The position numbers and the translations under genes were made by a program. Under the pieces are notes generated by a model. That model was not told where the DNA came from and searched no databases. It worked only from the letters and a program-made list of their open reading frames with translations. From an uncultured Prevotella sp. (GTDB lineage Bacteria > Bacteroidota > Bacteroidia > Bacteroidales > Bacteroidaceae), in assembly GCA_900315545.1 (NCBI GenBank), contig OMZM01000005.1, positions 62,001 to 126,000 on the forward strand: a DNA stretch of 64,000 nt, given 5' to 3'. Shown here piece after piece: positions 1 to 64,000 of this stretch. Each line of letters opens with the position of its first letter. The stretch's first letter is position 1.

Positions 1-1435
1 CACTGTTCAGGCAGAGTCGCTGCCCGTCGTCGTAAGCCACTATAGGGTATCTGGCTATGAAACGGTAAATCAGTTTCTCCTCAGCCCTGTACATAGCCTC
101 GTCGGCACACTGCTGAAATGTCTCCGGCTTGTATTCGACGTAAGCAGAAGGCTCCCTCATGCCGAAACAGCCCACATCCCTGCCCCTGTATATTGGTTCT
201 GCGCCCGCCGTGCAACGGGTCTTTATCTTTCGTCTGTTGTCTCCCGTAACAATTCCCAGCGCCCATCGGCTGTGGGACAGGTCATCGTGGCGGCGGCTTT
301 CTATCTTTTCCACAATCCGCAAGTCTACGTCTGTAAGGCTCTCTGTCCTTATCGTAGACGTGTCAATGTCGCTTGGCGTAAGCTCCACCACCTGCCTGCC
401 AGTCGCCCTTGCCACCTCGTAGACCTGCCTGCTGCTATGACCTGCCGAGAGCGTCAGGCTGAAATAGTCCGTGAATACTCCGTCGAAACGACCCTCATAC
501 ATTGTCAGTCGCCTGATGGCAGTTGTTGCCAATATGTGCTTGCGTATATTCCTGTGAGCGTTTATCTTTATCAGCGATGTCGGCAACAGGAAGCCAAGCC
601 TCCCGTTCCGCTTCATCATGCCGATGGAGTTTGCAAGAAACATCGACGAGCGTTCACGTGTTCTCAGCGCCACATCGCTTGCGCTGCGCGCGCCGTGCCT
701 GTCGGTTCCCCACGGCGGATTGGTGTAAATATAGTCGAATGTGTCGGGTATGACAGCATTGTCATTGCTGTTTGCAGAGGTCAGTGCCAGAAAGTCAGCA
801 CAATAAATCTGCGGCTCGAAGTCGCAGTCGGCATATTTTGCCAGCAGATTAGTCCTTGCTATCATCACTGCCGTAGGGTCTATGTCCAGTCCGTACAGGC
901 AGCTTGGACTGTCGGCATTTGCCTTCAGCAGGAAAGCCCCACTGCCGCAGCATGGGTCGAGCAGCGTCTCATCTTTTCCAACCACGACATCGGCAAGCAT
1001 TTCGCCTGCCACGCGACTGTTAGTATAGTATTGTCCCAAGACGTTACGCTTGCCCTCGCTGGTCATCGACTGGTAGACATAACCTATCAGGTCGTCGTCG
1101 TCAGACCATATCTCAGGCTCCACGTTGATGCCCGGCACTGCACTTAAATCCTGCCTGCAAATGGCTTTCCTCACGTTGTCGCGGTCAAATATGCCCCTGT
1201 GTTTCAGTTTTTCCACGCACAGCGTATAGACAATGTCTTCCGTCGCAGCATCCATGCCGGCTAAGGCAGCCAGCAGTCGGCGAGCGTTTTCATTAGCCAC
1301 ATAGTCGTCTGCCTTTATCTTTCTTTCCGACAGAGTCTTGTTTGCACGCCTCGTCAGACGCCTCTCGCCGTCAACACCGAGCCTGTGCCAGTTGCTTATC
1401 GTTGCCTTGCTTATGCTTAGGTTTGTGCCTGCCAT
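1..1435 (-). CDS. N-6 adenine DNA methyltransferase (TaqI/Eco57I-like), 3' end beyond window
   Basis: The frame is open from an ATG at 1433-1435 to the window edge, giving about 478 residues without the C-terminus. Residues 134-139 read GQYYTN, like the GQ(F/Y)xTP block of type I and IIG methyltransferases. DPCCGSG (about 160-166) is SAM-binding motif I and NPPW (239-242) is the catalytic motif IV of amino-methyltransferases, so adenine-N6 methylation of DNA is the likely reaction. Residues 1-20 (ISKATISNWHRLG) resemble a small helix-turn-helix, and the truncated tail should hold a target-recognition domain. It starts 12 bp after coaD on the same strand and probably ends the ruvB-coaD operon. 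No endonuclease or specificity gene is visible on this side, so an orphan methylase and an R-M system continuing to the left are both possible. Confidence 0.8.
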   Translation of the reverse strand, partial: MAGTNLSISKATISNWHRLGVDGERRLTRRANKTLSERKIKADDYVANENARRLLAALAGMDAATEDIVYTLCVEKLKHRGIFDRDNVRKAICRQDLSAVPGINVEPEIWSDDDDLIGYVYQSMTSEGKRNVLGQYYTNSRVAGEMLADVVVGKDETLLDPCCGSGAFLLKANADSPSCLYGLDIDPTAVMIARTNLLAKYADCDFEPQIYCADFLALTSANSNDNAVIPDTFDYIYTNPPWGTDRHGARSASDVALRTRERSSMFLANSIGMMKRNGRLGFLLPTSLIKINAHRNIRKHILATTAIRRLTMYEGRFDGVFTDYFSLTLSAGHSSRQVYEVARATGRQVVELTPSDIDTSTIRTESLTDVDLRIVEKIESRRHDDLSHSRWALGIVTGDNRRKIKTRCTAGAEPIYRGRDVGCFGMREPSAYVEYKPETFQQCADEAMYRAEEKLIYRFIARYPIVAYDDGQRLCLNS

Positions 1436-1447
1436 CTACATATTAGC

Positions 1448-1921
1448 TTACTTGTCGGAGTCTTTATTGCCCTCTTCGGTTTTCGGAAGGAAACCTGACA
1501 CGTCGCGACCAAAGAACTGCAACTCCCTCACCAGTGTCGACGAGATGCTTGCAAGGTGCGGCTCGGCAAAGAGCAGCAGCGTCTCTATGCCGCCTATCTG
1601 CCTGTTCACTTCTGCCTGTTCGCGCTCATATTCAAAGTCCTTTACCGACCTCACGCCCCTGACAATACATGTTGCACCAGTGCGTTTGGCAAGGTCTACG
1701 GTCAGGTCGCTGTATGCCACTACGTCTACACGGTCTGTCATTTCGGCAAAAACCTTCCTAATGTAGTCCGTGCGCCTGGCTACGTCGCTTTCCGTATGTT
1801 TCAGTTTGCTGACGGCAACACCTATCACTACCCTGTCGAACAGTCCCAGCGCACGTTCTACTATAGACTCGTGCCCGATGGTGAAAGGGTCGAATGTACC
1901 TGTAAATAAAGCTGTTGTCAT
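1448..1921 (-). CDS. coaD: Phosphopantetheine adenylyltransferase
   Basis: This cytosolic enzyme transfers AMP from ATP to 4'-phosphopantetheine, the fourth step of coenzyme A synthesis. The 157 residues fit the usual 155-165. GTFDPFTIGH (8-17) is the nucleotidyltransferase (T/H)xGH signature, RGVR (88-91) matches the conserved RG(L/V)R loop, and ISSTLVR (126-132) is the second ATP-binding motif. The ATG is followed directly by a typical TALFTGTFDP strand. The gene lies 21 bp after ruvB and 12 bp before the methyltransferase, so the three are probably cotranscribed from the promoter at 3001-3031. Confidence 0.97.
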   Translation of the reverse strand: MTTALFTGTFDPFTIGHESIVERALGLFDRVVIGVAVSKLKHTESDVARRTDYIRKVFAEMTDRVDVVAYSDLTVDLAKRTGATCIVRGVRSVKDFEYEREQAEVNRQIGGIETLLLFAEPHLASISSTLVRELQFFGRDVSGFLPKTEEGNKDSDK

Positions 1922-1942
1922 GTTTCAGATATGTATTTGTTG

Positions 1943-2977
1943 TCAGAACAATTCCTGCTGCATGGTATTGTTGTCAAACCTGTTTCGTCCGAGATGACTG
2001 TAAGCCAGGTCTGTAACCATTCGTCCGCGAGGCGTACGCTTTATGAAACCTTCCATTATCAGGTATGGCTCATACACTTCTTCCAGCGTTCCGGCATCTT
2101 CGCCTATTGCCGTCGCAATGGTCGTCAGTCCGACAGGACCACCCTTGAACTTGTCGATGATGGTAAGCAGTATCTTATTGTCTATTTCGTCGAGTCCATA
2201 CTGGTCTATGTTCAGCATCGTCAGGGCAAACTGTGCTATGCTTGTGTCTATGCAACCGTTGCCCTTCACCTGTGCAAAGTCGCGCACACGCCGCAGCAGA
2301 GCATTGGCTATTCGTGGCGTTCCTCTCGAGCGTCGGGCTATCTCTACGGCAGCATCGTCGTCTACAGGCACACCGAGTATTGATGCCGAGCGTTTCAGTA
2401 TGCGGGTCAGTGTCTGCGGGTCGTAGTATTCAAGGTGCAGGTTTATGCCGAAACGTGCACGCAGTGGAGCCGTGAGCAGACCGCTGCGCGTCGTGGCACC
2501 CACGAGCGTAAACGGATTGAGGTCTATCTGTATTGAGCGTGCCGACGGTCCCTTGTCTATCATAATGTCTATGCGGTAGTCCTCCATAGCCGAGTACAGA
2601 TACTCCTCCACCACTGGCGACAGTCGGTGTATCTCGTCTATGAACAGCACGTCGCGCGGCTCCAGCGACGTCAGTATGCCGGCAAGGTCGCCCGGCTTGT
2701 CGAGCACGGGTCCGCTTGTCAGCTTGAAGCCAACACCCAGTTCGTTGGCTATGATGTTCGAGAGCGTGGTCTTTCCGAGTCCGGGAGGACCGTGCAGCAG
2801 TGAGTGGTCGAGTGGCTCGCCGCGAAACTTGGCAGCCTCGACGAAGATGCGAAGGTTCTCCACAACTTTCGTCTGACCGCTAAAGTCGTCGAAGTTCAGC
2901 GGGCGCAAGGCGTTCTCAAAGTCTTTTTCACCCTTTGAGTAGCCTTCCTGACGTATGTCGAAGTCGTTGTCTGTCAT
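1943..2977 (-). CDS. ruvB: Holliday junction branch-migration ATPase RuvB
   Basis: RuvB is the AAA+ motor that drives branch migration of Holliday junctions together with RuvA, and it is resolved by RuvC. The 344 residues are full length. Walker [10 protein letters not shown] (63-71), Walker B LFIDEIH (about 115-121), sensor-1 GATTRSG and the C-terminal winged-helix with RTPRGR are all present. It is the first gene of a minus-strand operon with coaD and the methyltransferase. A near-consensus promoter lies just upstream at 3001-3031, giving a leader of only about 15-20 nt. ruvA and ruvC are not in this window. Confidence 0.98.
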
Positions 2978-3000
2978 TATGAATAGTTGATGTTTGTTTG

Positions 3001-3031
3001 CAAAGTTACAAATTATGTGGGAAACATCAAA
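3001..3031 (-). promoter_or_regulatory. Promoter of the ruvB operon
   Basis: Read on the minus strand, TTTG (3031-3028) is followed after 19 nt by TAACTTTG (3008-3001), matching the Bacteroidetes -33/-7 pattern TTTG-N19..21-TAnnTTTG. Transcription would start near 2994, just before the ruvB ATG. Confidence 0.75.
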
Positions 3032-3211
3032 AAATATTTGCCACGTCTTGACGCTTTTTCTCGTTACAATACATTATTATATTAATAGCATCTGCTGTTT
3101 TTTTGCTGCGAGAGAAAGACTAAACGCGTACAATAAATATACACTTTGCAAACATTATCGACTAATAAATAACATTTTGATGATAAATATTAAAAGATTT
3201 ATTACAAAAAG

Positions 3212-3243
3212 TTTGGTGGATTAAATAAATTTAATTATATTTG
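3212..3243 (+). promoter_or_regulatory. Promoter of the anchor-J surface protein gene
   Basis: TTTG at 3212-3215, a 20-nt spacer and TATATTTG at 3236-3243 give a textbook Bacteroidetes promoter. The predicted start near 3250 leaves a leader of about 65-70 nt before the ATG at 3319. The rest of the 2978-3318 gap is AT-rich; I see no gene in it. Confidence 0.75.
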
Positions 3244-3560
3244 CAAAACAGAAGTATAATAATACTAAAAACATTATAACATATTTTACATTTATCACTA
3301 ACTAAAAAATCAAGGCTTATGAAGAAGAGTTTACTTATTCTTTTGTGTGCATTAGGATTGCCGATTGCAATGAGTGCACAACTGCAAGAGCGCAAAGCAA
3401 GCAAGATGCTTGACGGTATGCGTACAGTGAACACAGCAGGCAAGTACAACGCTCCAGCCAAAGAAGGCGAAGAAGAACCTACTCCCGTTGAGCTGGTTGC
3501 TCCAATGTATCTACCGTAGTTGAGACAGGCAACAACTGGGCAAAGACAGACTGGCTGCCT

Positions 3561-5891
3561 GTGGCTGACGAAAGCGAATGGAAGATTCGTCTTACACAAC
3601 CTTTTGCTGCAGGAAGCCAAACATGGGGATTCGACGACGGAACAGTTGGCGAATGGACAAATATTGATGCCGACGGAGACGGCAGAAAATGGATTAACGT
3701 AAGCGGTACAAGCTATGAACAATATTGCTACGACAGCAATGGTGCCATTGTTTCTCAAAGTTATTACAATGGTGCGCTTACTCCAGACAACTGGCTTATT
3801 TCGCCACAAGTTACATTAGGCGGAACATTCACTCTCTATGCAAGGGGTCAGGGTCCTCCTTACGAGAAAGAGCATTTCGGTGTTTTCGTTTCTACAACAG
3901 ACACTGAGACTGCCAGTTTCACGCAAGTGGGCGAGACTATTGAGACGACAGACGGTTGGACTCTGTATTCTTTCGACCTGAGCGCATACGAAGGACAGCA
4001 AGGCTACATCGCCGTGCGCCACTTCGACTGTACAGACATGAACATTCTGTGTGTTGATGAATTTGCACTGATACCTGCTTCTTCGGTAGAAGTGCCAGAA
4101 ATCATCATCGAGCCTGTTACAGAGCATCCTTACACTATCACATGGCTTGAGGCTGGCATGACATACGAAATTCAGGTTGCAGCCGTAAGAGACGGTGAGG
4201 TCAGCGACTGGTCTGGCGCCGTACGTTTCAAGACAACCAACGAGGCAGGACAGATGCCTGTAGACGTTGCCGTTAACGAGGTTACCGACAAGACTGCTGA
4301 GGTTACATGGGTTGGCAACGACGGTGAACAGTTCAATGTTCGCTATCGCGAATATCTTGAATTCCCGACATTCACTTGGGATTTCGAGGAAGGCATAGAA
4401 GGCTGGACGCAGATTGATGCCGACGGCGACGGAAAAATGTGGACACACCATCTCAACAACACTGGCACTGGGAATTATTCAGTTAACAGTGGTGTTGGCT
4501 CTATCATCTCGGCAAGTTATGATTATGTCGACCTGACTCCAGACAACTGGATGATTTCTCCTGAGGTTGAGCTTGGTGCATCTGTCTCTCTCTGGGCAGG
4601 AGCGCAGGATCCGAAATGGCCTGACGAGCACTTCGCTGTTTATGTAACTACTGGCGACCCGACCAACACAGAGAACTTTGTTGAGGTTATTCCTGAGTCA
4701 GTTGCTACAGGTGGTGTTTTGACACAATACACCGGAAATACCAGCGAATATGCCGGACAGATGGGTTACGTTGCTATCCGCCACTTCAACTGCAAAGGTC
4801 AGTTCTATCTGGTTGTTGACGACGTTACAATAATTTATCCACGCGAAGACGGACGCACAGAGCCGGAATGGACAGTAGCAGAAAACGCTACAAGCCCTTA
4901 CGCTATCGAAGGATTGGCTCCTGAAACAGAATACGAAGTACAGGTACAGACTGTAGGCAACGAAGAATGGACAGAGTCTGTACGCTTCACAACTCTCGAG
5001 CAGCAGGCTGAGCAGCCAGTTACTCCAATAGAAGTGACAGAGCAGGAAGTTGGCGAAGACTATGCTACTATCGGCTGGACAGGCAACGGCGAAACATCTT
5101 GGAACGTTCGCTACCGCAAGCACGTTGAGAATTCTCTCTGGGACTTTGAAGAAGGTGCCGAAGGTTGGACAATGATTGACGCTGACGGCGACGGATTCGA
5201 ATGGCTACACGTTGCAAATGATGGCAATAAATCTCACAGCGGAAGTGGTGTTATGACATCAATCAGCTATAACAACACGGATGGTTCTGCTCTGACACCA
5301 GACAACTGGCTCGTTTCTCCTGAGGTAGCTCTTGACGGAACACTCACGTTCTGGGCAGTAGGACAGGATCCGAGTTGGGCTGCTGAACACTTCGCAGTTT
5401 ACGCTTCTACAGGCGACCCGACAAACACTGCAAGCTTCGTTGAAATCATGCCTGAGACCGTTGCGACAGGCGAAATAACAGAATACACCGTAGACCTCAC
5501 TGCATACGCAGGACAGAAGGGATACATCGCATTCCGCCACTTCAACTGCACTGACATGTTCCGCCTGAACATCGACGACGTGACTATCACAGTTCCTGAA
5601 TACGAATGGACGGTAGTGGAAGGCGTAACAGAAAATCCTTACACCATCGAAGGTCTTGATGGTGGCGTAGCATACGACTTCCAGGTACAGGCTATCGGCG
5701 AGGCTGGCGACGTGAGCGAATGGTCAGAGACAATGACATTCACAACATCTATGCCTGATGCTATCGTTGAAGTAGCAAGCGAAACTACTGCAAACAACGT
5801 TTGGTACAACATCAACGGTGCACGCCTCAACGGAAAACCAGTACAGAAGGGTATCTACATACTCAACGGAAAGAAGGTTATGGTAAAGTAG
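3561..5891 (+). CDS. Main reading frame of the anchor-J/FN3 surface protein
   Basis: This 776-residue frame holds nearly all of the mature protein, but its first ATG is internal to the original gene and lacks a signal peptide. It contains three choice-of-anchor J (MAM-like) beta-sandwich units, recognisable by WDFEEGxEGWTxIDADGDG, TPDNWxxSPEV, FAVYxxTGDP and a terminal xxxDDVTI strand. Each is followed by a fibronectin type III-like unit (YEVQVxxxGxxxxWSExxxFTT). The C-terminus (about the last 30 residues, WYNINGAR...GIYILNGKKV) resembles the short beta-strand tails of exported Prevotella proteins and may be a sorting signal. Its target is unknown; such domains usually mediate adhesion or glycan/protein binding at the cell surface. 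As written it would not be exported. Confidence 0.7.
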   Translation: MADESEWKIRLTQPFAAGSQTWGFDDGTVGEWTNIDADGDGRKWINVSGTSYEQYCYDSNGAIVSQSYYNGALTPDNWLISPQVTLGGTFTLYARGQGPPYEKEHFGVFVSTTDTETASFTQVGETIETTDGWTLYSFDLSAYEGQQGYIAVRHFDCTDMNILCVDEFALIPASSVEVPEIIIEPVTEHPYTITWLEAGMTYEIQVAAVRDGEVSDWSGAVRFKTTNEAGQMPVDVAVNEVTDKTAEVTWVGNDGEQFNVRYREYLEFPTFTWDFEEGIEGWTQIDADGDGKMWTHHLNNTGTGNYSVNSGVGSIISASYDYVDLTPDNWMISPEVELGASVSLWAGAQDPKWPDEHFAVYVTTGDPTNTENFVEVIPESVATGGVLTQYTGNTSEYAGQMGYVAIRHFNCKGQFYLVVDDVTIIYPREDGRTEPEWTVAENATSPYAIEGLAPETEYEVQVQTVGNEEWTESVRFTTLEQQAEQPVTPIEVTEQEVGEDYATIGWTGNGETSWNVRYRKHVENSLWDFEEGAEGWTMIDADGDGFEWLHVANDGNKSHSGSGVMTSISYNNTDGSALTPDNWLVSPEVALDGTLTFWAVGQDPSWAAEHFAVYASTGDPTNTASFVEIMPETVATGEITEYTVDLTAYAGQKGYIAFRHFNCTDMFRLNIDDVTITVPEYEWTVVEGVTENPYTIEGLDGGVAYDFQVQAIGEAGDVSEWSETMTFTTSMPDAIVEVASETTANNVWYNINGARLNGKPVQKGIYILNGKKVMVK
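3630..5735 (+). repeat. Three tandem anchor-J plus FN3 coding repeats
   Basis: Three units of roughly 750 bp begin near 3627, 4377 and 5139, each at a GWDFEEG-like or WGFDDGT-like motif and each ending with an FN3-like segment. Units 2 and 3 are closer to each other than to unit 1, sharing TGDPTNT and the VATG-centred stretch, which suggests a late duplication. Recombination between units could change repeat number. Confidence 0.7.
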
Positions 5892-5920
5892 TTTGAACGT
5901 AAACTTATCAATAAACACAA

Positions 5921-5956
5921 GGATGCGCTTCGCATGAAGCGCATCCTTTGTTTTTG
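5921..5956 (+). terminator. Intrinsic terminator after the surface protein gene
   Basis: A perfect 11-bp stem (GGATGCGCTTC at 5921-5931 with GAAGCGCATCC at 5936-5946) closes a GCAT loop and is followed by TTTGTTTTT. It begins 30 bp after the stop codon. Confidence 0.92.
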
Positions 5957-6285
5957 CATCTGCCTGTCGGCTTGTGGACAATTAGCGTTTTTACGTATTT
6001 TCCAGACAAATTGTCAACATCCTGCAAGCCAGCATATTACGACCGCTGACACAGGCACTTCCGACCCACCGGCGCCAGCTGTCTCTGACACTTTGCCGAA
6101 ACACGGAAATTACAGACCGTCTGTAACGGCGTGACAGATAAGTTGTAACACCTTTACAGCATAGTTGTAACAGGATTACAAGATACTTGTAAAAATCCTG
6201 TAAAATGCATATTGTTTTGTTTTCTGCATGAGATACGCATCGACAGCGCTGCCTATCTGCCTGTCAGTGGCTTGAGAGCAGAGCG
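5957..6285. other. Intergenic stretch with a nested hairpin; no gene seen
   Basis: No convincing ORF is present between the terminator and the sufS stop. Near 6140-6200 the motif (A)GTTGTAAC occurs twice. A nested hairpin spans 6170-6201: outer arms ACAGGATT/AATCCTGT and inner arms ACAAG/CTTGT. No clean T-run follows it on either strand, so calling it the sufS terminator would be speculative. Confidence 0.4.
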
Positions 6286-7500
6286 TCAGAACATGGCTGC
6301 GACGCGCTTCAGTGCGTCGGCAAAGGCGTCAACTTCGGCTATTGTGTTGTATAAGGCAAACGACGCCCTTACCGTTCCGGCTATGCCCAGACGCGTCATC
6401 AGCGGCTGCGCACAGTGATGTCCGGTGCGCACGGCTATGCCCAGACGGTCGAGCAGCGTGCCTATGTCGAGATGATGGATGTTTCCAACGTTGAACGATA
6501 CGACGGCATCCGACGGCGACCGATGTCCGTAGACCGTGATGCCCTCTATCTCGCTGAGCCTCTTCAGGCAGTGTTCGGTTAGCTGCTGCTCATGCTGCTG
6601 AATATTGTCGAAGCCTATTTTTTCAATGTAGTCGATAGCCGTAGCAAGCCCGTGAGTGGCAACGTAGTCGGGCGTGCCAGCCTCAAACTTGAACGGCAGC
6701 GCGGCGTAGGTTGTCTTCTCGAAGCTCACCTTGTCTATCATCTCGCCTCCGCCCTGATACGGCGGTAGTTTCTCAAGCCACTCCTCTCTGCCGTAGAGTA
6801 CGCCTATGCCAGTCGGACCATACATCTTATGTCCTGAGAAAGCATAGAAGTCGCACCCCAGACTGCGCACGTCGACGGCGAAATGTGGCGTGCTCTGCGC
6901 TCCGTCGATGAATATCGGAACGCCGTGTTCGTGGGCAATGGCAGTCATCTGCCCTACCGGGTTGACCAGTCCGAGCACGTTGCTGACATGCGCCACGCTA
7001 ACCATTCGCGTACGCTCGGAGAACATCTGCCTGTAAGCCTCCATGTCTATCTGTCCGTCGTCGACTATGGGAATGGCTCTCAGTCGTGCTCCCACGCGCT
7101 CAGCCTGCATCTGCCACGAGACGATGTTGCTGTGGTGCTCCATCGTCGAGACTATTATCTCGTCGCCCTCGCCAACATATTGTCGGCAGAAAGAGGCAGC
7201 CACAAGGTTGATAGCCTCCGTCGTTCCGCGCGTGAAGACAATCTCCTCCGTCTTCTCGGCATTGATAAACTCGCGCACCTTCTCGCGTGCAGCCTCGTGC
7301 AGGTCGGTGGCTTGCTGCGAGAGATAGTGAACTCCGCGATGCACGTTGGCATTGACGTTGAGATACTCCTCACGCATGGCATCGAGCACTTGCAGTGGCT
7401 TTTGCGTCGTCGCGGCATTATCGAGATACACCAGCTGACGGTTGTAGACCGTGCGGCTGAGTATCGGGAAATCATGACGTATGTTGTCTATGTCGTACAT
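6286..7500 (-). CDS. sufS: Cysteine desulfurase SufS
   Basis: SufS is a PLP enzyme that removes sulfur from cysteine and passes it as persulfide to the SUF iron-sulfur cluster scaffold. From the ATG at 7498-7500 (MYDIDNIRHDFP) the protein has 404 residues, the usual size. AATTQKP near residue 30, the PLP lysine in SGHKMYGPTG and the catalytic cysteine in RTGHHCAQP are visible. The frame is open further upstream into pnp, but that extension is low-complexity sequence antisense in character to the pnp tail and is not protein-like. It follows pnp by 148 bp on the same strand. sufBCD genes are not in the window. Confidence 0.95.
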   Translation of the reverse strand: MYDIDNIRHDFPILSRTVYNRQLVYLDNAATTQKPLQVLDAMREEYLNVNANVHRGVHYLSQQATDLHEAAREKVREFINAEKTEEIVFTRGTTEAINLVAASFCRQYVGEGDEIIVSTMEHHSNIVSWQMQAERVGARLRAIPIVDDGQIDMEAYRQMFSERTRMVSVAHVSNVLGLVNPVGQMTAIAHEHGVPIFIDGAQSTPHFAVDVRSLGCDFYAFSGHKMYGPTGIGVLYGREEWLEKLPPYQGGGEMIDKVSFEKTTYAALPFKFEAGTPDYVATHGLATAIDYIEKIGFDNIQQHEQQLTEHCLKRLSEIEGITVYGHRSPSDAVVSFNVGNIHHLDIGTLLDRLGIAVRTGHHCAQPLMTRLGIAGTVRASFALYNTIAEVDAFADALKRVAAMF

Positions 7501-7648
7501 TGGCTGTATGTGTTGTTGTCTGTTTGTCTGAACGACAGTTCCGGCATTCGCCTGCACGTCGTCAGAAAATCGTTTCGGGAAGCATACCACGCCCGCTAAC
7601 AGACATGATACCTCCCCGAAATGAATAGTTTTTCTGCTTTTTGCTATA

Positions 7649-10009
7649 TTATTCCACGTCAGAGATGTGGTCGAGCGAGTCGTTGAAGTCGCGCGGCTCA
7701 CGCTCAGCCAGTGGGTCGTGGTAGTCGCTGAAGTGTTGCTGCGACTGTCCGTTGCCGTTCTGACGGTGCTCATCGCGGTGGTTGTTGCGTTCCGGACGCT
7801 CGCCACGCTGACGGCGCTCATTGCCGAAGCGGTCGTTGCGCTCCGGACGCGGACGACGCTCGCGCTCTACATATCCTTCTGGTTTCGGTATCAGCACCTT
7901 GTGAGAGAGCTTGTACTTGCCCGTCTTCGGGTCTATCTCCATCAGCTTGACAGTAATCTTGTCTCCCTCCTTCAGTCCTGCAGCCTCAACGGTTTCGAGA
8001 CGCTTCCAGTCTATCTCGCTGATGTGGAGCAGTCCGTCCTTGCCCGGCATTATCTCTACGAAACAGCCGTAAGGCATGATGCTTCTCACCGTTCCTTCGT
8101 ACACCTCTCCTACTTCTGGTATGGCAACGATGGCACGAATCTTCTTTATCGCACCCTCGATGGACTCTCCGTTAGGCGCACTGACCTGTACCTTGCCTAC
8201 GCCATCAACCTCGTCGATTGTAATGACAGAACCCGTTTCTTCCTGAATCTGCTGGATAATCTTTCCGCCAGGACCGATGACAGCACCGATAAACTCCTTC
8301 GGAATGTCGAAAGCTTCGATGCGCGGAACATGCGGCTTGAGTTCTGCACGCGGCTCAGCAATGCAGTCGGTTATCTTGCCCAAGATATGCTCACGTCCAG
8401 CCTTAGCCTGCATGAGCGCCTTCTCAAGAATATCGAATGACAGACCGTCGCACTTGATGTCCATCTGCGTTGCTGTCAGACCGTCGCGCGTACCGGTAGT
8501 CTTGAAGTCCATGTCGCCGAGATGGTCCTCATCGCCGAGAATGTCAGAGAGAACTGCATACTTGTCTTCGCCCGGATTCTTTATCAGACCCATAGCAATA
8601 CCGCTGACTGGCTTCTTCATAGGCACGCCGGCATCCATCAGAGCCATCGTACCTGCGCAGACAGTAGCCATCGACGATGAGCCGTTAGACTCCAGAATCT
8701 GCGAAACAAGACGCACTGTGTAAGGGAAGTCGGCAGGTATCTGGTCTTTCAGAGCTCGCCATGCGAGGTGTCCGTGTCCTATCTCGCGGCGTCCGACACT
8801 GCGCTGAGCCTTAGCCTCGCCCGTACAGAACGGCGGGAAGTTGTAGTGAAGCAGGAATCGCATGTAGTTCTTGTCGAGAACATCGTCTACGAGTTTCTCG
8901 TCGAGTTTAGTTCCGAGCGTACATGTCGTGATGCTCTGCGTTTCGCCACGCGTGAAGAGCGAACTTCCGTGAGGCATTGGCAGAGGCTCTGTCTCGCACC
9001 AGATAGGACGTATCTGGTCTGTCCTTCTGCCATCGAGACGTATTCCCTCGTCGAGGATGCAACGACGCATGGCATCGCGCATGACGTCGTGGTAGTAGCG
9101 CGCCATAAGTGCAGCTTTCTCCTCGAGCTCGTCTTCGCTCATGTCGGCATGAGCCGCATTGTATTCCTCCTTGAACTGCTCAAGTATCTGGTCGAAAGCC
9201 TCCTGGCGTGCGCTCTTATCGAGTGCCTGCTTGGTTACCTCGTAGGCTTTCTGATAAAGTTCCTTGTTGACCTGCTCGCGAAGCTCCTCGTCGTTGATTT
9301 CGTGGTCATACTCGCGCTTCACGTCCTTGCCGAGTTCCTTAGAGAGTTCAACCTGCAAGTCGCACATAGGCTTGATGGCTTCCATAGCAGCCTTCAGCGC
9401 GCCCAAGAGGTCTTGCTCTGAAACTTCCTTCATTTCGCCTTCAACCATCATAATGTTCTCGGCAGAAGCACCAACCATTATGTCCATGTCGGCATGCTTC
9501 ATCTCCTCGAATGTAGGGTTGATGACATACTCACCGTTGATGCGTGCCACTCTGACCTCAGATATGGGGCATTCGAACGGAATGTCGGAACAAGCCAGCG
9601 CTGCAGAGGCAGCAAAACCTGCCAGAGCATCGGGCTGATCAACTCCGTCGGCACTGAGAAGCATGATGTTGACATATACTTCCGCATGATAGTTTGACGG
9701 GAAAAGAGGGCGCAATACGCGGTCTACGAGACGAGAAGTGAGAATCTCGTTGTCGCCTGGCTTGCCCTCGCGCTTTGTGAATCCGCCCGGAAAACGTCCT
9801 GCGGCAGCATACTGCTCGCGATAGTCTACCTGCAATGGCATGAAATCTGTTCCCGGAACTGCATCCTTAGCGGCACATACAGTAGCAAGAAGGACGGTAT
9901 TGTTCATTCTCAACATTACAGAACCGTCTGCCTGCTTTGCCACTTTTCCTGTTTCAATCGTGATGGTTCTTCCATCAGACAACTGAACACTTTTTTTAAT
10001 TACGTTCAT
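7649..10009 (-). CDS. pnp: Polyribonucleotide nucleotidyltransferase (PNPase)
   Basis: PNPase degrades RNA 3'-to-5' with phosphate and is a core part of RNA turnover. The 786 residues hold two RNase PH-like domains separated by a helical segment, then a KH domain ([16 protein letters not shown], about 585-600) and an S1 domain ([20 protein letters not shown], about 650-670). After S1 comes an unusual tail of about 75 residues rich in Arg, Asn, Glu and Gln (for example [20 protein letters not shown]), absent from the 711-residue E. coli enzyme and probably a flexible RNA- or partner-binding extension. The ATG at 10009 lies downstream of a TAACTTTG -7 box at 10080-10087. Confidence 0.98.
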
Positions 10010-10079
10010 CTAAAAATTTACTTACTGTTTCCTTTAAAACATCTAATAATAAAATACATCTATTTATATAAAAACGCTG

Positions 10080-10087
10080 CAAAGTTA
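10080..10087 (-). promoter_or_regulatory. -7 box for pnp
   Basis: On the minus strand this reads TAACTTTG, followed by CAG, in the divergent pnp/symporter spacer. No good -33 TTTG stands at 19-21 nt, so the assignment rests on the -7 box alone. The predicted leader is about 65 nt. Confidence 0.55.
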
Positions 10088-10129
10088 CATTTTTAGTTGC
10101 AAATGAACGAATAAACGAGAATATTTTTA

Positions 10130-10137
10130 TACTTTTG
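10130..10137 (+). promoter_or_regulatory. -7 box for the symporter gene
   Basis: TACTTTTG fits TAnnTTTG and lies 50 bp before the ATG at 10188. The -33 region is weak. Confidence 0.5.
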
Positions 10138-10187
10138 CACCGACATATCACTGCAAAGTTAACATAACCTGTAAATTATATAATATT

Positions 10188-11369
10188 ATGCTAAGAAAAC
10201 TACCACTATTGCCACGCATATTGATAGCCATCGTGCTGGGTATCGTTCTCGGACAGTTTCTGCCTATGTCTGTGGTCAGGCTCTTTGCCACATTCAACGG
10301 CATATTCAGCCAGTTTCTGGGCTTCATCATACCGTTCATCATCGTCGGTCTGGTTACTTCTGCCATTGGCGACATAGGGCGCGGCGCAGGCAAACTGCTG
10401 GTGGCAACAGTGCTGATAGCATATCTTGACACCGTGTTTGCAGGCATGCTTGCCTACGGAACGGGTACGGCTTTCTTTCCGCAGCTTGTGGAATCAGCCA
10501 CAAATGCAGGCACAATAGAAAAGCCGGAAGACATCGCGCCTTACTTCACAGTCAACATTCCAGCCATGTTCGACGTCATGAGCGCACTGGTATTCTCTTT
10601 CCTCATGGGACTATGCATAGCCTATGGCAGCATGCCTACAATGAAAAACATCTTCAACGAACTGCGCGACGTGATAACACGCACAATATCGTCGGCTATC
10701 ATTCCGCTGCTGCCACTGTACATCTTCGGAATATTCCTGACGATGACAAGCAACGGACAGGTTTACCATATACTGAAAGTCTTTGCAATGATCATAGTTG
10801 TTATCTTTGCACTGCATATCTTTATCCTTATATATGAGTTTATTGTTGCCGGCATTATAGGCAAACGCAATCCGGCAAAGGCTCTCTGGAACATGCTGCC
10901 GGCTTACTTTACGGCATTAGGCACGTCATCGTCGGCAGCCACAATACCTATCACGCTGCGACAGACTGTCAAAAATGGTGTCAGTGAGGGAGTTGCCGGC
11001 TTTACCGTTCCGCTATGTGCCACGATACACATGTCGGGCTCGGCAATGAAGATAACATGCTGTGCCATAACAATTTGCCTGCTCAACAACTTGCCATACG
11101 ACATGCCAACATTCATCCACTTTGTGATGATGCTCGGCATAGTGATGGTTGCTGCACCTGGCGTTCCTGGCGGTGCAATAATGGCAGCACTGGCTCCGCT
11201 GTCGTCGATTCTGGGATTCGATGCAGAAAGTCAGGCGCTGATGATAGCACTGTATATTGCTATGGACTCTTTCGGAACGGCATGCAACGTTACGGGCGAC
11301 GGTGCCATAGCGATAATAGTAGACCGTTTTTTCAGGAAAAAGGAACTAAAGGCTGATAATGTCGGCTAA
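10188..11369 (+). CDS. Dicarboxylate/amino acid:cation symporter (DAACS family)
   Basis: This inner-membrane protein of 393 residues belongs to the family of glutamate/aspartate, C4-dicarboxylate and serine-threonine symporters driven by sodium or proton gradients. The serine-rich re-entrant loop is visible as GTSSSAATIP (about 245-254). The substrate- and cation-site region follows, with the characteristic IALYIAMDSFGTACNVTGD segment near 345-365 in the place of the family's DxxRTxxNVxGD. The usual arginine is absent (DSFGTACNVTGD), so the substrate may differ from acidic amino acids; SstT-like neutral amino acid transport is one option. It overlaps the convergent LOG gene by 24 bp. Confidence 0.9.
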   Translation: MLRKLPLLPRILIAIVLGIVLGQFLPMSVVRLFATFNGIFSQFLGFIIPFIIVGLVTSAIGDIGRGAGKLLVATVLIAYLDTVFAGMLAYGTGTAFFPQLVESATNAGTIEKPEDIAPYFTVNIPAMFDVMSALVFSFLMGLCIAYGSMPTMKNIFNELRDVITRTISSAIIPLLPLYIFGIFLTMTSNGQVYHILKVFAMIIVVIFALHIFILIYEFIVAGIIGKRNPAKALWNMLPAYFTALGTSSSAATIPITLRQTVKNGVSEGVAGFTVPLCATIHMSGSAMKITCCAITICLLNNLPYDMPTFIHFVMMLGIVMVAAPGVPGGAIMAALAPLSSILGFDAESQALMIALYIAMDSFGTACNVTGDGAIAIIVDRFFRKKELKADNVG

Positions 11370-11879
11370 CTCTTCGAGCGTGTCGGCTGTCTGTATATAC
11401 TGACTGCAACTGCCTCTCAGCAATCCCTGAGCATCAAGATGATGTAGAAGGGATGACAAAGGAGCATAGAAATTCTTTACATTATATAATATTACTCGCT
11501 TTGCGTGATAGCCAATCGTTGACGACGAGGCAACGGCAAATATTTCGTCGAGCGTGCCTATACCACCGGGCAGGGCTACGAATATATCGCTTTGTTCGAG
11601 CATTATCTGCTTGCGGTCGCTGAGATTGTTGCAGTCGATACGCCTGTCTACATATTCCGACACGCGCCCACGATCCTCAATCTTTTTAGGAACGACACCG
11701 ACTGTCGTACCACCATTGTCCTTTACCGACTTGGCAACACACTCCATGAGTCCCATATTGCAGCCGCCAAAGACAAGAGTATGCCCATTTTCGGCTATCC
11801 AATGCCCCAGCTCTTCGGTTGCAACGAAATAATCTCTGTCGATATTATCATTGGCAGAGCAAAATACACATATATTCAT
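11346..11879 (-). CDS. LOG family protein (nucleoside 5'-monophosphate phosphoribohydrolase-like)
   Basis: The family cleaves the N-glycosidic bond of purine nucleoside monophosphates; plant LOG enzymes release cytokinins, while bacterial ones probably act in nucleotide salvage. The 177 residues carry a Rossmann-type start (ICVFCSANDNI), GGCNMGLME near 39-47 and the defining PGGIGTLDE motif (about 104-112) with its catalytic glutamate. The gene is last in a minus-strand run, 50 bp after the TPR regulator, and its 3' end overlaps the convergent symporter gene. Confidence 0.9.
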   Translation of the reverse strand: MNICVFCSANDNIDRDYFVATEELGHWIAENGHTLVFGGCNMGLMECVAKSVKDNGGTTVGVVPKKIEDRGRVSEYVDRRIDCNNLSDRKQIMLEQSDIFVALPGGIGTLDEIFAVASSSTIGYHAKRVILYNVKNFYAPLSSLLHHLDAQGLLRGSCSQYIQTADTLEELADIISL

Positions 11880-11929
11880 AACGTATAGACTGGTTTCGGT
11901 TTATTACAGACAAGTGATTGCTGAGCTTG

Positions 11930-13378
11930 TCATCCTATTGTTGCAAGAAACTGCTCTATGGTCTGGTCGCCAGAGAGATTGAGCTTTTTCTTCAGTCGGT
12001 ATCTCATCTTGTAGAGCCCACTTGAGGATATATTCAGCACCGACATCATCTCCTGCGAGGTCAGTCCCAGCTTTATGAGGTATAGGAAGCGCTGCTCGTT
12101 AGCCGTAAGTCGAGGGTAACGCTCGCGCAACTCCTTGCCGAATGTTTCGTTCAGCTGCATGTATGTATCGTCGAAAATCTGCAAAGACTCTGTGTCGTTA
12201 CTCTGTTCCTTGAACGAAGCCAGCTGCAACGACATGGAAAGATTTTCCTTTCTCGCCTCTTTCAGTTCCTCACCGTTCTGCTCAACCTTAAGCCTGAGAA
12301 GTTCGTTCTGCATTCGTTCGAGCATTATCTCGGAGTCAAGTTTCTCTGCCTCAAGCTGTACGAGACGCTTGGTCTGCTCCGTTCTCCTGTACATCATGAA
12401 GAAAATCACAGCTAACAGGGCAACGAGTATCAAACCGGCAGTAAAATATACCACCATCAGAATATGTCGCTTCTTGTATGCTTCGCGCTCCAGCTCTATC
12501 TTCTGCTGCTCTTGCAGTCGCGATATTTCATTGGTTATTCGGTTTCCGCTGATAGAGTCGTTCAGACTGATGTATGCGTGCATGTTCTTGATATAGTTTG
12601 TATTGTCGCCACGTATACTGTCTATGGTGCGCAATATGTCTATTGCCTGTAGTCTCAGGTGTGGTTGGTTGTACCGTGTACTATATGCCAGACAACGCTG
12701 CAACGTTTCATATGCCTCATCGTATTGTTTCTCCTCAAAGTACAATTTGCCCTTGCAGAAATAGTATTGCGATGTAAACTCCTCCTTGTTGCCTAAGTTC
12801 ATTTCTTCTATCTTCCGCAACATTTTATGAGCTTTTTCGTTCTGTTTGTTGTAGATATATACCTCTGCAAGGTTTGCAATATCCTGTACAAAAGCCAGTT
12901 TGTTCCCCGAAGCACTATCCAATTCTATTCCCCGCTTGAACTGCTTTATAGCCAAATCATATTCCTTGTTGACTATCGTCTTGACTATGGCATCTATACG
13001 ATAGAAAACTATCTGATATGTGGTATCAAGAAAGTTAACATTCTTGTTGACCACAGAAAGTTCATTGTTAGCATTGTCGAACAGTTCGAGTCCGTAGTAT
13101 ACTATCGCCAGATTTGTCCTTACCGTCATCTCGCCTTTCTTGTTCTTCTGGCTGGTGTATATAGACATTGCTTCGCTCAGGTTGTGGAAAGCCAGTGCGA
13201 AACTGTCTGTATTGAGTGCGTTCATCGACTCAACAACCAACGAGTCAGCCTCTGCCAACATTTTCTTTATATTTTGCGGACGTTGATAGGAATAATATAT
13301 AATTGCGAGTGCTGCAAATACTATTGCTACTGCTATCAGAGCAGCCAGTGTTTTCCTACTTCTTATATTGATTTTCAT
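11930..13378 (-). CDS. Membrane-anchored TPR protein with C-terminal LuxR-like HTH
   Basis: The 482 residues begin with an N-terminal signal/anchor helix (about 10-30, TLAALIAVAIVFAALAIIYY). A tetratricopeptide-rich region follows to about 300, then a transmembrane helix (about 305-330, MVVYFTAGLILVALLAVIFF), a charged coiled coil and a C-terminal helix-turn-helix (LTANEQRFLYLIKLGL, SQEMMSVLNIS, YKMRYRLKKKL). This layout is common in Bacteroidetes. It suggests a one-component regulator that senses something in the periplasm through the TPR part and acts on DNA from the cytoplasmic side; the ligand and targets are unknown. It follows the S41 protease gene by 27 bp, so the pair may be functionally linked. 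Confidence 0.85.
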   Translation of the reverse strand: MKINIRSRKTLAALIAVAIVFAALAIIYYSYQRPQNIKKMLAEADSLVVESMNALNTDSFALAFHNLSEAMSIYTSQKNKKGEMTVRTNLAIVYYGLELFDNANNELSVVNKNVNFLDTTYQIVFYRIDAIVKTIVNKEYDLAIKQFKRGIELDSASGNKLAFVQDIANLAEVYIYNKQNEKAHKMLRKIEEMNLGNKEEFTSQYYFCKGKLYFEEKQYDEAYETLQRCLAYSTRYNQPHLRLQAIDILRTIDSIRGDNTNYIKNMHAYISLNDSISGNRITNEISRLQEQQKIELEREAYKKRHILMVVYFTAGLILVALLAVIFFMMYRRTEQTKRLVQLEAEKLDSEIMLERMQNELLRLKVEQNGEELKEARKENLSMSLQLASFKEQSNDTESLQIFDDTYMQLNETFGKELRERYPRLTANEQRFLYLIKLGLTSQEMMSVLNISSSGLYKMRYRLKKKLNLSGDQTIEQFLATIG

Positions 13379-13405
13379 GTTTTAACCTATAACAGTAATA
13401 CTGTG

Positions 13406-14983
13406 TTAATTACTATCTTCTATTATAACCTCCAATGCTTTCTTCACTATATGGTTTTGTTCGTTTATAATAGTAAAGTATTCGCTCATGTCCCATATAT
13501 CTCTTGCAACGAGAGCCTTTAACTGTGTTTTCAGGAAAGGCAGCGTATGAGCAAGTTCTTCGTCGTCTTTTGGCTTGACGTTCTGCTTTTCTGCCTCAGC
13601 AATTATATTGTCTATCAATGTCTGGGGCACCTCAAAGCGACGGTTGAAGTCATCAAACGTTGCATATTCGCGCTTAAGTTGCTTGCGATGGTTGTCTATA
13701 TATTTCAGCAAAGCATTCACCACTATGCTTCTTCCTGCTATCTGCCTATGGAAGCGTGTGTACTGCAATGTGTCCAACGGCACGAAATAGTCGGGCATGA
13801 TACCTCCTCCGCCATAGACAACGCGATGCTTTTTCAGCGTGAGAGTTTTCAGTGAATCAGCGAAATGTATGCTGTCTGGATTTGTCAGTTCCCCGTGTTT
13901 CAGTCTGTTCTCCAAATCCATTTCATAGTCTTTCAACTGTCCTTTCTGGTATGGTTTCTGTATGCATCTGCCTGTCGGCGTATAGTAGTGTGCCACTGTC
14001 AGGCGTATCATTGAGCCGTCGTCGAACTCAAGCGGACGCTGCACGAGTCCCTTTCCGAAGGTTCGTCGTCCCACTACGAGTCCTCTGTCTTGGTCTTGCA
14101 TTGCTCCGGCAAGTATTTCCGAAGCCGAAGCGGTAAACTCGTTTGTCAGTATCACTACCGGCAAGTCGCGCAAACGTCCGTCGCCATGAGCCATAAACTC
14201 CTGACGCTTCACCGTGCGTCCTTCGGTATAGACTATCATCTCTCCACTCTCGAGAAACTCGTTTGCTATCTTTGCTGCTGCATGCAGATAGCCACCACCG
14301 TTGTCCTGCAAGTCGATGACGAGACGTTTCATGCCCTGTTTCTGCAAATCCTGCACTGATTCCATAAACTCGTCATGCGTCGTTGCGCCGAAATTGCCTA
14401 TCCTGACATATCCTGTTTCAGGGCGTATCATGTAGTGTGCGTCAATGCTTTTCACAGGAATCTTGTCGCGTACGACAACGAAAGTCTGTACTCCGCTGAT
14501 GCCACGTCTCACTATTCCGAGCTTAACCTTTGTGCCTTTCTTTCCGCGCAGCCGCTTCATTATGTCGCGGCGCTCCATCTTCACTCCGGCAATGGCAGTG
14601 TCGTTTACCGTAACGATGCGGTCGCCAGGAACGATGCCCACCTTTTCCGATGGTCCGTTCATTGTAGGCTGAATGACTACTAGCGTGTCTTCTATCATGT
14701 TAAACTGCACGCCGATGCCCTCAAACGAGCCCTCCAACGGCTCTTTCATGGCTTCAACCTCTTTCGGTGTCGAGTATGTAGAATGCGGGTCGAGCTTCTC
14801 CAACATTCCGCGTATGGCATTTTCTACGTTCTTCTGCTCGTCGACAGAATCGACGTAGAGTATGTATAGCGCCTGTTCCGCGTTTACAAGTTTCTGCAAC
14901 GGCGTGCTTGCATTGATGAGCATCTGTGCATTCACAGATACAGCTATCAGCAATAATAAGGCAAATATTACTGTCTTTCTCAT
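13406..14983 (-). CDS. S41 family C-terminal processing protease (CtpA-like)
   Basis: This is a secreted or periplasmic serine protease that cuts near protein C-termini. The 525 residues show a signal peptide ([19 protein letters not shown]), a PDZ domain (GIVPGDRIVTVNDTAIAG, about 117-134) and the S41 domain. There, NEFTASASEILAG holds the catalytic serine and GRRTFGKGLVQ the general-base lysine. About 150 residues follow the catalytic domain. Its start codon overlaps the parE stop by one base (TAATG), indicating translational coupling. The downstream membrane TPR regulator is a plausible partner or target, which is inference. Confidence 0.93.
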   Translation of the reverse strand: MRKTVIFALLLLIAVSVNAQMLINASTPLQKLVNAEQALYILYVDSVDEQKNVENAIRGMLEKLDPHSTYSTPKEVEAMKEPLEGSFEGIGVQFNMIEDTLVVIQPTMNGPSEKVGIVPGDRIVTVNDTAIAGVKMERRDIMKRLRGKKGTKVKLGIVRRGISGVQTFVVVRDKIPVKSIDAHYMIRPETGYVRIGNFGATTHDEFMESVQDLQKQGMKRLVIDLQDNGGGYLHAAAKIANEFLESGEMIVYTEGRTVKRQEFMAHGDGRLRDLPVVILTNEFTASASEILAGAMQDQDRGLVVGRRTFGKGLVQRPLEFDDGSMIRLTVAHYYTPTGRCIQKPYQKGQLKDYEMDLENRLKHGELTNPDSIHFADSLKTLTLKKHRVVYGGGGIMPDYFVPLDTLQYTRFHRQIAGRSIVVNALLKYIDNHRKQLKREYATFDDFNRRFEVPQTLIDNIIAEAEKQNVKPKDDEELAHTLPFLKTQLKALVARDIWDMSEYFTIINEQNHIVKKALEVIIEDSN

Positions 14984-16965
14984 TATTCCACTTTTTCTAA
15001 ATCCTCTACTCGGTCTTCTTCTATGACAAGATTGTCGATGATAAAGTTCTGACGCTCCATCGTGTTGTTGCCCATGTAATACTCCAGCAGCATGTCTACC
15101 TGGTCGGTCTTGTTCAGCGTTACCTGTTCCAAGCGTATGTCGGGACCTATAAAGTGTACAAATTCGTCAGGACCTATCTCTCCGAGACCTTTAAATCGCG
15201 TTATCTCCGGGTCTGGTCCGAGTTCTTCTATAGCCTTGCGTCGCTCTTCGTCGCTATAGCAGTAGCGTGTGATGAAGTCGCCTTTCTTTTCTTTTTCACC
15301 CAGCATGGCATCGGCATCGGCTATCACTTTCTTGTTCTTTATCTTTGTACGCTTGTTGCGAACACGGAAAAGCGGTGTCTGCAATACATATACATGACCC
15401 TTCTTTACCAGCTCTGGGAAGAACTGCAGGAAGAATGTTATCATCAGCAGCCGTATGTGCATGCCGTCGATATCGGCATCGGTAGCCACTATGACCTTAT
15501 TGTATCTGAGCGAATCGAGTCCGTCTTCTATGTCGAGGGCAGCCTGCAACAGGTTGAATTCTTCATTCTTGTAGACTATCTCTTTCTGCTTGCCGTAGCA
15601 GTTGAGCGGCTTTCCCATGAGCGAGAACACCGCCTGCGTGTTTACGTTTCGGCTTTTCGTTATGCTTCCGCTTGCCGAGTCTCCCTCAGTGATGAATATG
15701 GATGTTTCCTCCTTATGTTCATTCTTTGCGTCGCAATAGTGTATTCTGCAATCGCGCAGTTTCCTGTTGTGCAGGTTGGCTTTCTTGGCTCTTTCCCTTG
15801 CCAGTTTTGCCACGCCAGCCATTGCCTTTCGTTCTTTCTCGCTTTCGGAAATCTTCTGAAGCATTATTTCGGCAACATCTGGATTCTTATGCAGGAAGTT
15901 GTCCACTTCCTGTTTTACGAAATCGCCTACAAACTTGTTTACGGTTGGTCCTGCCGGACGGTTTTCTTCAGGTTTCTCGGGCCATATATTGTTGCTTCCG
16001 AGCTTGATTTTCGTCTGGCTTTCAAACATCGGTTCCTCTATGTTTACTGCTATTGCAGCCACGAGTCCGTTGCGTATGTCGCCGTATTCATAGCTTTTTC
16101 CGGAAAATTCCTTTATAGTCTTGGCAAGATGTTCCTTGAACGCCGACTGGTGAGTACCACCCTGCGTAGTGTTCTGTCCGTTTACAAACGAGTGGTATTC
16201 CTCGCCATATTGGTTGGTATGAGTGAATGCTATCTCTATGTCCTCGCCCTTTATGTGTACTATCGGGTAGAGTCCGTCGGCTGTCATCTTGTCGGTGAGC
16301 AGGTCTTTCAGTCCGTTTCGGCTCACTATGCGGCGTCCGTTGTAGAGTATCGTGAAGCCCGTGTTCAGGTAAGTATAGTTGCGCAGCATGTTTTCCACTA
16401 TGTCGTCGTGGAAAGAATAGTTCTTGAACAGCGTGTTGTCTGGCTCGAAATATATGAGCGTTCCTGCTTCGTCAGTTGTCTTTTCGGTTACGTCGTCAAC
16501 GAGCTTTCCCCTTTCAAAGACCGCTTTCCTTACCTTTCCGTCGCGGAAACTGTGCGCCTCGAAGTGCGTGCTGAGGGCGTTGACGGCTTTCGCACCCACT
16601 CCGTTGAGTCCGATACTCTTCTTGAATGCCTTTGAATCGTATTTTCCTCCGGTGTTGAGCATAGACACCACTTCGATGAGCTTTCCCTGCGGGATGCCTC
16701 GTCCGTAGTCGCGCACCCTCACTCTCAGGTTGTCTTCTATGTCTATCTCTACTCGCTTGCCTGCGTTCATCTTAAATTCGTCGATGGCATTGTCTATGAC
16801 TTCCTTCAGCAGGACATAGATGCCGTCTTCCGGCAGTTTGCCGTCGCCGAGTCGTCCGATATACATACCTGGACGCGTCCTGATGTGCTGCATGTCGTCA
16901 AGATGCTTTATGTCATCTTCGCTGTATGATGCTATAGGTTGGTCTATTATGTCGTAATCTTCCAT
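14983..16965 (-). CDS. parE: DNA topoisomerase IV subunit B
   Basis: ParE is the ATPase subunit of the type IIA topoisomerase that decatenates daughter chromosomes. The 660 residues include the GHKL ATPase motifs [10 protein letters not shown] (about 56-65), DYGRGIP and [12 protein letters not shown]. The Toprim domain follows with EGDSASGSI and DADIDGMHI. The protein lacks the DNA-binding insertion of GyrB, as expected for the Bacteroidetes ParE type. The start lies 23 bp after the GNAT-like gene and the stop overlaps the protease start, so the genes form one operon. parC is not adjacent, which is worth noting because the two are often neighbours. Confidence 0.93.
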
Positions 16966-16988
16966 TCTTGTCTTGTCGTGTTCGCGTT

Positions 16989-18152
16989 CTATATGTTCTT
17001 CTTGTAGCAGCGGCGGCGTTTATGGTTTACAGTCTCAAAGTATTGCCACTGTCCCTGTACGTTTTCGTTTGTCTCCATTTCCACCTGGCTTTCTCCCCAC
17101 TCTATTCCGTAGCGCTGATACCACGGTATGAGGTAGTAGAACAGCAGTGCGTTTGCGCCTTTCTTGCGGTATTCGGGCAGCACGCCCACCATCTCCAGGT
17201 CTACGATGTTGGTCTTATGCAGCTTCAGAGCCCTCAGTATGTGCCACCATCCGAAAGGCAACAGCCTTCCCCTGCGGCACTTCTGCAATGCTCGCGAGAG
17301 CGACGGTATGGTTATGCCGACGCCTACCATGCGGTGGTCTTCGGTGTTCCAGTCTTCCACAATCGGTATGAGGTTGAGGTCTGCCAGTGGCAGATACATC
17401 TTGACATACTGGTCTATCTGTCGGTCGGAGAGTTCGGAATATCCGTAGAGGTCTTTGAAAGTGTCGTTTATCAGGTGGAACACCTTGTGTCCCATGCCTT
17501 CGTTTATCTCTTTCCTTGTCAGCGACCTGACGTGCAGATTGTAGCGCGATTCTATCATCTGCGATATCTTCGTGTATTTCTCTGGTATTTCCTTTGGCAC
17601 GAAAATCTTGAATTCCACGTAGTCGTTGTCTTTTTCAAAGCCTCCGAGCTGTTCCATGTGCTGCGGATAGTACGGGTAGTTGTATATGGTAGCCATTGTT
17701 CCGAGTTCGTCGAAGCCAGCCGTCAGCATTCCTTCGGGGTCGAAGTCGGTAAACCCGAGCGGTCCTATCATCTCCGTCATTCCGTTCTTCCTGCCGTATT
17801 CAGCCACAGCGTCGAACAGTGCGCGCGACACTTCCATGTCGTCGACGAAGTCTATCCATCCGAAGCGTACGCTCTTTCTTCCCCAGCGCTCGTTGGCTTT
17901 GTTGTTGATGATTGCAGCCACGCGACCCACTACCTTGTCTTCTTTGTATGCGAGGTAGTATTCTGCCGTGCAGAATTCGAAGGCTGCATTCTTCTCTTTG
18001 TCGAGCGTGCGCATATCGTCGCTGAACAGTGTCGGTGCGTCGTAGGCGTTTCCCTCGTAGAGGTCGTAGTGGAAATCCACGAAGCGGCGCAGGTCGCTCC
18101 TGCTTTCCACTTTCCTTATCTGGACTGATGGTTTATGTTCTGTTGCTGCCAT
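16989..18152 (-). CDS. GNAT-fold N-acetyltransferase-like protein (about 387 aa)
   Basis: The 387-residue protein resembles the large Bacteroidetes family annotated as N-acetyltransferase or hypothetical. An N-terminal acyltransferase-like half contains [20 protein letters not shown] (about 65-84). A second GNAT-like half contains [26 protein letters not shown], where the beta4-alpha3 acetyl-CoA loop usually reads RxxGxG/A; here it is EYRKKGANA. The substrate is unknown. It is the first gene of the run that continues into parE, with a near-consensus promoter at 18183-18213. Confidence 0.75.
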
Positions 18153-18182
18153 ATTCCGCTGCTATTTAGTTTATATTTCCTG

Positions 18183-18213
18183 CAAAAATAAGCAAATTTC
18201 GAGACATTTCAAA
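18183..18213 (-). promoter_or_regulatory. Promoter of the GNAT-parE-S41 operon
   Basis: On the minus strand TTTG (18213-18210), 19 nt and TATTTTTG (18190-18183) match the Bacteroidetes -33/-7 pattern. It lies about 30 bp before the GNAT-like start codon. Confidence 0.75.
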
Positions 18214-18242
18214 AAAGTAGAATTATTTTTTGCCTGTGCCGT

Positions 18243-20102
18243 CTATTTCTTCTTTGGCTTCCGGCATGCCCATCCGTCCTCGCTGAAGTCTGGTTCTTCG
18301 CCTTTCAGCTTTATGTCGTCGTTGCGGAAGAACTGCCTCCAGTCGTAGTTGTTTTCCTCTTTCGGCATTTCGTTGCGCTGCTTCTTTTCCTTCTTTTTGC
18401 CCTTGTTGTCGCGGCGTGCGGGCTTTTCTTTCCTGTCGCCTCGCTTTTCCCGCTTGCTCGGGTCGGTCTCGTCTGACCTGTTACACCTGACGGCACGTTT
18501 CTTGTAGGTTGTTCCGTCGAGTGCGTCCATTACCTTTCTTGCGTCGCGTTCTGGCACTTCGATGTATGAGAATCGCTGCAGCAGGTCGATGTGTCCTACG
18601 CGCTGGCGTCCGCCGACATGCTTGTTGATGAACTGCATGATTTCTCCGGGATAGAAGCCGTCGGTCTTTCCGAGATTTATGAACAGCTTGACGTATCCTT
18701 TTTCAGCCTTTCTGGCGCCACCGCCCTTGCCTTTCGGCTTGTCGGATGCTGACTTTTTCTTGTCGTCTTTGGCACTTATCTGCGATATTTCGGGCGCGTC
18801 GGCATAGTAGGCGAGGAACTTTCCGAACTCCATAGACACTATCTTTTTCAGCAGTTCCTCCTTGTCCATGTAGTCGAAGCGTCGGTTTATGTCTTCCATG
18901 AACGGCGCTATCTCCTCCTCTTTCACGTCCACCTTGTCTATCTGCTCCATTACCTTGTAGAGCTGCTTGGTGCATATTTCCTTCGAAGACGGTATCGTTC
19001 CCTCCACAAACTTCTTTCCTATCTCGCGTTCTATGTTCCTTATCTTGTGTCGTTCGCGCGAGTGTACGATGGCTATCGACGTTCCTTTCTTTCCGGCGCG
19101 TCCTGTACGTCCGCTGCGGTGGGTATAGTTTTCTATGTCGTCGGGCAGTCCGAAGTTGATGACGTGTGTCAGGTCGTCGACGTCGAGACCGCGTGCAGCC
19201 ACGTCGGTAGCCACGAGCAGCTGCGTGAGGTGCTGCCTGAACTTCTGCATCGTGAGGTCTCTCTGCTGCTGCGAGAGGTCGCCGTGCAGCGATTCGGCAC
19301 TGTATCCGTCGCGTATCAGCTTGTCGGCTACTTCCTGCGTTTCTGCCTTCGTGCGGCAGAAGACTATTGCGAAGATGCGCGGATAGTAGTCTACTATGCG
19401 CTTGAGAGCCAGGTACTTATCGCGCGCCTGCACCATATAGTAGATATGGTTGACGTTTTCGGCGCCTTCGTTTCGGCTGCCCACCACTATTTCCTTATGG
19501 TCGTGCAGGTATGTGCGTGCTATGCGTTCTATGTCCTTGCTCATGGTTGCCGAGAAGAGCAGCGTGTTTCTGTCGGCAGGCACGCCGGCAAGTATCTCGT
19601 CGATGTCGTCCTTGAAACCCATGTTGAGCATCTCGTCAGCCTCGTCGAGCACCACGTTGCGCACTCCGTCGAGCTTTGCCACGCCGCGCTTCATCAGGTC
19701 GATGAGTCGTCCCGGCGTAGCCACGATGATCTGCACGCCGCGCTCTATGGCACGTATCTGGTTCTGTATCGATGTTCCGCCATACACTGCGAGCACGCGC
19801 ACACCGTCGATATACTTTGAAAAGTCTTTCAGGTCGTCGGCTATCTGCAGGCACAGTTCGCGCGTCGGCGACAATATCACTGCCTGCGTTGTCTTCGTCT
19901 GGGTGTCAGTGCGTTGCAGCAGCGGTATACCGAAAGCTGCCGTCTTGCCCGTGCCGGTCTGTGCAAGGGCGATGACGTCGTTTCCGTTTCCCAATAAATA
20001 CGGTATTACTTCTTCCTGTATGGGCATGGGATTTTCAAACCCCATATCGGCTATGGCGCGCAATATCGGCTCACTTACGCCTAATTCTGTAAATGTCTTC
20101 AA
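18243..20102 (-). CDS. DEAD-box RNA helicase with DbpA-like C-terminal domain
   Basis: An ATP-dependent RNA helicase, probably acting in ribosome assembly or RNA decay. Motifs in order: Q motif (NPMPIQEEVIP), I AQTGTGKTA, II DEAD (LDEADEML), III SAT, and VI HRSGRTGRAG. A DbpA/CsdA RNA-recognition fold (VKLFINLGKTDGFYPGEIMQ, about 450-470 of the protein) follows, then a Lys/Arg-rich tail. I place the start at TTG 20100-20102 (MKTFTELGVS), where family similarity begins. The frame stays open to another TTG at 20153, but that codon coincides with the promoter -7 box at 20143-20150 and should not be transcribed. The length is then 619 residues. Confidence 0.9.
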   Translation of the reverse strand: MKTFTELGVSEPILRAIADMGFENPMPIQEEVIPYLLGNGNDVIALAQTGTGKTAAFGIPLLQRTDTQTKTTQAVILSPTRELCLQIADDLKDFSKYIDGVRVLAVYGGTSIQNQIRAIERGVQIIVATPGRLIDLMKRGVAKLDGVRNVVLDEADEMLNMGFKDDIDEILAGVPADRNTLLFSATMSKDIERIARTYLHDHKEIVVGSRNEGAENVNHIYYMVQARDKYLALKRIVDYYPRIFAIVFCRTKAETQEVADKLIRDGYSAESLHGDLSQQQRDLTMQKFRQHLTQLLVATDVAARGLDVDDLTHVINFGLPDDIENYTHRSGRTGRAGKKGTSIAIVHSRERHKIRNIEREIGKKFVEGTIPSSKEICTKQLYKVMEQIDKVDVKEEEIAPFMEDINRRFDYMDKEELLKKIVSMEFGKFLAYYADAPEISQISAKDDKKKSASDKPKGKGGGARKAEKGYVKLFINLGKTDGFYPGEIMQFINKHVGGRQRVGHIDLLQRFSYIEVPERDARKVMDALDGTTYKKRAVRCNRSDETDPSKREKRGDRKEKPARRDNKGKKKEKKQRNEMPKEENNYDWRQFFRNDDIKLKGEEPDFSEDGWACRKPKKK

Positions 20103-20142
20103 TTCTAATGTGATGAAAAATGAATAATAGAAAAATCGGATG

Positions 20143-20150
20143 CAAAGGTA
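20143..20150 (-). promoter_or_regulatory. -7 box of the helicase gene
   Basis: On the minus strand this reads TACCTTTG followed by CA, fitting TAnnTTTG. A TTTG lies 23 nt upstream, slightly beyond the usual spacing. Its position decides the helicase start, because the longer reading frame begins inside the promoter. Confidence 0.6.
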
Positions 20151-20288
20151 CAAAAAATCTAATTAACTGAGAACAAAATAATTATATTTATTGCTTTGAG
20201 CGCTAAGTTTTTATGATTTTATCACATGCGGGCATACTGCGGAGAGCGAGAAAGAAGAGTTTTTTGCCTGTCTGCGTGAAGAAAAGTG

Positions 20289-20785
20289 CTAATCAATTTT
20301 GGCTCGTTTACTGTCGCGAGAATGCCCGCAAAAGTCGTCTCGGAAATCAAAGGGGCAAAATACACTCAAATTTCGCATGTATTTGTAACTCTCTGACAGT
20401 CAGTTTGTTAGTCGAAAACATACGCTTTGGACGCACGAAATACAAGTGTTAAAATTGTCAAAGAGCATGTTTGACAATGTCAAACACACTGTTTGAGGAT
20501 GTCAGACATAGTGTTTGAGGGTATCAGACTCTATGCCTGACAGGGCAAAATAGACGAAACAGGCGCGTCAAACATACTCTTTGACAATTTTAACAGTTAT
20601 CGCCGACCCTTAATTTAACAGAATTTTGCAGTTTGAAGGGCTGTTCCGATTCTATTTGGAGAGTTTTTCCCTGTCAAAATTTTTCATATTTTTCGGGGTC
20701 GGAGAAAAATCCTGTTCACTTTGGCACAGTTTTTGCTGTAAGTCCAAACACTAAGGTTCCCGTTAACGTTAACGTTCCCGTTTTG
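20289..20785 (+). repeat. Dispersed intergenic element, copy A
   Basis: This is one of four related elements in the window. From left: a conserved block (CTAATCAATT... GTCGCGAGAATGCCCGC), a small dyad CTGACAGTCAG, then an array of 19-bp dyads GTCAAAC-N5-GTTTGAC separated by 3 bp (20457-20541, four units at a 22-bp period). A 22-bp break and a fifth dyad at 20567-20585 follow. The segments 20447-20475 and 20567-20595 are reverse complements at 28 of 29 positions. Next come a block shared with copies B and D (TATTTGGAGAGTTTTTCCC), a sigma-54-like motif at 20721-20737 and five GTTNNN hexamers (20756-20785). It sits between divergent genes. Confidence 0.85.
20721..20737 (+). promoter_or_regulatory. 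Sigma-54-like -24/-12 motif in element copy A
   Basis: TTGGCACAGTTTTTGCT has the GG-N10-GC spacing and closely fits the sigma-54 consensus TGGCACR-N4-TTGCW. No enhancer site was identified, the next gene begins 840 bp downstream, and it is not known from this window whether the organism has RpoN. Function is therefore unproven. Confidence 0.3.
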
Positions 20786-21175
20786 ATTGACTCGGTTTTT
20801 GCAGTACATTTTTCATGTCTGCTCATCGGCACGTCTATATGATATTATTAAAATAATATCTGCAACGTTGAAATTCGGACAACACTTTTTCGGTGTCCGG
20901 CGGCATGTACGGCAACATGTAAATGTGGAAAAATTTCTCGTCGGCGGAACTGTTTTTTCATGCGAAAAATTTTTTCCGACAGACAGAAATCCGACCCAAA
21001 TTTTTCGGAAAATTTGTGTTTTTCGACCACAAAATCTACGTAAAATTGACATAGAACAAACATTTATTTTGCAAAAAATTAAAAATTTCCGCAAAATTTG
21101 CACCTCTCAGAACGCCCTGTTTAAAGGCAATTTGAGCGTTTAACACTTTTGTCCAACTTTTGTCCTACCCAAAAA
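20786..21175. other. AT-rich intergenic stretch; no gene seen
   Basis: After element A the sequence is rich in AAATTTTTC-like runs and holds a small hairpin, GGACA/TGTCC around 20877-20898. Short open frames exist on both strands but have no protein-like composition and overlap one another. Confidence 0.4.
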
Positions 21176-21207
21176 TTTGCACATTATCGCATTTCATTAT
21201 ACCTTTG
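21176..21207 (+). promoter_or_regulatory. Consensus promoter of a putative small RNA
   Basis: TTTG (21176-21179), a 20-nt spacer and TACCTTTG (21200-21207) match the Bacteroidetes promoter exactly. No ORF of useful size follows before the terminator at 21399-21431. Confidence 0.75.
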
Positions 21208-21214
21208 CAAACAG

Positions 21215-21431
21215 AAAACGAAAACAACACAGCTAAGCGAGGCTGAACTTAAGATAAAAGTAATAGTTTCTCATAATAAAAAATAGGTAATAAAGTAATG
21301 CATAATAAAATTTCATGGTAATAGTTTTTTATATCCAACACGAAAAAAAGTAATATTATAGTTGATTTCTACAAAAATACTGATTTTTCATGGTGAGTTC
21401 GCAATCTTTGTGAAAAGGTTGCGACTTTTTT
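21215..21431 (+). ncRNA. Putative small RNA, about 217 nt
   Basis: A consensus promoter just upstream and an intrinsic terminator at the end define a short transcription unit between the helicase and DUF2851 genes. The interior is AT-rich and holds only tiny frames (the longest ATG frame near the middle codes about seven residues). I do not recognise it as 6S RNA, tmRNA, RNase P RNA, SRP RNA or a known riboswitch. It could also be an untranslated leader for DUF2851 if the terminator is conditional, though that gene has its own -7 box at 21540-21547. Confidence 0.5.
21399..21431 (+). terminator. Intrinsic terminator of the putative small RNA
   Basis: An 8-bp stem (TCGCAATC at 21399-21406, GGTTGCGA at 21417-21424, one G-T pair) with a 10-nt loop is followed by C and six T, and a second T-run follows. 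Confidence 0.75.
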
Positions 21432-21539
21432 GTATCTTTTTTCAAGACGCCACATTTCTTGACGGCTGAAAACACACCGCAAAACAAAATTATTATGCTA
21501 AAAAATGAGGTTAAATATACATTATAGAACAAAAATTAC

Positions 21540-21547
21540 TAAATTTG
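21540..21547 (+). promoter_or_regulatory. -7 box of the DUF2851-dprA-dusB operon
   Basis: TAAATTTG followed by C fits TAnnTTTG and lies 28 bp before the ATG at 21576. The -33 region is not a clear match. Confidence 0.5.
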
Positions 21548-21575
21548 CATACTGTTTACATCAGCCAATAGCATA

Positions 21576-22874
21576 ATGGAACAACTGTTACACTACTGCT
21601 GGAAGCATAGACTATTTCCAGCCCAGCAACTTTCTACCACCGACGGACAGCCCGTAGAGGTGATAGACACGGGACTGCACAACCATAACGACGGACCCGA
21701 CTTCTTCAACGCGAAGATAAAAATAGGTGGCACGCTGTGGGTTGGAAACATAGAGATACACGACAAAGCCAGCGACTGGTACCTGCACAGGCACGATACC
21801 GACAGACACTACGACAACGTCATACTACACGTTTGCGAAAACATAGACCGCACGATAGTCAACGCCAAAGGCGAGAGCGTGCCGCAGATGGAGATGAGAG
21901 TGCCTGAACACGTCAGGACAAACTATGAGGCACTGATAAACGAAGACCGCTATCCGCCGTGCTACAGGATTATTCCGCAACTGTCGCAGCTGACACTACA
22001 CTCCTGGCTGAGCGCTCTGCAGACCGAGCGCCTGGAGGAAAAGACGAAAGCTATAATGCAAAAGGCTGCCGCCATGTCGAACGACTGGGAGAAAGTGCTT
22101 TTCGCTACGCTGGCACGCAGCTACGGATTCGGACTCAACGGCGACGCCTTCGAGGAGTGGAGCAACACCGTAGACCTTGCCGCCGCAGCCCACCACCGCG
22201 ACGACGTGTTCCAGATAGAGGCTATATTCATGGGACAGGCGGGATTTCTCGACAAGGAAAACATACCGCAGCGACACTACGAGCAGACTGTTGCCGACAG
22301 CTATTTCCAGCGACTGAGCAACGAATATGCCTACCTGAAGCATAAGTTCGGACTGAAAACGATGGACTACAGCCGATGGCGATTTCTCCGCCTGCGACCA
22401 CAGAACTTTCCGCAGATAAGGCTCTCGCAACTGGCTCATCTCTATTGCAGCCGACAGATGTCGCTGAGCAGGATGTGCGAATGCAACACTACAGACGACG
22501 TGGAGGACATGCTTTCCACTCATGCCACGCCATACTGGCAGACACACTTTACTTTCGGCGCAGAAAGCAAGAAGAGCAAAAAGCAACTTTCGCCTGCATC
22601 GCTGCAAGTGCTGACTATAAACACCATTGTGCCGATACTCTTCGCATACGGAAGATACAAGGCAAACGAGAAATATGTGGACAGGGCTTTCTACATGCTG
22701 GAGCAACTGAAAGCCGAGAAAAACAACATCGTTGCCATGTGGCAGGAGTGCGGACTGAAAGCTGATACGGCTGCCGACTCGCAGGCACTTATACAGCTGA
22801 AGACGAAATACTGCGACCGGCGGGACTGCCTCAGATGCAGGATTGGATACCAATATATGAAAACCATGATGTAG
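21576..22874 (+). CDS. DUF2851 family protein
   Basis: The 432-residue protein matches the Bacteroidetes DUF2851 family in its opening (LLHYCWKHRLF) and in GLHNHNDGPDFFNAKIKIGG (about 32-51), followed by WVGNIEIHDKASDW. The family has no assigned function; the acidic and histidine residues in the first 90 positions look like a possible metal or nuclease-like site, but this is inference. The C-terminus has a cysteine pair in CDRRDCLRC. It leads a four-gene run with the thioesterase, dprA and dusB (gaps of 30, 18 and 38 bp). Confidence 0.85.
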   Translation: MEQLLHYCWKHRLFPAQQLSTTDGQPVEVIDTGLHNHNDGPDFFNAKIKIGGTLWVGNIEIHDKASDWYLHRHDTDRHYDNVILHVCENIDRTIVNAKGESVPQMEMRVPEHVRTNYEALINEDRYPPCYRIIPQLSQLTLHSWLSALQTERLEEKTKAIMQKAAAMSNDWEKVLFATLARSYGFGLNGDAFEEWSNTVDLAAAAHHRDDVFQIEAIFMGQAGFLDKENIPQRHYEQTVADSYFQRLSNEYAYLKHKFGLKTMDYSRWRFLRLRPQNFPQIRLSQLAHLYCSRQMSLSRMCECNTTDDVEDMLSTHATPYWQTHFTFGAESKKSKKQLSPASLQVLTINTIVPILFAYGRYKANEKYVDRAFYMLEQLKAEKNNIVAMWQECGLKADTAADSQALIQLKTKYCDRRDCLRCRIGYQYMKTMM

Positions 22875-22904
22875 AAACATTTTATATAACAATATCAACC
22901 GACA

Positions 22905-23303
22905 ATGAAGAACTACGTTTTTGAAACCCGCATGGAGGTGCGCGACTATGAATGCGACATAGAGGGAATAGTCAACAATGCCAACTACATGCACTATATA
23001 GAACACACGCGACACCTTTTCATACGCAGCAAGGGCGTCAGCTTTGCCGAGATGCACGCAAAAGGAGTCGACGCGGTGGTCGTCAAGGCGACAATGCGCT
23101 ACAAGAAACCACTGCGATGCGACGATGTGTTTATTTCGAGACTGGCTGTCAGGAAAGAACGCATACGATATGTATTCGAGCAGGACATATTCCTCGAAAG
23201 CGACAACAGCCTGTGCTTCAGTTCTGTAATAGAACTCGTATGCCTCGTAGACGGCAAACTGGCAGTGAGCGAGGAGTACGACAGAATACTCAACGACAAC
23301 TAA
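22905..23303 (+). CDS. Acyl-CoA thioesterase, hotdog fold (YbgC/4-HBT type)
   Basis: The 132-residue protein has the hotdog-fold signature YECDIEGIVNNANYMHYIEHTR near residues 12-33. The aspartate (in ECDIEG) and the following NNANYMHY segment correspond to the catalytic loop of 4-hydroxybenzoyl-CoA thioesterases. It should hydrolyse acyl-CoA or acyl-ACP thioesters in the cytosol; the chain specificity cannot be told from sequence. It is the second gene of the DUF2851-dprA-dusB run. Confidence 0.9.
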   Translation: MKNYVFETRMEVRDYECDIEGIVNNANYMHYIEHTRHLFIRSKGVSFAEMHAKGVDAVVVKATMRYKKPLRCDDVFISRLAVRKERIRYVFEQDIFLESDNSLCFSSVIELVCLVDGKLAVSEEYDRILNDN

Positions 23304-23321
23304 CAACCATTAGGCAGACAG

Positions 23322-24440
23322 ATGAAAGAAACGATAAGCGCTATGGTCGTGGCTGCCATGAAACACATTCCGCAGAACGGAAAGGTGGAGATGATAAGGC
23401 AAACAGGCTCTGCCAGCGTGCTGACGGAGAACATCGCCGACATAAAGACGGTGCTGCCCGACATAACCGACAAATGGGCGGAAGTTATGAAAACTGCCGA
23501 ACTGCAATACAAATGGGCTGAGGAGGAACTGAAATTCTGCCAGGACAAAGGCATCAGGGTCATACCCTACACGGCTGACGACTATCCGCAACGCCTGAAG
23601 GAATGCAGCGACGCACCGATAGTGCTATACTATAAAGGTACGGCAGACCTCAACCGACAACATATTGTTAGCATCGTCGGCACGCGACACTGCACGGCTT
23701 ACGGACAGGACTGCATACGCCACTTCATTGACGGGCTGAGCGCACAGATGGCAGACGTGCTGATAGTGAGCGGACTGGCTTACGGTATCGACATCTGCGC
23801 ACACCGGCACGCTCTGGCAGACAACTGCGACACGATTGGCGTTCTGGCTCACGGACTCGACACAATATACCCGTCGAGCCACAGAGAAACGGCTCGGCAG
23901 ATGACAACGCACGGAGGACTGCTGACGGAATACCCAACTCGCTCGAAGGTAGACAAGGTGAACTTCATCTCGCGCAACCGCATTGTGGCTGGCATGGCAG
24001 ACGCAACGATTGTCGTAGAGTCGGCTGCTAAGGGCGGAGGACTGATAACCGCTGGCATAGCACGCAGCTACGCAAGAGATGTGTTTGCCTTTCCAGGAAG
24101 GACAAACGACCACTACAGCACAGGTTGCAACAACATGATACGCGACAACGAGGCGGCTATGATAACGTCTGCCGACGACTTTATGAAGATGATGCGGTGG
24201 CAGAGCGATGACAATATAAGAAAAATGCGAGGCAAGGCGATAGAAAAAGACTTGTTTACGGAACTGAACTCTGACGAGCAGAAGATTGTAGCCGAACTGA
24301 AAAGGAACAACGACTTGCAGATAAACCAACTGACCGCAAATACCAATATCTCGATAAACAAACTGTCGCCGATGCTGTTTGAACTCGAAATGAAAGGCAT
24401 CATAAAGGCATACGCAGGAGGTATCTACCATCTGCTTTGA
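23322..24440 (+). CDS. dprA: DNA-processing protein DprA
   Basis: DprA binds incoming single-stranded DNA and loads RecA during natural transformation. The 372 residues contain the Rossmann-like core with SIVGTRHCTAYG (about 116-127), VSGLAYGID (about 149-157), a GLDTIYPSSH segment and ESAAKGGGLITA. A C-terminal winged-helix domain (about 320-372) is also present. The N-terminal 75 residues form the usual helical SAM-like part. The start 18 bp after the thioesterase stop is the only reasonable ATG. Confidence 0.95.
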   Translation: MKETISAMVVAAMKHIPQNGKVEMIRQTGSASVLTENIADIKTVLPDITDKWAEVMKTAELQYKWAEEELKFCQDKGIRVIPYTADDYPQRLKECSDAPIVLYYKGTADLNRQHIVSIVGTRHCTAYGQDCIRHFIDGLSAQMADVLIVSGLAYGIDICAHRHALADNCDTIGVLAHGLDTIYPSSHRETARQMTTHGGLLTEYPTRSKVDKVNFISRNRIVAGMADATIVVESAAKGGGLITAGIARSYARDVFAFPGRTNDHYSTGCNNMIRDNEAAMITSADDFMKMMRWQSDDNIRKMRGKAIEKDLFTELNSDEQKIVAELKRNNDLQINQLTANTNISINKLSPMLFELEMKGIIKAYAGGIYHLL

Positions 24441-24478
24441 AAGCATGACAAGGAAAAAAGGACTAAAGTAATGACAAT

Positions 24479-25441
24479 ATGAAGATAGGCAACATAGAAT
24501 TTGGCAACCGACCACTGTTCCTCGCACCAATGGAAGACGTTACAGACATAGGCTTCCGCATGATGTGCAAGAGGTTTGGCGCTGCTATGGTCTACACTGA
24601 GTTCGTATCGGCAGAAGCACTGATACGCTCGGTAAAGTCGACTATGCAGAAACTTACTATCAGCGACATGGAACGACCAGTAGGAATACAAATCTACGGA
24701 CGCGACGTCGAAGCAATGGTGGAGGCTGCAAAGATAGTGGAACAGGCACGTCCGGACGTAATAGACCTGAACTTCGGATGCCCCGTAAAGAAGGTGGCTG
24801 GCAAGGGTGCAGGGGCTGGCATGCTGAGAAACATACCGCTGATGCTAGACATTACTCGCGAAGTGGTGAAGGCGGTAAGCCTGCCCGTAACAGTGAAGAC
24901 AAGACTGGGATGGGACAACGAGTCGCTTATAATTACCGAACTTGCTGAAAGATTGCAGGACTGCGGCATTGCTGCACTGACTATACACGGCAGGACACGC
25001 TCGCAGATGTACACCGGACAGGCTGACTGGACTCTCATTGGCGAAGTGAAGAACAATCCGCGAATACATATTCCGATAATAGGCAACGGCGACATAACAT
25101 CGCGTGAAGATGCCGACAAGGCATTCGACCGATACGGCGTGGATGCAGTAATGATAGGAAGGGCTACTTTTGGAAACGCATGGCTGTTCTCTGAAAGGCA
25201 ACTGACGCTCGACGAGAAAATAGATGTGCTTGAAGAACAGTTGAGAATCAACGTTGAACGAATAGACGAATACAGGGGAATACTCCACACAAGGAGGCAT
25301 CTGGCGGCTACACCTATATTCAAAGGCATACCAAACTTCAGGAGTACACGCATAGAAATGCTGAGGGCAGAAAAAGAAAAAGAACTCATCGACATCATAG
25401 AGAGGTGCAGAATGATGCTGAAAGACAACAATTTTCAGTAA
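24479..25441 (+). CDS. dusB: tRNA-dihydrouridine synthase (DusB type)
   Basis: This flavoprotein reduces specific uridines in the tRNA D-loop to dihydrouridine with NADPH. The 320 residues include FLAPMEDVTDIGFR (about 14-27) for FMN binding, DLNFGCPVKKVAGKGAGA (about 97-114) with the catalytic cysteine, TIHGRTRSQMYTG and IGRATFGNAW near the C-terminus. It is last in the run starting at 21576. Confidence 0.93.
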   Translation: MKIGNIEFGNRPLFLAPMEDVTDIGFRMMCKRFGAAMVYTEFVSAEALIRSVKSTMQKLTISDMERPVGIQIYGRDVEAMVEAAKIVEQARPDVIDLNFGCPVKKVAGKGAGAGMLRNIPLMLDITREVVKAVSLPVTVKTRLGWDNESLIITELAERLQDCGIAALTIHGRTRSQMYTGQADWTLIGEVKNNPRIHIPIIGNGDITSREDADKAFDRYGVDAVMIGRATFGNAWLFSERQLTLDEKIDVLEEQLRINVERIDEYRGILHTRRHLAATPIFKGIPNFRSTRIEMLRAEKEKELIDIIERCRMMLKDNNFQ

Positions 25442-25468
25442 AAAACACTCTATGTGATTATTTTTTCA

Positions 25469-25476
25469 TATATTTG
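25469..25476 (+). promoter_or_regulatory. -7 box before the tricorn-like protease gene
   Basis: TATATTTG followed by C fits TAnnTTTG and lies 60 bp before the ATG at 25536; there is no clear -33 TTTG. Confidence 0.5.
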
Positions 25477-25535
25477 CAGAAACATAGTATATATACATTA
25501 TTAATAAGGAATAATAACAATAACACATAATAACA

Positions 25536-28500
25536 ATGAAACAGTTACTTATATTCATTACGCTATTTGTTTCCATTACAACCAACGCAGTCGGTAATCC
25601 ACTATGGCTGCGACACAGTGCAATATCGCCCGACGGCAAGGACATAGCCTTCTCATACAAGGGAGACATATACCTGGTTTCTACAGAAGGTGGCGTGGCA
25701 AGACAGATGACTACAAACGCAGCCTACGATGCCTATCCCGTATGGAGTCCCGACGGGCAGAAGATAGCCTTTGCATCTACTCGCGAGGGTAGCTTCGACA
25801 TATACCTGATGAGCCGATGGGGCGGTGAGCCACGCCGACTGACAACGTCGAGCAACAGCGAGATACCTATGGCTTTTGCCGACAACGACAACGTGCTCTA
25901 TCTTTCAAACATCATGCCGACGACTGAAAGCATATTCTTCCCTTCCAGCTCACAGCCACAAGTCTACAAGGTGGCTGTCGACGGCTCGCGACCGACAATG
26001 TTTTCTGCACTGACAATGGAGGATATATGCATCAACAGGAGCAATGGCAACATTCTGTTCCACGATGCCAAAGGATACGAAGACCCGTTCCGAAAGCACC
26101 ATAAGTCGCCTATAGCAAGGGATATATGGCTGCAACAAGGCGAGAAATATACGAAACTGACCTCGTTTGAGGGTGAAGACCGTACGCCACGATGGGCTGC
26201 CGACGGACAATCGTTCTACTATCTGAGCGAGGAAAGCGGCTCATTCAACGTCTACAAGAGAAATATTGACAGCGACAGCAAGCAGCAGCTGACGTTCCAC
26301 GCAAAGCATCCTGTGCGCTCGCTGACAGTGGCTGACAACGAAACGCTGTGCTATACTTACGACGGCGAAATATATACTGTCTCCTCGGGCGGCACACCTG
26401 CCAAAGTGGAAATATACATCTCGGCTGACCGAAACGACCGCGAACTCATAAGACAGACACTGCCTACGGGTGCCAGCGAGATTACCTTGTCGCCAAACGG
26501 AAAGGAACTGGCATTTGTAGTCCATGGCGATGTATATGTAACTTCGCTTGAATACAAGACCACAAAACAGATAACAGACACTCCGGAGGAAGAACGCAAC
26601 ATCTGTTTCTCGCCCGACGGAAAGAAGATAGCATACACTTCGGAAAGAGACGGACTGTGGCAGATTTACCAGACGACAGCTAAGAACAGCAAGGAGAGCA
26701 ACTTTACATACGCCACAGACCTTGAAGAAAAGCGTCTTACAGAGACATCGCTGACGGCATTGCTGCCAAAATACAGCCCAGACGGCGAGAAAATTGCTTT
26801 CTTCGAGAACCGAAGCACACTGAAAGTGTTAGACCTGAAAACGAAAAAGACTACTACTGCGCTCGACGGCAAGTATGTCTTCTCGTACAGCGACGGAGAT
26901 ATCTGGTTTGAATGGAGCCCCGACAGCAAGTGGCTGCTGGCTCCTTACATCGGCGAAGGCGGCTGGAACAACACCGACGTGGCTCTCGTCAGTGCCGACG
27001 GGAATACCGTTCACAACCTGACACAGTCTGGATACAACGAGAGTCCGGCTAAGTGGGCACTCAACGGAAAGGCTATACTGTTCTACAGCGACAGGGCTGG
27101 ATACAGAAGTCATGGCAGTTGGGGAGCCGAACAGGATGCCTACCTGATGTTCTTCGACCTTGATGCGTATGAGCAATTCCGCATGAATAAGGAGGAAAAG
27201 GCACTCTTCGACGAGCAAAAGAGCGAGGAAGAGAAAGCTAAAGCCAGTCAGAAAGAAGGCAAGAAAGATGAAAAGAAAGGCAACGGAAGCAAGAATAAAA
27301 ACAACGGAGGCAAGAAAAAAGACAGCAAGAAGGAAGAATCCAAACCTGCTGTAGAGCCTCTGAAGTTCGACATCGACAACTGCCGCGACCGCATTGTACG
27401 CATGACCGTCAACTCATCGTTTATGGCTGACGCCGTGCTTAGCCCGCAGGCAGACACATTATACTATCTCGCTCGCTTTGAAGGCGACTACGACTTGTGG
27501 AAACACGAGATAAAAGCTGGTAAGACAGAGATAGTTATGAAAGGTGTGGGGGCAGGCGAACTGCATGCCGACAAGAACTTCAAGAACATTTTTGTGGCAT
27601 CAAACGGCACGATACGCAAGATTGACATTGCAAGCGGACAGCCAAATAACATAGAGTTTGAGGCACGTTTCAACTATAAGCCTTACAAGGAACGCGAGTA
27701 TATGTTCAACCATGTGTGGCGTCAGATAAAGGATAAATTCTATGTAGAAAACCTGCACGACGTTGACTGGGACTACTACAAGAAGTCTTACGAGCGCTTC
27801 CTGCCACACATAAACAACCGCTACGATTTCAGCAACATGCTGTCGGAGATGCTCGGCGAGCTCAACGCATCGCACACGGGAGCACGTTTCTTTGCTTCAG
27901 GAGCAAGCATGCAGACGGCAACGCTTGGCGCTTTCTTCGACAATGACTATGACGGCGACGGTTTGCGCGTGGCAGAAGTGCTGAAGAAAGGTCCTCTGGC
28001 TGTAAGGAATACAGGAGTAACTAAGGGTACTATCATAGAGAAAATCGACGGCGAACCTATCATCAAGGGCAAAGACTACAACTATATGCTCGACGGAAAG
28101 GCAGGCAAGCGCGTACGACTCACTATACTCGATCCGGGCAAGAAAGCCTCGCGAGACATAATCGTCAGACCTATTACCAACGGCGAGCAGAACGAACTGC
28201 TGTACAAACGCTGGGTTGAGCGCAACAGGAAGATGGTCGACTCGCTGTCGAACGGACGCATTGCCTACGTCCACGTCAAGGCGATGAACAGCGAGAGCTT
28301 CAGGACGGTATTCTCGGAGTTGCTCAATGATGAGAACAGGAACAAGGATGCCGTCATCGTAGACGACCGCCACAACGGCGGCGGATGGCTGCACGACGAC
28401 CTCTGCACACTGCTCAGCGGAAAGCAATACCAGAGTTTCGTTCCTCAGGGAAGGAAAATCGGCATCGACCCATGGAACAAATGGACCAAGCCGTCGTGTG

Positions 28501-28805
28501 TCTTGATATGCGAAGACGACTACAGCAACGGTCATGGCTTCCCACTCGTCTACAAGACTCTCGGCATCGGCAAACTGATTGGAGCGCCCGTTGCCGGAAC
28601 AATGACAGCCGTATGGTGGGAAACGCTTATTGACAAGCAGCTGGTCTACGGCATACCACAGGTGGGATGCGTTGACATGAACGGCGAATATGAGGAAAAC
28701 CAGCAGCTCAACCCTGACATACTGATATACAACACGCCTGAGGACTATCTCACAGGTCGCGACAGGCAGATAGAGGAGGCTGTCAGAATGCTGTTGAAAA
28801 AATAA
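25536..28805 (+). CDS. Tricorn-like S41 protease with beta-propeller and PDZ domain
   Basis: The 1089-residue protein starts with a signal peptide (MKQLLIFITLFVSITTNA). WD40-like/TolB-type propeller repeats follow (SPDGKDIAFSYKGDIYLV, SPDGQKIAFASTREGSFDIY and others, to about 540). Next is a Lys/Glu-rich linker (about 560-605, with QKEGKKDEKKGNG), then more propeller-like sequence, a PDZ domain (about 785-880) and a C-terminal S41 catalytic domain. DRHNGGGWLHDDL and DDYSNGHG are in the places of the tricorn substrate-gate and serine segments. It is probably a periplasmic oligopeptide- or protein-degrading enzyme. A thioredoxin-like lipoprotein, a secreted protein and aminopeptidase P follow closely, so a periplasmic/cytosolic peptide-handling operon is plausible. 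Confidence 0.92.
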   Translation: MKQLLIFITLFVSITTNAVGNPLWLRHSAISPDGKDIAFSYKGDIYLVSTEGGVARQMTTNAAYDAYPVWSPDGQKIAFASTREGSFDIYLMSRWGGEPRRLTTSSNSEIPMAFADNDNVLYLSNIMPTTESIFFPSSSQPQVYKVAVDGSRPTMFSALTMEDICINRSNGNILFHDAKGYEDPFRKHHKSPIARDIWLQQGEKYTKLTSFEGEDRTPRWAADGQSFYYLSEESGSFNVYKRNIDSDSKQQLTFHAKHPVRSLTVADNETLCYTYDGEIYTVSSGGTPAKVEIYISADRNDRELIRQTLPTGASEITLSPNGKELAFVVHGDVYVTSLEYKTTKQITDTPEEERNICFSPDGKKIAYTSERDGLWQIYQTTAKNSKESNFTYATDLEEKRLTETSLTALLPKYSPDGEKIAFFENRSTLKVLDLKTKKTTTALDGKYVFSYSDGDIWFEWSPDSKWLLAPYIGEGGWNNTDVALVSADGNTVHNLTQSGYNESPAKWALNGKAILFYSDRAGYRSHGSWGAEQDAYLMFFDLDAYEQFRMNKEEKALFDEQKSEEEKAKASQKEGKKDEKKGNGSKNKNNGGKKKDSKKEESKPAVEPLKFDIDNCRDRIVRMTVNSSFMADAVLSPQADTLYYLARFEGDYDLWKHEIKAGKTEIVMKGVGAGELHADKNFKNIFVASNGTIRKIDIASGQPNNIEFEARFNYKPYKEREYMFNHVWRQIKDKFYVENLHDVDWDYYKKSYERFLPHINNRYDFSNMLSEMLGELNASHTGARFFASGASMQTATLGAFFDNDYDGDGLRVAEVLKKGPLAVRNTGVTKGTIIEKIDGEPIIKGKDYNYMLDGKAGKRVRLTILDPGKKASRDIIVRPITNGEQNELLYKRWVERNRKMVDSLSNGRIAYVHVKAMNSESFRTVFSELLNDENRNKDAVIVDDRHNGGGWLHDDLCTLLSGKQYQSFVPQGRKIGIDPWNKWTKPSCVLICEDDYSNGHGFPLVYKTLGIGKLIGAPVAGTMTAVWWETLIDKQLVYGIPQVGCVDMNGEYEENQQLNPDILIYNTPEDYLTGRDRQIEEAVRMLLKK

Positions 28806-28808
28806 TAT

Positions 28809-30002
28809 ATGAACGCTACGAATATGAATAAGAACAACTTGAAAAGCAATGCTTGCGCCCTTGCCATAGTGCTTGCGGGGCTGCTGGTGTCTGCATGTCA
28901 GAGCCGCCAGTTTCACATTTCGGGAACAATAACCAATGCGGCAGACTCCATTCTGTATCTTGAGAACATGGCGCTTGACGGCGCACAGACCGTCGACTCC
29001 GTGAAACTCGACGGCGAAGGCACGTTCTCTTTCGCTCAGGATGCTCCCAATGCGCCTGAATTCTACAGGCTGCGCATCGCCGACCAGATAATAAATCTCA
29101 GCATAGACTCTACCGAAACCGTTACCGTCAGCGCACGCTATCCGCAGATGACGACACAGTACGACGTGAAAGGTTCCGACAACTGCAAGAAGATACAGGA
29201 ACTCTCCTACTTGCAGTATCAGCTTCAGGCTGCCGTCATGAGCATTGTCGACAATCCGAGTCTTGGCGTAAAGGCTACGGAAGACAGCATCATGAGCGTA
29301 GTGAGGAGCTATAAGCAGAAGGTAACCTACGACTACATCTACCGCGAGCCGATGAAGGCTTACGCCTATTTCGCACTCTTCCAGTATATCACGGTGGGCA
29401 ACTCATATCTCATGCTCTTCAATCCGCAGCAGTTTCCTGAGGACGTTAAGATTTTCGCAGCCGTAGCAACCAACTGGGATGCCAACTATCCCGAGTCGTT
29501 ACGAGGACAAAACCTGCACAACATTGCTATCGAAGGCATGCGCGACAAGCGCATCATCGACCACCGGAACAACGGTCTCGTCATCGATGCCGACAAGGTT
29601 AGCGAGATAAACATCATCGACATAGCCCTCAACGACAATCACGGCAACGCACGCAGCCTTACCGAACTGAAAGGTCAGGTGGTGCTGCTCGACTTCCACC
29701 AGTTTGGCACCGACTATTCGGCTGAGCGCATAATGATGCTGCGCGAGCTATACAACAAATACCACAGTCGCGGATTGCAGATTTTTCAGGTTGCCATTGG
29801 CACGGAGGAACACTACTGGAAGACTCAGACAGCAGCCCTGCCGTGGATTTGTGTGCGTGATGCCGACGGCAAGGCATCAAACGCCTACCTCGCGCCGGCA
29901 CCGCGTATTCCGTGCGACTACCTGATAAACCGTGAAAACATCGTTGTCAGAGGGGCTAACGAGATTGGCGACCTCGACAAAGAGATAGCACAACTCTTAT
30001 AA
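28809..30002 (+). CDS. Thioredoxin-like lipoprotein with DUF4369 domain, no CXXC
   Basis: The 397 residues begin with a lipoprotein signal ending in LVSAC, so the protein should be membrane-anchored outside the cytoplasm. Residues about 36-105 are a DUF4369 domain (ISGTITNAADSILYLENM). The C-terminal 130 residues have the thioredoxin/AhpC-TSA fold (LKGQVVLLDFHQFGTDYSAE), but the place of the catalytic CXXC is occupied by residues without cysteine. It is therefore unlikely to be a thiol oxidoreductase and may bind a ligand or partner instead. It starts 3 bp after the tricorn-like gene; the ATG at 28824 would give a shorter, more typical signal. Confidence 0.85.
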   Translation: MNATNMNKNNLKSNACALAIVLAGLLVSACQSRQFHISGTITNAADSILYLENMALDGAQTVDSVKLDGEGTFSFAQDAPNAPEFYRLRIADQIINLSIDSTETVTVSARYPQMTTQYDVKGSDNCKKIQELSYLQYQLQAAVMSIVDNPSLGVKATEDSIMSVVRSYKQKVTYDYIYREPMKAYAYFALFQYITVGNSYLMLFNPQQFPEDVKIFAAVATNWDANYPESLRGQNLHNIAIEGMRDKRIIDHRNNGLVIDADKVSEINIIDIALNDNHGNARSLTELKGQVVLLDFHQFGTDYSAERIMMLRELYNKYHSRGLQIFQVAIGTEEHYWKTQTAALPWICVRDADGKASNAYLAPAPRIPCDYLINRENIVVRGANEIGDLDKEIAQLL

Positions 30003-30040
30003 CTAAACATATTCAATAACAAAACAAAAACTTAACGAAA

Positions 30041-30652
30041 ATGAAAAAAACAATGCTAAAACTATTTGTAACAGCAGCGCTTTGTGCTGCCTTCACATTG
30101 CCTGCAAACGCTCAGCTGGGCAATATTCTGAAGAAAGGGAAGCAAATTATTGAAAAGACAAGCAAGGCTGCAGGTGCAAAAACAAATGAAACGTCGGTAG
30201 CGATAGCCGCACTGACGGCAAAGGAGATAGAACAGCCATGCGGTGGAACGATGATAAATCCGTTCAACAAGCACGCAGAGATAGAGTTGCTTGGAGCCTA
30301 TGGCAAATCAACGTCTGAGAACTACGGATACGTTTATCTCGTTTTCAGGGTAAAAATGCTTGACAACAAAGGCGAGATATACTTTCGTGGCGCCTTCGAC
30401 GGCAAGGATGCGATGGCTATAGACATGGATGGCAATGCCTACAAGATGGCTTACACGATGGGCAAAGGCTACGACGTGGAGGAAGGAACAGCCATTAAGG
30501 TTGTTTGCGACCATGAGCGCAATCGCTATGTCGATGTCAGAAAGAGCGTCAGCATGATGCAGAAAATGACCATCGGCGTGTATATCAACGGTGACGATAG
30601 CGGTATGCTGACAATGAAGAACGTACCGATAAAATGGGACGAGGAACCATAA
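30041..30652 (+). CDS. Secreted protein of unknown function (203 aa)
   Basis: I do not recognise a family. The protein has a clear signal peptide (MKKTMLKLFVTAALCAAFTL, cleavage likely after ANA) and a basic, low-complexity segment (LGNILKKGKQIIEKTSKAAG). An alpha/beta-looking body of about 140 residues follows, with several GYVYLVFRV-type strands. It lies between the thioredoxin-like lipoprotein (38 bp upstream) and aminopeptidase P (9 bp downstream), so it is probably cotranscribed with them. Confidence 0.75.
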   Translation: MKKTMLKLFVTAALCAAFTLPANAQLGNILKKGKQIIEKTSKAAGAKTNETSVAIAALTAKEIEQPCGGTMINPFNKHAEIELLGAYGKSTSENYGYVYLVFRVKMLDNKGEIYFRGAFDGKDAMAIDMDGNAYKMAYTMGKGYDVEEGTAIKVVCDHERNRYVDVRKSVSMMQKMTIGVYINGDDSGMLTMKNVPIKWDEEP

Positions 30653-30661
30653 ACTAATAAT

Positions 30662-32449
30662 ATGAACAAAGAGACGATAAGACAACGCATAGCAGATCTG
30701 CGTGCGCTCATGCAGCGCGAACATCTGGCTGCATTCATTTTCCCGAGTACCGACCCGCACAACGGCGAGTATATTCCCGACCACTGGAAGGGTCGCGAAT
30801 GGATTTCGGGCTTCAACGGCTCGGCAGGCACGGCTGTCGTTACTATGACTGGTGCTGCCCTGTGGACCGACTCGCGCTACTTCATTGCTGCTGCCGAGCA
30901 ACTGGCAGACACTGGCTTCGTACTGATGAAAGAGCGCGTGGCAGGCACGCCGACCATCAGCGAGTGGATAGGCAACGAACTGAGCGACAGCCGCACGACG
31001 GAAGTGGGCATCGACGGCATGACAAACTCGGCTGCCAGCGTGGAGCAACTCATTACCGACCTGCGACAGCGCGGAGGACTGACCGTAAGGACTAACTTCG
31101 ACCCACTTGCCGAACTGTGGACAGACCGTCCGCCCGTGCCGCTCAACAAGGTTGAGATTCATCCGCTGGAACGTGCCGGAGAGCCGGCTAAGGACAAGTT
31201 GAAGCGCATACGCCAGGCACTGCGCCAGCAGCACGCCGACGGCATTCTCGTGTCGGCACTCGACGATATAGCGTGGACTCTGAACCTGCGCGGCAGCGAC
31301 GTACACTGCAATCCGGTGTTTGTGTCATACCTGCTCATATCGTCGCAGCATGCCACCTTATATATTAATAAGGAGAAACTGACGGCAGAGGTATCGTCTT
31401 ACCTTAGGAGCGAGGGTGTGGACGTAGACGACTACAGCAACGTCAGGAAAGGTCTGAAAGACTATTTCGAGTATAACATACTGCTCGACCCGAATGCCAT
31501 AAACTATACTCTCTATAATGCCGTAGAGCGCAACATCGTCAGGGCTGCATCGCCCATACCTTCGATGAAGTGCGTTAAGAACGACAGGGAGGCTGCGGGT
31601 TTTCGTAATGCGATGCTGCGCGACGGCATCGCAATGACTAAATTTCTCGCCTGGCTGCTGCCTGCGGTAGAGTCAGGCGGACAGACGGAGATGTCTGTAG
31701 ACAGCAAACTGACGTCGCTGCGTGCCGAACAGCCCATGTACAGGGGCTTGTCGTTCGACACCATTGCTGCCTACGAGGAGCACGGAGCCATCGTCCACTA
31801 CGAGGCAACACCCGAAACCGACGTGCCACTGCGCCCCGAAGGTCTGCTGCTGCTCGACAGTGGAGCGCAGTATGAAGACGGCACGACCGACATAACGCGC
31901 ACCATCGCGCTCGGACACGTCAGCGAAGAGCAGCGCCGCGTCTACACGCTCGTGCTGAAAGGACACATACAGTTGCAGTTGCTGAAGTTCCCCTACGGTG
32001 CAAGCGGCACGCAGCTTGATGCTCTGGCACGCAAGGACATGTGGCGCGAGGGCTACAACTACATGCACGGAACGGGGCATGGCGTAGGCTCATACCTTAA
32101 CGTTCACGAAGGGCCGCACCAGATACGTCAGGAATACAAGCCGGAACCCATGCGTGCAGGCATGACCGTTACCGACGAGCCGGGCATCTATCTTGCCGGA
32201 AGATTTGGCGTGCGCATAGAGAACACGCTGCTGACCGTGCCCTACAAGGAGACGGAGTTCGGACAGTTCCTACAGTTTGAGACGCTCACGCTCTGCCCTA
32301 TCGACACCACGCCGATAGTGCGCGAGATGCTGACCGACGAAGAAACGGAGTGGCTGAACGCATACCACCGCACCGTCTTCGAGCGCATATCGCCACACCT
32401 CAACGATGAAGAAAAGGCATGGCTCGCCACTGCCTGCAAGGAGATTTAG
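30662..32449 (+). CDS. pepP: Xaa-Pro aminopeptidase (M24, aminopeptidase P)
   Basis: A dinuclear metallopeptidase that removes N-terminal residues preceding proline. The 595 residues have two creatinase N-terminal-like domains (about 1-300) and the pita-bread catalytic domain. Its metal ligands are visible as the aspartates in LLDSGAQYEDGTTDITR (about 397-413), the histidine in HGTGHGVGSYLNVHEG and the glutamates in TDEPGIYL and ENTLL. The size matches the large eukaryote-like aminopeptidase P form common in Bacteroidetes. No signal peptide is seen, so it should be cytosolic. Confidence 0.93.
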   Translation: MNKETIRQRIADLRALMQREHLAAFIFPSTDPHNGEYIPDHWKGREWISGFNGSAGTAVVTMTGAALWTDSRYFIAAAEQLADTGFVLMKERVAGTPTISEWIGNELSDSRTTEVGIDGMTNSAASVEQLITDLRQRGGLTVRTNFDPLAELWTDRPPVPLNKVEIHPLERAGEPAKDKLKRIRQALRQQHADGILVSALDDIAWTLNLRGSDVHCNPVFVSYLLISSQHATLYINKEKLTAEVSSYLRSEGVDVDDYSNVRKGLKDYFEYNILLDPNAINYTLYNAVERNIVRAASPIPSMKCVKNDREAAGFRNAMLRDGIAMTKFLAWLLPAVESGGQTEMSVDSKLTSLRAEQPMYRGLSFDTIAAYEEHGAIVHYEATPETDVPLRPEGLLLLDSGAQYEDGTTDITRTIALGHVSEEQRRVYTLVLKGHIQLQLLKFPYGASGTQLDALARKDMWREGYNYMHGTGHGVGSYLNVHEGPHQIRQEYKPEPMRAGMTVTDEPGIYLAGRFGVRIENTLLTVPYKETEFGQFLQFETLTLCPIDTTPIVREMLTDEETEWLNAYHRTVFERISPHLNDEEKAWLATACKEI

Positions 32450-32480
32450 AACACTGAAGACCTCTAAAAACAACTGAATT

Positions 32481-32672
32481 ATGGACGAGATACAAGAATT
32501 TCGCGAGGCGGTGATGGCTATTCTGCTTGAGGCTAAGGACAAGAAGGGCGAGCCGCGCTTCACTAACGACTCGGCTAAGGCTCTGCTCGGCGAACTGACC
32601 GACGAGGAGATTGCCGACGGACTGCTGTTCAACACGCCGCAGGACGTGGCTGACGTGCTGCTGGAGGCATAG
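32481..32672 (+). CDS. Small acidic protein of unknown function (63 aa)
   Basis: This short frame starts with ATG 31 bp after aminopeptidase P and ends 23 bp before a strong terminator, so it is the last gene of that operon. Its composition is protein-like, amphipathic and acidic, with motifs such as LLGELTDEEIADGLLFNTP, and has no signal or membrane segment. I know of no defined function for it. Confidence 0.65.
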   Translation: MDEIQEFREAVMAILLEAKDKKGEPRFTNDSAKALLGELTDEEIADGLLFNTPQDVADVLLEA

Positions 32673-32695
32673 GCTGACACTGCCGACGGACTATT

Positions 32696-32760
32696 GCAAC
32701 AGGAAACAATCATGCTGGTTTTCTACAGAAACCACTATGGCTGTTTCCTGTTGCTTTTTT
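32696..32760 (+). terminator. Intrinsic terminator of the tricorn/aminopeptidase operon
   Basis: A perfect 13-bp stem (GCAACAGGAAACA at 32696-32708 with its complement at 32742-32754) encloses an inner GGTTT/AAACC hairpin and is followed by TTTTTT. Confidence 0.93.
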
Positions 32761-32894
32761 GTTTCTTGACGATTTCGGCGGTAAAAACAATGCAGAGACC
32801 TACGGAACGGCGACGGAAATGCGGACGGGAACGGTTGATTTCTACTGCGCGACGCGATGCAAAATTCATGGCGGTTTTGGCAACGTTTGTGATT

Positions 32895-33280
32895 TTTTTT
32901 TGACAAAGGGAAACAGTCCAAAGAGAAGTTAACAAACCTTTCGGGCAGCAAAAATTTGTAAAACACAACACAAAAGACAAGTGTTAAAAATGTCAAAGAG
33001 TGTGTTTGAGCGTTCTGTTTTGCGATTTTTGCGTGCGAAGTGCTGCGTTTGATAGTGCCAAACACTATGTTTGACCTCCTCAAACAGTGTGTTTGACATT
33101 GTCAAACATACTCTTTGACAATTTTAACACTCATATTTTTTGCATACAAAACTTATTTTTCAAACTAACAGTCTGACTGTCAGAGAATTAAGACTACACG
33201 CGAAAAACGGGCATATTTGCGTGCCGAATTGCTCGCGACGGCTTCCGACGGCACTCACGCGACAGTAAAAAATAATCAAT
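32895..33280 (-). repeat. Dispersed intergenic element, copy C (diverged)
   Basis: Read on the minus strand it has the same layout as copies A, B and D: a left block containing ACTGTCGCG, CTGACAGTCAG, a dyad array (GTCAAAG-N5-GTTTGAC and relatives) and the outer pairing arms 32981-33009 and 33102-33130. The right part is degraded, with TTCTCTTTGGACTGTTTCCC in place of the block conserved in the others. The sigma-54-like motif and hexamer array are missing. It lies between convergent genes. Confidence 0.7.
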
Positions 33281-33342
33281 GCGTCAGAAAAGGGCGCCTC
33301 CGCGTGCAGTTTTCAGTCGTCGGCAGACTGCCTGCGGAATAC

Positions 33343-33409
33343 AAAAAATCCATGAAAACCATGCCCGTCTGCGCCTCGTGGCAGCAGCAACGGCAATGAT
33401 TTTCATGGA
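33343..33409 (-). terminator. Long-stem terminator after the carbonic anhydrase gene
   Basis: On the minus strand, arms 33409-33392 and 33365-33349 (TCCATGAAAA... and complement) pair over about 17 bp with one mismatch and one bulge, enclose 26 nt, and are followed by six T. It starts 21 bp after the stop of the gamma carbonic anhydrase gene. Confidence 0.8.
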
Positions 33410-33429
33410 CAGTCGGTGCGATATTCCGC

Positions 33430-33945
33430 TTATTTTCTATCTTCTTCCAAGTACCACTTTGAGTATTCCACGTAGTGCTTGGCATAGCTTTCAGCCTGGT
33501 CCGGACGCGTCATCTTGATAAACTTAGCCGGCACGCCACCCCATATCTCGTGGTCGCCAATCTTGGTTCCGCCAAGCACGAGCGCACCTGCTGCCACTAC
33601 AGCGCCGACACCCACCTCTGCGTTGTCGAGCACTGTCGAGCCCATGCCTATCAGACAGCCGCGACGCAGCGTGCAGGCATGCACTGTGGCATTGTGTCCG
33701 ATGGTTACGTCGTCTTCCATTATCGTCGGTCCGACGCGGTTAGTAACGTGTACTACGGCACCGTCCTGCACGTTGCAGCGGTTGCCCATAGTTACCGGAG
33801 CGACGTCGCCACGCACTACGGCGTTAAACCATACGCTGCACTCGTCGCCCATAGTTACCTCGCCGACGATGGCAGCATTCTCACTGAAATAGCAGTCCTT
33901 GCCATATTTTGGCGTCAGACCCTTTACTGATTTTATTATTGCCAT
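33430..33945 (-). CDS. Gamma-class carbonic anhydrase family protein
   Basis: The 171 residues form a left-handed beta-helix of hexapeptide repeats. RGDVAPVTMGNRCNVQDGAVVH (about 45-66) and GHNATVHACTL (about 83-93) carry the histidines that usually bind the active-site metal. GGVPAKFIK near the end is the standard cap. Such proteins catalyse CO2 hydration or are inactive ferripyochelin-binding homologues; activity cannot be judged here. It follows the C-S lyase gene by 12 bp and is the last gene of that operon. Confidence 0.9.
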   Translation of the reverse strand: MAIIKSVKGLTPKYGKDCYFSENAAIVGEVTMGDECSVWFNAVVRGDVAPVTMGNRCNVQDGAVVHVTNRVGPTIMEDDVTIGHNATVHACTLRRGCLIGMGSTVLDNAEVGVGAVVAAGALVLGGTKIGDHEIWGGVPAKFIKMTRPDQAESYAKHYVEYSKWYLEEDRK

Positions 33946-33957
33946 TGTTTCTCTTGT

Positions 33958-35145
33958 TTATCTGTTGTTTATCACTTTGCTAATTCTTCTGAGCGCCTCC
34001 ATCATCTGGCTGCGCGGACATGCCAGGTTCAGGCGTATGTAGTCGTTGCCAGCCCCCTCGTCGTACATCGTTCCGCTGTTCACCATCACCCTGCCCTCAC
34101 TCAGCAGCCTGTCGGTCAGCGCGTCTGCCGTCATGCCCGTAGGCGCTATGTCCACCCAGACGAGGTATGTACCTTCGAGCAGGCTGACCTTCAGCTGCGG
34201 CATCTCGGCTTTAAAGAACTGTCGCAGTGCAGCGTAGTTGTCGGAAATATAGCCGTTGAGCTGCACTATCCAGTCCTCGCACTCGTCGTAAGCCGCCATG
34301 ACAGCCTCAACGCCGAACGGGTTGACATCGCAAATCTCGTTGATGTTTATGGCACGGTCTATCTTCTGTCGCGTCGCCTCGTCGTTGCAGATGATGTTAG
34401 ACATCTGCAGTCCGGCAATGTTAAACGACTTCGACGGCGAGCAGCACGTTATGCTGTTGTCGAGCGCACTGTCGGAGATACTTGCAAAAGGCGTGTACTC
34501 ATAGCCTGGCATGACGAGCTCGCAGTGTATCTCGTCGGCAACGACACGCACGCCATGCTTCAGGCAGATGTCGTTCAGGCGCTGTAACTCGCCGGCTTTC
34601 CACACCCTGCCAGCCGGATTGTGCGGGTTGCAGAGTATGAGCAGCTTCGCACGGTCGCGGCTGCAAGCACGCTCCAGAGCATCGAAGTCCATCTCGTAGG
34701 TGAACAGACCTTCGTCGCCCGCCACCGGAACACGGCGCAGCGGAGCCTCAACCACATGGCACCCGTTGTTGCGGATGGACGAGAAGAAACAGTTGTAGAC
34801 AGGAGTCTGCACTATGACACCGTCGCCCGGCACCGTCAGAGCCTTGACAATAGCCGACAGCGCAGGCACTACGCCACTGGTGTACATCATCCATTCGCGC
34901 TCGATATGCCATTTGTGGCGGCGCGAATACCATGAGATGACGCTGTCGTAGTATCTCTCCGGCACCTTCGTATAGCCGAACACACCATGCGCAACGCGAC
35001 GGTTGAGAGCATCAATAATGGGTTGCGCAACACGGAAATCCATGTCGGCAACCCACATAGGTATGACATCCTCAGCAGGCATCGAGTCCCATTTATAGCA
35101 GCCCGAGCCCCACCGGTTTGTCTTTTCGTCAAAGTTGTATGTCAT
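33958..35145 (-). CDS. PLP-dependent C-S lyase (PatB/MalY type)
   Basis: A fold-type I aminotransferase-like enzyme; PatB-type members cleave cystathionine or cysteine conjugates. I use the ATG at 35143-35145 (MTYNFDEKTNRWGSGCYKWD), which overlaps the DUF3737 stop as ATGA. An in-frame ATG 8 codons earlier would make 403 residues. VADMDF near residue 33, NPHNPAGRVW (about 182-191), DEIHCELVMPG and the PLP lysine in SPSKSFNIAGLQ are visible. The ATGA overlap points to translational coupling with DUF3737. Confidence 0.93.
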   Translation of the reverse strand: MTYNFDEKTNRWGSGCYKWDSMPAEDVIPMWVADMDFRVAQPIIDALNRRVAHGVFGYTKVPERYYDSVISWYSRRHKWHIEREWMMYTSGVVPALSAIVKALTVPGDGVIVQTPVYNCFFSSIRNNGCHVVEAPLRRVPVAGDEGLFTYEMDFDALERACSRDRAKLLILCNPHNPAGRVWKAGELQRLNDICLKHGVRVVADEIHCELVMPGYEYTPFASISDSALDNSITCCSPSKSFNIAGLQMSNIICNDEATRQKIDRAININEICDVNPFGVEAVMAAYDECEDWIVQLNGYISDNYAALRQFFKAEMPQLKVSLLEGTYLVWVDIAPTGMTADALTDRLLSEGRVMVNSGTMYDEGAGNDYIRLNLACPRSQMMEALRRISKVINNR

Positions 35146-35990
35146 TTCTGTCGTGTAATTATCTCGCAATCGTTAGGAGCAAGCACGTTCTCATCGATAG
35201 TTACCGAGCCTATCTCGTCGGCAACGATGCGTCCGCTCGTAGGATTCTTGATGTTGGTTATTGCACCCTTGATGTCAGCCTGCACCGTAGAATACTCGAA
35301 AGCGCGGTCGCAGTCGGCACCGAAAGTACAGTCTTCGAGCACCAGATTCTCTGCATAGCACAGCGGCTGCTCGCCTGTAATGTGGCAGCGCACGAGTTTC
35401 AGGTTCTTAGAGTGCCATCCGAGATACTCGCCGTTTAGTTCCGAGTCGTAGATAGTAACATCTTCCACTTCCCAGAAAGCATCCTTCGTCGTTATCTTGG
35501 CATTGTGTATTTCTACGTTCTTGACATACTGGAACACGTACTTGGCATCGCTTTCAAGTCCGTCGACATAGATGTTCTGGCTGAACATGAACGGATATGT
35601 GCCGCCTTTCAGCCTGACGTTCTTCACCTTCAGGTTGTCTATCTTCCAGAAAGTCTCGTCGGCATCGTTTATCTCAACGTTCTCGAGCGAGAGATTCTTC
35701 TGCTCGCGGAACAGTTTTGGCGCATTGATGACAGTGTCTTCCACGCGCATATCGTCGCTGTACCATATAGCCGAGCGTGAACCTGGCTCGAAAAGACAGT
35801 CCTTTATGAGCGAACGGTCGACGTGCCAGAACGGATACTTGCCTATGAACTTGCAGCCTATTGCCTCGATGTCGGAGCAGTGCTTTATGCCCGACTCGCC
35901 CTCTGTAATGGTTACGTTCACAAGTCGTGTGTCGTGGATGGCGAACAACGGACGCTCACCACCGAATGATTGGTCTTTTATTTCTTTCAT
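35142..35990 (-). CDS. DUF3737 family beta-helix protein
   Basis: The 282 residues consist of repeated strands with aromatic and polar ladders (DCLFEPGSRSAIWYSDDM, DSELNGEYLGWHSKNLK), matching the DUF3737 family of right-handed parallel beta-helix-like proteins. There is no signal peptide. The function is unknown. It is the first gene of the run DUF3737-C-S lyase-carbonic anhydrase, and its stop overlaps the lyase start by 4 bases. Confidence 0.88.
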   Translation of the reverse strand: MKEIKDQSFGGERPLFAIHDTRLVNVTITEGESGIKHCSDIEAIGCKFIGKYPFWHVDRSLIKDCLFEPGSRSAIWYSDDMRVEDTVINAPKLFREQKNLSLENVEINDADETFWKIDNLKVKNVRLKGGTYPFMFSQNIYVDGLESDAKYVFQYVKNVEIHNAKITTKDAFWEVEDVTIYDSELNGEYLGWHSKNLKLVRCHITGEQPLCYAENLVLEDCTFGADCDRAFEYSTVQADIKGAITNIKNPTSGRIVADEIGSVTIDENVLAPNDCEIITRQK

Positions 35991-36047
35991 AGTCTTACTG
36001 ATGTTATTTATACTTATTCAGTACAAATAGTGTGCCAATCTGTGTTT

Positions 36048-36746
36048 TTACTTCTGAAAAATTTTTCCAGAGCCCCATGCCGTGCCCACTTTCTCGCCGA
36101 GAAGACGGTAAGAATTGGTTGTAGCATCGAAGACAACAGGCAGCAGTTTGTCGGTGTCAACCTCGCCTTTTTCGTTGAGAACAGACTCCGCCGCGCTCAT
36201 GTTTACTATCTCGCCGACGACGTGTGCACCACCGTTGCCGTCATCTTCCATCTTCACTACCTTGCACTCGAGTGTCAGAGGATATTCGTTTACTATCGGC
36301 GCATCTACGTTAGGACTCTTTGTAACCGTGAAACCGGCACGCTTCACCTTGTCGGGAACATCGTTGGCAGACACGATGCCGAAGTAGTCGCTCTGCGCGA
36401 TGTTGTCCTTGCTGGCGAAACTTACTGTAAATGCCTTCTTCAGTCGCAGGTTTTCTGTAGTCTTATGTGCCGACAGCTCGAAGCTGATTTGGTTCATTCC
36501 GCACTGTCCTCCCCATGCTGCCATCATCACGTCAGGAGTTTCGTCGGCATCGTAGGTTGCTATCATGATAGCCGGCTGCGGCGTGATGAGTGTCTTCTTG
36601 CCGAAGTTTTTGCGTCCTTCCACGTCCTTTACTTCTGTGGCTTGTCCTTCTTCAGCCGTAGCTGTCTTCTGTTCAGCCTTGTCAGAGCAAGCTGCAAACA
36701 TTGTCAAAGCACAAAAAATGAATGCTGCAAATACTTTTTTCTTCAT
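36048..36746 (-). CDS. Flavin reductase-like domain lipoprotein
   Basis: The 232 residues start with a lipoprotein signal (MKKKVFAAFIFCALTMFAAC, lipobox FAAC), an Ala/Glu/Thr linker and then a flavoredoxin/flavin reductase-like domain (PAIMIATYDADETPDVMMAA, about 56-75). Members of this family normally are cytosolic FMN proteins, so export and lipidation are unusual though seen in some Bacteroidetes. An FMN protein outside the cytoplasm may be involved in extracellular electron transfer, which is inference. It is separated from DUF3737 by 57 bp. Confidence 0.85.
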   Translation of the reverse strand: MKKKVFAAFIFCALTMFAACSDKAEQKTATAEEGQATEVKDVEGRKNFGKKTLITPQPAIMIATYDADETPDVMMAAWGGQCGMNQISFELSAHKTTENLRLKKAFTVSFASKDNIAQSDYFGIVSANDVPDKVKRAGFTVTKSPNVDAPIVNEYPLTLECKVVKMEDDGNGGAHVVGEIVNMSAAESVLNEKGEVDTDKLLPVVFDATTNSYRLLGEKVGTAWGSGKIFQK

Positions 36747-36811
36747 ATTTCCTTCTATTTTTATTGTTATCTATATACCTTATTATATTAATATATATGC
36801 GCGTTGCGCCA

Positions 36812-39271
36812 TCAGATGTTTTTCTCCGGATACATCTTGTTCCACCACGAGCTGTCGTCTTTCAGCCATTTGGCAAACCAGGCATATATGGTCTGCTGCC
36901 ACTTCATGCGCTTGCTGTACTCGTTAATGCCGTGATTCTCACCCTCTACGACGACGAGTGCTGTCGGCACTTTCAGCAGTTTCAACGCCGTGTACATCTG
37001 TATGCTTTCACCTATCGGCACGTTGGTGTCGGCAGTACCGTGCAGGAAGAGCAGCGGCGTATGTATCTTGTCGGCATTGTAGAGCGGGCTCTGGTCGACA
37101 AACAGGTCTTTTCTTGTCCACGGATAGCTCTCTGCCATTGACACCTCACTGTATGTATATCCCCAGTAGCCCTCGCCCCAGTAGCTGGTGTGGTCGCTTA
37201 TGCCGGCGTGAGATATGGCTGCGGCGAAAATATCAGTCTGCGTCTGCAAATACTGAGTCATAAATCCGCCGTAAGATGCACCCATACAGCCTATCTTGCT
37301 GCTGTCGACGAAAGGATGCTCGCTGACAAACTGCTTCGTACCCTCTATGATGTCTTCTGCCGGACCTTGTCCTGCGGTGTTGACATGGCGCGATGAAAAC
37401 TCCTGTCCGAAGCCTGCGCATCCGCTCGGCTGCAGCACATAGACAACGTATCCCTGCGCAGCGTATGTGTGGAACGGATAGCGTGTCTCGAAATTGCGCG
37501 GCACTGGCGAGCAACCGCCATAGTAGTAGACAATCATAGGGTATTTCTTCGTGCTGTCGAAATATGGCGGCAGATAGTATCGTCCGCATATCGTGTCGCC
37601 CTTAGAGTTGACGTAATCCCACGCCAGACATTCTCCCAGCACAACGTCTTTCAGGCGCTTTGCCGACAGGTCTTCTATGGTTTGCGAACGCAGAGTCTTC
37701 AGGTTTAGCGTGTAAAGGCGGTCGGAATTGGATGCGCTCTCGCCTATATACGCAGCGACGGGTGCCTTCTCTGCAAAGTCAATGTGCGTAACCACCTCCT
37801 CAGGAACGTCTATGCGCTCAATCTTATAGTTCTTCTGGGGCAGGCATCGGAACAGGTTGACACGGTCGCGGTCGTTGGCTGTGAAGTAGATATTGCCGTC
37901 GCTTGCGTTCCATACGAACTTCTCTATCGAAGGATTGAACGTCTTTGTTATCGGCGTTACGGCTCCGCTGGCAATGTCAACGATAAACAACTGGTAGTCG
38001 TACATGTTCGGTATTCGTCCGGCAGGCACGTTTTTGCCAATTCCGCCAAATGCTTCGGGCGAGCCCATGACTACAGCCTTCCTGCCATCGGGCGAGAACT
38101 TGCCGCTGTTTATGAAGCCATCCTTCTCGGCTATGGTAACCGTCTGCATGGTCTTCAGGTCTATTCTCAGCATTGTCGTACGCTCCGTTGGACGCTCGCC
38201 GAGCATGCTCTGCGTGATGGTGGCTAAGATGTAGCGACCGTCGGCTGTAATATCGTTGGCATAGATGTTGCGGTGTCCGTATGTCAAAGGCTGCGTTATG
38301 CCCGTTGCCATGTCGTAAAGCTGCAGGCTATAGCGGTTTCGCCAGCCTGGCTGACGGTCGTCGGGATGAATATACTCATGCACGTCGGCATCATCTTTAG
38401 GTCCTTCTTCGCTGTGCGTAACAAGCAGCTTGCCCGTTTCGAGAGGCATCACGATATAGTATTCGCTTGGCACTTGCTCGCATAATACTGTCTGGTCTCC
38501 ACTCTTTGGGTCAACGGCAACAAGCTGAGTACCGCGACTTCCCTTGCGCGTCTGATAGTATCGGTCTTCTCCTGCGAGCCATGTCATCGGACTGTCCGAC
38601 GTGCGCAATACCTTCATTGTCTGCATGTCTACAAGTTGGTACTTCCACTGCGCCTGTCCGTTTCCGTACGATTCCGAACGCGTGGTTATCATGTAGCGAC
38701 CACTTGCTGACATTTTGACATCGCGCAAGCGTTCACCGTCAGTTACATTATTTATGGTATAGAGGTGTCGACTGTTGCTGTTGATGCTCAGCAACGAACT
38801 GTCGACAGTGGTTATTGTCATGGAAATATGCTCCACTGAGTCGGGTTCGGTCAGGCATTTCACTGTCAGCGTATGTGTGCCTGGCATGAGCGAAACATTG
38901 TTTCCGTCGCTCGCGGCATCGTCGACGAGCAGCCTGTAGTTTTTCAGCCCTTCCACCTTGACGGTTGCAGTGGTAAAGGCGACATTGTCGACACTGGCTT
39001 GCAAGAGGTGCAGGGCATAGGACGAGCCCGACGAAAGGGCTTCCGCAGACGAGAAAACCCTGCCGCTGGCAGCAATATCGCTGCGTATGCTGCCGTCCAA
39101 AAGGCTGCTGATATTAAACTTTTCGGCTTTGACATTGGTACTGTCGACAACTATCGGCTGCATCAATGCCATAGGTCCGATGTATCGGAATGTTTCTACT
39201 TTTATGTCTTTTGATGATGCTGACAATACGAAAGACAGCATCGCGAGAAAAAGAAAGATTGGCTTTTTCAT
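36812..39271 (-). CDS. S9 family prolyl oligopeptidase (DPP-IV-like)
   Basis: A secreted serine peptidase, probably periplasmic, that cleaves di- or oligopeptides, often after proline. The frame is open upstream to 39502, but the signal peptide begins at the ATG 39269-39271 (MKKPIFLFLAMLSFVLSASS), so the mature gene codes 819 residues. An N-terminal beta-propeller region precedes the alpha/beta-hydrolase domain with the nucleophile in GCMGASYGGFM (about 660-670), the aspartate in LHGTADTNVP and the histidine in EGENHGI. It follows the Kdo transferase gene by 86 bp. Confidence 0.93.
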   Translation of the reverse strand: MKKPIFLFLAMLSFVLSASSKDIKVETFRYIGPMALMQPIVVDSTNVKAEKFNISSLLDGSIRSDIAASGRVFSSAEALSSGSSYALHLLQASVDNVAFTTATVKVEGLKNYRLLVDDAASDGNNVSLMPGTHTLTVKCLTEPDSVEHISMTITTVDSSLLSINSNSRHLYTINNVTDGERLRDVKMSASGRYMITTRSESYGNGQAQWKYQLVDMQTMKVLRTSDSPMTWLAGEDRYYQTRKGSRGTQLVAVDPKSGDQTVLCEQVPSEYYIVMPLETGKLLVTHSEEGPKDDADVHEYIHPDDRQPGWRNRYSLQLYDMATGITQPLTYGHRNIYANDITADGRYILATITQSMLGERPTERTTMLRIDLKTMQTVTIAEKDGFINSGKFSPDGRKAVVMGSPEAFGGIGKNVPAGRIPNMYDYQLFIVDIASGAVTPITKTFNPSIEKFVWNASDGNIYFTANDRDRVNLFRCLPQKNYKIERIDVPEEVVTHIDFAEKAPVAAYIGESASNSDRLYTLNLKTLRSQTIEDLSAKRLKDVVLGECLAWDYVNSKGDTICGRYYLPPYFDSTKKYPMIVYYYGGCSPVPRNFETRYPFHTYAAQGYVVYVLQPSGCAGFGQEFSSRHVNTAGQGPAEDIIEGTKQFVSEHPFVDSSKIGCMGASYGGFMTQYLQTQTDIFAAAISHAGISDHTSYWGEGYWGYTYSEVSMAESYPWTRKDLFVDQSPLYNADKIHTPLLFLHGTADTNVPIGESIQMYTALKLLKVPTALVVVEGENHGINEYSKRMKWQQTIYAWFAKWLKDDSSWWNKMYPEKNI

Positions 39272-39357
39272 TATATAAATATTGTTTTGTTGACTTCTAT
39301 AAATTGTTTTGGAGTTACGGATGGTGTATCTGCGGATGCGGGCGCTGACCTCTGCTG

Positions 39358-40608
39358 TTATGCAAAGGCAGCCTTTAGAATCTTGTCTGTAGCGCCCGAC
39401 AGGTCTTTCACATATTTGTGGGCTGTCTCTCCCGTCTCTTTCAGATACTCCCTGTCGCTGCACAGCTTGTCCATTACCGATGCAAACGAGTTCTTGCAGC
39501 AAACCTCGAAACCACCATTCAGCCTAAGAAGGTCTTGCGCCTCTTGGAAACGCTTGTTGTTTGGACCGAAGATGACAGGCTTGCTCCATACCGCAGCCTC
39601 TACGACATTGTGTATTCCAACGCCAAAACCGCCACCGACGTATGTTATGTCGGCATACTGATAGATGCTCGAAAGCAGCCCATAGCAGTCGATTATCATT
39701 GTGTCGGCAGACATAACACTGTCTTTGGCAGTGTCGCCGCCTTCTGCTATCTCCGTATATCTTACAACCTTGCGTCCCATCTGCTCCAATCGGCTTGTCA
39801 GTTTGGCAACACGCTCGTCGCTGACAACATGAGGTGCAATAATCATACGCAGGCTGTCGTGCTGCTGGAAATAAGGCAGATAAACGTCTTCGTCGGGTTC
39901 CCAACTGCTGCCCACTACCATTGTGAGGCTATCGTCGCGGCGTGCGAACTGCTCAATCATCGGCAACTGCTTTGCCGCCTGCTGTATCTGCAGCACTCGG
40001 TCAAAACGCGTGTCGCCGGTAATCGTAACGTTTCTTATACCTATCTTGCCCAAAAGTTCCTTGCTAATCTCGTTCTGCACGAAGAAATGAGTAAAGCAAT
40101 TCAGCACATGACCGTACTGCCTGCCGTACCAACGGAAGAAAACCTGTTTCTCGCGGAATATGCTTGACACGCTGTAGACAGGCACGTTGCGATGCTTTAG
40201 GATATGCAGGTAGTTATACCAGAATTCATATTTGATAAAGAAAGCTATCTCTGGCTTTATCGCCCGCAGAAATCTTCTTGCGTTGAAGATAGTGTCCAGC
40301 GGCAGATAGCAAATTATGTCGGCTCCGTCGTAGTCTTTTCTCACTTCATATCCCGACGGCGAGAAGAATGTCAACAGTATCTTATATTCTGGGTGTTCGC
40401 GCCTCATCTGCTCCATAAGTGGCCTTCCCTGCTCAAATTCGCCAAGCGATGCGGCATGAAACCAGACGTAGCGTGCTGTCGGATCTGCCTTCTCTCGCAA
40501 CGTCTTTACAGCCTCTCGCTCACCGCGCCACATCTTGCGGACCTTCTTATTGAACAAGCTGTAGACAGCAACACCTAAGAGATAAATATAAATTATGAGG
40601 TTGTACAT
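39358..40608 (-). CDS. waaA: 3-deoxy-D-manno-octulosonic acid (Kdo) transferase
   Basis: WaaA adds Kdo from CMP-Kdo to lipid A precursors at the inner membrane, so the organism makes lipopolysaccharide. The 416 residues start with a membrane anchor (YNLIIYIYLLGVAVYSLF), followed by the GT30 signature VWFHAASLGEFEQGRPL (about 48-64). The C-terminal nucleotide-sugar domain carries GGGFGVGIHNVVEAAVWSKP (about 327-346) and FGPN. It starts 26 bp after gltX and is probably cotranscribed with it. Confidence 0.94.
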   Translation of the reverse strand: MYNLIIYIYLLGVAVYSLFNKKVRKMWRGEREAVKTLREKADPTARYVWFHAASLGEFEQGRPLMEQMRREHPEYKILLTFFSPSGYEVRKDYDGADIICYLPLDTIFNARRFLRAIKPEIAFFIKYEFWYNYLHILKHRNVPVYSVSSIFREKQVFFRWYGRQYGHVLNCFTHFFVQNEISKELLGKIGIRNVTITGDTRFDRVLQIQQAAKQLPMIEQFARRDDSLTMVVGSSWEPDEDVYLPYFQQHDSLRMIIAPHVVSDERVAKLTSRLEQMGRKVVRYTEIAEGGDTAKDSVMSADTMIIDCYGLLSSIYQYADITYVGGGFGVGIHNVVEAAVWSKPVIFGPNNKRFQEAQDLLRLNGGFEVCCKNSFASVMDKLCSDREYLKETGETAHKYVKDLSGATDKILKAAFA

Positions 40609-40634
40609 TCTCCTGATATTATGTTCTGATGATT

Positions 40635-42161
40635 TTATTCTGCCGTTCCGAGCACCTTAATGGCACGTCGCATTCTGTTTAGAGTTTCCTGCTTGCCCAA
40701 GAAAGCAGATATGTCGAACATTCCAGGTCCTTTTCCTTCGCCTACGAGAGTCAGTCGCCATGCATTCATAACGTTGCCCATCTTCAGGTCGTTCGTTTCT
40801 ATCCATTCGTGAACGACGCGTTCCTGGTTTTCTATCGAGAAGTCATCGAGACCCTCAAGCAGGTCAGCCAGTGCCGACATAGTCTGTGGCGAGTCTTCCT
40901 TCCAACGCTTGCGTACAGTCTTCTCGTCGTATGTTGTCGGCGCAATGAAGAAGAAAGAACACAGTTGCCACAGGTCTTTCACAAACGAAACACGGTCTTT
41001 CATCATCCTTACGACCTCTGTTATGCGACTCATGCTCTCCTCAATGCCGTTGCCAGCCACCACAGGTGCGAACAGCGGAGCTATCTCTTCTGGCGACTTG
41101 CGGAGTATGTATTCGTGGTTGAACCATTGTCCTTTCTGATAGTCGAAGCGTGCTCCGGCTTTCTGGCATCGAGTGATATCGAACAGTTTTATCAGTTCGT
41201 CCAACGAAAACACTTCCTGTTCGCCACCTGGATTCCATCCCAGCAGGGCAAGGAAGTTGACTACCGCCTCTGGGAAATATCCACTTTCGCGGTATCCCGA
41301 CGATACTTCGTCGGTCTTGGGGTCATGCCATTCGAGTGGGAACACAGGAAATCCGAGACGGTCGCCGTCGCGTTTCGACAGTTTACCCTTGCCTTCCGGC
41401 TTCAGCAACAGCGAGAGATGCGCGAACTTAGGCATAGTGTCCTGCCAGCCAAAGGCACGATACAGCAGAACGTGCAGCGGTGCGCTTGGCAGCCATTCCT
41501 CACCACGAATGACGTGGCTAATCTCCATCAGGTGGTCGTCGACAATATTTGCAAGATGGTATGTAGGCAACTCGTCGGCACTTTTGTATAGCACCTTGTC
41601 GTCGAGAATATCGCTCATTACGACCACGTCGCCGCGTATCATATCGTCAACATGCACCTGTTCGCCCGGCGTTACCTTGAAACGTACGACGTACTGTACA
41701 TTGTCGGCGAGCAGACGGTCTACTTCCTCTTTCGGCAGCGACAGCGAATTGCGCATCTGCATGCGTGTCTTGGCATCATACTGGAAGTTCTCTATCTCCT
41801 TTCGCTTTGCCTCAAGTTCCTCCGGAGTGTCGAAAGCCAGATATGCGTTTCCGCTTTCCAGCAGTTGGTCTACATACTTCCGGTATATCTCGCGACGCTC
41901 GCTCTGACGGTAAGGTCCATACTTTCCTCCTATCGCGACGCCCTCGTCGAATTTCAGCCCGAGCCAACGGAAAGACTCTATGATGTAGTCTTCGGCTCCG
42001 GGAACAAACCTTGTTGAGTCAGTGTCTTCTATGCGAAACACAAAATCGCCGTCGTGCTGACGTGCGAAAAGAAAATTATATAGCGCAGTGCGCACACCTC
42101 CGATATGCAACGGACCTGTTGGACTTGGTGCAAAACGCACGCGTACTCTTCTGTCTTCCAT
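40635..42161 (-). CDS. gltX: Glutamyl-tRNA synthetase
   Basis: Class I aminoacyl-tRNA synthetase charging tRNA-Glu (or tRNA-Gln in non-discriminating forms). The 508 residues have the HIGH-type motif in [13 protein letters not shown] (about 10-22), the KLSKRDGDR motif near 260-268 and a C-terminal anticodon-binding domain. The start is fixed by the typical [13 protein letters not shown] beginning. A -7 box lies at 42196-42203, about 35 bp upstream. Confidence 0.97.
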
Positions 42162-42195
42162 CTTCTTATTTATATAATATGTATATTTTAGGGTG

Positions 42196-42203
42196 CAAAG
42201 GTA
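42196..42203 (-). promoter_or_regulatory. -7 box of the gltX operon
   Basis: On the minus strand TACCTTTG followed by CA; no strong -33 is seen at the standard spacing. Confidence 0.5.
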
Positions 42204-42267
42204 GTAATTTTTTTAATTAATGAATAAAGTTTAAATATTATTTATACAACCATAAAGAAAAAATTTA

Positions 42268-42275
42268 TATCTTTG
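42268..42275 (+). promoter_or_regulatory. -7 box of mdh
   Basis: TATCTTTG followed by CAC fits TAnnTTTG and lies 53 bp before the ATG. It faces away from the gltX -7 box in the same spacer. Confidence 0.5.
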
Positions 42276-42328
42276 CACGCAAATTAAGAAAAGAACTTCA
42301 AATCAATAACAATAAAAACAATAGAATT

Positions 42329-43321
42329 ATGGCATTTTTAACAAACGAGAAGCTGACTATTGTCGGTGCTGCCGGCATGATTGGCTCAAACATGGTACAG
42401 ACAGCCCTCATGATGGGACTGACTAACGACATCTGTCTTTACGACGTTTTCTCACCTGAAGGTGTAGCAGAAGAAATGCGCCAGAGTGGTTTCGACGGTG
42501 TGAAAATCACTGCTACCACAGACGTTAAGGAAGCTTTCACCAATGCTAAGTACATCATCTCTTCAGGTGGCGCACCACGCAAGGAAGGCATGACACGTGA
42601 AGACCTGCTCGCCGGAAACTGCAAGATTGCAGAGGAACTGGGTCAGAACATTAAGGCATATTGCCCTGACGTGAAGCACGTTGTCATCATCTTCAACCCT
42701 GCCGACCTTACCGGTCTTGTAACCCTGCTCTACTCAGGTTTGAAACCATCGCAGGTAACTACACTTGCCGGACTCGACACTACACGTCTTCAGTCAGCAC
42801 TGGCTAAGAAGTTCGGCGTTATGCAGAACGAAATCACAGGCTGCGCTACATACGGCGGACACGGCGAGCAGATGGCAGTATTCGGCAGCCACGTTGAGAT
42901 AGCAGGGCGCAAGCTGACCGACATTATCGGCACACCTGAGTTCACAAACGAAGAGTGGGAGCAGATGAAGAAAGACGTTACACAGGGTGGCGCACAGATC
43001 ATCAAGCTTCGCGGACGCAGCTCTTTCCAGAGCCCGGCATATCTCTCAGTAGAAATGATACGCTCAGTGATGGGTGGCGAGCCTTTCCGTTTCCCTGTTG
43101 GAACATACGTTAAGACCGACAAGTACAACCACATCATGATGGCTATGAAGACTACTCTCGACAAGAACGGTGCTCACTTCGAGGTACCACAGGGAACTGC
43201 AGAAGAGAACCAGAAGCTCGATGCAAGTTACGAGCACCTGTGCAAGATGCGCGACGAGCTCGTAACGCTGAACATCGTTCCAACTATCGAGAAGTGGAGC
43301 GAAATCAATCCTAACCTCTAA
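42329..43321 (+). CDS. mdh: Malate dehydrogenase
   Basis: NAD-dependent interconversion of malate and oxaloacetate in the fermentative succinate/propionate pathway. The 330 residues show the Rossmann start KLTIVGAAGMIGSNM (about 8-22), SSGGAPRKEGMTR (about 78-90) with the active-site loop, NPADLTG and the catalytic histidine in GGHGEQMAVFGS (about 176-187). A strong terminator follows at 43355-43391, so it is probably monocistronic. Confidence 0.93.
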   Translation: MAFLTNEKLTIVGAAGMIGSNMVQTALMMGLTNDICLYDVFSPEGVAEEMRQSGFDGVKITATTDVKEAFTNAKYIISSGGAPRKEGMTREDLLAGNCKIAEELGQNIKAYCPDVKHVVIIFNPADLTGLVTLLYSGLKPSQVTTLAGLDTTRLQSALAKKFGVMQNEITGCATYGGHGEQMAVFGSHVEIAGRKLTDIIGTPEFTNEEWEQMKKDVTQGGAQIIKLRGRSSFQSPAYLSVEMIRSVMGGEPFRFPVGTYVKTDKYNHIMMAMKTTLDKNGAHFEVPQGTAEENQKLDASYEHLCKMRDELVTLNIVPTIEKWSEINPNL

Positions 43322-43354
43322 TACTGAGGCATAAGATTGCAAGATACATATTGC

Positions 43355-43391
43355 AGTTAAGCTGTTGGCACTGCTGACAGCTTAACTTTTT
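43355..43391 (+). terminator. Intrinsic terminator of mdh
   Basis: An 11-bp stem (AGTTAAGCTGT at 43355-43365 with ACAGCTTAACT at 43377-43387) is followed by a T-run. Confidence 0.9.
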
Positions 43392-43429
43392 CACTTTTAC
43401 CTAATCAACTATAAAAGAAAGGAACATCA

Positions 43430-43756
43430 ATGGACAACAATAATCAGAACAAACAGGGTCAGCAGCTTCAGATTGACCTGCCGCAGACTGTTGCGCCTGG
43501 CGTTTATTCCAACTTCGCCATCATCTCGCACAGTTCGTCGGAGTTTGTAGTCGACTTTGCAACGCTTCTTCCGGGCGTTCCTAAGGCTACTGTACGCAGC
43601 CGCGTTATGCTGGCTCCGGAGCATGCAAAACGTCTTGTTCAGGCTTTGCAGGAAAACATCGTACGCTACGAACAGCAGTTTGGCAAGATACAGATACCGA
43701 ATCAGCAACCGCGTACGATAGCCCCATTCGGCATAGGTGGCAAAGGCGAAGCATAA
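43430..43756 (+). CDS. DUF3467 domain protein
   Basis: The 108 residues match DUF3467: LPQTVAPGVYSNFAIISHS near the start, then EFVVDFATLLPGVPKATVRSRV, followed by ALQENIVRYEQQFG. The family is small, cytosolic and uncharacterised, common in Bacteroidetes. The gene lies between the mdh terminator and the convergent lptB gene, only 3 bp from its stop. Confidence 0.88.
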   Translation: MDNNNQNKQGQQLQIDLPQTVAPGVYSNFAIISHSSSEFVVDFATLLPGVPKATVRSRVMLAPEHAKRLVQALQENIVRYEQQFGKIQIPNQQPRTIAPFGIGGKGEA

Positions 43757-43759
43757 GAG

Positions 43760-44581
43760 TTACTCTTGTGCTCGTCTTTGCTCGTCGAGTGTCTGAAAGT
43801 CTTTCTTTCTCAGCACGAAAGAATTAGACAGGTATTTTTCTTTCACAATCTTGTTGTTGGCAAGTTCTTCCGGAGTACCCTGAAAGAGTATTCGTCCCTC
43901 AAAGAGCAGGTAGGCACGGTCGGTAATGGTCAGAGTTTCCTGCACGTTGTGGTCGGTGATGAGTATTCCGATGTTCCGGTATTTCAGTTGCCATACGATA
44001 TACTGTATGTCTTCTACGGCAATAGGGTCTACGCCTGCAAACGGTTCATCAAGCATGATGAACTTAGGGTCTATTGCCAGACACCGCGCTATTTCCGTTC
44101 TTCGTCTCTCGCCTCCCGACAGACGGTCGCCATAGTTCTTTCTCACCTTCTCAAGCCTTAGCTCGTGTATCAGACTTTCGAGTTTTTCCTTCTGATATTC
44201 GCGCGACTTACCCGTCATTTCCAGCACAGCCTTGATGTTGTCTTCCACCGTCATGCTGCGGAACACCGATGCTTCCTGAGGCAGATAGCCTATGCCCGTA
44301 TGTGCTCTTTTGTAGACAGGATAGTTGGTTATCTCCTTGTCGTCGATGAACACCTTGCCCTCGTTGGGCACGACGAGTCCCGTCGTCATGTAGAACGACG
44401 TTGTCTTGCCGGCGCCGTTAGGACCGAGCAGACCGACTATCTCTCCCTGCTTCACGTTTATCGACACGCCGTTGACTACGGTGCGCCTGCCGTAGCGCTT
44501 CACTAAATTTTCTGTTCGCAACGTTACAATGTGTTCGTTTTGTTGCTTATTGTCCGTTGTTTCGCTCATTGCTTTTTGCAT
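43760..44581 (-). CDS. lptB: LPS export ABC transporter ATP-binding protein LptB
   Basis: LptB is the cytoplasmic ATPase that powers lipopolysaccharide extraction from the inner membrane with LptFG. The 273 residues include Walker [10 protein letters not shown] (about 54-62), the Q-loop YLPQEASVF, the signature LSGGERRR, Walker [11 protein letters not shown] and the H-loop TDHNV. The start may be the ATG at 44581 or the second one at 44569 (MSETTDNKQ); the -7 box at 44668-44675 fits both. LptFG are not in the window. Confidence 0.95.
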
Positions 44582-44667
44582 TTAAATATACCGGAAATGG
44601 CTGCCCTGACTTTGAAAAACAGGCTTACTACAGCATGTAGCAACCATAAAACCGTCATTTCATGCTG

Positions 44668-44675
44668 CAAAGATA
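44668..44675 (-). promoter_or_regulatory. -7 box of lptB
   Basis: On the minus strand TATCTTTG followed by CA. It lies only 11 bp from the epimerase -7 box on the other strand, so polymerase binding at the two would be mutually exclusive. Confidence 0.55.
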
Positions 44676-44686
44676 TAAAAAAATGC

Positions 44687-44694
44687 TAACTTTG
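44687..44694 (+). promoter_or_regulatory. -7 box of the epimerase gene, almost at its start codon
   Basis: TAACTTTG ends 4 bases before the ATG at 44699. With the usual start a few bases after the box, the mRNA would be leaderless or nearly so. No other TAnnTTTG motif was seen upstream on this strand. Confidence 0.5.
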
Positions 44695-44698
44695 CGCC

Positions 44699-45700
44699 AT
44701 GAAAAAGATTTTAGTTACAGGTGCAAGTGGTTTTATTGGCTCTTTTATAGTCGAGAAAGCACTTGAGGAGGGTTTTGAAACGTGGGCTGCCGTGCGCAGG
44801 AACAGTTCGCGGAGGTATCTCGGCGACAAGCGCATAAAGTTCATAGAACTTGACTTTGGCAGCGAGCAGAAACTGACGGAGAGCCTGTCTGCGGTGCAGT
44901 TCGATTATATCGTGCATGCTGCCGGCGTAACGAAGACGCCCGACACGAGCATGTTCTATAAGGTGAACACCGAAGGCACGCGCCATTTCTGCAATGCCGT
45001 AGTGGCTACGCAGGAGCACCTGCAACGCTTCGTATTCATCAGTTCGCTCAGCATCATGGGTGCCATTGCCGAGCAGCAGCCTTACCGCGAGATTGTCGAC
45101 AGCGACGTGCCGCAGCCCAACACACACTACGGCAGGAGCAAGATAGCAGCCGAGCAGGTGCTCGACGCTACGGCTCGCAAGGCTGAGGAAGCCGGCAAGA
45201 GGTTCGACTACGTCATTCTGCGTCCGACAGGTGTCTATGGTCCGCGCGAAAAAGACTACATGATGATGGCGCAGAGCATAAGAAACCACGTCGACTTTGC
45301 CGTAGGCTACAAGCCGCAGGACATCACGTTCGTCTATGTGCGCGACGTCGTGCAGGCTATTTTCCTTGCCCTCGACAACGGCACGACAGGCAGCCGATAT
45401 TTCCTTACCGACGGAAAAGTCTATCGCTCTAAGGATTTCAGTCTGCTGCTGAAGAAGGCTCTCGGTGTGAAATGGTGCATGCGCATAGTGGCGCCGATAT
45501 GGCTGCTGAGGGTAATAACTTTCTTTGGCGACATATATGCAAAATTGACGGGAAACATTACGGCACTGAACAGCGACAAATATCACATACTGCGTCAGCG
45601 CAACTGGCGATGCGACATCAGCAAGGCGGTGGAGGAACTGCACTACAGGCCGCAATACGACCTCGAAAGGGGTGTTAACGAAATGATTGGCAAACAATGA
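44699..45700 (+). CDS. NAD-dependent epimerase/dehydratase family protein
   Basis: An extended short-chain dehydrogenase/reductase of 333 residues with the NAD-binding GASGFIGS (about 8-15), a serine/threonine in ISSLSIMG and the catalytic YxxxK in HYGRSKIAAE (about 141-150). The C-terminal part resembles 3-beta-HSD-like members rather than sugar-nucleotide epimerases of the GalE type, so the substrate may be a lipid or sterol-like ketone. It overlaps the PAP2 gene by ATGA, so the two proteins probably work together on a lipid. Confidence 0.88.
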   Translation: MKKILVTGASGFIGSFIVEKALEEGFETWAAVRRNSSRRYLGDKRIKFIELDFGSEQKLTESLSAVQFDYIVHAAGVTKTPDTSMFYKVNTEGTRHFCNAVVATQEHLQRFVFISSLSIMGAIAEQQPYREIVDSDVPQPNTHYGRSKIAAEQVLDATARKAEEAGKRFDYVILRPTGVYGPREKDYMMMAQSIRNHVDFAVGYKPQDITFVYVRDVVQAIFLALDNGTTGSRYFLTDGKVYRSKDFSLLLKKALGVKWCMRIVAPIWLLRVITFFGDIYAKLTGNITALNSDKYHILRQRNWRCDISKAVEELHYRPQYDLERGVNEMIGKQ

Positions 45701-46644
45701 AAAACAACATATTCACTATCGAGAAGAAACCACACAAGGGCTTGCTGGCTTTTGAGTGGGTGATGATAGCCTACATGGCTTTCACGTTTGTATGGATGAT
45801 TTTCGGCTCTACACGCATGGTAAACGCCGACGCCATGATATGGGGACGCATACGCATACTGGCTATAACGCTGGCTCTGTGGGGTGTCTACCGCATGCTG
45901 CCCTGCCGAGCCATGCGCATAGTGAGGATACTCGTACAGATGGCGATGCTGTCGTGGTGGTATCCTGACACATACGAGCTGAACCGCATACTGCCAAACC
46001 TCGACCACAAGTTTGCGGCTATTGAGCAAAGCCTCTTCGGATGTCAGCCGGCGCTGGTCTTCTCAAGGGCTATATCCAATCCCGTATTCAGCGAAATAAT
46101 GGACATGGGATATGCGTCCTACTTCCCCATGATAGTCTGCGTGATGCTGTTCTACATTATTTTTCGTCAGAAAGAGGCTGAACGGGCTGCCTTCGTGCTT
46201 ATGGGCTCGTTCTTCATCTACTATGTCATCTTCGTCGTACTGCCCGTAACGGGGCCACAATACTACTATCTTGCCGTAGGCGAAGACCAGATTGCACAGG
46301 GCATATTCCCCAACCTGCACGACTATTTCCTGACCCACAGCGAGCGAATGACATCGCCCGGATATACCGACGGGCTGTTCTACGGCATGGTGGAAAACGC
46401 CCACGAAGCCGGCGAGCGCCCTACGGCAGCCTTCCCGAGCTCGCACGTCGGCATAACGACGGTGCTGCTGCTGTTGGCATGGCACACACGGCAGCGACGG
46501 CTGTTCTACACGTTGTTGCCCTTCGCGGTGATAATGTTCTTCGCCACCGTCTACATCAAGGCTCACTACGCCATTGATGCCATTGCCGGACTCGCCAGCG
46601 GGGCACTGTTCTATTTCGTACTTATGAGCGTGAAAAGGAATTAA
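45697..46644 (+). CDS. PAP2 superfamily membrane protein (AUR1/inositol phosphorylceramide synthase-like)
   Basis: The 315-residue protein has about seven membrane segments and the PAP2 motifs, with AFPSSHVGIT (about 246-255) and KAHYAIDAIAG (about 287-297) holding the histidine and aspartate. The layout, with a late PAP2 domain after several helices, resembles AUR1-like phosphotransferases that move a phospho head group onto ceramide. Bacteroidetes make sphingolipids, so a ceramide phospho-head-group transferase is possible; a plain lipid phosphatase is the alternative. It is coupled to the upstream epimerase gene. Confidence 0.8.
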   Translation: MKNNIFTIEKKPHKGLLAFEWVMIAYMAFTFVWMIFGSTRMVNADAMIWGRIRILAITLALWGVYRMLPCRAMRIVRILVQMAMLSWWYPDTYELNRILPNLDHKFAAIEQSLFGCQPALVFSRAISNPVFSEIMDMGYASYFPMIVCVMLFYIIFRQKEAERAAFVLMGSFFIYYVIFVVLPVTGPQYYYLAVGEDQIAQGIFPNLHDYFLTHSERMTSPGYTDGLFYGMVENAHEAGERPTAAFPSSHVGITTVLLLLAWHTRQRRLFYTLLPFAVIMFFATVYIKAHYAIDAIAGLASGALFYFVLMSVKRN

Positions 46645-46699
46645 ATCATCAAATTACACAAGCCGGACAACTTCACACTGTTTGTTTCGCTATTAAAGA

Positions 46700-46727
46700 A
46701 AAGTACGGACATTTCACAATGTCCGTA
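46700..46727. terminator. Perfect hairpin terminator after the PAP2 gene
   Basis: GTACGGACATT (46701-46711) and AATGTCCGTAC (46716-46726) pair perfectly around TCAC, and a flanking A/T pair extends the stem. The T-run lies on the minus-strand side (TTTTCTTTAA), so it terminates best for leftward transcription, but the stem alone may stop the PAP2 transcript. Confidence 0.7.
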
Positions 46728-46988
46728 CTACTACATGCTAAATACTATTGAAAATAGTGTCTTGAAGATTACAGATTATTATTACAGCTAATAAATAGAT
46801 TTTTTAAAGTAAATAATTTGACTTTCTATAGGTAATAACCTTTCATAATTACGAACAATTTGACTTTACTAAATTAACTTTTCTTTCTAAAATTTAGTGT
46901 ATTATATTAAGTGTAATACATATTATATAAAAAACCAACAAATCAGCGACCTTAATAGGAATATTGCGATACTCAAACGAAAAAATTA
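46728..46988. other. AT-rich intergenic stretch; no gene seen
   Basis: The stretch between the PAP2 hairpin and element B is strongly AT-rich and has no ORF or structure that I can support. Confidence 0.4.
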
Positions 46989-47504
46989 CTAATCAATTAT
47001 TGCCCGTTTAGTGCCGCGAGAATGCCCGCGAAAGTCGTTTTTGAAATCAGAGGGGCAAAAAACGCCCGTATTTCGCATGTCTTTATAATTGTCTGACAAT
47101 CAGTTTGTTATGTTGAAATATAGCGTTTGTGCACACGAATTGTATATGTTAAAATTGTCAAAGAGCATGTTTGAGATTGTCAAACACACTGTTTGAGGAT
47201 GCCAGACATAGTGTTTGAGGGTCTCGGACACAGTGTCTTGCAGGGCGAAAATGGCGAAATGGGTGCGTCAAAGAGGGTCTTTGACATTTTTAACAGTTGT
47301 CGCCGACCTTAAAATTAACACATTTTTACAGTTTTGAGGGCTGTAAAATTTCTATTTGGAGAGTTTTTCCCTGTCAAAATTTTTCATCATTTTTCGGCTC
47401 GAAAGAAAAATCTGATGAGTTTGGCACGGTTTTTGTAGGGAGATGATTCTAATGGGAATGATAACGGGAACGGGAACTTTAACCTTAACGCTAACGGGAA
47501 CTTA
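46989..47504 (+). repeat. Dispersed intergenic element, copy B
   Basis: Same layout as copy A: CTAATCAATTAT start, GCGAGAATGCCCGCG block, CTGACAATCAG dyad, then four dyads at a 22-bp period (47157-47241) and a fifth at 47267-47285. The outer arms are 47147-47174 and 47268-47295. The TATTTGGAGAGTTTTTCCC block follows, then TTGGCACGGTTTTTGTA at 47421-47437 and nine AACNNN/AATNNN hexamers (47451-47504). It is closer to copy D than to A or C. It lies upstream of leuS. Confidence 0.85.
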
Positions 47505-47557
47505 TAACAGCATACTTTATGACTATGAAAAGAAAATCAAGTTTTCTTTTTGCATTA

Positions 47558-47714
47558 CGCTCTACTTTTCCGTAACTTTTGACAAGTTACTGCATCTCGG
47601 CATAAAAAATAAACAAGTTCTGAAGATATTGTCCGCTTAAGGACAATATCGTGTTCTGCGCTCGATTTTCCGTAACTTTTGATTTTGTTCTGCGCTCGAT
47701 TTTCCGTAACTTTG
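47558..47714 (+). repeat. Repeated promoter-like module upstream of leuS
   Basis: The segment TGTTCTGCGCTCGATTTTCC plus GTAACTTT occurs at 47652 and again at 47686 (34-bp period). A shorter relative (CGCTCTACTTTTCCGTAACT) lies at 47558. Each ends in a -7-like TAACTTTT or TAACTTTG. A hairpin ATATTGTCC/GGACAATAT at 47627-47649 separates the first from the other two. Confidence 0.75.
47684..47714 (+). promoter_or_regulatory. Promoter of leuS (last repeated module)
   Basis: TTTG at 47684-47687, 19 nt and TAACTTTG at 47707-47714 give the best match of the three modules, about 35 bp before the leuS ATG. Confidence 0.7.
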
Positions 47715-47748
47715 CCGACAAATATATACTTATTAGTTTTTATACACG

Positions 47749-50565
47749 ATGGAATACGATTTCAGAACGATAGAAAAGAAATGGCAACAGCGATGGGTCG
47801 AACAGAAGACCTATCAGGTGAAGGAAGACAACAGCAAGGAGAAGTTCTATGTGCTCAACATGTTCCCCTACCCTTCTGGTGCGGGACTGCACGTGGGACA
47901 TCCATTAGGATACATAGCCAGCGACATCTATGCCCGATACAAGCGCCAGCAGGGCTTCAACGTGCTTAACCCGATGGGCTACGATGCCTACGGACTGCCG
48001 GCTGAACAGTATGCCATACAGACGGGACAGCACCCTGCAATAACGACGGAAGAGAACATAAACCGATACAGACAGCAGTTGGACAAGATTGGATTCTCGT
48101 TCGACTGGAGCCGCGAGGTGCGCACATGCGAGCCGAAATACTATCACTGGACTCAATGGGCGTTCATGCAGATGTTCAACTCGTTCTACTGCAACGACTG
48201 CAAGAAGGCTCAGCCAATACAGAAACTCGTGGAACACTTCTGCGAGAAAGGCACCGACGGGCTGAACGTGGCTCAGAGCGAGGAACTCTCGTTCACAGCC
48301 GACGAATGGAAAGCGATGAGCGAGCAGCAACAGCAAGCCACGCTGATGAACTATCGCATAGCATATCTCGGCGAAACGATGGTCAACTGGTGTCAGGAAC
48401 TGGGCACGGTGCTTGCCAACGACGAGGTGGTAGACGGACTGTCGGTGCGCGGAGGCTATCCCGTAGTGCAGAAGAAGATGCGCCAGTGGTGCCTCAGGGT
48501 GTCGGCTTACGCACAGCGACTGCTCGAAGGACTCGACACCGTCGACTGGACCGACTCGCTGAAAGAGACGCAGCGCAACTGGATTGGACGCTCGGAAGGT
48601 ACGGAGATGAACTTCAGCATAAAGGACAAAAACTTCAGCATAACTGTCTTTACGACACGCGCCGACACCATCTTCGGAGTAACATTCATGGTGCTCGCGC
48701 CCGAATCGGAATACGTCGGCATGGTTACGACCGACGAATGCCGCGCCAAAGTGGATGCCTACATAGAGAGAACTAAGAAGCGCACGGAGCGCGAACGCAT
48801 ATCAGACCGACGCATGACGGGCGAGTTTACGGGCAGCTATGCCGTCAACCCGTTCACGGGCGAGGAGATACCGGTCTACGTCAGCGACTATGTCCTTGCC
48901 GGATACGGCACTGGCGCCATCATGGCTGTGCCTGCACACGACTCGCGCGACTACTCGTTTGCCAAGACTTTCGGTCTCGAGATACGCCCACTGATAGAGG
49001 GTGCCGACGTCAGCGAGGAGAGCTACGACGCCAAAGAGGGCATCGTATGCAACTCCGCATGCGACAAGTTCTCGCTCAACGGACTGACCGTGAAGGAGGC
49101 AATAGCCAAGACTAAGCAGTATGTTACGGAGCACAGACTCGGCAAAGTGAAGGTGAATTACCGTCTGCGCGACGCCATCTTCTCGCGTCAGCGCTACTGG
49201 GGCGAGCCGTTCCCCGTATTCTACAAGGACAACATGCCATACATGATACCAGAGGAATGTCTGCCGCTGGAACTGCCGGAGATAAACGAATACAAGCCTA
49301 CCGAAAGCGGCGAGCCGCCACTCGGACGCGCAACGGCATGGGCTTGGGACACCGAAGGCAACAAGGTGGTGGACAAGGCGCTCGTAGACAACAAGCGCAT
49401 CTTCCCTCTCGAACTGAACACCATGCCTGGATTTGCAGGCAGCTCAGCATACTACCTGCGCTACATGGACCCACACAACGACAAGGCGCTCGTAGGCAGC
49501 GATGCCGACAACTACTGGCAGCAGGTAGACCTGTACGTGGGAGGAACGGAACACGCTACGGGACACCTCATATACTCGCGCTTCTGGAACAAGTTCCTCT
49601 ACGACTTGGGCGTGTCGTGCAAGGACGAGCCATACAGGAAACTCGTCAATCAGGGCATGATACAGGGACGCTCAAACTTCGTCTACCGCATAGCCAACAG
49701 CGGCGATGCACAGCACCCGACGTTCGTGTCGGCAGGACTGAAAGACCAGTACGAAGTAACACCGATACACGTTGACGTCAACATCGTCAGCAACGACATA
49801 CTCGACACAGACGCTTTCCGCCAGTGGCGACCGGAATATGCAGACGCCGAATTCATACTTGAGAACGGCAAATACGTCTGCGGATGGGCAATAGAAAAGA
49901 TGTCGAAGTCGATGTTCAACGTCGTCAACCCCGACATGATAGTAGAAAAATACGGCGCCGACACGCTCCGACTCTACGAAATGTTTCTCGGACCGGTAGA
50001 ACAGTCAAAGCCTTGGGACACCAACGGTATAGACGGATGCCACCGATTCCTAAAGAAATTCTGCAATCTCTTCGACAATATCGACGACAACGAGCCTACA
50101 AAGGAACAACTGAAAAGCGTGCACAAACTGATAAAGAAAGTGTCGCAGGACATAGAACACTTCTCCTACAACACGTCGATATCGGCATTCATGATATGCA
50201 CCAACGAGTTGCAGCAACTGAAATGCCACAACCGCAACCTGCTCCGACAGCTTGCCGCCGTCATCTCGCCGTTTGCACCACACCTCGCCGAAGAACTGTG
50301 GGAACGTCTCGGAGGCGAAGGAAGCGTCTGCGACGCAGCATGGCCACAGTGGAACGAGGAATATCTGGTTGAGGACGAAAAGCAAATGACTATCTCGTTC
50401 AACGGCAAGGCACGCTTCCAGATGCAGTTTGCTGCCGATGCCGACAACAAGACCATAGAGGAAATGGTGCTTGCCGACGAAAGAACGGCTAAATACACAG
50501 AAGGCAAACAGATAATGAAAGTCATCATTCCAAACAACAGACTCGTCAACGTAGTTTGCAAATAA
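47749..50565 (+). CDS. leuS: Leucyl-tRNA synthetase
   Basis: Class I synthetase charging tRNA-Leu. The 938 residues include the HIGH motif as HVGHPLGY (about 46-53), the CP1 editing domain ([18 protein letters not shown], about 301-318, with the threonine-rich editing site), the KMSKS motif as EKMSKSMFN (about 716-724) and a C-terminal anticodon-binding domain. YitT follows after 37 bp and rdgB after that, so they may share transcription. Confidence 0.97.
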
Positions 50566-50602
50566 CAATAAAATATAACAATAATCTTACCATTACTGTC
50601 GT

Positions 50603-51577
50603 ATGAACTTAGACACATTAAAAGACACAATAGCAAAAAAGAAGTACCGCCATGAGATAATGGACTACGTATGGATAACCGTCGGACTGACCTTCTACGG
50701 CTCGGCATGGGCACTGTTCCTGCTGCCATACAAGATAGTGTCGGGCGGCGTAACCGGTATATCAGCCATCATTCTCTATGCAACAGGCTTCCCGATGGAA
50801 TACACCTACTTCATTCTGAATGCATGTCTGCTGGTGGTAGCACTGAAAATACTCGGGCTGAAATTTATGATGAAGACCATATATGCCACATTCGGACTGT
50901 CGCTAATGCTGAAACTGTTTCAGCAACTGGTAACAAACGACGACGGAACAGTCATGCAGATACTCGGCGAAGGACAGGACTTCATGTCGCTTATCATAGG
51001 ATGCTCGCTCATGGGAACGGGACTGGCGCTTGTCTTCCTGCACAACGGATCTACAGGAGGCACCGATATCATAGCAGCCTGCATAAACAAATACAAGCCC
51101 GTATCGCTCGGACGACTGCTCATAGCCATCGACGTGATAATAATAGGAAGCTGTCTGCTCAACCCTAAGTTTGGCACAACTATGGTCGACAGAGTACATA
51201 CCGTAGTGTTCGGACTCTGTACTATGGTCGTACAGAACATCATGCTCGACTACGTTATGAATGCACGCCGAGAGTCGGTACAGTTTCTTATATTCTCCAA
51301 GAAATACGACGAACTGGCTCATATACTCGCAACAGAGATGTATCACGGCGTAACGCTGCTCGACGCACACGGATGGTACTCCAAGCAGGAGATGAAAGTC
51401 ATCTGTCTGGTAGCCCGCAAACGCGAGTCTATATCCATCTTCCGACTGATAAAAATGGTCGATCCAGACGCTTTCGTATCGCAAAGTTCTGTCATAGGAG
51501 TATATGGCAAGGGCTTCGACGAGATGAAAGTGAAAGCCAAGAAAATGGAACCGGCTAAAAAAAAACAAACAGTTTGA
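50603..51577 (+). CDS. YitT family membrane protein
   Basis: The 324 residues hold five to six membrane helices (DUF161 region, for example [19 protein letters not shown]) and a C-terminal cytoplasmic DUF2179 domain ([20 protein letters not shown], about 250-269). [10 protein letters not shown] near 149-158 is a conserved family loop. YitT proteins are widespread, with no firmly established transport substrate. A Lys-rich tail ends the protein. The gene sits between leuS and rdgB. Confidence 0.9.
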
Positions 51578-51597
51578 AACATAGAACACAGCATAAT

Positions 51598-54312
51598 ATG
51601 AAGATTGTCTTTGCAACCAACAACAGCCACAAGCTCGACGAGGCACGCAAGATACTCGGAAACGACTTCGAGGTGGTGTCGCTTGCCGACATAAACTGCC
51701 ACGATGAGCTGCCCGAAACGTCCAACACGCTCGAAGGCAACGCCTTGCAGAAAGCCAACTACGTATGGGAACACTTCCTGAAAGGCACCAATACGCCTGT
51801 CGTTGCCGACGATACAGGACTGGAAGTGGATGCGCTGGGCGGCGAACCAGGCGTGAGAAGCGCCAGATATGACGACAACAGCGACCACGACAGTGAGGCA
51901 AACATGAGGAAACTGCTGGCGAAACTTGCCGGCAAAGACAACCGAAAGGCTCGTTTCAGAACGTCGATAGCTCTGCTGGTGGACAACGGCGATACTGGAA
52001 AAGAGGGCGAGAAATATAATAAATATGCCTTCGAGGGTATCGTAGACGGCAATATTACCAACGAGAAACACGGCACGGAAGGCTTCGGCTACGACCCAAT
52101 ATTCCAGCCAGACGGCTACGACAAGACCTTCGCAGAGCTCGGTGCAGGCATAAAAAATACCATTTCGCACCGCGCAAGGGCAATGCAGAAACTTGCAGAC
52201 TTTATTAAAAGCAATCTGCTTGCACTCTGCCTTCTCATCGCGATGCTTGCCGGCGGCAGCCAAATTGCAGGCAACGGTGCTGCGGCACAGGGTGTAGGCA
52301 CATGGCAATGTTACTGGGCGTACAACGATATTACTGAGATTCAGCCTGCCGGAAAGAAGGTATTTGTGCTCAGTTCGAAAGGTTTGTTCTCCTACAACGT
52401 TGCCGACCAGAGTGTCGAGACCTACGACAAGATGAATGTTCTGAACGACTGCAACATCGCACACATAAGGTTTTCGCCACAGACCAAGCGCCTGCTGATA
52501 GCCTACGAGAACCAGAACATCGACCTGATAGACCTCGACGGGAACGTGATAAACATTTCAAATCTCTACAAGAAGTCGATGACGGAGGATAAAACCATCA
52601 ACCACATCTATATAAACGGCACCGATGCATACTGTGCAACGGGCTTCGGAATAATGAAAATCAACATGCGCGATGCCGAAGTTGCCAACACCTACATGCT
52701 CGGATTTAGCGTAGACCACAGCTATATAGACAGGAACAACATCTACGCAGCATCGAAGGAGAAAGGTCTTTACTGTGCGCGGCTGTCTGACAACCTGCTT
52801 GACAAAAGCGTATGGAAACGCGTTGGCGAATACAAGGCTAACGATGAGAACATGCGGCTGGTTGCCGACGATACCAACAAATGCTTCTGGACAGCCGACG
52901 AAAACAACTCGCTGACGGCTTACAAGCTTGTCGACGGCAACAAGGTTACTACCGTTACGGCTGTCAAGCCCGACGGTCCGGCATACAACTACTATGGCTA
53001 CATGGTCTACAACGAGGGCAGGCTCTATACATGCGGCGGTGGTTACGGTGCACTGTCGGAACTGAACAGGAAGCCGGCGGCACAAATCTACGAAAACGGG
53101 GAATGGCGACTGCTGGAGGAAGACCTGCAGGCGACAACAGGACACAGGTATGTTGACGCTCTGGTCATTGCCAATGAGCCTGGAAATCCAAACCATATAT
53201 TCGTCGGAGGACAGACCGGACTATATGAGTTTAACGACACAAAGTTTGTCAAGCACTACAACATTGACAACAGTCCGCTGCAAAGTGCCACGTCGAACAA
53301 CAGCAAGAACTATGTGCTTGTGGAAGGAATGGCGTTCGACGACAGTGGCAATCTGTGGGTAGCCAACAGTCAGGCAAAGTCAACATCGTTAGCATGTCTG
53401 GGCAAAGACGGACAGTGGAGCACGGTCAGCAAGGCTGAATTTATGAACGGAGAGCGTTCGCTGTCAGCCATGAAGTCGCTTATGTTCGACTCGCGCGGCT
53501 TGCTGTGGTTTACTAATGCACACTGGGAAAAGACATCGTTCTATGCCTACGACACCAAGACTGGTGGTGTAAACAGCTATACATCGTTCATCAACGAAGA
53601 CGGAATACAGGTAAATGCCAACTCCGTCAACCACATAACGGAAGACTACGAGGGCAACATGTGGATATCAACCAACGTTGCGCCGCTGCTGTTGCAGAAG
53701 GAAAACATCGCCGACGGCTCCAACGCTGTGCTGCAGCAGGTAAAGGTTCCGCGCAACGACGGCACCAACCTTGCCGACTATCTGCTTGACGGAGTGAGTA
53801 CGTCGTGCATCGCTATCGACGGCGGAGGTCGCAAATGGGTTGGCACGACCGAGAACGGAGTGTATCTTATCAGTGCCGACAATATGTCGCAGATATACCA
53901 TTTCATGCCCGAAAACAGCAAGCTGCTGTCAAACAACATAGAGTCGATAGCCATAAACGACGAAACCGGCGAAGTGTTCTTCGGCACCGACAGGGGTCTG
54001 TGCTCGTTCATGAGCAATGCAACCAGTCCTTCTGACGAGATGACGACCGACAACGTATATGCCTACCCAAACCCTGTAAGTCCAGACTATACAGGACTTA
54101 TCACCGTTACGGGTCTGACCTACGATGCCGACGTCAAGATTGTTACGTCCAACGGCGTGCTTGTGGCGCAGGGACGAAGCAACGGAGGCTCGTTCACATG
54201 GGACGGTTGCGACACTAAGGGCAGGAAGGTGGCATCGGGAATATATATGGTTCAGACGGCTACCTCTACCGGCGAGAAAGGTACAGTATGCAAGATAGCG
54301 ATAGTAAGATAA
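51598..54312 (+). CDS. RdgB/HAM1 nucleotidase fused in frame to a PorZ-like T9SS surface protein
   Basis: One uninterrupted frame of 904 residues joins two proteins. Residues 1-204 are a complete RdgB/HAM1 pyrophosphatase that removes ITP, XTP and dITP ([14 protein letters not shown] at 4-17, [43 protein letters not shown] at the usual C-terminus). Where HAM1 normally stops comes a hydrophobic stretch ([15 protein letters not shown]...AAAQG, about 205-231) that looks like a signal peptide. The remaining 670 residues form beta-propeller repeats and a C-terminal type IX sorting domain ([19 protein letters not shown] near 827-845, GIYMVQ), resembling PorZ. An internal ATG at 52183 could start PorZ with its own signal. 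Start at 51598 is the first ATG. Confidence 0.85.
52183..54312 (+). CDS. porZ: Alternative internal reading: PorZ-like protein with signal peptide
   Basis: Initiation at the ATG 52183-52185 would give a 709-residue protein starting [20 protein letters not shown], whose n-region, hydrophobic core and AAAQG end suit a signal peptide. In P. gingivalis PorZ is an outer-surface component of the type IX attachment complex that binds A-LPS; it has propellers and a C-terminal domain, as here. Whether the cell makes this product, the full fusion, or both cannot be decided from sequence. It is not an additional gene but an alternative start within the fusion. Confidence 0.45.
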
Positions 54313-55634
54313 GTCTGTTACAGTCGCAATTTGTTGAGACTAACTTCAGAAAGATATTAAACATCATTGCGATATCTTTCTTTCTGCTGCTCGTAGTTGT
54401 TCTGCTGGTGTTCGGATATACGCCGCAGAACGATACCGAGGGATATATCCAACTTGCCCGCACATGCCTTGCGGCACATCAGCCATACCCCTGCATGGAA
54501 GTGATTGCAGGGCAGCCGTTTATCTGGAACATAGGACAGATAAACCTCATTGCCCTCAGTCTGTGGCTCTTCGGCAGCGTTGTGCCCGTGCTGTGGCTCA
54601 TGTGCATCATGAAGGCGGCTACCCTTTGGCTTGTCGGACACATTGGCAGGCACTTCTTCGGGGCAGCGGCAGGCGTCTGCGCGGCACTCCTCTATATGCT
54701 CTATCCCAACAACTGGGGTCAGAGCACCATGCTTCTCTCCGAGATACCTATGGTATGTCTGGGCTTGCTGGCTATTTTTCTCGTTCTACGCACGCACTCG
54801 CTGGCAGTTGTTTTCCTTGCCGGCATCATCATGGCTGTAGCCAACTGGTTCCGTCCGGTGGCAATGGTCTATGCCGGCTCGCTGTTTCTCTACTACATCA
54901 TCTTCCGTCGCCAAGACTTTGTCCGCCGCATGCTGCCCATGCTGGCAGGCTATCTGCTGGCGGTCGTTGCCATCGGTACGTCGTGCTACATGCGCACAGG
55001 ATATTTCGTATATCAGTCGGAAACACTGTGGTTTAACATGTCGGAAGCCATCTACGAGACTTCTTCGGAGCCTCACTACGACAGCGAGATGTTTCCGAAA
55101 GGCACGCCGCGATACATCGAGGACATGGCGTCGAAGACCTGTTTCGAGTGCGACAGCATCTGGCGCGAGCGCAGCCTGGCGTGGCTGAAGGCTCATCCTG
55201 CCGACTACATGAAGAAGATTCCCGAACGCATGGCATGGCTTATGTACAACGACATCGACAACGTCGTGGCTTTCAAGGCTGACAAAAGCAATGCTGCCGA
55301 CAACAACATAACGCTGCCCTACAGGTCGATACTCACGCAGATATCGTCGCTCTCGGGCATCCAGATGCTCGCTCTGGCTGCTATGGCGTGCTATTTCGTA
55401 CTGCTCGTGCTTGCTGCCGTCGGCATCATACGCCTGTGCCGTCGCCGCCGGTGGGCAGACTTGTTCCTGCCGTTGTTCATCGTGGCTGGCGGAGCGCTTG
55501 CCATTGTCATTGCCGTGCATGGCGAGCCGCGATTTAAGGCACCGCTCATGCCGTTCCTCTTCATGCTCGCTGCCGCAGCGACAGGCAGCCTTCAGAAAAC
55601 AAATGAAATGAAATTGACAAACCGTAAAAACTAA
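54288..55634 (+). CDS. GT39-like membrane glycosyltransferase
   Basis: The 448 residues contain about ten membrane helices and an early acidic motif ([16 protein letters not shown], about 43-58) in the position of the catalytic loop of dolichyl/undecaprenyl-phosphate-mannose transferases of the GT-C fold. Such enzymes glycosylate proteins or lipid A at the periplasmic face. The start overlaps the end of the RdgB-PorZ gene by 25 bp, and the acyltransferase follows 7 bp after its stop, indicating one transcript. A role in A-LPS or surface glycan modification linked to PorZ is inference. Confidence 0.8.
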
Positions 55635-55641
55635 TATCGAA

Positions 55642-56628
55642 ATGAACAGGATTAACTGGGTCGACACGCTGCGTGGCATCGCGATGCTTGCCATACTGCT
55701 TTTTCACACGGAAGTGTATTATGCTGACACCGAAATCATCAACTACAACTTCTATGTAGCCAACATGCTGACTGCCTTTGCCTTTGTCAGCGGATATCTC
55801 TTTGCCAATCCGCAGCAGCCCTTCGGCTACCGCAAGAAGCTCACGGGCATAGTCCGCTCGCTCATCGTCCCATACTTTGCTTTCTGCACAGTGCTGGCAC
55901 TGGGCAAGTCGCTCATGCACAGCAGCGGGTACACCGTTGGCGAGCTGCTGCTCCACGTGCTGACGGGACAGGCATCGTGGTATGTCTCGGCGCTCATCAT
56001 TGCCGAGATTTTCACCGCCACAGCCTTTGTGCTGACACGTCAGAACAAGGTGCTCCTCGCTGTTACAGCCCTGCTGTGCATCGTCTTTACGGCTGTCTGC
56101 CACAACGACGGCACTGCCGTTGCCTGCCGCATACCCGATTTCTGGAAGTGGGAGGAGGCTCTGCTGCTCGTACCGTTTATCATTCTGGGACATTTCTACC
56201 GGCTGTATGAGCCTCGCCTGCAGTGGCTCAACACAACGGCAGCACTGATTGCCATGCTGGCTGCCGTCATTGCGCTGAAATACGCAGCACTGTCAGCAGG
56301 CTGTTCGCTGTGCATTGCGCCCGTAACGGTAAGCAACTATCTGCTGTTTGCTGCCGACATGATTGTCTCGGCGCTGCTGCTCGTGAACATCAGTCGCCGC
56401 TTCTGCCTGCAACTGGTAACATTCATTGGGCAAAACTCGCTGATAGTCTACTTCCTCTGCGGCGCCATTCCGTTTATCGTTACCTACATCTTCCGCAGAA
56501 TAGGACTGCACTACAACGGCAACTACTTCAGCATCTTGCTGGCTTACGTCTTCGTCGTAGACCTGACCACCATCAGCACCTACGTCATCAGCCGCTATAT
56601 ATACAACCCACTACTGAAGCGGAAATAA
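55642..56628 (+). CDS. Acyltransferase family 3 membrane protein (OafA/YrhL-like)
   Basis: The 328 residues start with NRINWVDTLRGIAMLAILLFH, the defining first helix of acyltransferase 3 proteins with the R and H residues, and have about ten membrane segments. Such enzymes O-acetylate or otherwise acylate extracellular sugars such as LPS O-antigen or peptidoglycan. It sits directly after the GT39-like gene. Element D begins 6 bp after its stop, and no separate terminator is seen. Confidence 0.88.
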   Translation: MNRINWVDTLRGIAMLAILLFHTEVYYADTEIINYNFYVANMLTAFAFVSGYLFANPQQPFGYRKKLTGIVRSLIVPYFAFCTVLALGKSLMHSSGYTVGELLLHVLTGQASWYVSALIIAEIFTATAFVLTRQNKVLLAVTALLCIVFTAVCHNDGTAVACRIPDFWKWEEALLLVPFIILGHFYRLYEPRLQWLNTTAALIAMLAAVIALKYAALSAGCSLCIAPVTVSNYLLFAADMIVSALLLVNISRRFCLQLVTFIGQNSLIVYFLCGAIPFIVTYIFRRIGLHYNGNYFSILLAYVFVVDLTTISTYVISRYIYNPLLKRK

Positions 56629-56634
56629 GTCAGC

Positions 56635-57190
56635 GTTCCCGTAAACGTATAGGTTAAGGTTAAAGTTCCCGTTAGCGTTCTCGTTCCCGTTAGCGTTAAG
56701 GTTAAGGTTCCCGTTAGCGTTCCCGTTGGAATCATCTCCCTACAAAAACCGTGCCAAACTCATCGGATTATTCTTTCGAGCCGGAAAATGATGAAAAATT
56801 TTGACAGGGAAAAACTCTCCAAATAGAAATTTTACAGCCGCTGAAACTGTATAAATGTGTTAATTTCAAGGTCGGCGACAACTGTTAAAAATGTCAAAGA
56901 CCCTCTTTGACGCACCCATTTCGCCATTTTTGCCCTGCAAAACACAGTGCCCGAGACCCTCAAACACTATGTCTGGCATCCTCAAACAGTGTGTTTGACA
57001 ATCTCAAACATGCTCTTTGACAATTTTAACATATACGTTTCCTGCGCGAAAGGTTTATGTTTCGTGCTAACATTTTGACGCTCAGACAATTACAAACCAG
57101 TGAGAATTTTGGGCATATTTTGCCCCTGCAATTTCAGAAACGACTTTCGCGGGCATTCTCGCGACAGTAAACAAGCCAAAATTGATTATA
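56635..57190 (-). repeat. Dispersed intergenic element, copy D
   Basis: Inverted relative to copies A and B. Read on the minus strand it starts with TATAATCAATTTTGGC at 57190, has the GCGAGAATGCCCGCG block, the dyad array with outer arms 57031-57004 and 56910-56883, the TATTTGGAGAGTTTTTCCC block and TTGGCACGGTTTTTGTA at 56757-56741. It ends in 16 hexamer units (56635-56730, GTTNNN or GTANNN on the plus strand). It is nearly a copy of B, so B and D form long inverted repeats around 47.5-56.6 kb. Confidence 0.85.
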
Positions 57191-57245
57191 CTTTCTCCAG
57201 TCCGGAAAACACTCTCCGACATGCCAAACGCAGCATGTCGACTGA

Positions 57246-58043
57246 CTATGCACGCTTCATGTTGCTGTGCAACTGATAGAGTGCCGGCAGAAGAATCATC
57301 AGCGAGAATGCTATTGCCATTGCCACGCGCTGACTGCTGCCAAAGATGTCGATGAGATGGGCATCAGTGTACTGCGGCATCAGTCGCACTACGACGTAGG
57401 CAACGCTGTTGTTCACCCAGTGGAGGGCTATTCCAGGCAGTATGCTTCCCGTGCGCCAGTACATCCATCCGAGCAGCAAGCCGATGATAAACGCATGCGG
57501 CATCTGCGCCGGATTGCCGTGCACGAGGGCGAAAAACAATGCCGACAGCGCCACAGCCCACACGGGCTTCATGCTGCCGAGCAGCGACCGCAGCACGGCA
57601 CCGCGAAAGACGAGCTCCTCGACAAACGGTGCGAGGATGCAGACGGCTATGTAGCCATAAGGCGACCGCAGCACGCCCGTCATCGTCTGCTGCAGCATGT
57701 CAGGCAGCTCGGGCAGCAGTTCCTGCATGCCCTGCGAAGGTATGATGGTGCCTATGCCCACTATGCCGCTCCACAGCAATACCGTCCACTGTCGCGTGCG
57801 CATCCATGCCGGCGACACGACACTGTACTTGCGCCACAGAAACAGTATGAGCAGCAGGATGCTGAACACTATCTGCGACACGATTACCATAGACGTGCTG
57901 ACAACGGTGTTGCCCTGCAGCGTCGACAGGGCTGCACGCCCTATAGGCATGTCCTCAGCCCAGAGCCACAGGATGACTGTAGGATAATAGGTGAAAAACT
58001 GCACTGCTATGAACAGCAGGACGTAGTATATCGCATTTTTCAT
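57246..58043 (-). CDS. CPBP family intramembrane glutamic protease (CAAX-like)
   Basis: A membrane protease of the Abi/CPBP family. From the ATG at 58041-58043 (MKNAIYYVLLFIAV) it has 265 residues with about seven helices. The catalytic motifs are EELVFRG (about 145-151), FALVHGN (about 177-183) and HWVNN (about 220-224), giving the family's two glutamates, histidine and asparagine. A TTG 8 codons upstream is possible but unlikely. It follows the ABC permease by 24 bp and may process or protect against exported peptides, which is inference. Confidence 0.93.
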   Translation of the reverse strand: MKNAIYYVLLFIAVQFFTYYPTVILWLWAEDMPIGRAALSTLQGNTVVSTSMVIVSQIVFSILLLILFLWRKYSVVSPAWMRTRQWTVLLWSGIVGIGTIIPSQGMQELLPELPDMLQQTMTGVLRSPYGYIAVCILAPFVEELVFRGAVLRSLLGSMKPVWAVALSALFFALVHGNPAQMPHAFIIGLLLGWMYWRTGSILPGIALHWVNNSVAYVVVRLMPQYTDAHLIDIFGSSQRVAMAIAFSLMILLPALYQLHSNMKRA

Positions 58044-58067
58044 ATCGTCTGTATGTTTGGTTTCCAA

Positions 58068-59306
58068 TTACTCATATCTTATAGCCTCTATCGGGTCGAG
58101 GTGAGCCGCCTTCTTTGCAGGGTACCATCCGAAGAAAATACCCGTGAACGTACATACGGCGAAACTCAGCACGATGCTCCACATCTGTATGTATATAGGC
58201 CAGTTGGCAAGCAACTTGATGCTGTAGGAAATGCCGACACCCAGCAGCACGCCGATGATGCCGCCCGTTACGCTCAGCAGTATAGCCTCGATGAGAAACT
58301 GCGAGAGTATGTCTACGCCCCGCGCTCCCACGCTCATGCGCAGTCCAATCTCACGCGTGCGCTCCGTAACGCTGACATACATGATGTTCATGATGCCGAT
58401 GCCGCCCACGATTAGCGATATGCCAGCAACGCAGCCCAGCAGCACGGTGAGCATGGTGGTAGTGGAATTCATCATCGACGACAGCTCCTCCTGCGACCGT
58501 ATGTTGAAGTCGTCTTCGTCGCCCTCAGTCTCATCGGTGCCGTCCTTCAGCTTGTGCATGCGACGCAATATCTCGGTTATCTCTTCGGTAGCCTTGTCGG
58601 TAACGCCTTCGGTAACGGCAGAGCAAACGATACCGCCGAGATATGTCTGCGCGAGGATGCGCTTCATGACGGTAGTATAAGGCGCCAGCACCAAGTCGTC
58701 CTGGTCCATGCCCATGCTGTTGTAGCCTTTCTTCTTCAGCACGCCCACCACTCGGAACGGAATGCTGTTGAAACGCACCACCTTGCCCAGCGGGTCGCTG
58801 CCGTCGGGAAACAGGTTGTCGACGACCGTCTGCCCGAGAATACACACTTTGGCACTCGTCTTGATGTCGCCGTCGGAGAACATTTCGCCCTCCTGCACGC
58901 TCAGCTGGCGTATGTCGAGATAGTCCTGACTGACTCCGTAGATGGTAGACGGCGTGTTGTTGTTGCCATATATCCACTGGCCGCTGCTCGTTACGGTCGG
59001 ACTTACGCCCTTTATGTAATTGCATTCATTGCGTATGGCTTCGTAGTCGTCCATCTTCAGCGTTTCCATAGCCGACGCATCCTGACGCACGCCGCCACGC
59101 ATGTCGGCACCCGGACTGATCATTATCATGTTCGAGCCCATCTCCGAGATGCTCGACTGTATGCTGCGCTTCGTGCCCTGACCGACGGCAAGCATCGTAA
59201 TGACCGACGCAATGCCGATGATAATGCCGAGAGCCGTGAGAAACGACCGCATCTTGTTAGCCGAGATGGCACGCAAAGCAATTTTCAGCAGATTGGAATA
59301 ATTCAT
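58068..59306 (-). CDS. MacB-like ABC transporter permease
   Basis: The 412 residues start with the conserved first helix region KIALRAISANKMRSFLTALG (about 8-27), followed by GIIIGIASVITMLAVGQGTK. A periplasmic MacB core domain (about 50-285) precedes three C-terminal membrane helices and the terminal YPAKKAAHLDPIEAIRYE motif. Together with the ATPase, the adaptor and the TolC protein it should form a tripartite mechanotransmission exporter of macrolide-like compounds, peptides or lipoproteins; the substrate is unknown. Confidence 0.94.
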   Translation of the reverse strand: MNYSNLLKIALRAISANKMRSFLTALGIIIGIASVITMLAVGQGTKRSIQSSISEMGSNMIMISPGADMRGGVRQDASAMETLKMDDYEAIRNECNYIKGVSPTVTSSGQWIYGNNNTPSTIYGVSQDYLDIRQLSVQEGEMFSDGDIKTSAKVCILGQTVVDNLFPDGSDPLGKVVRFNSIPFRVVGVLKKKGYNSMGMDQDDLVLAPYTTVMKRILAQTYLGGIVCSAVTEGVTDKATEEITEILRRMHKLKDGTDETEGDEDDFNIRSQEELSSMMNSTTTMLTVLLGCVAGISLIVGGIGIMNIMYVSVTERTREIGLRMSVGARGVDILSQFLIEAILLSVTGGIIGVLLGVGISYSIKLLANWPIYIQMWSIVLSFAVCTFTGIFFGWYPAKKAAHLDPIEAIRYE

Positions 59307-59327
59307 GGTTGTTGTGTGTTTATGCCG

Positions 59328-60080
59328 TTAGTCATCATCAGTTTTCGGAAGCGCAGCCAATCCATCGGCTGCCGAGAGAATATTGGTGTTGTGCTCGTCG
59401 CTGATGACGCGCCCGTCGCGCAGCATGATGTTGCGCGAGGAATAGTGGGCTATCTCGGGATTGTGGGTAACGAATATTATCGTGCGCCCCTCTGCATGCA
59501 GCTTCTGAAACAGCACGAGTATCTCGAACGACGTGCGCGTGTCGAGGTTACCGGTGGCTTCGTCAGCCAGAATTACAGCCGGATTGTTTACAAGCGCACG
59601 CGCAATGGCTACGCGCTGCATCTGTCCGCCAGACATCTGGTTAGACTTATGGTAAAGCCTTTCGCCCAGTCCAACCGACGTCAGCGCATTGATGGCACGC
59701 TCGCGGCGCTCGCTGGCACTGACCGACGTGTTGTACATGAGCGGCAGCTCCACATTCTCTACACTCGTCGTCTTAGGCAGAAGATTGTAGTTTTGGAATA
59801 TGAAACCAATCTTCCTGTTGCGCAATACCGCCCTCTGCGAGCGCGACATCGTGCGCACGGAAACACCGTCGAGATAGTACTCGCCACTGGTGGGAGTGTC
59901 GAGACAGCCCAGCTGGTTGAGAAGCGTCGACTTGCCGGAACCCGACTTGCCCATGATGGTAACAAACTCGCCCTCGAAAATCTTGAACGACACACCGCGA
60001 AGGGCATGCACCGTCTCGTCGCCGACAACAAAGTCGCGCTTAACGTTGTCGAGTTCTATAACTACATTCTTATCTTCCAT
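59328..60080 (-). CDS. ABC transporter ATP-binding protein (MacB/LolD type)
   Basis: The 250-residue ATPase has Walker [10 protein letters not shown] (about 39-47), the Q-loop FQNYNLLP, the signature [15 protein letters not shown], Walker [13 protein letters not shown] and the H-loop THNPE. It is encoded separately from its permease, unlike E. coli MacB where both are one chain. It lies 21 bp before the permease and 65 bp after the adaptor gene. Confidence 0.95.
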
Positions 60081-60145
60081 CGTCTACTACAAGCACTTTG
60101 AGTTATATGTGTAAATGTCAGGCATACCGTTAGTGCAGCTACTGC

Positions 60146-61315
60146 CTATTTCTTCTTGTTCTTGTTTGGCGGACCAGGCGCAAACGGACTGCGTGCAGTC
60201 TGCTCCGAAGAGTCGTCTTCAGAGTCTTCCTTCACACCGATGACAATGCCCTGCCCCTCGTTTATTCCACTGACAATCTGCGTGTGCGTGCCGTCAGACA
60301 TGCCTACGTTGACACTGTGAGCTGTCAGAACGTTGCCCTCCAGAGTCCAAACCTTGTTCTTTCCCTTGCAGTCCTTGATCTTGTGCTTGCCTATCGTTTC
60401 CTGAGTAGGCGTGTAGCGCAGCGCTTTTGACGGAACGCTGAGAACGTTGGACAGTTCGTGGGTGTAGATGGTAACATTGGCTGTCAGTCCCGGCTTCAGT
60501 TTCAGGTCGCCGTTGGGAGCACTGATGATAACCTCGTAGGTAACGACATTGTTTGTCGTCTTGGCTTCCTGACGCACCTGCTTGACAGCACCCGTGAACG
60601 TATCGTTAGGATAGGCATCTACCGTGAACGTAACTCGCTCGCCCGGCTTTATGTCGCCAATGTCTGCCTCGTCGACATTAGCCACCACCTGCATGTTCGT
60701 CAGGTCTTGGGCGATAGTAAACAGTTCGGGAGTATTGAACGATGCAGCCACAGTCTGTCCTTCCTCCACTGACTTCGACAACACCACACCGTCGATAGGC
60801 GACGTGATTGTGGCATAGCTGAGGTTTGTCTGCGCACGGCGGACATTCTCGCGTGCCTGGCTGACCTGCTGAGTTGCCTGCTGATAGGTAAGGCGAGCAT
60901 TCTCAAAGTCGTCGGCACTGATAAGCCCCTTGTTATACAGCGTGCGATAGCGCTCATAGTTTGAACGCTGATAGCTGAGCGAACTCTCGGCACTGCTGAG
61001 GTTGGCACGCGCCGTATTGAGCTCGCTCATGAGGTTTGTCTTGTCGAGCTCGGCAATGACCTGACCCTTGCGCACGACACTGTTGTAGTCTACATAGAGA
61101 CGGCTGACGATGCCCGACACCTGAGTACCGACAGTTACCGACGTTACCGGCTCTATCGTGCCAGTGGCTGTGATGCTGTTCTGAATGTTTGACTTCTCCA
61201 CCTTGGCATACTCAAAGACAACTTCCTTGTCTTTCTTCTTGCCCTTTATGAAGAAAAACAGCAATGCCAGGACTGCCAGAGAGGCAATGGCGATTATGAG
61301 TTTCTTGTTTTTCAT
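60146..61315 (-). CDS. Periplasmic adaptor subunit (MacA/HlyD type)
   Basis: The 389 residues begin with a membrane anchor (KLIIAIASLAVLALLFFFIK, about 4-23). The order is then barrel-sandwich (ITATGTIEPVTSVTVGTQ), a long alpha-hairpin coiled coil (about 110-180, SSLSYQRSNYERYRTLYNKG), the second lipoyl half and beta-barrel domains. It bridges the inner-membrane permease and TolC. The C-terminus is basic (PPNKNKKK). It follows the TolC gene by 26 bp. Confidence 0.95.
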   Translation of the reverse strand: MKNKKLIIAIASLAVLALLFFFIKGKKKDKEVVFEYAKVEKSNIQNSITATGTIEPVTSVTVGTQVSGIVSRLYVDYNSVVRKGQVIAELDKTNLMSELNTARANLSSAESSLSYQRSNYERYRTLYNKGLISADDFENARLTYQQATQQVSQARENVRRAQTNLSYATITSPIDGVVLSKSVEEGQTVAASFNTPELFTIAQDLTNMQVVANVDEADIGDIKPGERVTFTVDAYPNDTFTGAVKQVRQEAKTTNNVVTYEVIISAPNGDLKLKPGLTANVTIYTHELSNVLSVPSKALRYTPTQETIGKHKIKDCKGKNKVWTLEGNVLTAHSVNVGMSDGTHTQIVSGINEGQGIVIGVKEDSEDDSSEQTARSPFAPGPPNKNKKK

Positions 61316-61341
61316 CCTGTATATGTTTTTACTTTGTTTCC

Positions 61342-62688
61342 TTATTGATTTACGAAATGTCCGTCGCGATAGAACTGCAACATATTAATATATAATATGG
61401 TAAGATATTTGCTCTGCAGTTCGTTCTGCTTGGCAGCAATGAGATTGTCCTTGCCGCTCATCAGTTCTACAATGTTTTTCAGCCCGAGCCTGAACTGCTC
61501 GCTCAGCAGCTCGTAACTCTCCTGCTGGCTCTGGCTCGCCACCTGAGCCGCACGAAACTTGTTCTGGTTGATAGAAGCCTGAATCCAGTAGTTCTCTATC
61601 GTGCTGTACAGCTCCGTCGCCTTGTCCTCAAGCTCCAGCACATAGCTCTCACGCTGTATGTTTGCCTTGTTTATAGCCGTCCTGGCAGAACGGTTGTCAA
61701 GTATAGGAATGTTTACCGTGAAGCCGGCACCAAGATTAAAATTATTCTTTATCTGCGTGCCCCACGACCTTTCAGCCAGCGACGACGTATTCGTGATGGC
61801 ACTCGCATTGAGCGACACGGTAGGCAAACGCTGAGCCTTAGCCATAGCAATGGAAAGATTGCTCATGTCGATACCTACAAGCGCATTCTTAATCTCCGGA
61901 CGATGCTCGTAAGCCTCAGCATAGACAGACTGCAAGAGAGGCAATTCCTGCAACGCCATCTCGTCGGTCGCAGAAGGCACTGACACGTCAAACTCACTGT
62001 CGTCGCAAATCTGCAACAACTGCTTCAGCTGGCGCTTATAGTTGCGCAGATTGCTCTGAGCCTCAACAAGGTCGTACTCGTCTTGCGCACGCTGAGCCAC
62101 AAGCTGAGAAAGGTCGGCACGGCTCATCTTGCCTACTTCAACAAACTGCTGTCCGCGCTCCTCGTTCTTCCTCGAAGTCTCAAGATTAGACTCATGCACG
62201 CTTATAGCCTCAGAAGAATAAAGAATCTGAACATAAAGCTGGACTATCTGCTCCTGTATGCTGTTAGCTGCAACGGCAGAGTCAAGCTCAGCCTGCATAT
62301 AGGCTTTCTCACTAAGCTTCCGCTGGTTTATGTTGCGGTTGCCGTCCCACACAGTCCAACTGCCCGTAACGCCATACGAACCATTATAATAGAACTTGTC
62401 CACCCCCGACTGCACATAACCATTGCTCACAATGCCGGAAGAACTCTCAGGGAAAGGACGGAAAGTACCATTGTGCGACGTTGACGCACTCAGAGACGGC
62501 AGCAACGCAGAACGACTCTGCATGTAATCCTCATAAGCAGAAAGCCTGTTCAACTGTGTCTTGCGGATACTGATATTGTGTTTCATGGCATAATCTATAC
62601 ACTCCTGCAATGTCCAACTGTGCGCACTCGCACCGATTTGCACACCAAGAAAAACAATAAAAGCAAATATCCTTACAAATATTTTCAT
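61342..62688 (-). CDS. TolC family outer-membrane efflux protein
   Basis: The 448 residues start with a signal peptide (MKIFVRIFAFIVFLGVQIGA) and WTLQECIDYAMKHNISI, the usual beginning of the outer membrane efflux protein domain. Two repeats with long helices follow, as in TolC trimers. It is the first gene of the operon TolC-MacA-ATPase-MacB-CPBP, driven by the consensus promoter at 62714-62745. Confidence 0.95.
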   Translation of the reverse strand: MKIFVRIFAFIVFLGVQIGASAHSWTLQECIDYAMKHNISIRKTQLNRLSAYEDYMQSRSALLPSLSASTSHNGTFRPFPESSSGIVSNGYVQSGVDKFYYNGSYGVTGSWTVWDGNRNINQRKLSEKAYMQAELDSAVAANSIQEQIVQLYVQILYSSEAISVHESNLETSRKNEERGQQFVEVGKMSRADLSQLVAQRAQDEYDLVEAQSNLRNYKRQLKQLLQICDDSEFDVSVPSATDEMALQELPLLQSVYAEAYEHRPEIKNALVGIDMSNLSIAMAKAQRLPTVSLNASAITNTSSLAERSWGTQIKNNFNLGAGFTVNIPILDNRSARTAINKANIQRESYVLELEDKATELYSTIENYWIQASINQNKFRAAQVASQSQQESYELLSEQFRLGLKNIVELMSGKDNLIAAKQNELQSKYLTILYINMLQFYRDGHFVNQ

Positions 62689-62713
62689 CTATAAAAAACT
62701 TTTATACACCCTG

Positions 62714-62745
62714 CAAAAATATGAAAAAATATAATATTGAGCAAA
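62714..62745 (-). promoter_or_regulatory. Promoter of the TolC-MacAB operon
   Basis: On the minus strand TTTG (62745-62742), 20 nt and TATTTTTG (62721-62714) match the Bacteroidetes promoter exactly, about 25 bp before the ATG. Confidence 0.8.
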
Positions 62746-62884
62746 AAGGTATTTACTTTTTAACTGCAATATTCAACAATTAACACAACAAAACCACCAT
62801 CGCATACTCAACCAAAATCGCACAAAATACTGCGATTTATTATTTTTTAACTCGAAAGATGTTTTTTATTCCAATAAAAGTATA

Positions 62885-62892
62885 TATCTTTG
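62885..62892 (+). promoter_or_regulatory. -7 box of the tRNA-Met gene
   Basis: TATCTTTG followed by CAC fits TAnnTTTG and lies 53 bp upstream of the tRNA. The -33 region is T-rich without a clean TTTG. Confidence 0.55.
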
Positions 62893-62945
62893 CACACGCA
62901 TTTGAAAACAGGCATCATTAAACGTCCAATTCATTGCAAAATTTC

Positions 62946-63019
62946 GGACTTGTAGCTCAGTTGGTTAGAGCAACAGACTCATAATCTGGAGGTCCCAGGT
63001 TCAAGCCCTGGCTGGTCCA
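62946..63019 (+). tRNA. tRNA-Met (anticodon CAU)
   Basis: The 74-nt cloverleaf has D-stem GCTC/GAGC, anticodon loop CTCATAA (anticodon CAT), T-arm CCAGG-TTCAAGC-CCTGG and acceptor GGACTTG/CTGGTCC. The acceptor has one T-T opposition and one G-T pair. The anticodon CAU could also be the unmodified form of tRNA-Ile2, but elongator Met is the likelier call; it lacks the three GC pairs of initiator tRNA. CCA is not encoded (CCAC-ATT follows). Confidence 0.9.
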
Positions 63020-63031
63020 CATTGAAAATCA

Positions 63032-63064
63032 AGGAGTTACACCAAAAATGTAGCTCCTTTTTCT
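63032..63064 (+). terminator. Intrinsic terminator after the tRNA
   Basis: AGGAGTTACA (63032-63041) and TGTAGCTCCT (63049-63058) form a 10-bp stem with one T-G pair and a 7-nt loop, followed by TTTTTC and TTTG. Confidence 0.88.
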
Positions 63065-63069
63065 TTGTT

Positions 63070-63178
63070 TTGCGAACAATTTGCGAACAAAATTGCATTT
63101 CGCGAACACCAATATAATCTTTCTGCAATAATAGATTCTCTCATTTTGTTCGCAAATCCCATTATTTTTGTTCGCAAA
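63070..63178. repeat. Four copies of TTTGCGAACAA in two orientations after the tRNA
   Basis: TTTGCGAACAA-like 11-mers occur in direct orientation at about 63069-63079 and 63080-63090 and in inverted orientation at about 63147-63157 and 63168-63178. A fainter copy (TTCGCGAACA) is near 63099. The arrangement beside a tRNA 3' end resembles integrase arm-type sites or a former attachment region, but no integrase gene is in the window. Confidence 0.45.
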
Positions 63179-63265
63179 CCATTTTTTGGCATATTATTCA
63201 GTAATATCAGTAATACGAGTAAGACGTTTTTATCTGATGTAAAGATGTCCTTTCATATTTCTGCT

Positions 63266-63542
63266 TCAATTGCTTTGTTTATTCAATTTCACCCAACGAC
63301 CTTCTTTACGGCCACTTTCTCGAATTAGGATTTTTTTCTTGGAGATACTCTAAGTCTCGCTTGATGGTTCTTGCCGTGACACCCGTCTTTTGTGACATTT
63401 CATTTGTTGTTACAAAAGCATCATCTTCTATTAGTTGCAGAATAATTCTTTGTCTCTCAGATAGCTGTTTGGTGACATCTTTGGTGACATCTTCAGTGAC
63501 ACTTTGAGTAACATCCTTTGTCGGTCTTATATATGTCACCAC
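63266..63542 (-). pseudogene. Remnant of an AlbA/RecG-like ATP-binding DNA-binding protein (HTH tail)
   Basis: Only the C-terminal part remains: a strand VTYIRPTK, the DVTK-rich linker and a winged helix (LSERQRIILQLIEDD, TARTIKRDLEYLQEK), as in AAA_4/DUF4062-adjacent COG2865 proteins. A TAG lies just upstream of the open part (about 63567), so the N-terminal domains are gone. At the T7 run 63331-63337 one extra base shifts the frame; removing it restores the usual RESGRKEGRW ending, closing at 63266. Confidence 0.6.
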
Positions 63543-63605
63543 GACAAAGCTGCCATTGACAGACTACTTCTCTCACATTTCTCTCACACATCTCTCAATG
63601 TTCAC

Positions 63606-64000
63606 TCAATTTTGAGAGAACTTTTTGAGCCGCCATTCCTTTTTTTCTCCTACTTCTATTTTGTTTGCTTTTCTCAACGCTGTAAGCAAATGACCAATTT
63701 TTGTTATTTTTTGATTATCCGTCAAAGCCTCAGGCAATTTCGTTAGAAGCAAGTTATTTATGTCTGGACGACTCATGCTTACATGTTGTTCCAACGACTT
63801 GATGATAAGGTCCTTGTAGTAATCGTCATCAAAGCCCTTTTTGCGAGTATATTCCGCCTTCTGACCTGTAGCCCTGGCTACACTCTTGGCAAAAAAGAGT
63901 GCATTCTTCCTACCCTCCACCAACTTGCGTTTTCTCAGGTATGCTATCTCGTTATCACTCAACTGACGATTCATCTGCAATCTGCTAAGCATCTCTATAT
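63606..64000 (-). CDS. C-terminal part of an AlbA/RecG-like (COG2865) protein, 5' end beyond window
   Basis: The frame is open to the window edge and codes the C-terminal winged-helix region of the same broad family (NRQLSDNEIAYLRKRKLVEG, AEYTRKKGFDDDYYKDLI, then a lysine-rich end). Its N-terminal AlbA-type domain would lie to the right of the window. These proteins are often encoded in accessory regions and their role is unclear. An ATG at 63992 is inside the family domain and is not the true start. A decayed relative lies immediately downstream. Confidence 0.7.
   Translation of the reverse strand, partial: IEMLSRLQMNRQLSDNEIAYLRKRKLVEGRKNALFFAKSVARATGQKAEYTRKKGFDDDYYKDLIIKSLEQHVSMSRPDINNLLLTKLPEALTDNQKITKIGHLLTALRKANKIEVGEKKEWRLKKFSQN

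Follow-up and report, generated by a model that had tools for sequence, protein, structure and literature searches.

The window analysed here, a stretch of 64,000 nucleotides from an uncultured Prevotella sp., contains four intergenic elements, A to D (Table 1), which an initial annotation had described as a family of four with a common order of blocks. The common order was borne out, and all four elements match a single family profile with a model length of 460 positions, but the family is far larger than four, with approximately 145 copies in the 2.29-Mb assembly. The conserved unit measures approximately 458 bp and is nearly constant in length, and the copies are only about 75% identical to one another. 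The outer dyad arm, searched with at most 2 mismatches, occurs 8 times in the window, two per element, and was not found in 100 shuffles. According to the gene calls, two of the four elements do lie between convergent genes, as had been stated. The blocks noted earlier are also present, but the bounds had to be revised: the conserved unit stops at 20739 in A, at 47440 in B and at 56738 in D, and the hexamer runs to the right of these three elements, formerly counted as part of them, lie outside the family unit.

Table 1. Positions of the four elements and their parts in the window
Feature	Position	Strand	Basis or context
Element A, complete, type I	20283..20739	+	Profile 456.3 bits, model 2-458; divergent gap
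Dyad array of A, outer arms 20447-20465 and 20577-20595	20447..20595	+	Exact arms
Predicted sigma-54-type promoter motif of A, TTTGGCACAGTTTTTGC, pointing right	20720..20736	+	Motif match
Element C, type II (minor), without sigma-54-type motif	32886..33269	-	Convergent gap
Profile match of C	32898-33269	-	279.2 bits, model 26-398
Right end of C, TGTCAAAAAAAAATCACAAA	32886-32905	-	End motif
Dyad array of C	32982..33129	-	Outer arms with 1 and 0 mismatches
Element B, complete, type I	46983..47440	+	Profile 448.6 bits, model 2-459; co-directional genes
CTGAC-TCAG dyad of B, CTGACAATCAG	47093..47103	+	Sequence
Dyad array of B, 22-bp direct and inverted repeats	47147..47295	+	Between outer arms
Predicted sigma-54-type promoter motif of B, -12 base T (TTTTTGT)	47420..47436	+	Motif match
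Element D, complete, type I	56738..57194	-	Profile 449.5 bits, model 3-459; convergent gap
Dyad array of D	56883..57031	-	Outer arms with 2 and 0 mismatches
Predicted sigma-54-type promoter motif of D, pointing left, -12 base T	56742..56758	-	Motif match

The core of the element is an array of inverted half-sites spaced by one helical turn (11 bp). The AAA/TTT period in the elements is 10.75 bp, and the sole recurrent change in length, of approximately 22 bp, corresponds to two helical turns. Most copies, including A, B and D, are of type I and carry at their right end an outward-facing TTTGGCAC-NN-TTTTTG. We interpret this motif, which had been missed when the blocks were first described, as a predicted sigma-54 (-24/-12) promoter. 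With at most 1 mismatch allowed, this motif was found 3 times in the window (shuffle mean, 0.03), in A, B and D only, in agreement with the right block previously assigned to these three elements. Element C, however, does not merely lack that block but carries an end of its own, TGTCAAAAAAAAATCACAAA, and a closely similar end was observed in 5 of the 9 other incomplete copies inspected.

Copies were located between genes in 110 of 111 cases and favour the borders of transcription units, with one site roughly every 11 kb. Only 1 of 33 gaps between neighbouring copies was shorter than 6 kb, compared with 11.6 expected under a null model of intergenic slots, and this single short gap represents one nested inverted pair. 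Element orientation followed neither the local coding strand (17 of 35 cases in agreement) nor the sign of the GC skew around the copy (14 of 35). The large copy-free gaps on C17 and C18 were considered as possible sites of missed copies, and no further copies were found in either of them. The gap on C17 spans 38 kb, and its 33 called genes share a single strand; the 10 scanned among them are mostly involved in glycan and lipid synthesis. The gap on C18 is mixed in gene content (10 of 25 called genes scanned).

The even distribution of copies might be a by-product of their repetitiveness. Similar repeats can recombine, and copies lying close together would then vanish, leaving the scattered ones as survivors. 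The describers of the PINSR repeat of Prevotella intermedia connected it with rearrangement (PMC4755523, section 3.4), which is in favour of this explanation. However, recombination between neighbours of opposite orientation would cause inversion rather than deletion, and yet opposite- and same-orientation neighbours (20 and 13 gaps, respectively) both avoid short distances. In addition, the low identity between copies speaks against it. We consider this explanation improbable.

Comparison of close copy pairs revealed 39 differences over 3054 sites in the conserved columns (1.3%) and 472 differences over 1313 sites in the variable columns (36%), and only 2 gap differences were observed versus 996 substitutions. 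This disparity, together with the near absence of gaps, shows that selection acts on each copy where it stands. These results bear on the possibility, also raised in the initial annotation, that the family is a non-autonomous mobile element. In the version considered here, it would have spread throughout the genome under target immunity, its conserved blocks reflecting the needs of the mobilising enzyme. The near confinement of the family to one species, the sharp, insertion-like ends with unrelated flanks, the occurrence of both orientations and the avoidance of close copies would all be expected of such an element. However, the terminal differences of close pairs avoid the conserved columns approximately 28-fold, and neither of the MITE hallmarks, terminal inverted repeats and target-site duplication, was observed. 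First, the inverted similarity of the ends was not significant, since 48 of 500 shuffles were as good, and no inverted pair joining the ends was found among the repeats listed for B. Second, a search for the target-site duplications that had been proposed as a check revealed none in 105 copies, the mean longest shared end being 5.23 compared with 5.22 between different copies. Third, no gene was present inside 110 of 111 copies. A mobile element as the present state of the family is thus not supported, and we regard this explanation as rather unlikely. With their even spread and the retention of the promoter-like end in nearly all copies, the elements look more like maintained chromosome-wide control or organising sites than like a decaying jumping element.

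The consensus of sigma-54 promoters is YTGGCACG-N4-TTGCW, and the right end of the element, compared over 98 copies, conforms to this -24/-12 motif. Within columns 439-446 (TTTGGCAC) and 449-454 (TTTTTG), 13 of 14 positions are conserved in 97-98 of the 98 copies and the remaining one in 96. The base following TGGCAC is G in 58 copies and A in 40, and T stands at -12 in 28 of the 98, including B and D. The genome encodes RpoN and one clear sigma-54 activator, located at C17:3953-5230. In relatives, 5 of the 12 places inspected have the same 17-mer at 35-56 nt ahead of htpG, and in 4 of the 12 no gene is positioned to use the motif. Sigma-54 motifs upstream of HtpG and other chaperone genes have been reported in Flavobacterium psychrophilum (PMC9723704).

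The outward-pointing motif raises the question of whether the copies act as promoters scattered over the genome, each subjecting the gene beside it to sigma-54 and together forming a regulon spread by repeats. Right neighbours in the sense orientation are somewhat in excess (63 versus 47 antisense), and elements precede both the activator operon on C17 and htpG. Moreover, the -12 base is C in 44 of 57 copies with a sense neighbour and in 25 of 43 with an antisense neighbour, a hint that some copies serve the next gene. However, copies in co-directional gaps point with the genes in 25 cases and against them in 21, another 25 copies lie between convergent genes, and the exact motif is retained nearly as often before antisense neighbours (41/43) as before sense neighbours (55/57). 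Most gaps (50 of 55 and 46 of 51) retain native promoter boxes in the stretch that separates the element from the gene, the neighbouring genes' own -7 boxes standing downstream of the element. The htpG gene is itself preceded, at 50 nt, by an imperfect motif that is nearer than the element at 128 nt. On the basis of these direction counts and retained native promoters, promotion of the neighbouring gene is rejected as the general role, and we consider it unlikely to explain the family.

If the elements gave rise to a family of structured RNAs, as likewise suggested in the initial annotation, this would account for the long conserved dyads and for the folding of the single strands of B, which is better than that of shuffles (z = -3.1 and -4.1). 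However, among 61 copies a double change was observed in only 1 of 35 pairs, and 56 of 500 shuffles gave a covariation score at least as high. Of these 35 pairs, 20 are invariant and therefore uninformative in either direction. An Rfam search over the window returned a tRNA only, and on the four element loci a single sub-threshold match (E = 0.41); the Rfam match named in the initial annotation as a refuting condition was thus not obtained. The abundance of G-U pairs in the inner hairpin (columns 220-260) was considered as a sign of selection on RNA, and this reading was dropped because the two positions paired as 224/256 change nearly independently of each other. An RNA role thus appears very improbable.

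The exact arm was found in 2 of the 399 genomes of the group, the genome under study included. A search of 100 group genomes with element B (E <= 0.001) matched 5: the genome itself, G005 with one truncated copy, and three weak matches, of which those in G008 and G067 cover the hexamer tail only and that in G052 a 33-bp stretch. RUG13423 possesses two copies, both on a single contig and at sites that are also occupied in this genome; no third copy was found in it at the sensitivity used. The stretch concerned matches C33 with 98.6% identity for 10.7 kb and with 90% for a further 3.9 kb, while later parts are only 65-72% identical to the window; transfer or assembly mixing is likely for these copies. 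A contig scan yielded at least 7 stretches; five others and one viral contig match only near the arm (8-16 bits), and these arm-only matches are taken as chance. The family is therefore nearly confined to this species, so that of the earlier concern that there might be only four copies without conservation in relatives, the first part falls away and the second largely holds, conservation being close to nil.

Among the three readings offered initially, a chromosome-organisation site fits best with the even spacing relative to the intergenic-slot null and with the indifference to gene direction. The family itself, the nearly fixed length of its copies, the selection acting on them in place, their conserved promoter-like motif, the helical phasing, the even spacing and the indifference to gene direction are observed. 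On these grounds we tentatively propose, with a probability of roughly 0.4, that the element is a DNA-level chromosomal site resembling a sigma-54 enhancer-promoter and kept by selection in place; binding, firing and a chromosome-scale role are predictions. The half-site array, lying on one helix face approximately 130-275 bp upstream of the predicted -24/-12 promoter, would be filled by an oligomeric DNA-binding protein, either the clear sigma-54 activator or a nucleoid protein, while sigma-54 RNA polymerase would wait at the right end, from which the promoter would fire outward. The approximately 145 sites at transcription-unit borders might then act chromosome-wide, as domain borders or stress-switched DNA openers, rather than as promoters of particular neighbours. 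Several observations weigh against this proposal: type II copies, C included, carry no promoter motif; the -12 base is T in part of the copies and is more often C before sense neighbours; only 5 of the 12 motif places in relatives precede htpG; and even spacing could also result from transposition immunity or recombination.

If the proposal is right, maintained, evenly spaced non-coding sites would make up as much as approximately 3% of the assembly (145 x 458 bp), with a sigma-54 promoter largely independent of the adjacent genes, which would surprise specialists in both sigma-54 and chromosome organisation. More speculatively, and somewhat improbably in our estimation, Prevotella-type bacteria may possess a fast-turnover class of chromosome-spacing elements, built from inverted half-site arrays with helical-turn spacing. 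In this species, such a site would have been joined to a sigma-54 promoter, allowing a stress signal to act on the entire chromosome at approximately 145 evenly spaced points simultaneously. In such a class, the letters would differ by species while period, high copy number, gap-free evolution and even spacing stayed constant, and each species would have its own reader protein or a re-tuned specificity.

The enterobacterial REP/BIME and ERIC sequences are, like this family, dispersed palindromic intergenic repeats, but they are shorter, and we know of no sigma-54 promoters or even spacing among them. Sigma-54 enhancer promoters share with this family the -24/-12 motif and dyad sites at an enhancer-typical distance, whereas here approximately 145 near-constant cassettes disregard which way the adjacent gene points; sigma-54 promoters have been described in Bacteroidota as well (PMC9723704). 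Among the open-access papers listed, the only near matches were BrickBuilt and PINSR. BrickBuilt of Porphyromonas gingivalis is intergenic, with a leader and a tail around an array, promoter activity and strong predicted stem-loops; its 19 copies have a 23-nt unit (about two helical turns), a variable repeat number and short inverted ends resembling those of the IS5 family (PMC4596501). The present family likewise places an array with a unit of about two helical turns between flanking blocks in intergenic regions, but its length is nearly fixed, its period is 22 bp, and no inverted or IS5-type ends were seen.

PINSR is a dispersed, intergenic, non-coding repeat of 188 bp without inverted ends, present in more than 100 copies in a few related species (PMC4755523). 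The earlier statement that no family with this layout had been described was nearly right, since, as far as that report describes it, PINSR has the same general habit: our family is also dispersed, intergenic and non-coding, lacks inverted ends and well exceeds 100 copies, but is longer (458 bp), and section 3.4 of the report contains no mention of even spacing or selection in place. The relative G084 carries an element of different sequence and the same design, probably PINSR of the P. intermedia group, which shares gap-free evolution and a 22-bp array with our family and, judged by eye, differs in having no correctly spaced sigma-54 motif in its consensus. The two sequences show no significant similarity, their local alignment score being matched by 11 of 300 shuffles on the same strand and 27 of 300 on the other; the 17-mer of G084 has 0 occurrences in this genome, and G084 and G017, which carry the PINSR-like 17-mer in number, have 0 exact arms, so that our family does not share the occurrence of PINSR in the P. 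intermedia/nigrescens clade. The family is thus PINSR-like in habit and differs in length and, judging from the probable PINSR of G084, in sequence. PINSR-type repeats are little understood, their function having been left open by their describers in 2015 (PMC4755523), and the present family, if correctly interpreted, would offer a direct handle on it.

The assembly comprises 2,288,422 bases in 56 contigs, the window being positions 62001-126000 of contig C33, and a search of it with copy B of the element revealed at least 69 matches (40 of the 174 candidates were scored). Patterns for the right and left blocks, with up to 3 mismatches allowed, were found at 86 and 92 places, respectively, with 0 for each reversed control. 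Clustering of the matches resulted in 133 element places, and the total was raised to at least 145 by element C and by exact arm matches among the matches listed (contigs up to C23); the figure of about 145 is approximate, because a single copy may be counted twice when its halves lie at contig ends, and further copies may have escaped detection on the other contigs. Two further copies came from the full reading of C17 and of positions 1-60000 of C33. Genome-wide, 276 matches to the outer arm of the dyad array were found when up to 2 mismatches were allowed (reversed control 0). Contig ends often fall inside a copy, as in C2, C17, C22, C32 and C56; because contigs start or stop within copies, the breaks in the assembly at contig ends are probably due to these repeats.

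Among the 134 copies in fetched stretches, 107 are complete and alignable across 460 columns, with a median pairwise identity of 75% (range 53-93%). Gapped columns amount to 2.0 per copy, mainly due to 9 copies that are shorter by approximately 22 columns (columns 134-154 and 76), or two helical turns; these were excluded, and column statistics were calculated on 98 copies. In the copy of stretch L137, about 45 bp are absent ahead of the promoter motif, and the motif is retained. Divergence by column class was evaluated in 16 reciprocal closest pairs among the 98 copies, which are 81-92% identical and differ by 996 substitutions versus 2 gap differences. In columns at least 95% conserved among the other copies, 39 of 3054 sites differ within these pairs, and the less conserved classes show 195/1601, 290/1387 and 472/1313 differences. 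The pair differences thus avoid conserved columns, indicating that the copies are not dead inserts, whose decay would be even across columns. This column-biased divergence is the strongest result against the reading of the element as a plain mobile element.

Neighbouring genes were analysed for 111 copies, 23 of the 134 being excluded for short flanks, and no gene was called inside the element in 110 of them. Oriented by the element, the neighbours were divergent in 38 cases, convergent in 25, both forward in 25, both backward in 21 and undetermined on one side in 2; these placement numbers are approximate, as genes were called with a hexamer model trained on the window. On C17, C18 and C33, elements were present in 9 of 41 gaps between divergent genes, 9 of 32 between convergent genes and 14 of 220 between co-directional genes. 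The Bacteroidota-type -7 box is TAnnTTTG. In gaps of at least 60 bp, this box lay between the element and the gene start in 50 of 55 cases for sense genes on the right (shuffles 6.4) and in 46 of 51 for divergent genes on the left (shuffles 5.3); of 38 antisense gaps, 1 contained it (shuffles 2.1). Since -7 boxes intervene between element and gene, the elements lie outside complete promoter-gene units.

The copies are also evenly spaced. Across 13 contigs, 2 of 50 inter-element gaps were shorter than 6 kb, compared with 19.5 under uniform placement (minimum 8 in 5000). Against a null of random intergenic gaps weighted by configuration, C17, C18 and C33 showed 1 of 33 gaps below 6 kb (11.6 on average in the null, with a minimum of 4 in 3000) and a spacing coefficient of variation of 0.56 versus 0.91 +- 0.12. 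Same-orientation (13 gaps) and opposite-orientation (20 gaps) neighbours were alike, one nested inverted pair excepted. On the fully read contigs, just one pair of copies is close together: a complete copy and, 140 bp from it in head-to-head arrangement, a partial one covering model positions 29-213.

Between the arms, TCAAA and TTTGA half-sites alternate at 11-bp steps, and the AAA/TTT periodicity peaks at 10.75 bp with a power of 0.98 (shuffles at most 0.12). The three-base spacer of the first palindrome occurs in both orientations (CAC in 68 copies, GTG in 29, other in 1), as does that of the other palindrome (TAG in 85, CTA in 6, others in 7). Loop inversions of palindromes are familiar from plastid genomes, and the spacer inversions suggest that these palindromes may extrude or recombine as DNA. 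Of the 245 three-base windows in which a second state is common, 12 show reverse-complement pairs; as these are mainly one-base changes (AAT/ATT), the three-base switch of the first palindrome alone is telling by itself. The initial annotation had also considered a structured RNA. RNAalifold, applied to 61 of the 98 copies, predicted 35 pairs, of which 20 are invariant and one shows a double change, with a covariation term of -0.8 of -23.2 kcal/mol. Covariation beyond chance was not found in these copies, the score being reached in 56 of 500 shuffles, and a structured RNA was rejected on the evidence at hand.

In the 98 aligned copies, columns 439-454 read TTTGGCAC-NN-TTTTTG. Of the 14 fixed positions, 13 are kept in 97-98 copies and the remaining one in 96; the following base is a C in 70 copies and a T in the other 28. 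By sequence, this motif matches the consensus of the sigma-54 -24/-12 signature. Complete copies with sufficient flanking sequence keep all 14 bases exactly in 55 of 57 cases when the right neighbour is sense and in 41 of 43 when it is antisense, and this near-equal exactness indicates that retention of the motif does not depend on the next gene. A C at -12 is carried by 44 of 57 copies before sense neighbours versus 25 of 43 before antisense ones, which hints that sense copies may be somewhat better promoters; the same bias counts against the explanation that the element is a chromosome-wide site.

A search of 100 genomes with a strict sigma-54-type 17-mer gave 93 occurrences in the element's own genome and 13 places in 10 of the 99 others, 1-2 each (reversed pattern twice). 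Of 12 places inspected in these relatives, five, in 5 genomes, precede htpG by 35-56 nt (genes identified from sequence, with HtpG confirmed for one), two lie 45 nt and 106 nt upstream of other co-directional genes, one lies directly at a called gene start, and four have no gene positioned to use the motif. In Flavobacterium psychrophilum, HtpG, GroEL, DnaK and other chaperone genes are described as preceded by sigma-54 motifs (PMC9723704). The element's own genome encodes RpoN (7.6e-47; a second match is just at cut-off) and has four PF00158 matches, of which one is strong (7.5e-65) and the other three are weak, at the level found in control genomes of all kinds. The strong match combines an activator AAA domain with a Fis-type HTH, and no receiver domain was found in it. 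Its gene lies in the row rlmN-pdxA-LPG-synthase-like-activator-lptE, and a sense element precedes rlmN (start 561) at the head of this row. Ahead of the own htpG, an imperfect motif lies 50 nt and the element end 128 nt from the start (56 nt if the longer called start is used). These two sigma-54-type motifs stand in tandem.

Degenerate hexamer runs (GGGAAC, GTTAAC, CTTAAC and similar) adjoin the right ends of A, B, D and some other copies, and similar runs stand apart from the element in two genomes of the group (G008 and G067); these runs fall outside the conserved unit. In RUG13423, a relative with two element copies, approximately 8.8 kb of extra DNA lies directly beside one copy. The own-genome counterpart is without this DNA, and the flank matches overlap there by 32 bp.

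Locations of individual features (C, own-genome contigs; L, fetched stretches)
Feature	Location	Stretch
Further element copy	C17:118908	
Further element copy	C33:43816	
Head-to-head pair	C17:146485-147266	L047
Sense element before rlmN	C17:4-443	
Tandem motifs before htpG	C49:10010-10238	L142
Hexamer run	window 20755-20785	
Hexamer run	window 47450-47504	
Hexamer run	window 56630-56730	
Extra DNA in RUG13423	CADALZ010000030.1	L177 467-9295
Own-genome counterpart	C33 around 44356-44387	
Separate 22-bp array, G084		L239 17994-18100
Separate 22-bp array, G084		L237 13968-14078
Separate 22-bp array, G084		L244 11169-11297
Separate 22-bp array, G084		L236 8759-8840
Separate 22-bp array, own genome		L199 14889-15005

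Across the 399 genomes of the group, the exact arm was found in 2, the own genome counted. Two near-complete relatives were searched for repeats of their own, and one of them, G084, whose two contigs measure 1.97 and 0.71 Mb, carries an element of 226 columns with 30 matched places in 200 kb, 25 of them complete. Its copies are gap-free with a mean identity of 75%, its 22-bp array consists of TTTTGC/GCAAAA half-sites with an AAA/TTT period of 11.0, and 2 of 19 gaps are shorter than 3 kb versus 7.8 under the null. A 17-mer of this element occurs in 8 of the 399 genomes, with 182 occurrences in G084, 137 in G017, 6 in G337 and a single one in each of five more; being exact at 21 of 30 sampled places, it implies perhaps 260 copies in G084. 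A third array type was present in G061. A lag of 22 was shared by 25 of 26 array hits in the own genome (mostly elements), by all 20 in G084 and by 4 of 5 in G061; in small pieces of other relatives arrays were few and had lags of 18-27, and 8 of 13 other sampled genomes of the group and the other-family loci yielded none. Separate 22-bp tandem arrays in G084 and the own genome are quite unlike the main families in sequence, and their common period equals two helical turns.

PINSR, a dispersed repeat of the Prevotella intermedia group, is described as 188 bp long, intergenic and without inverted ends; the two strains described hold 177 and 184 copies and have about three quarters of its regions in common (PMC4755523). 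Going by this description, the G084 element is probably PINSR, although its copy number is no close match. The mechanism of our element is one that we infer. The element belongs to a kind already known, the PINSR-type lineage-specific intergenic repeats; new here are the different sequence of the family, its sigma-54-type end, a minor subtype without that end, the in-place selection on its copies, its phasing with the helix and its regular spacing.
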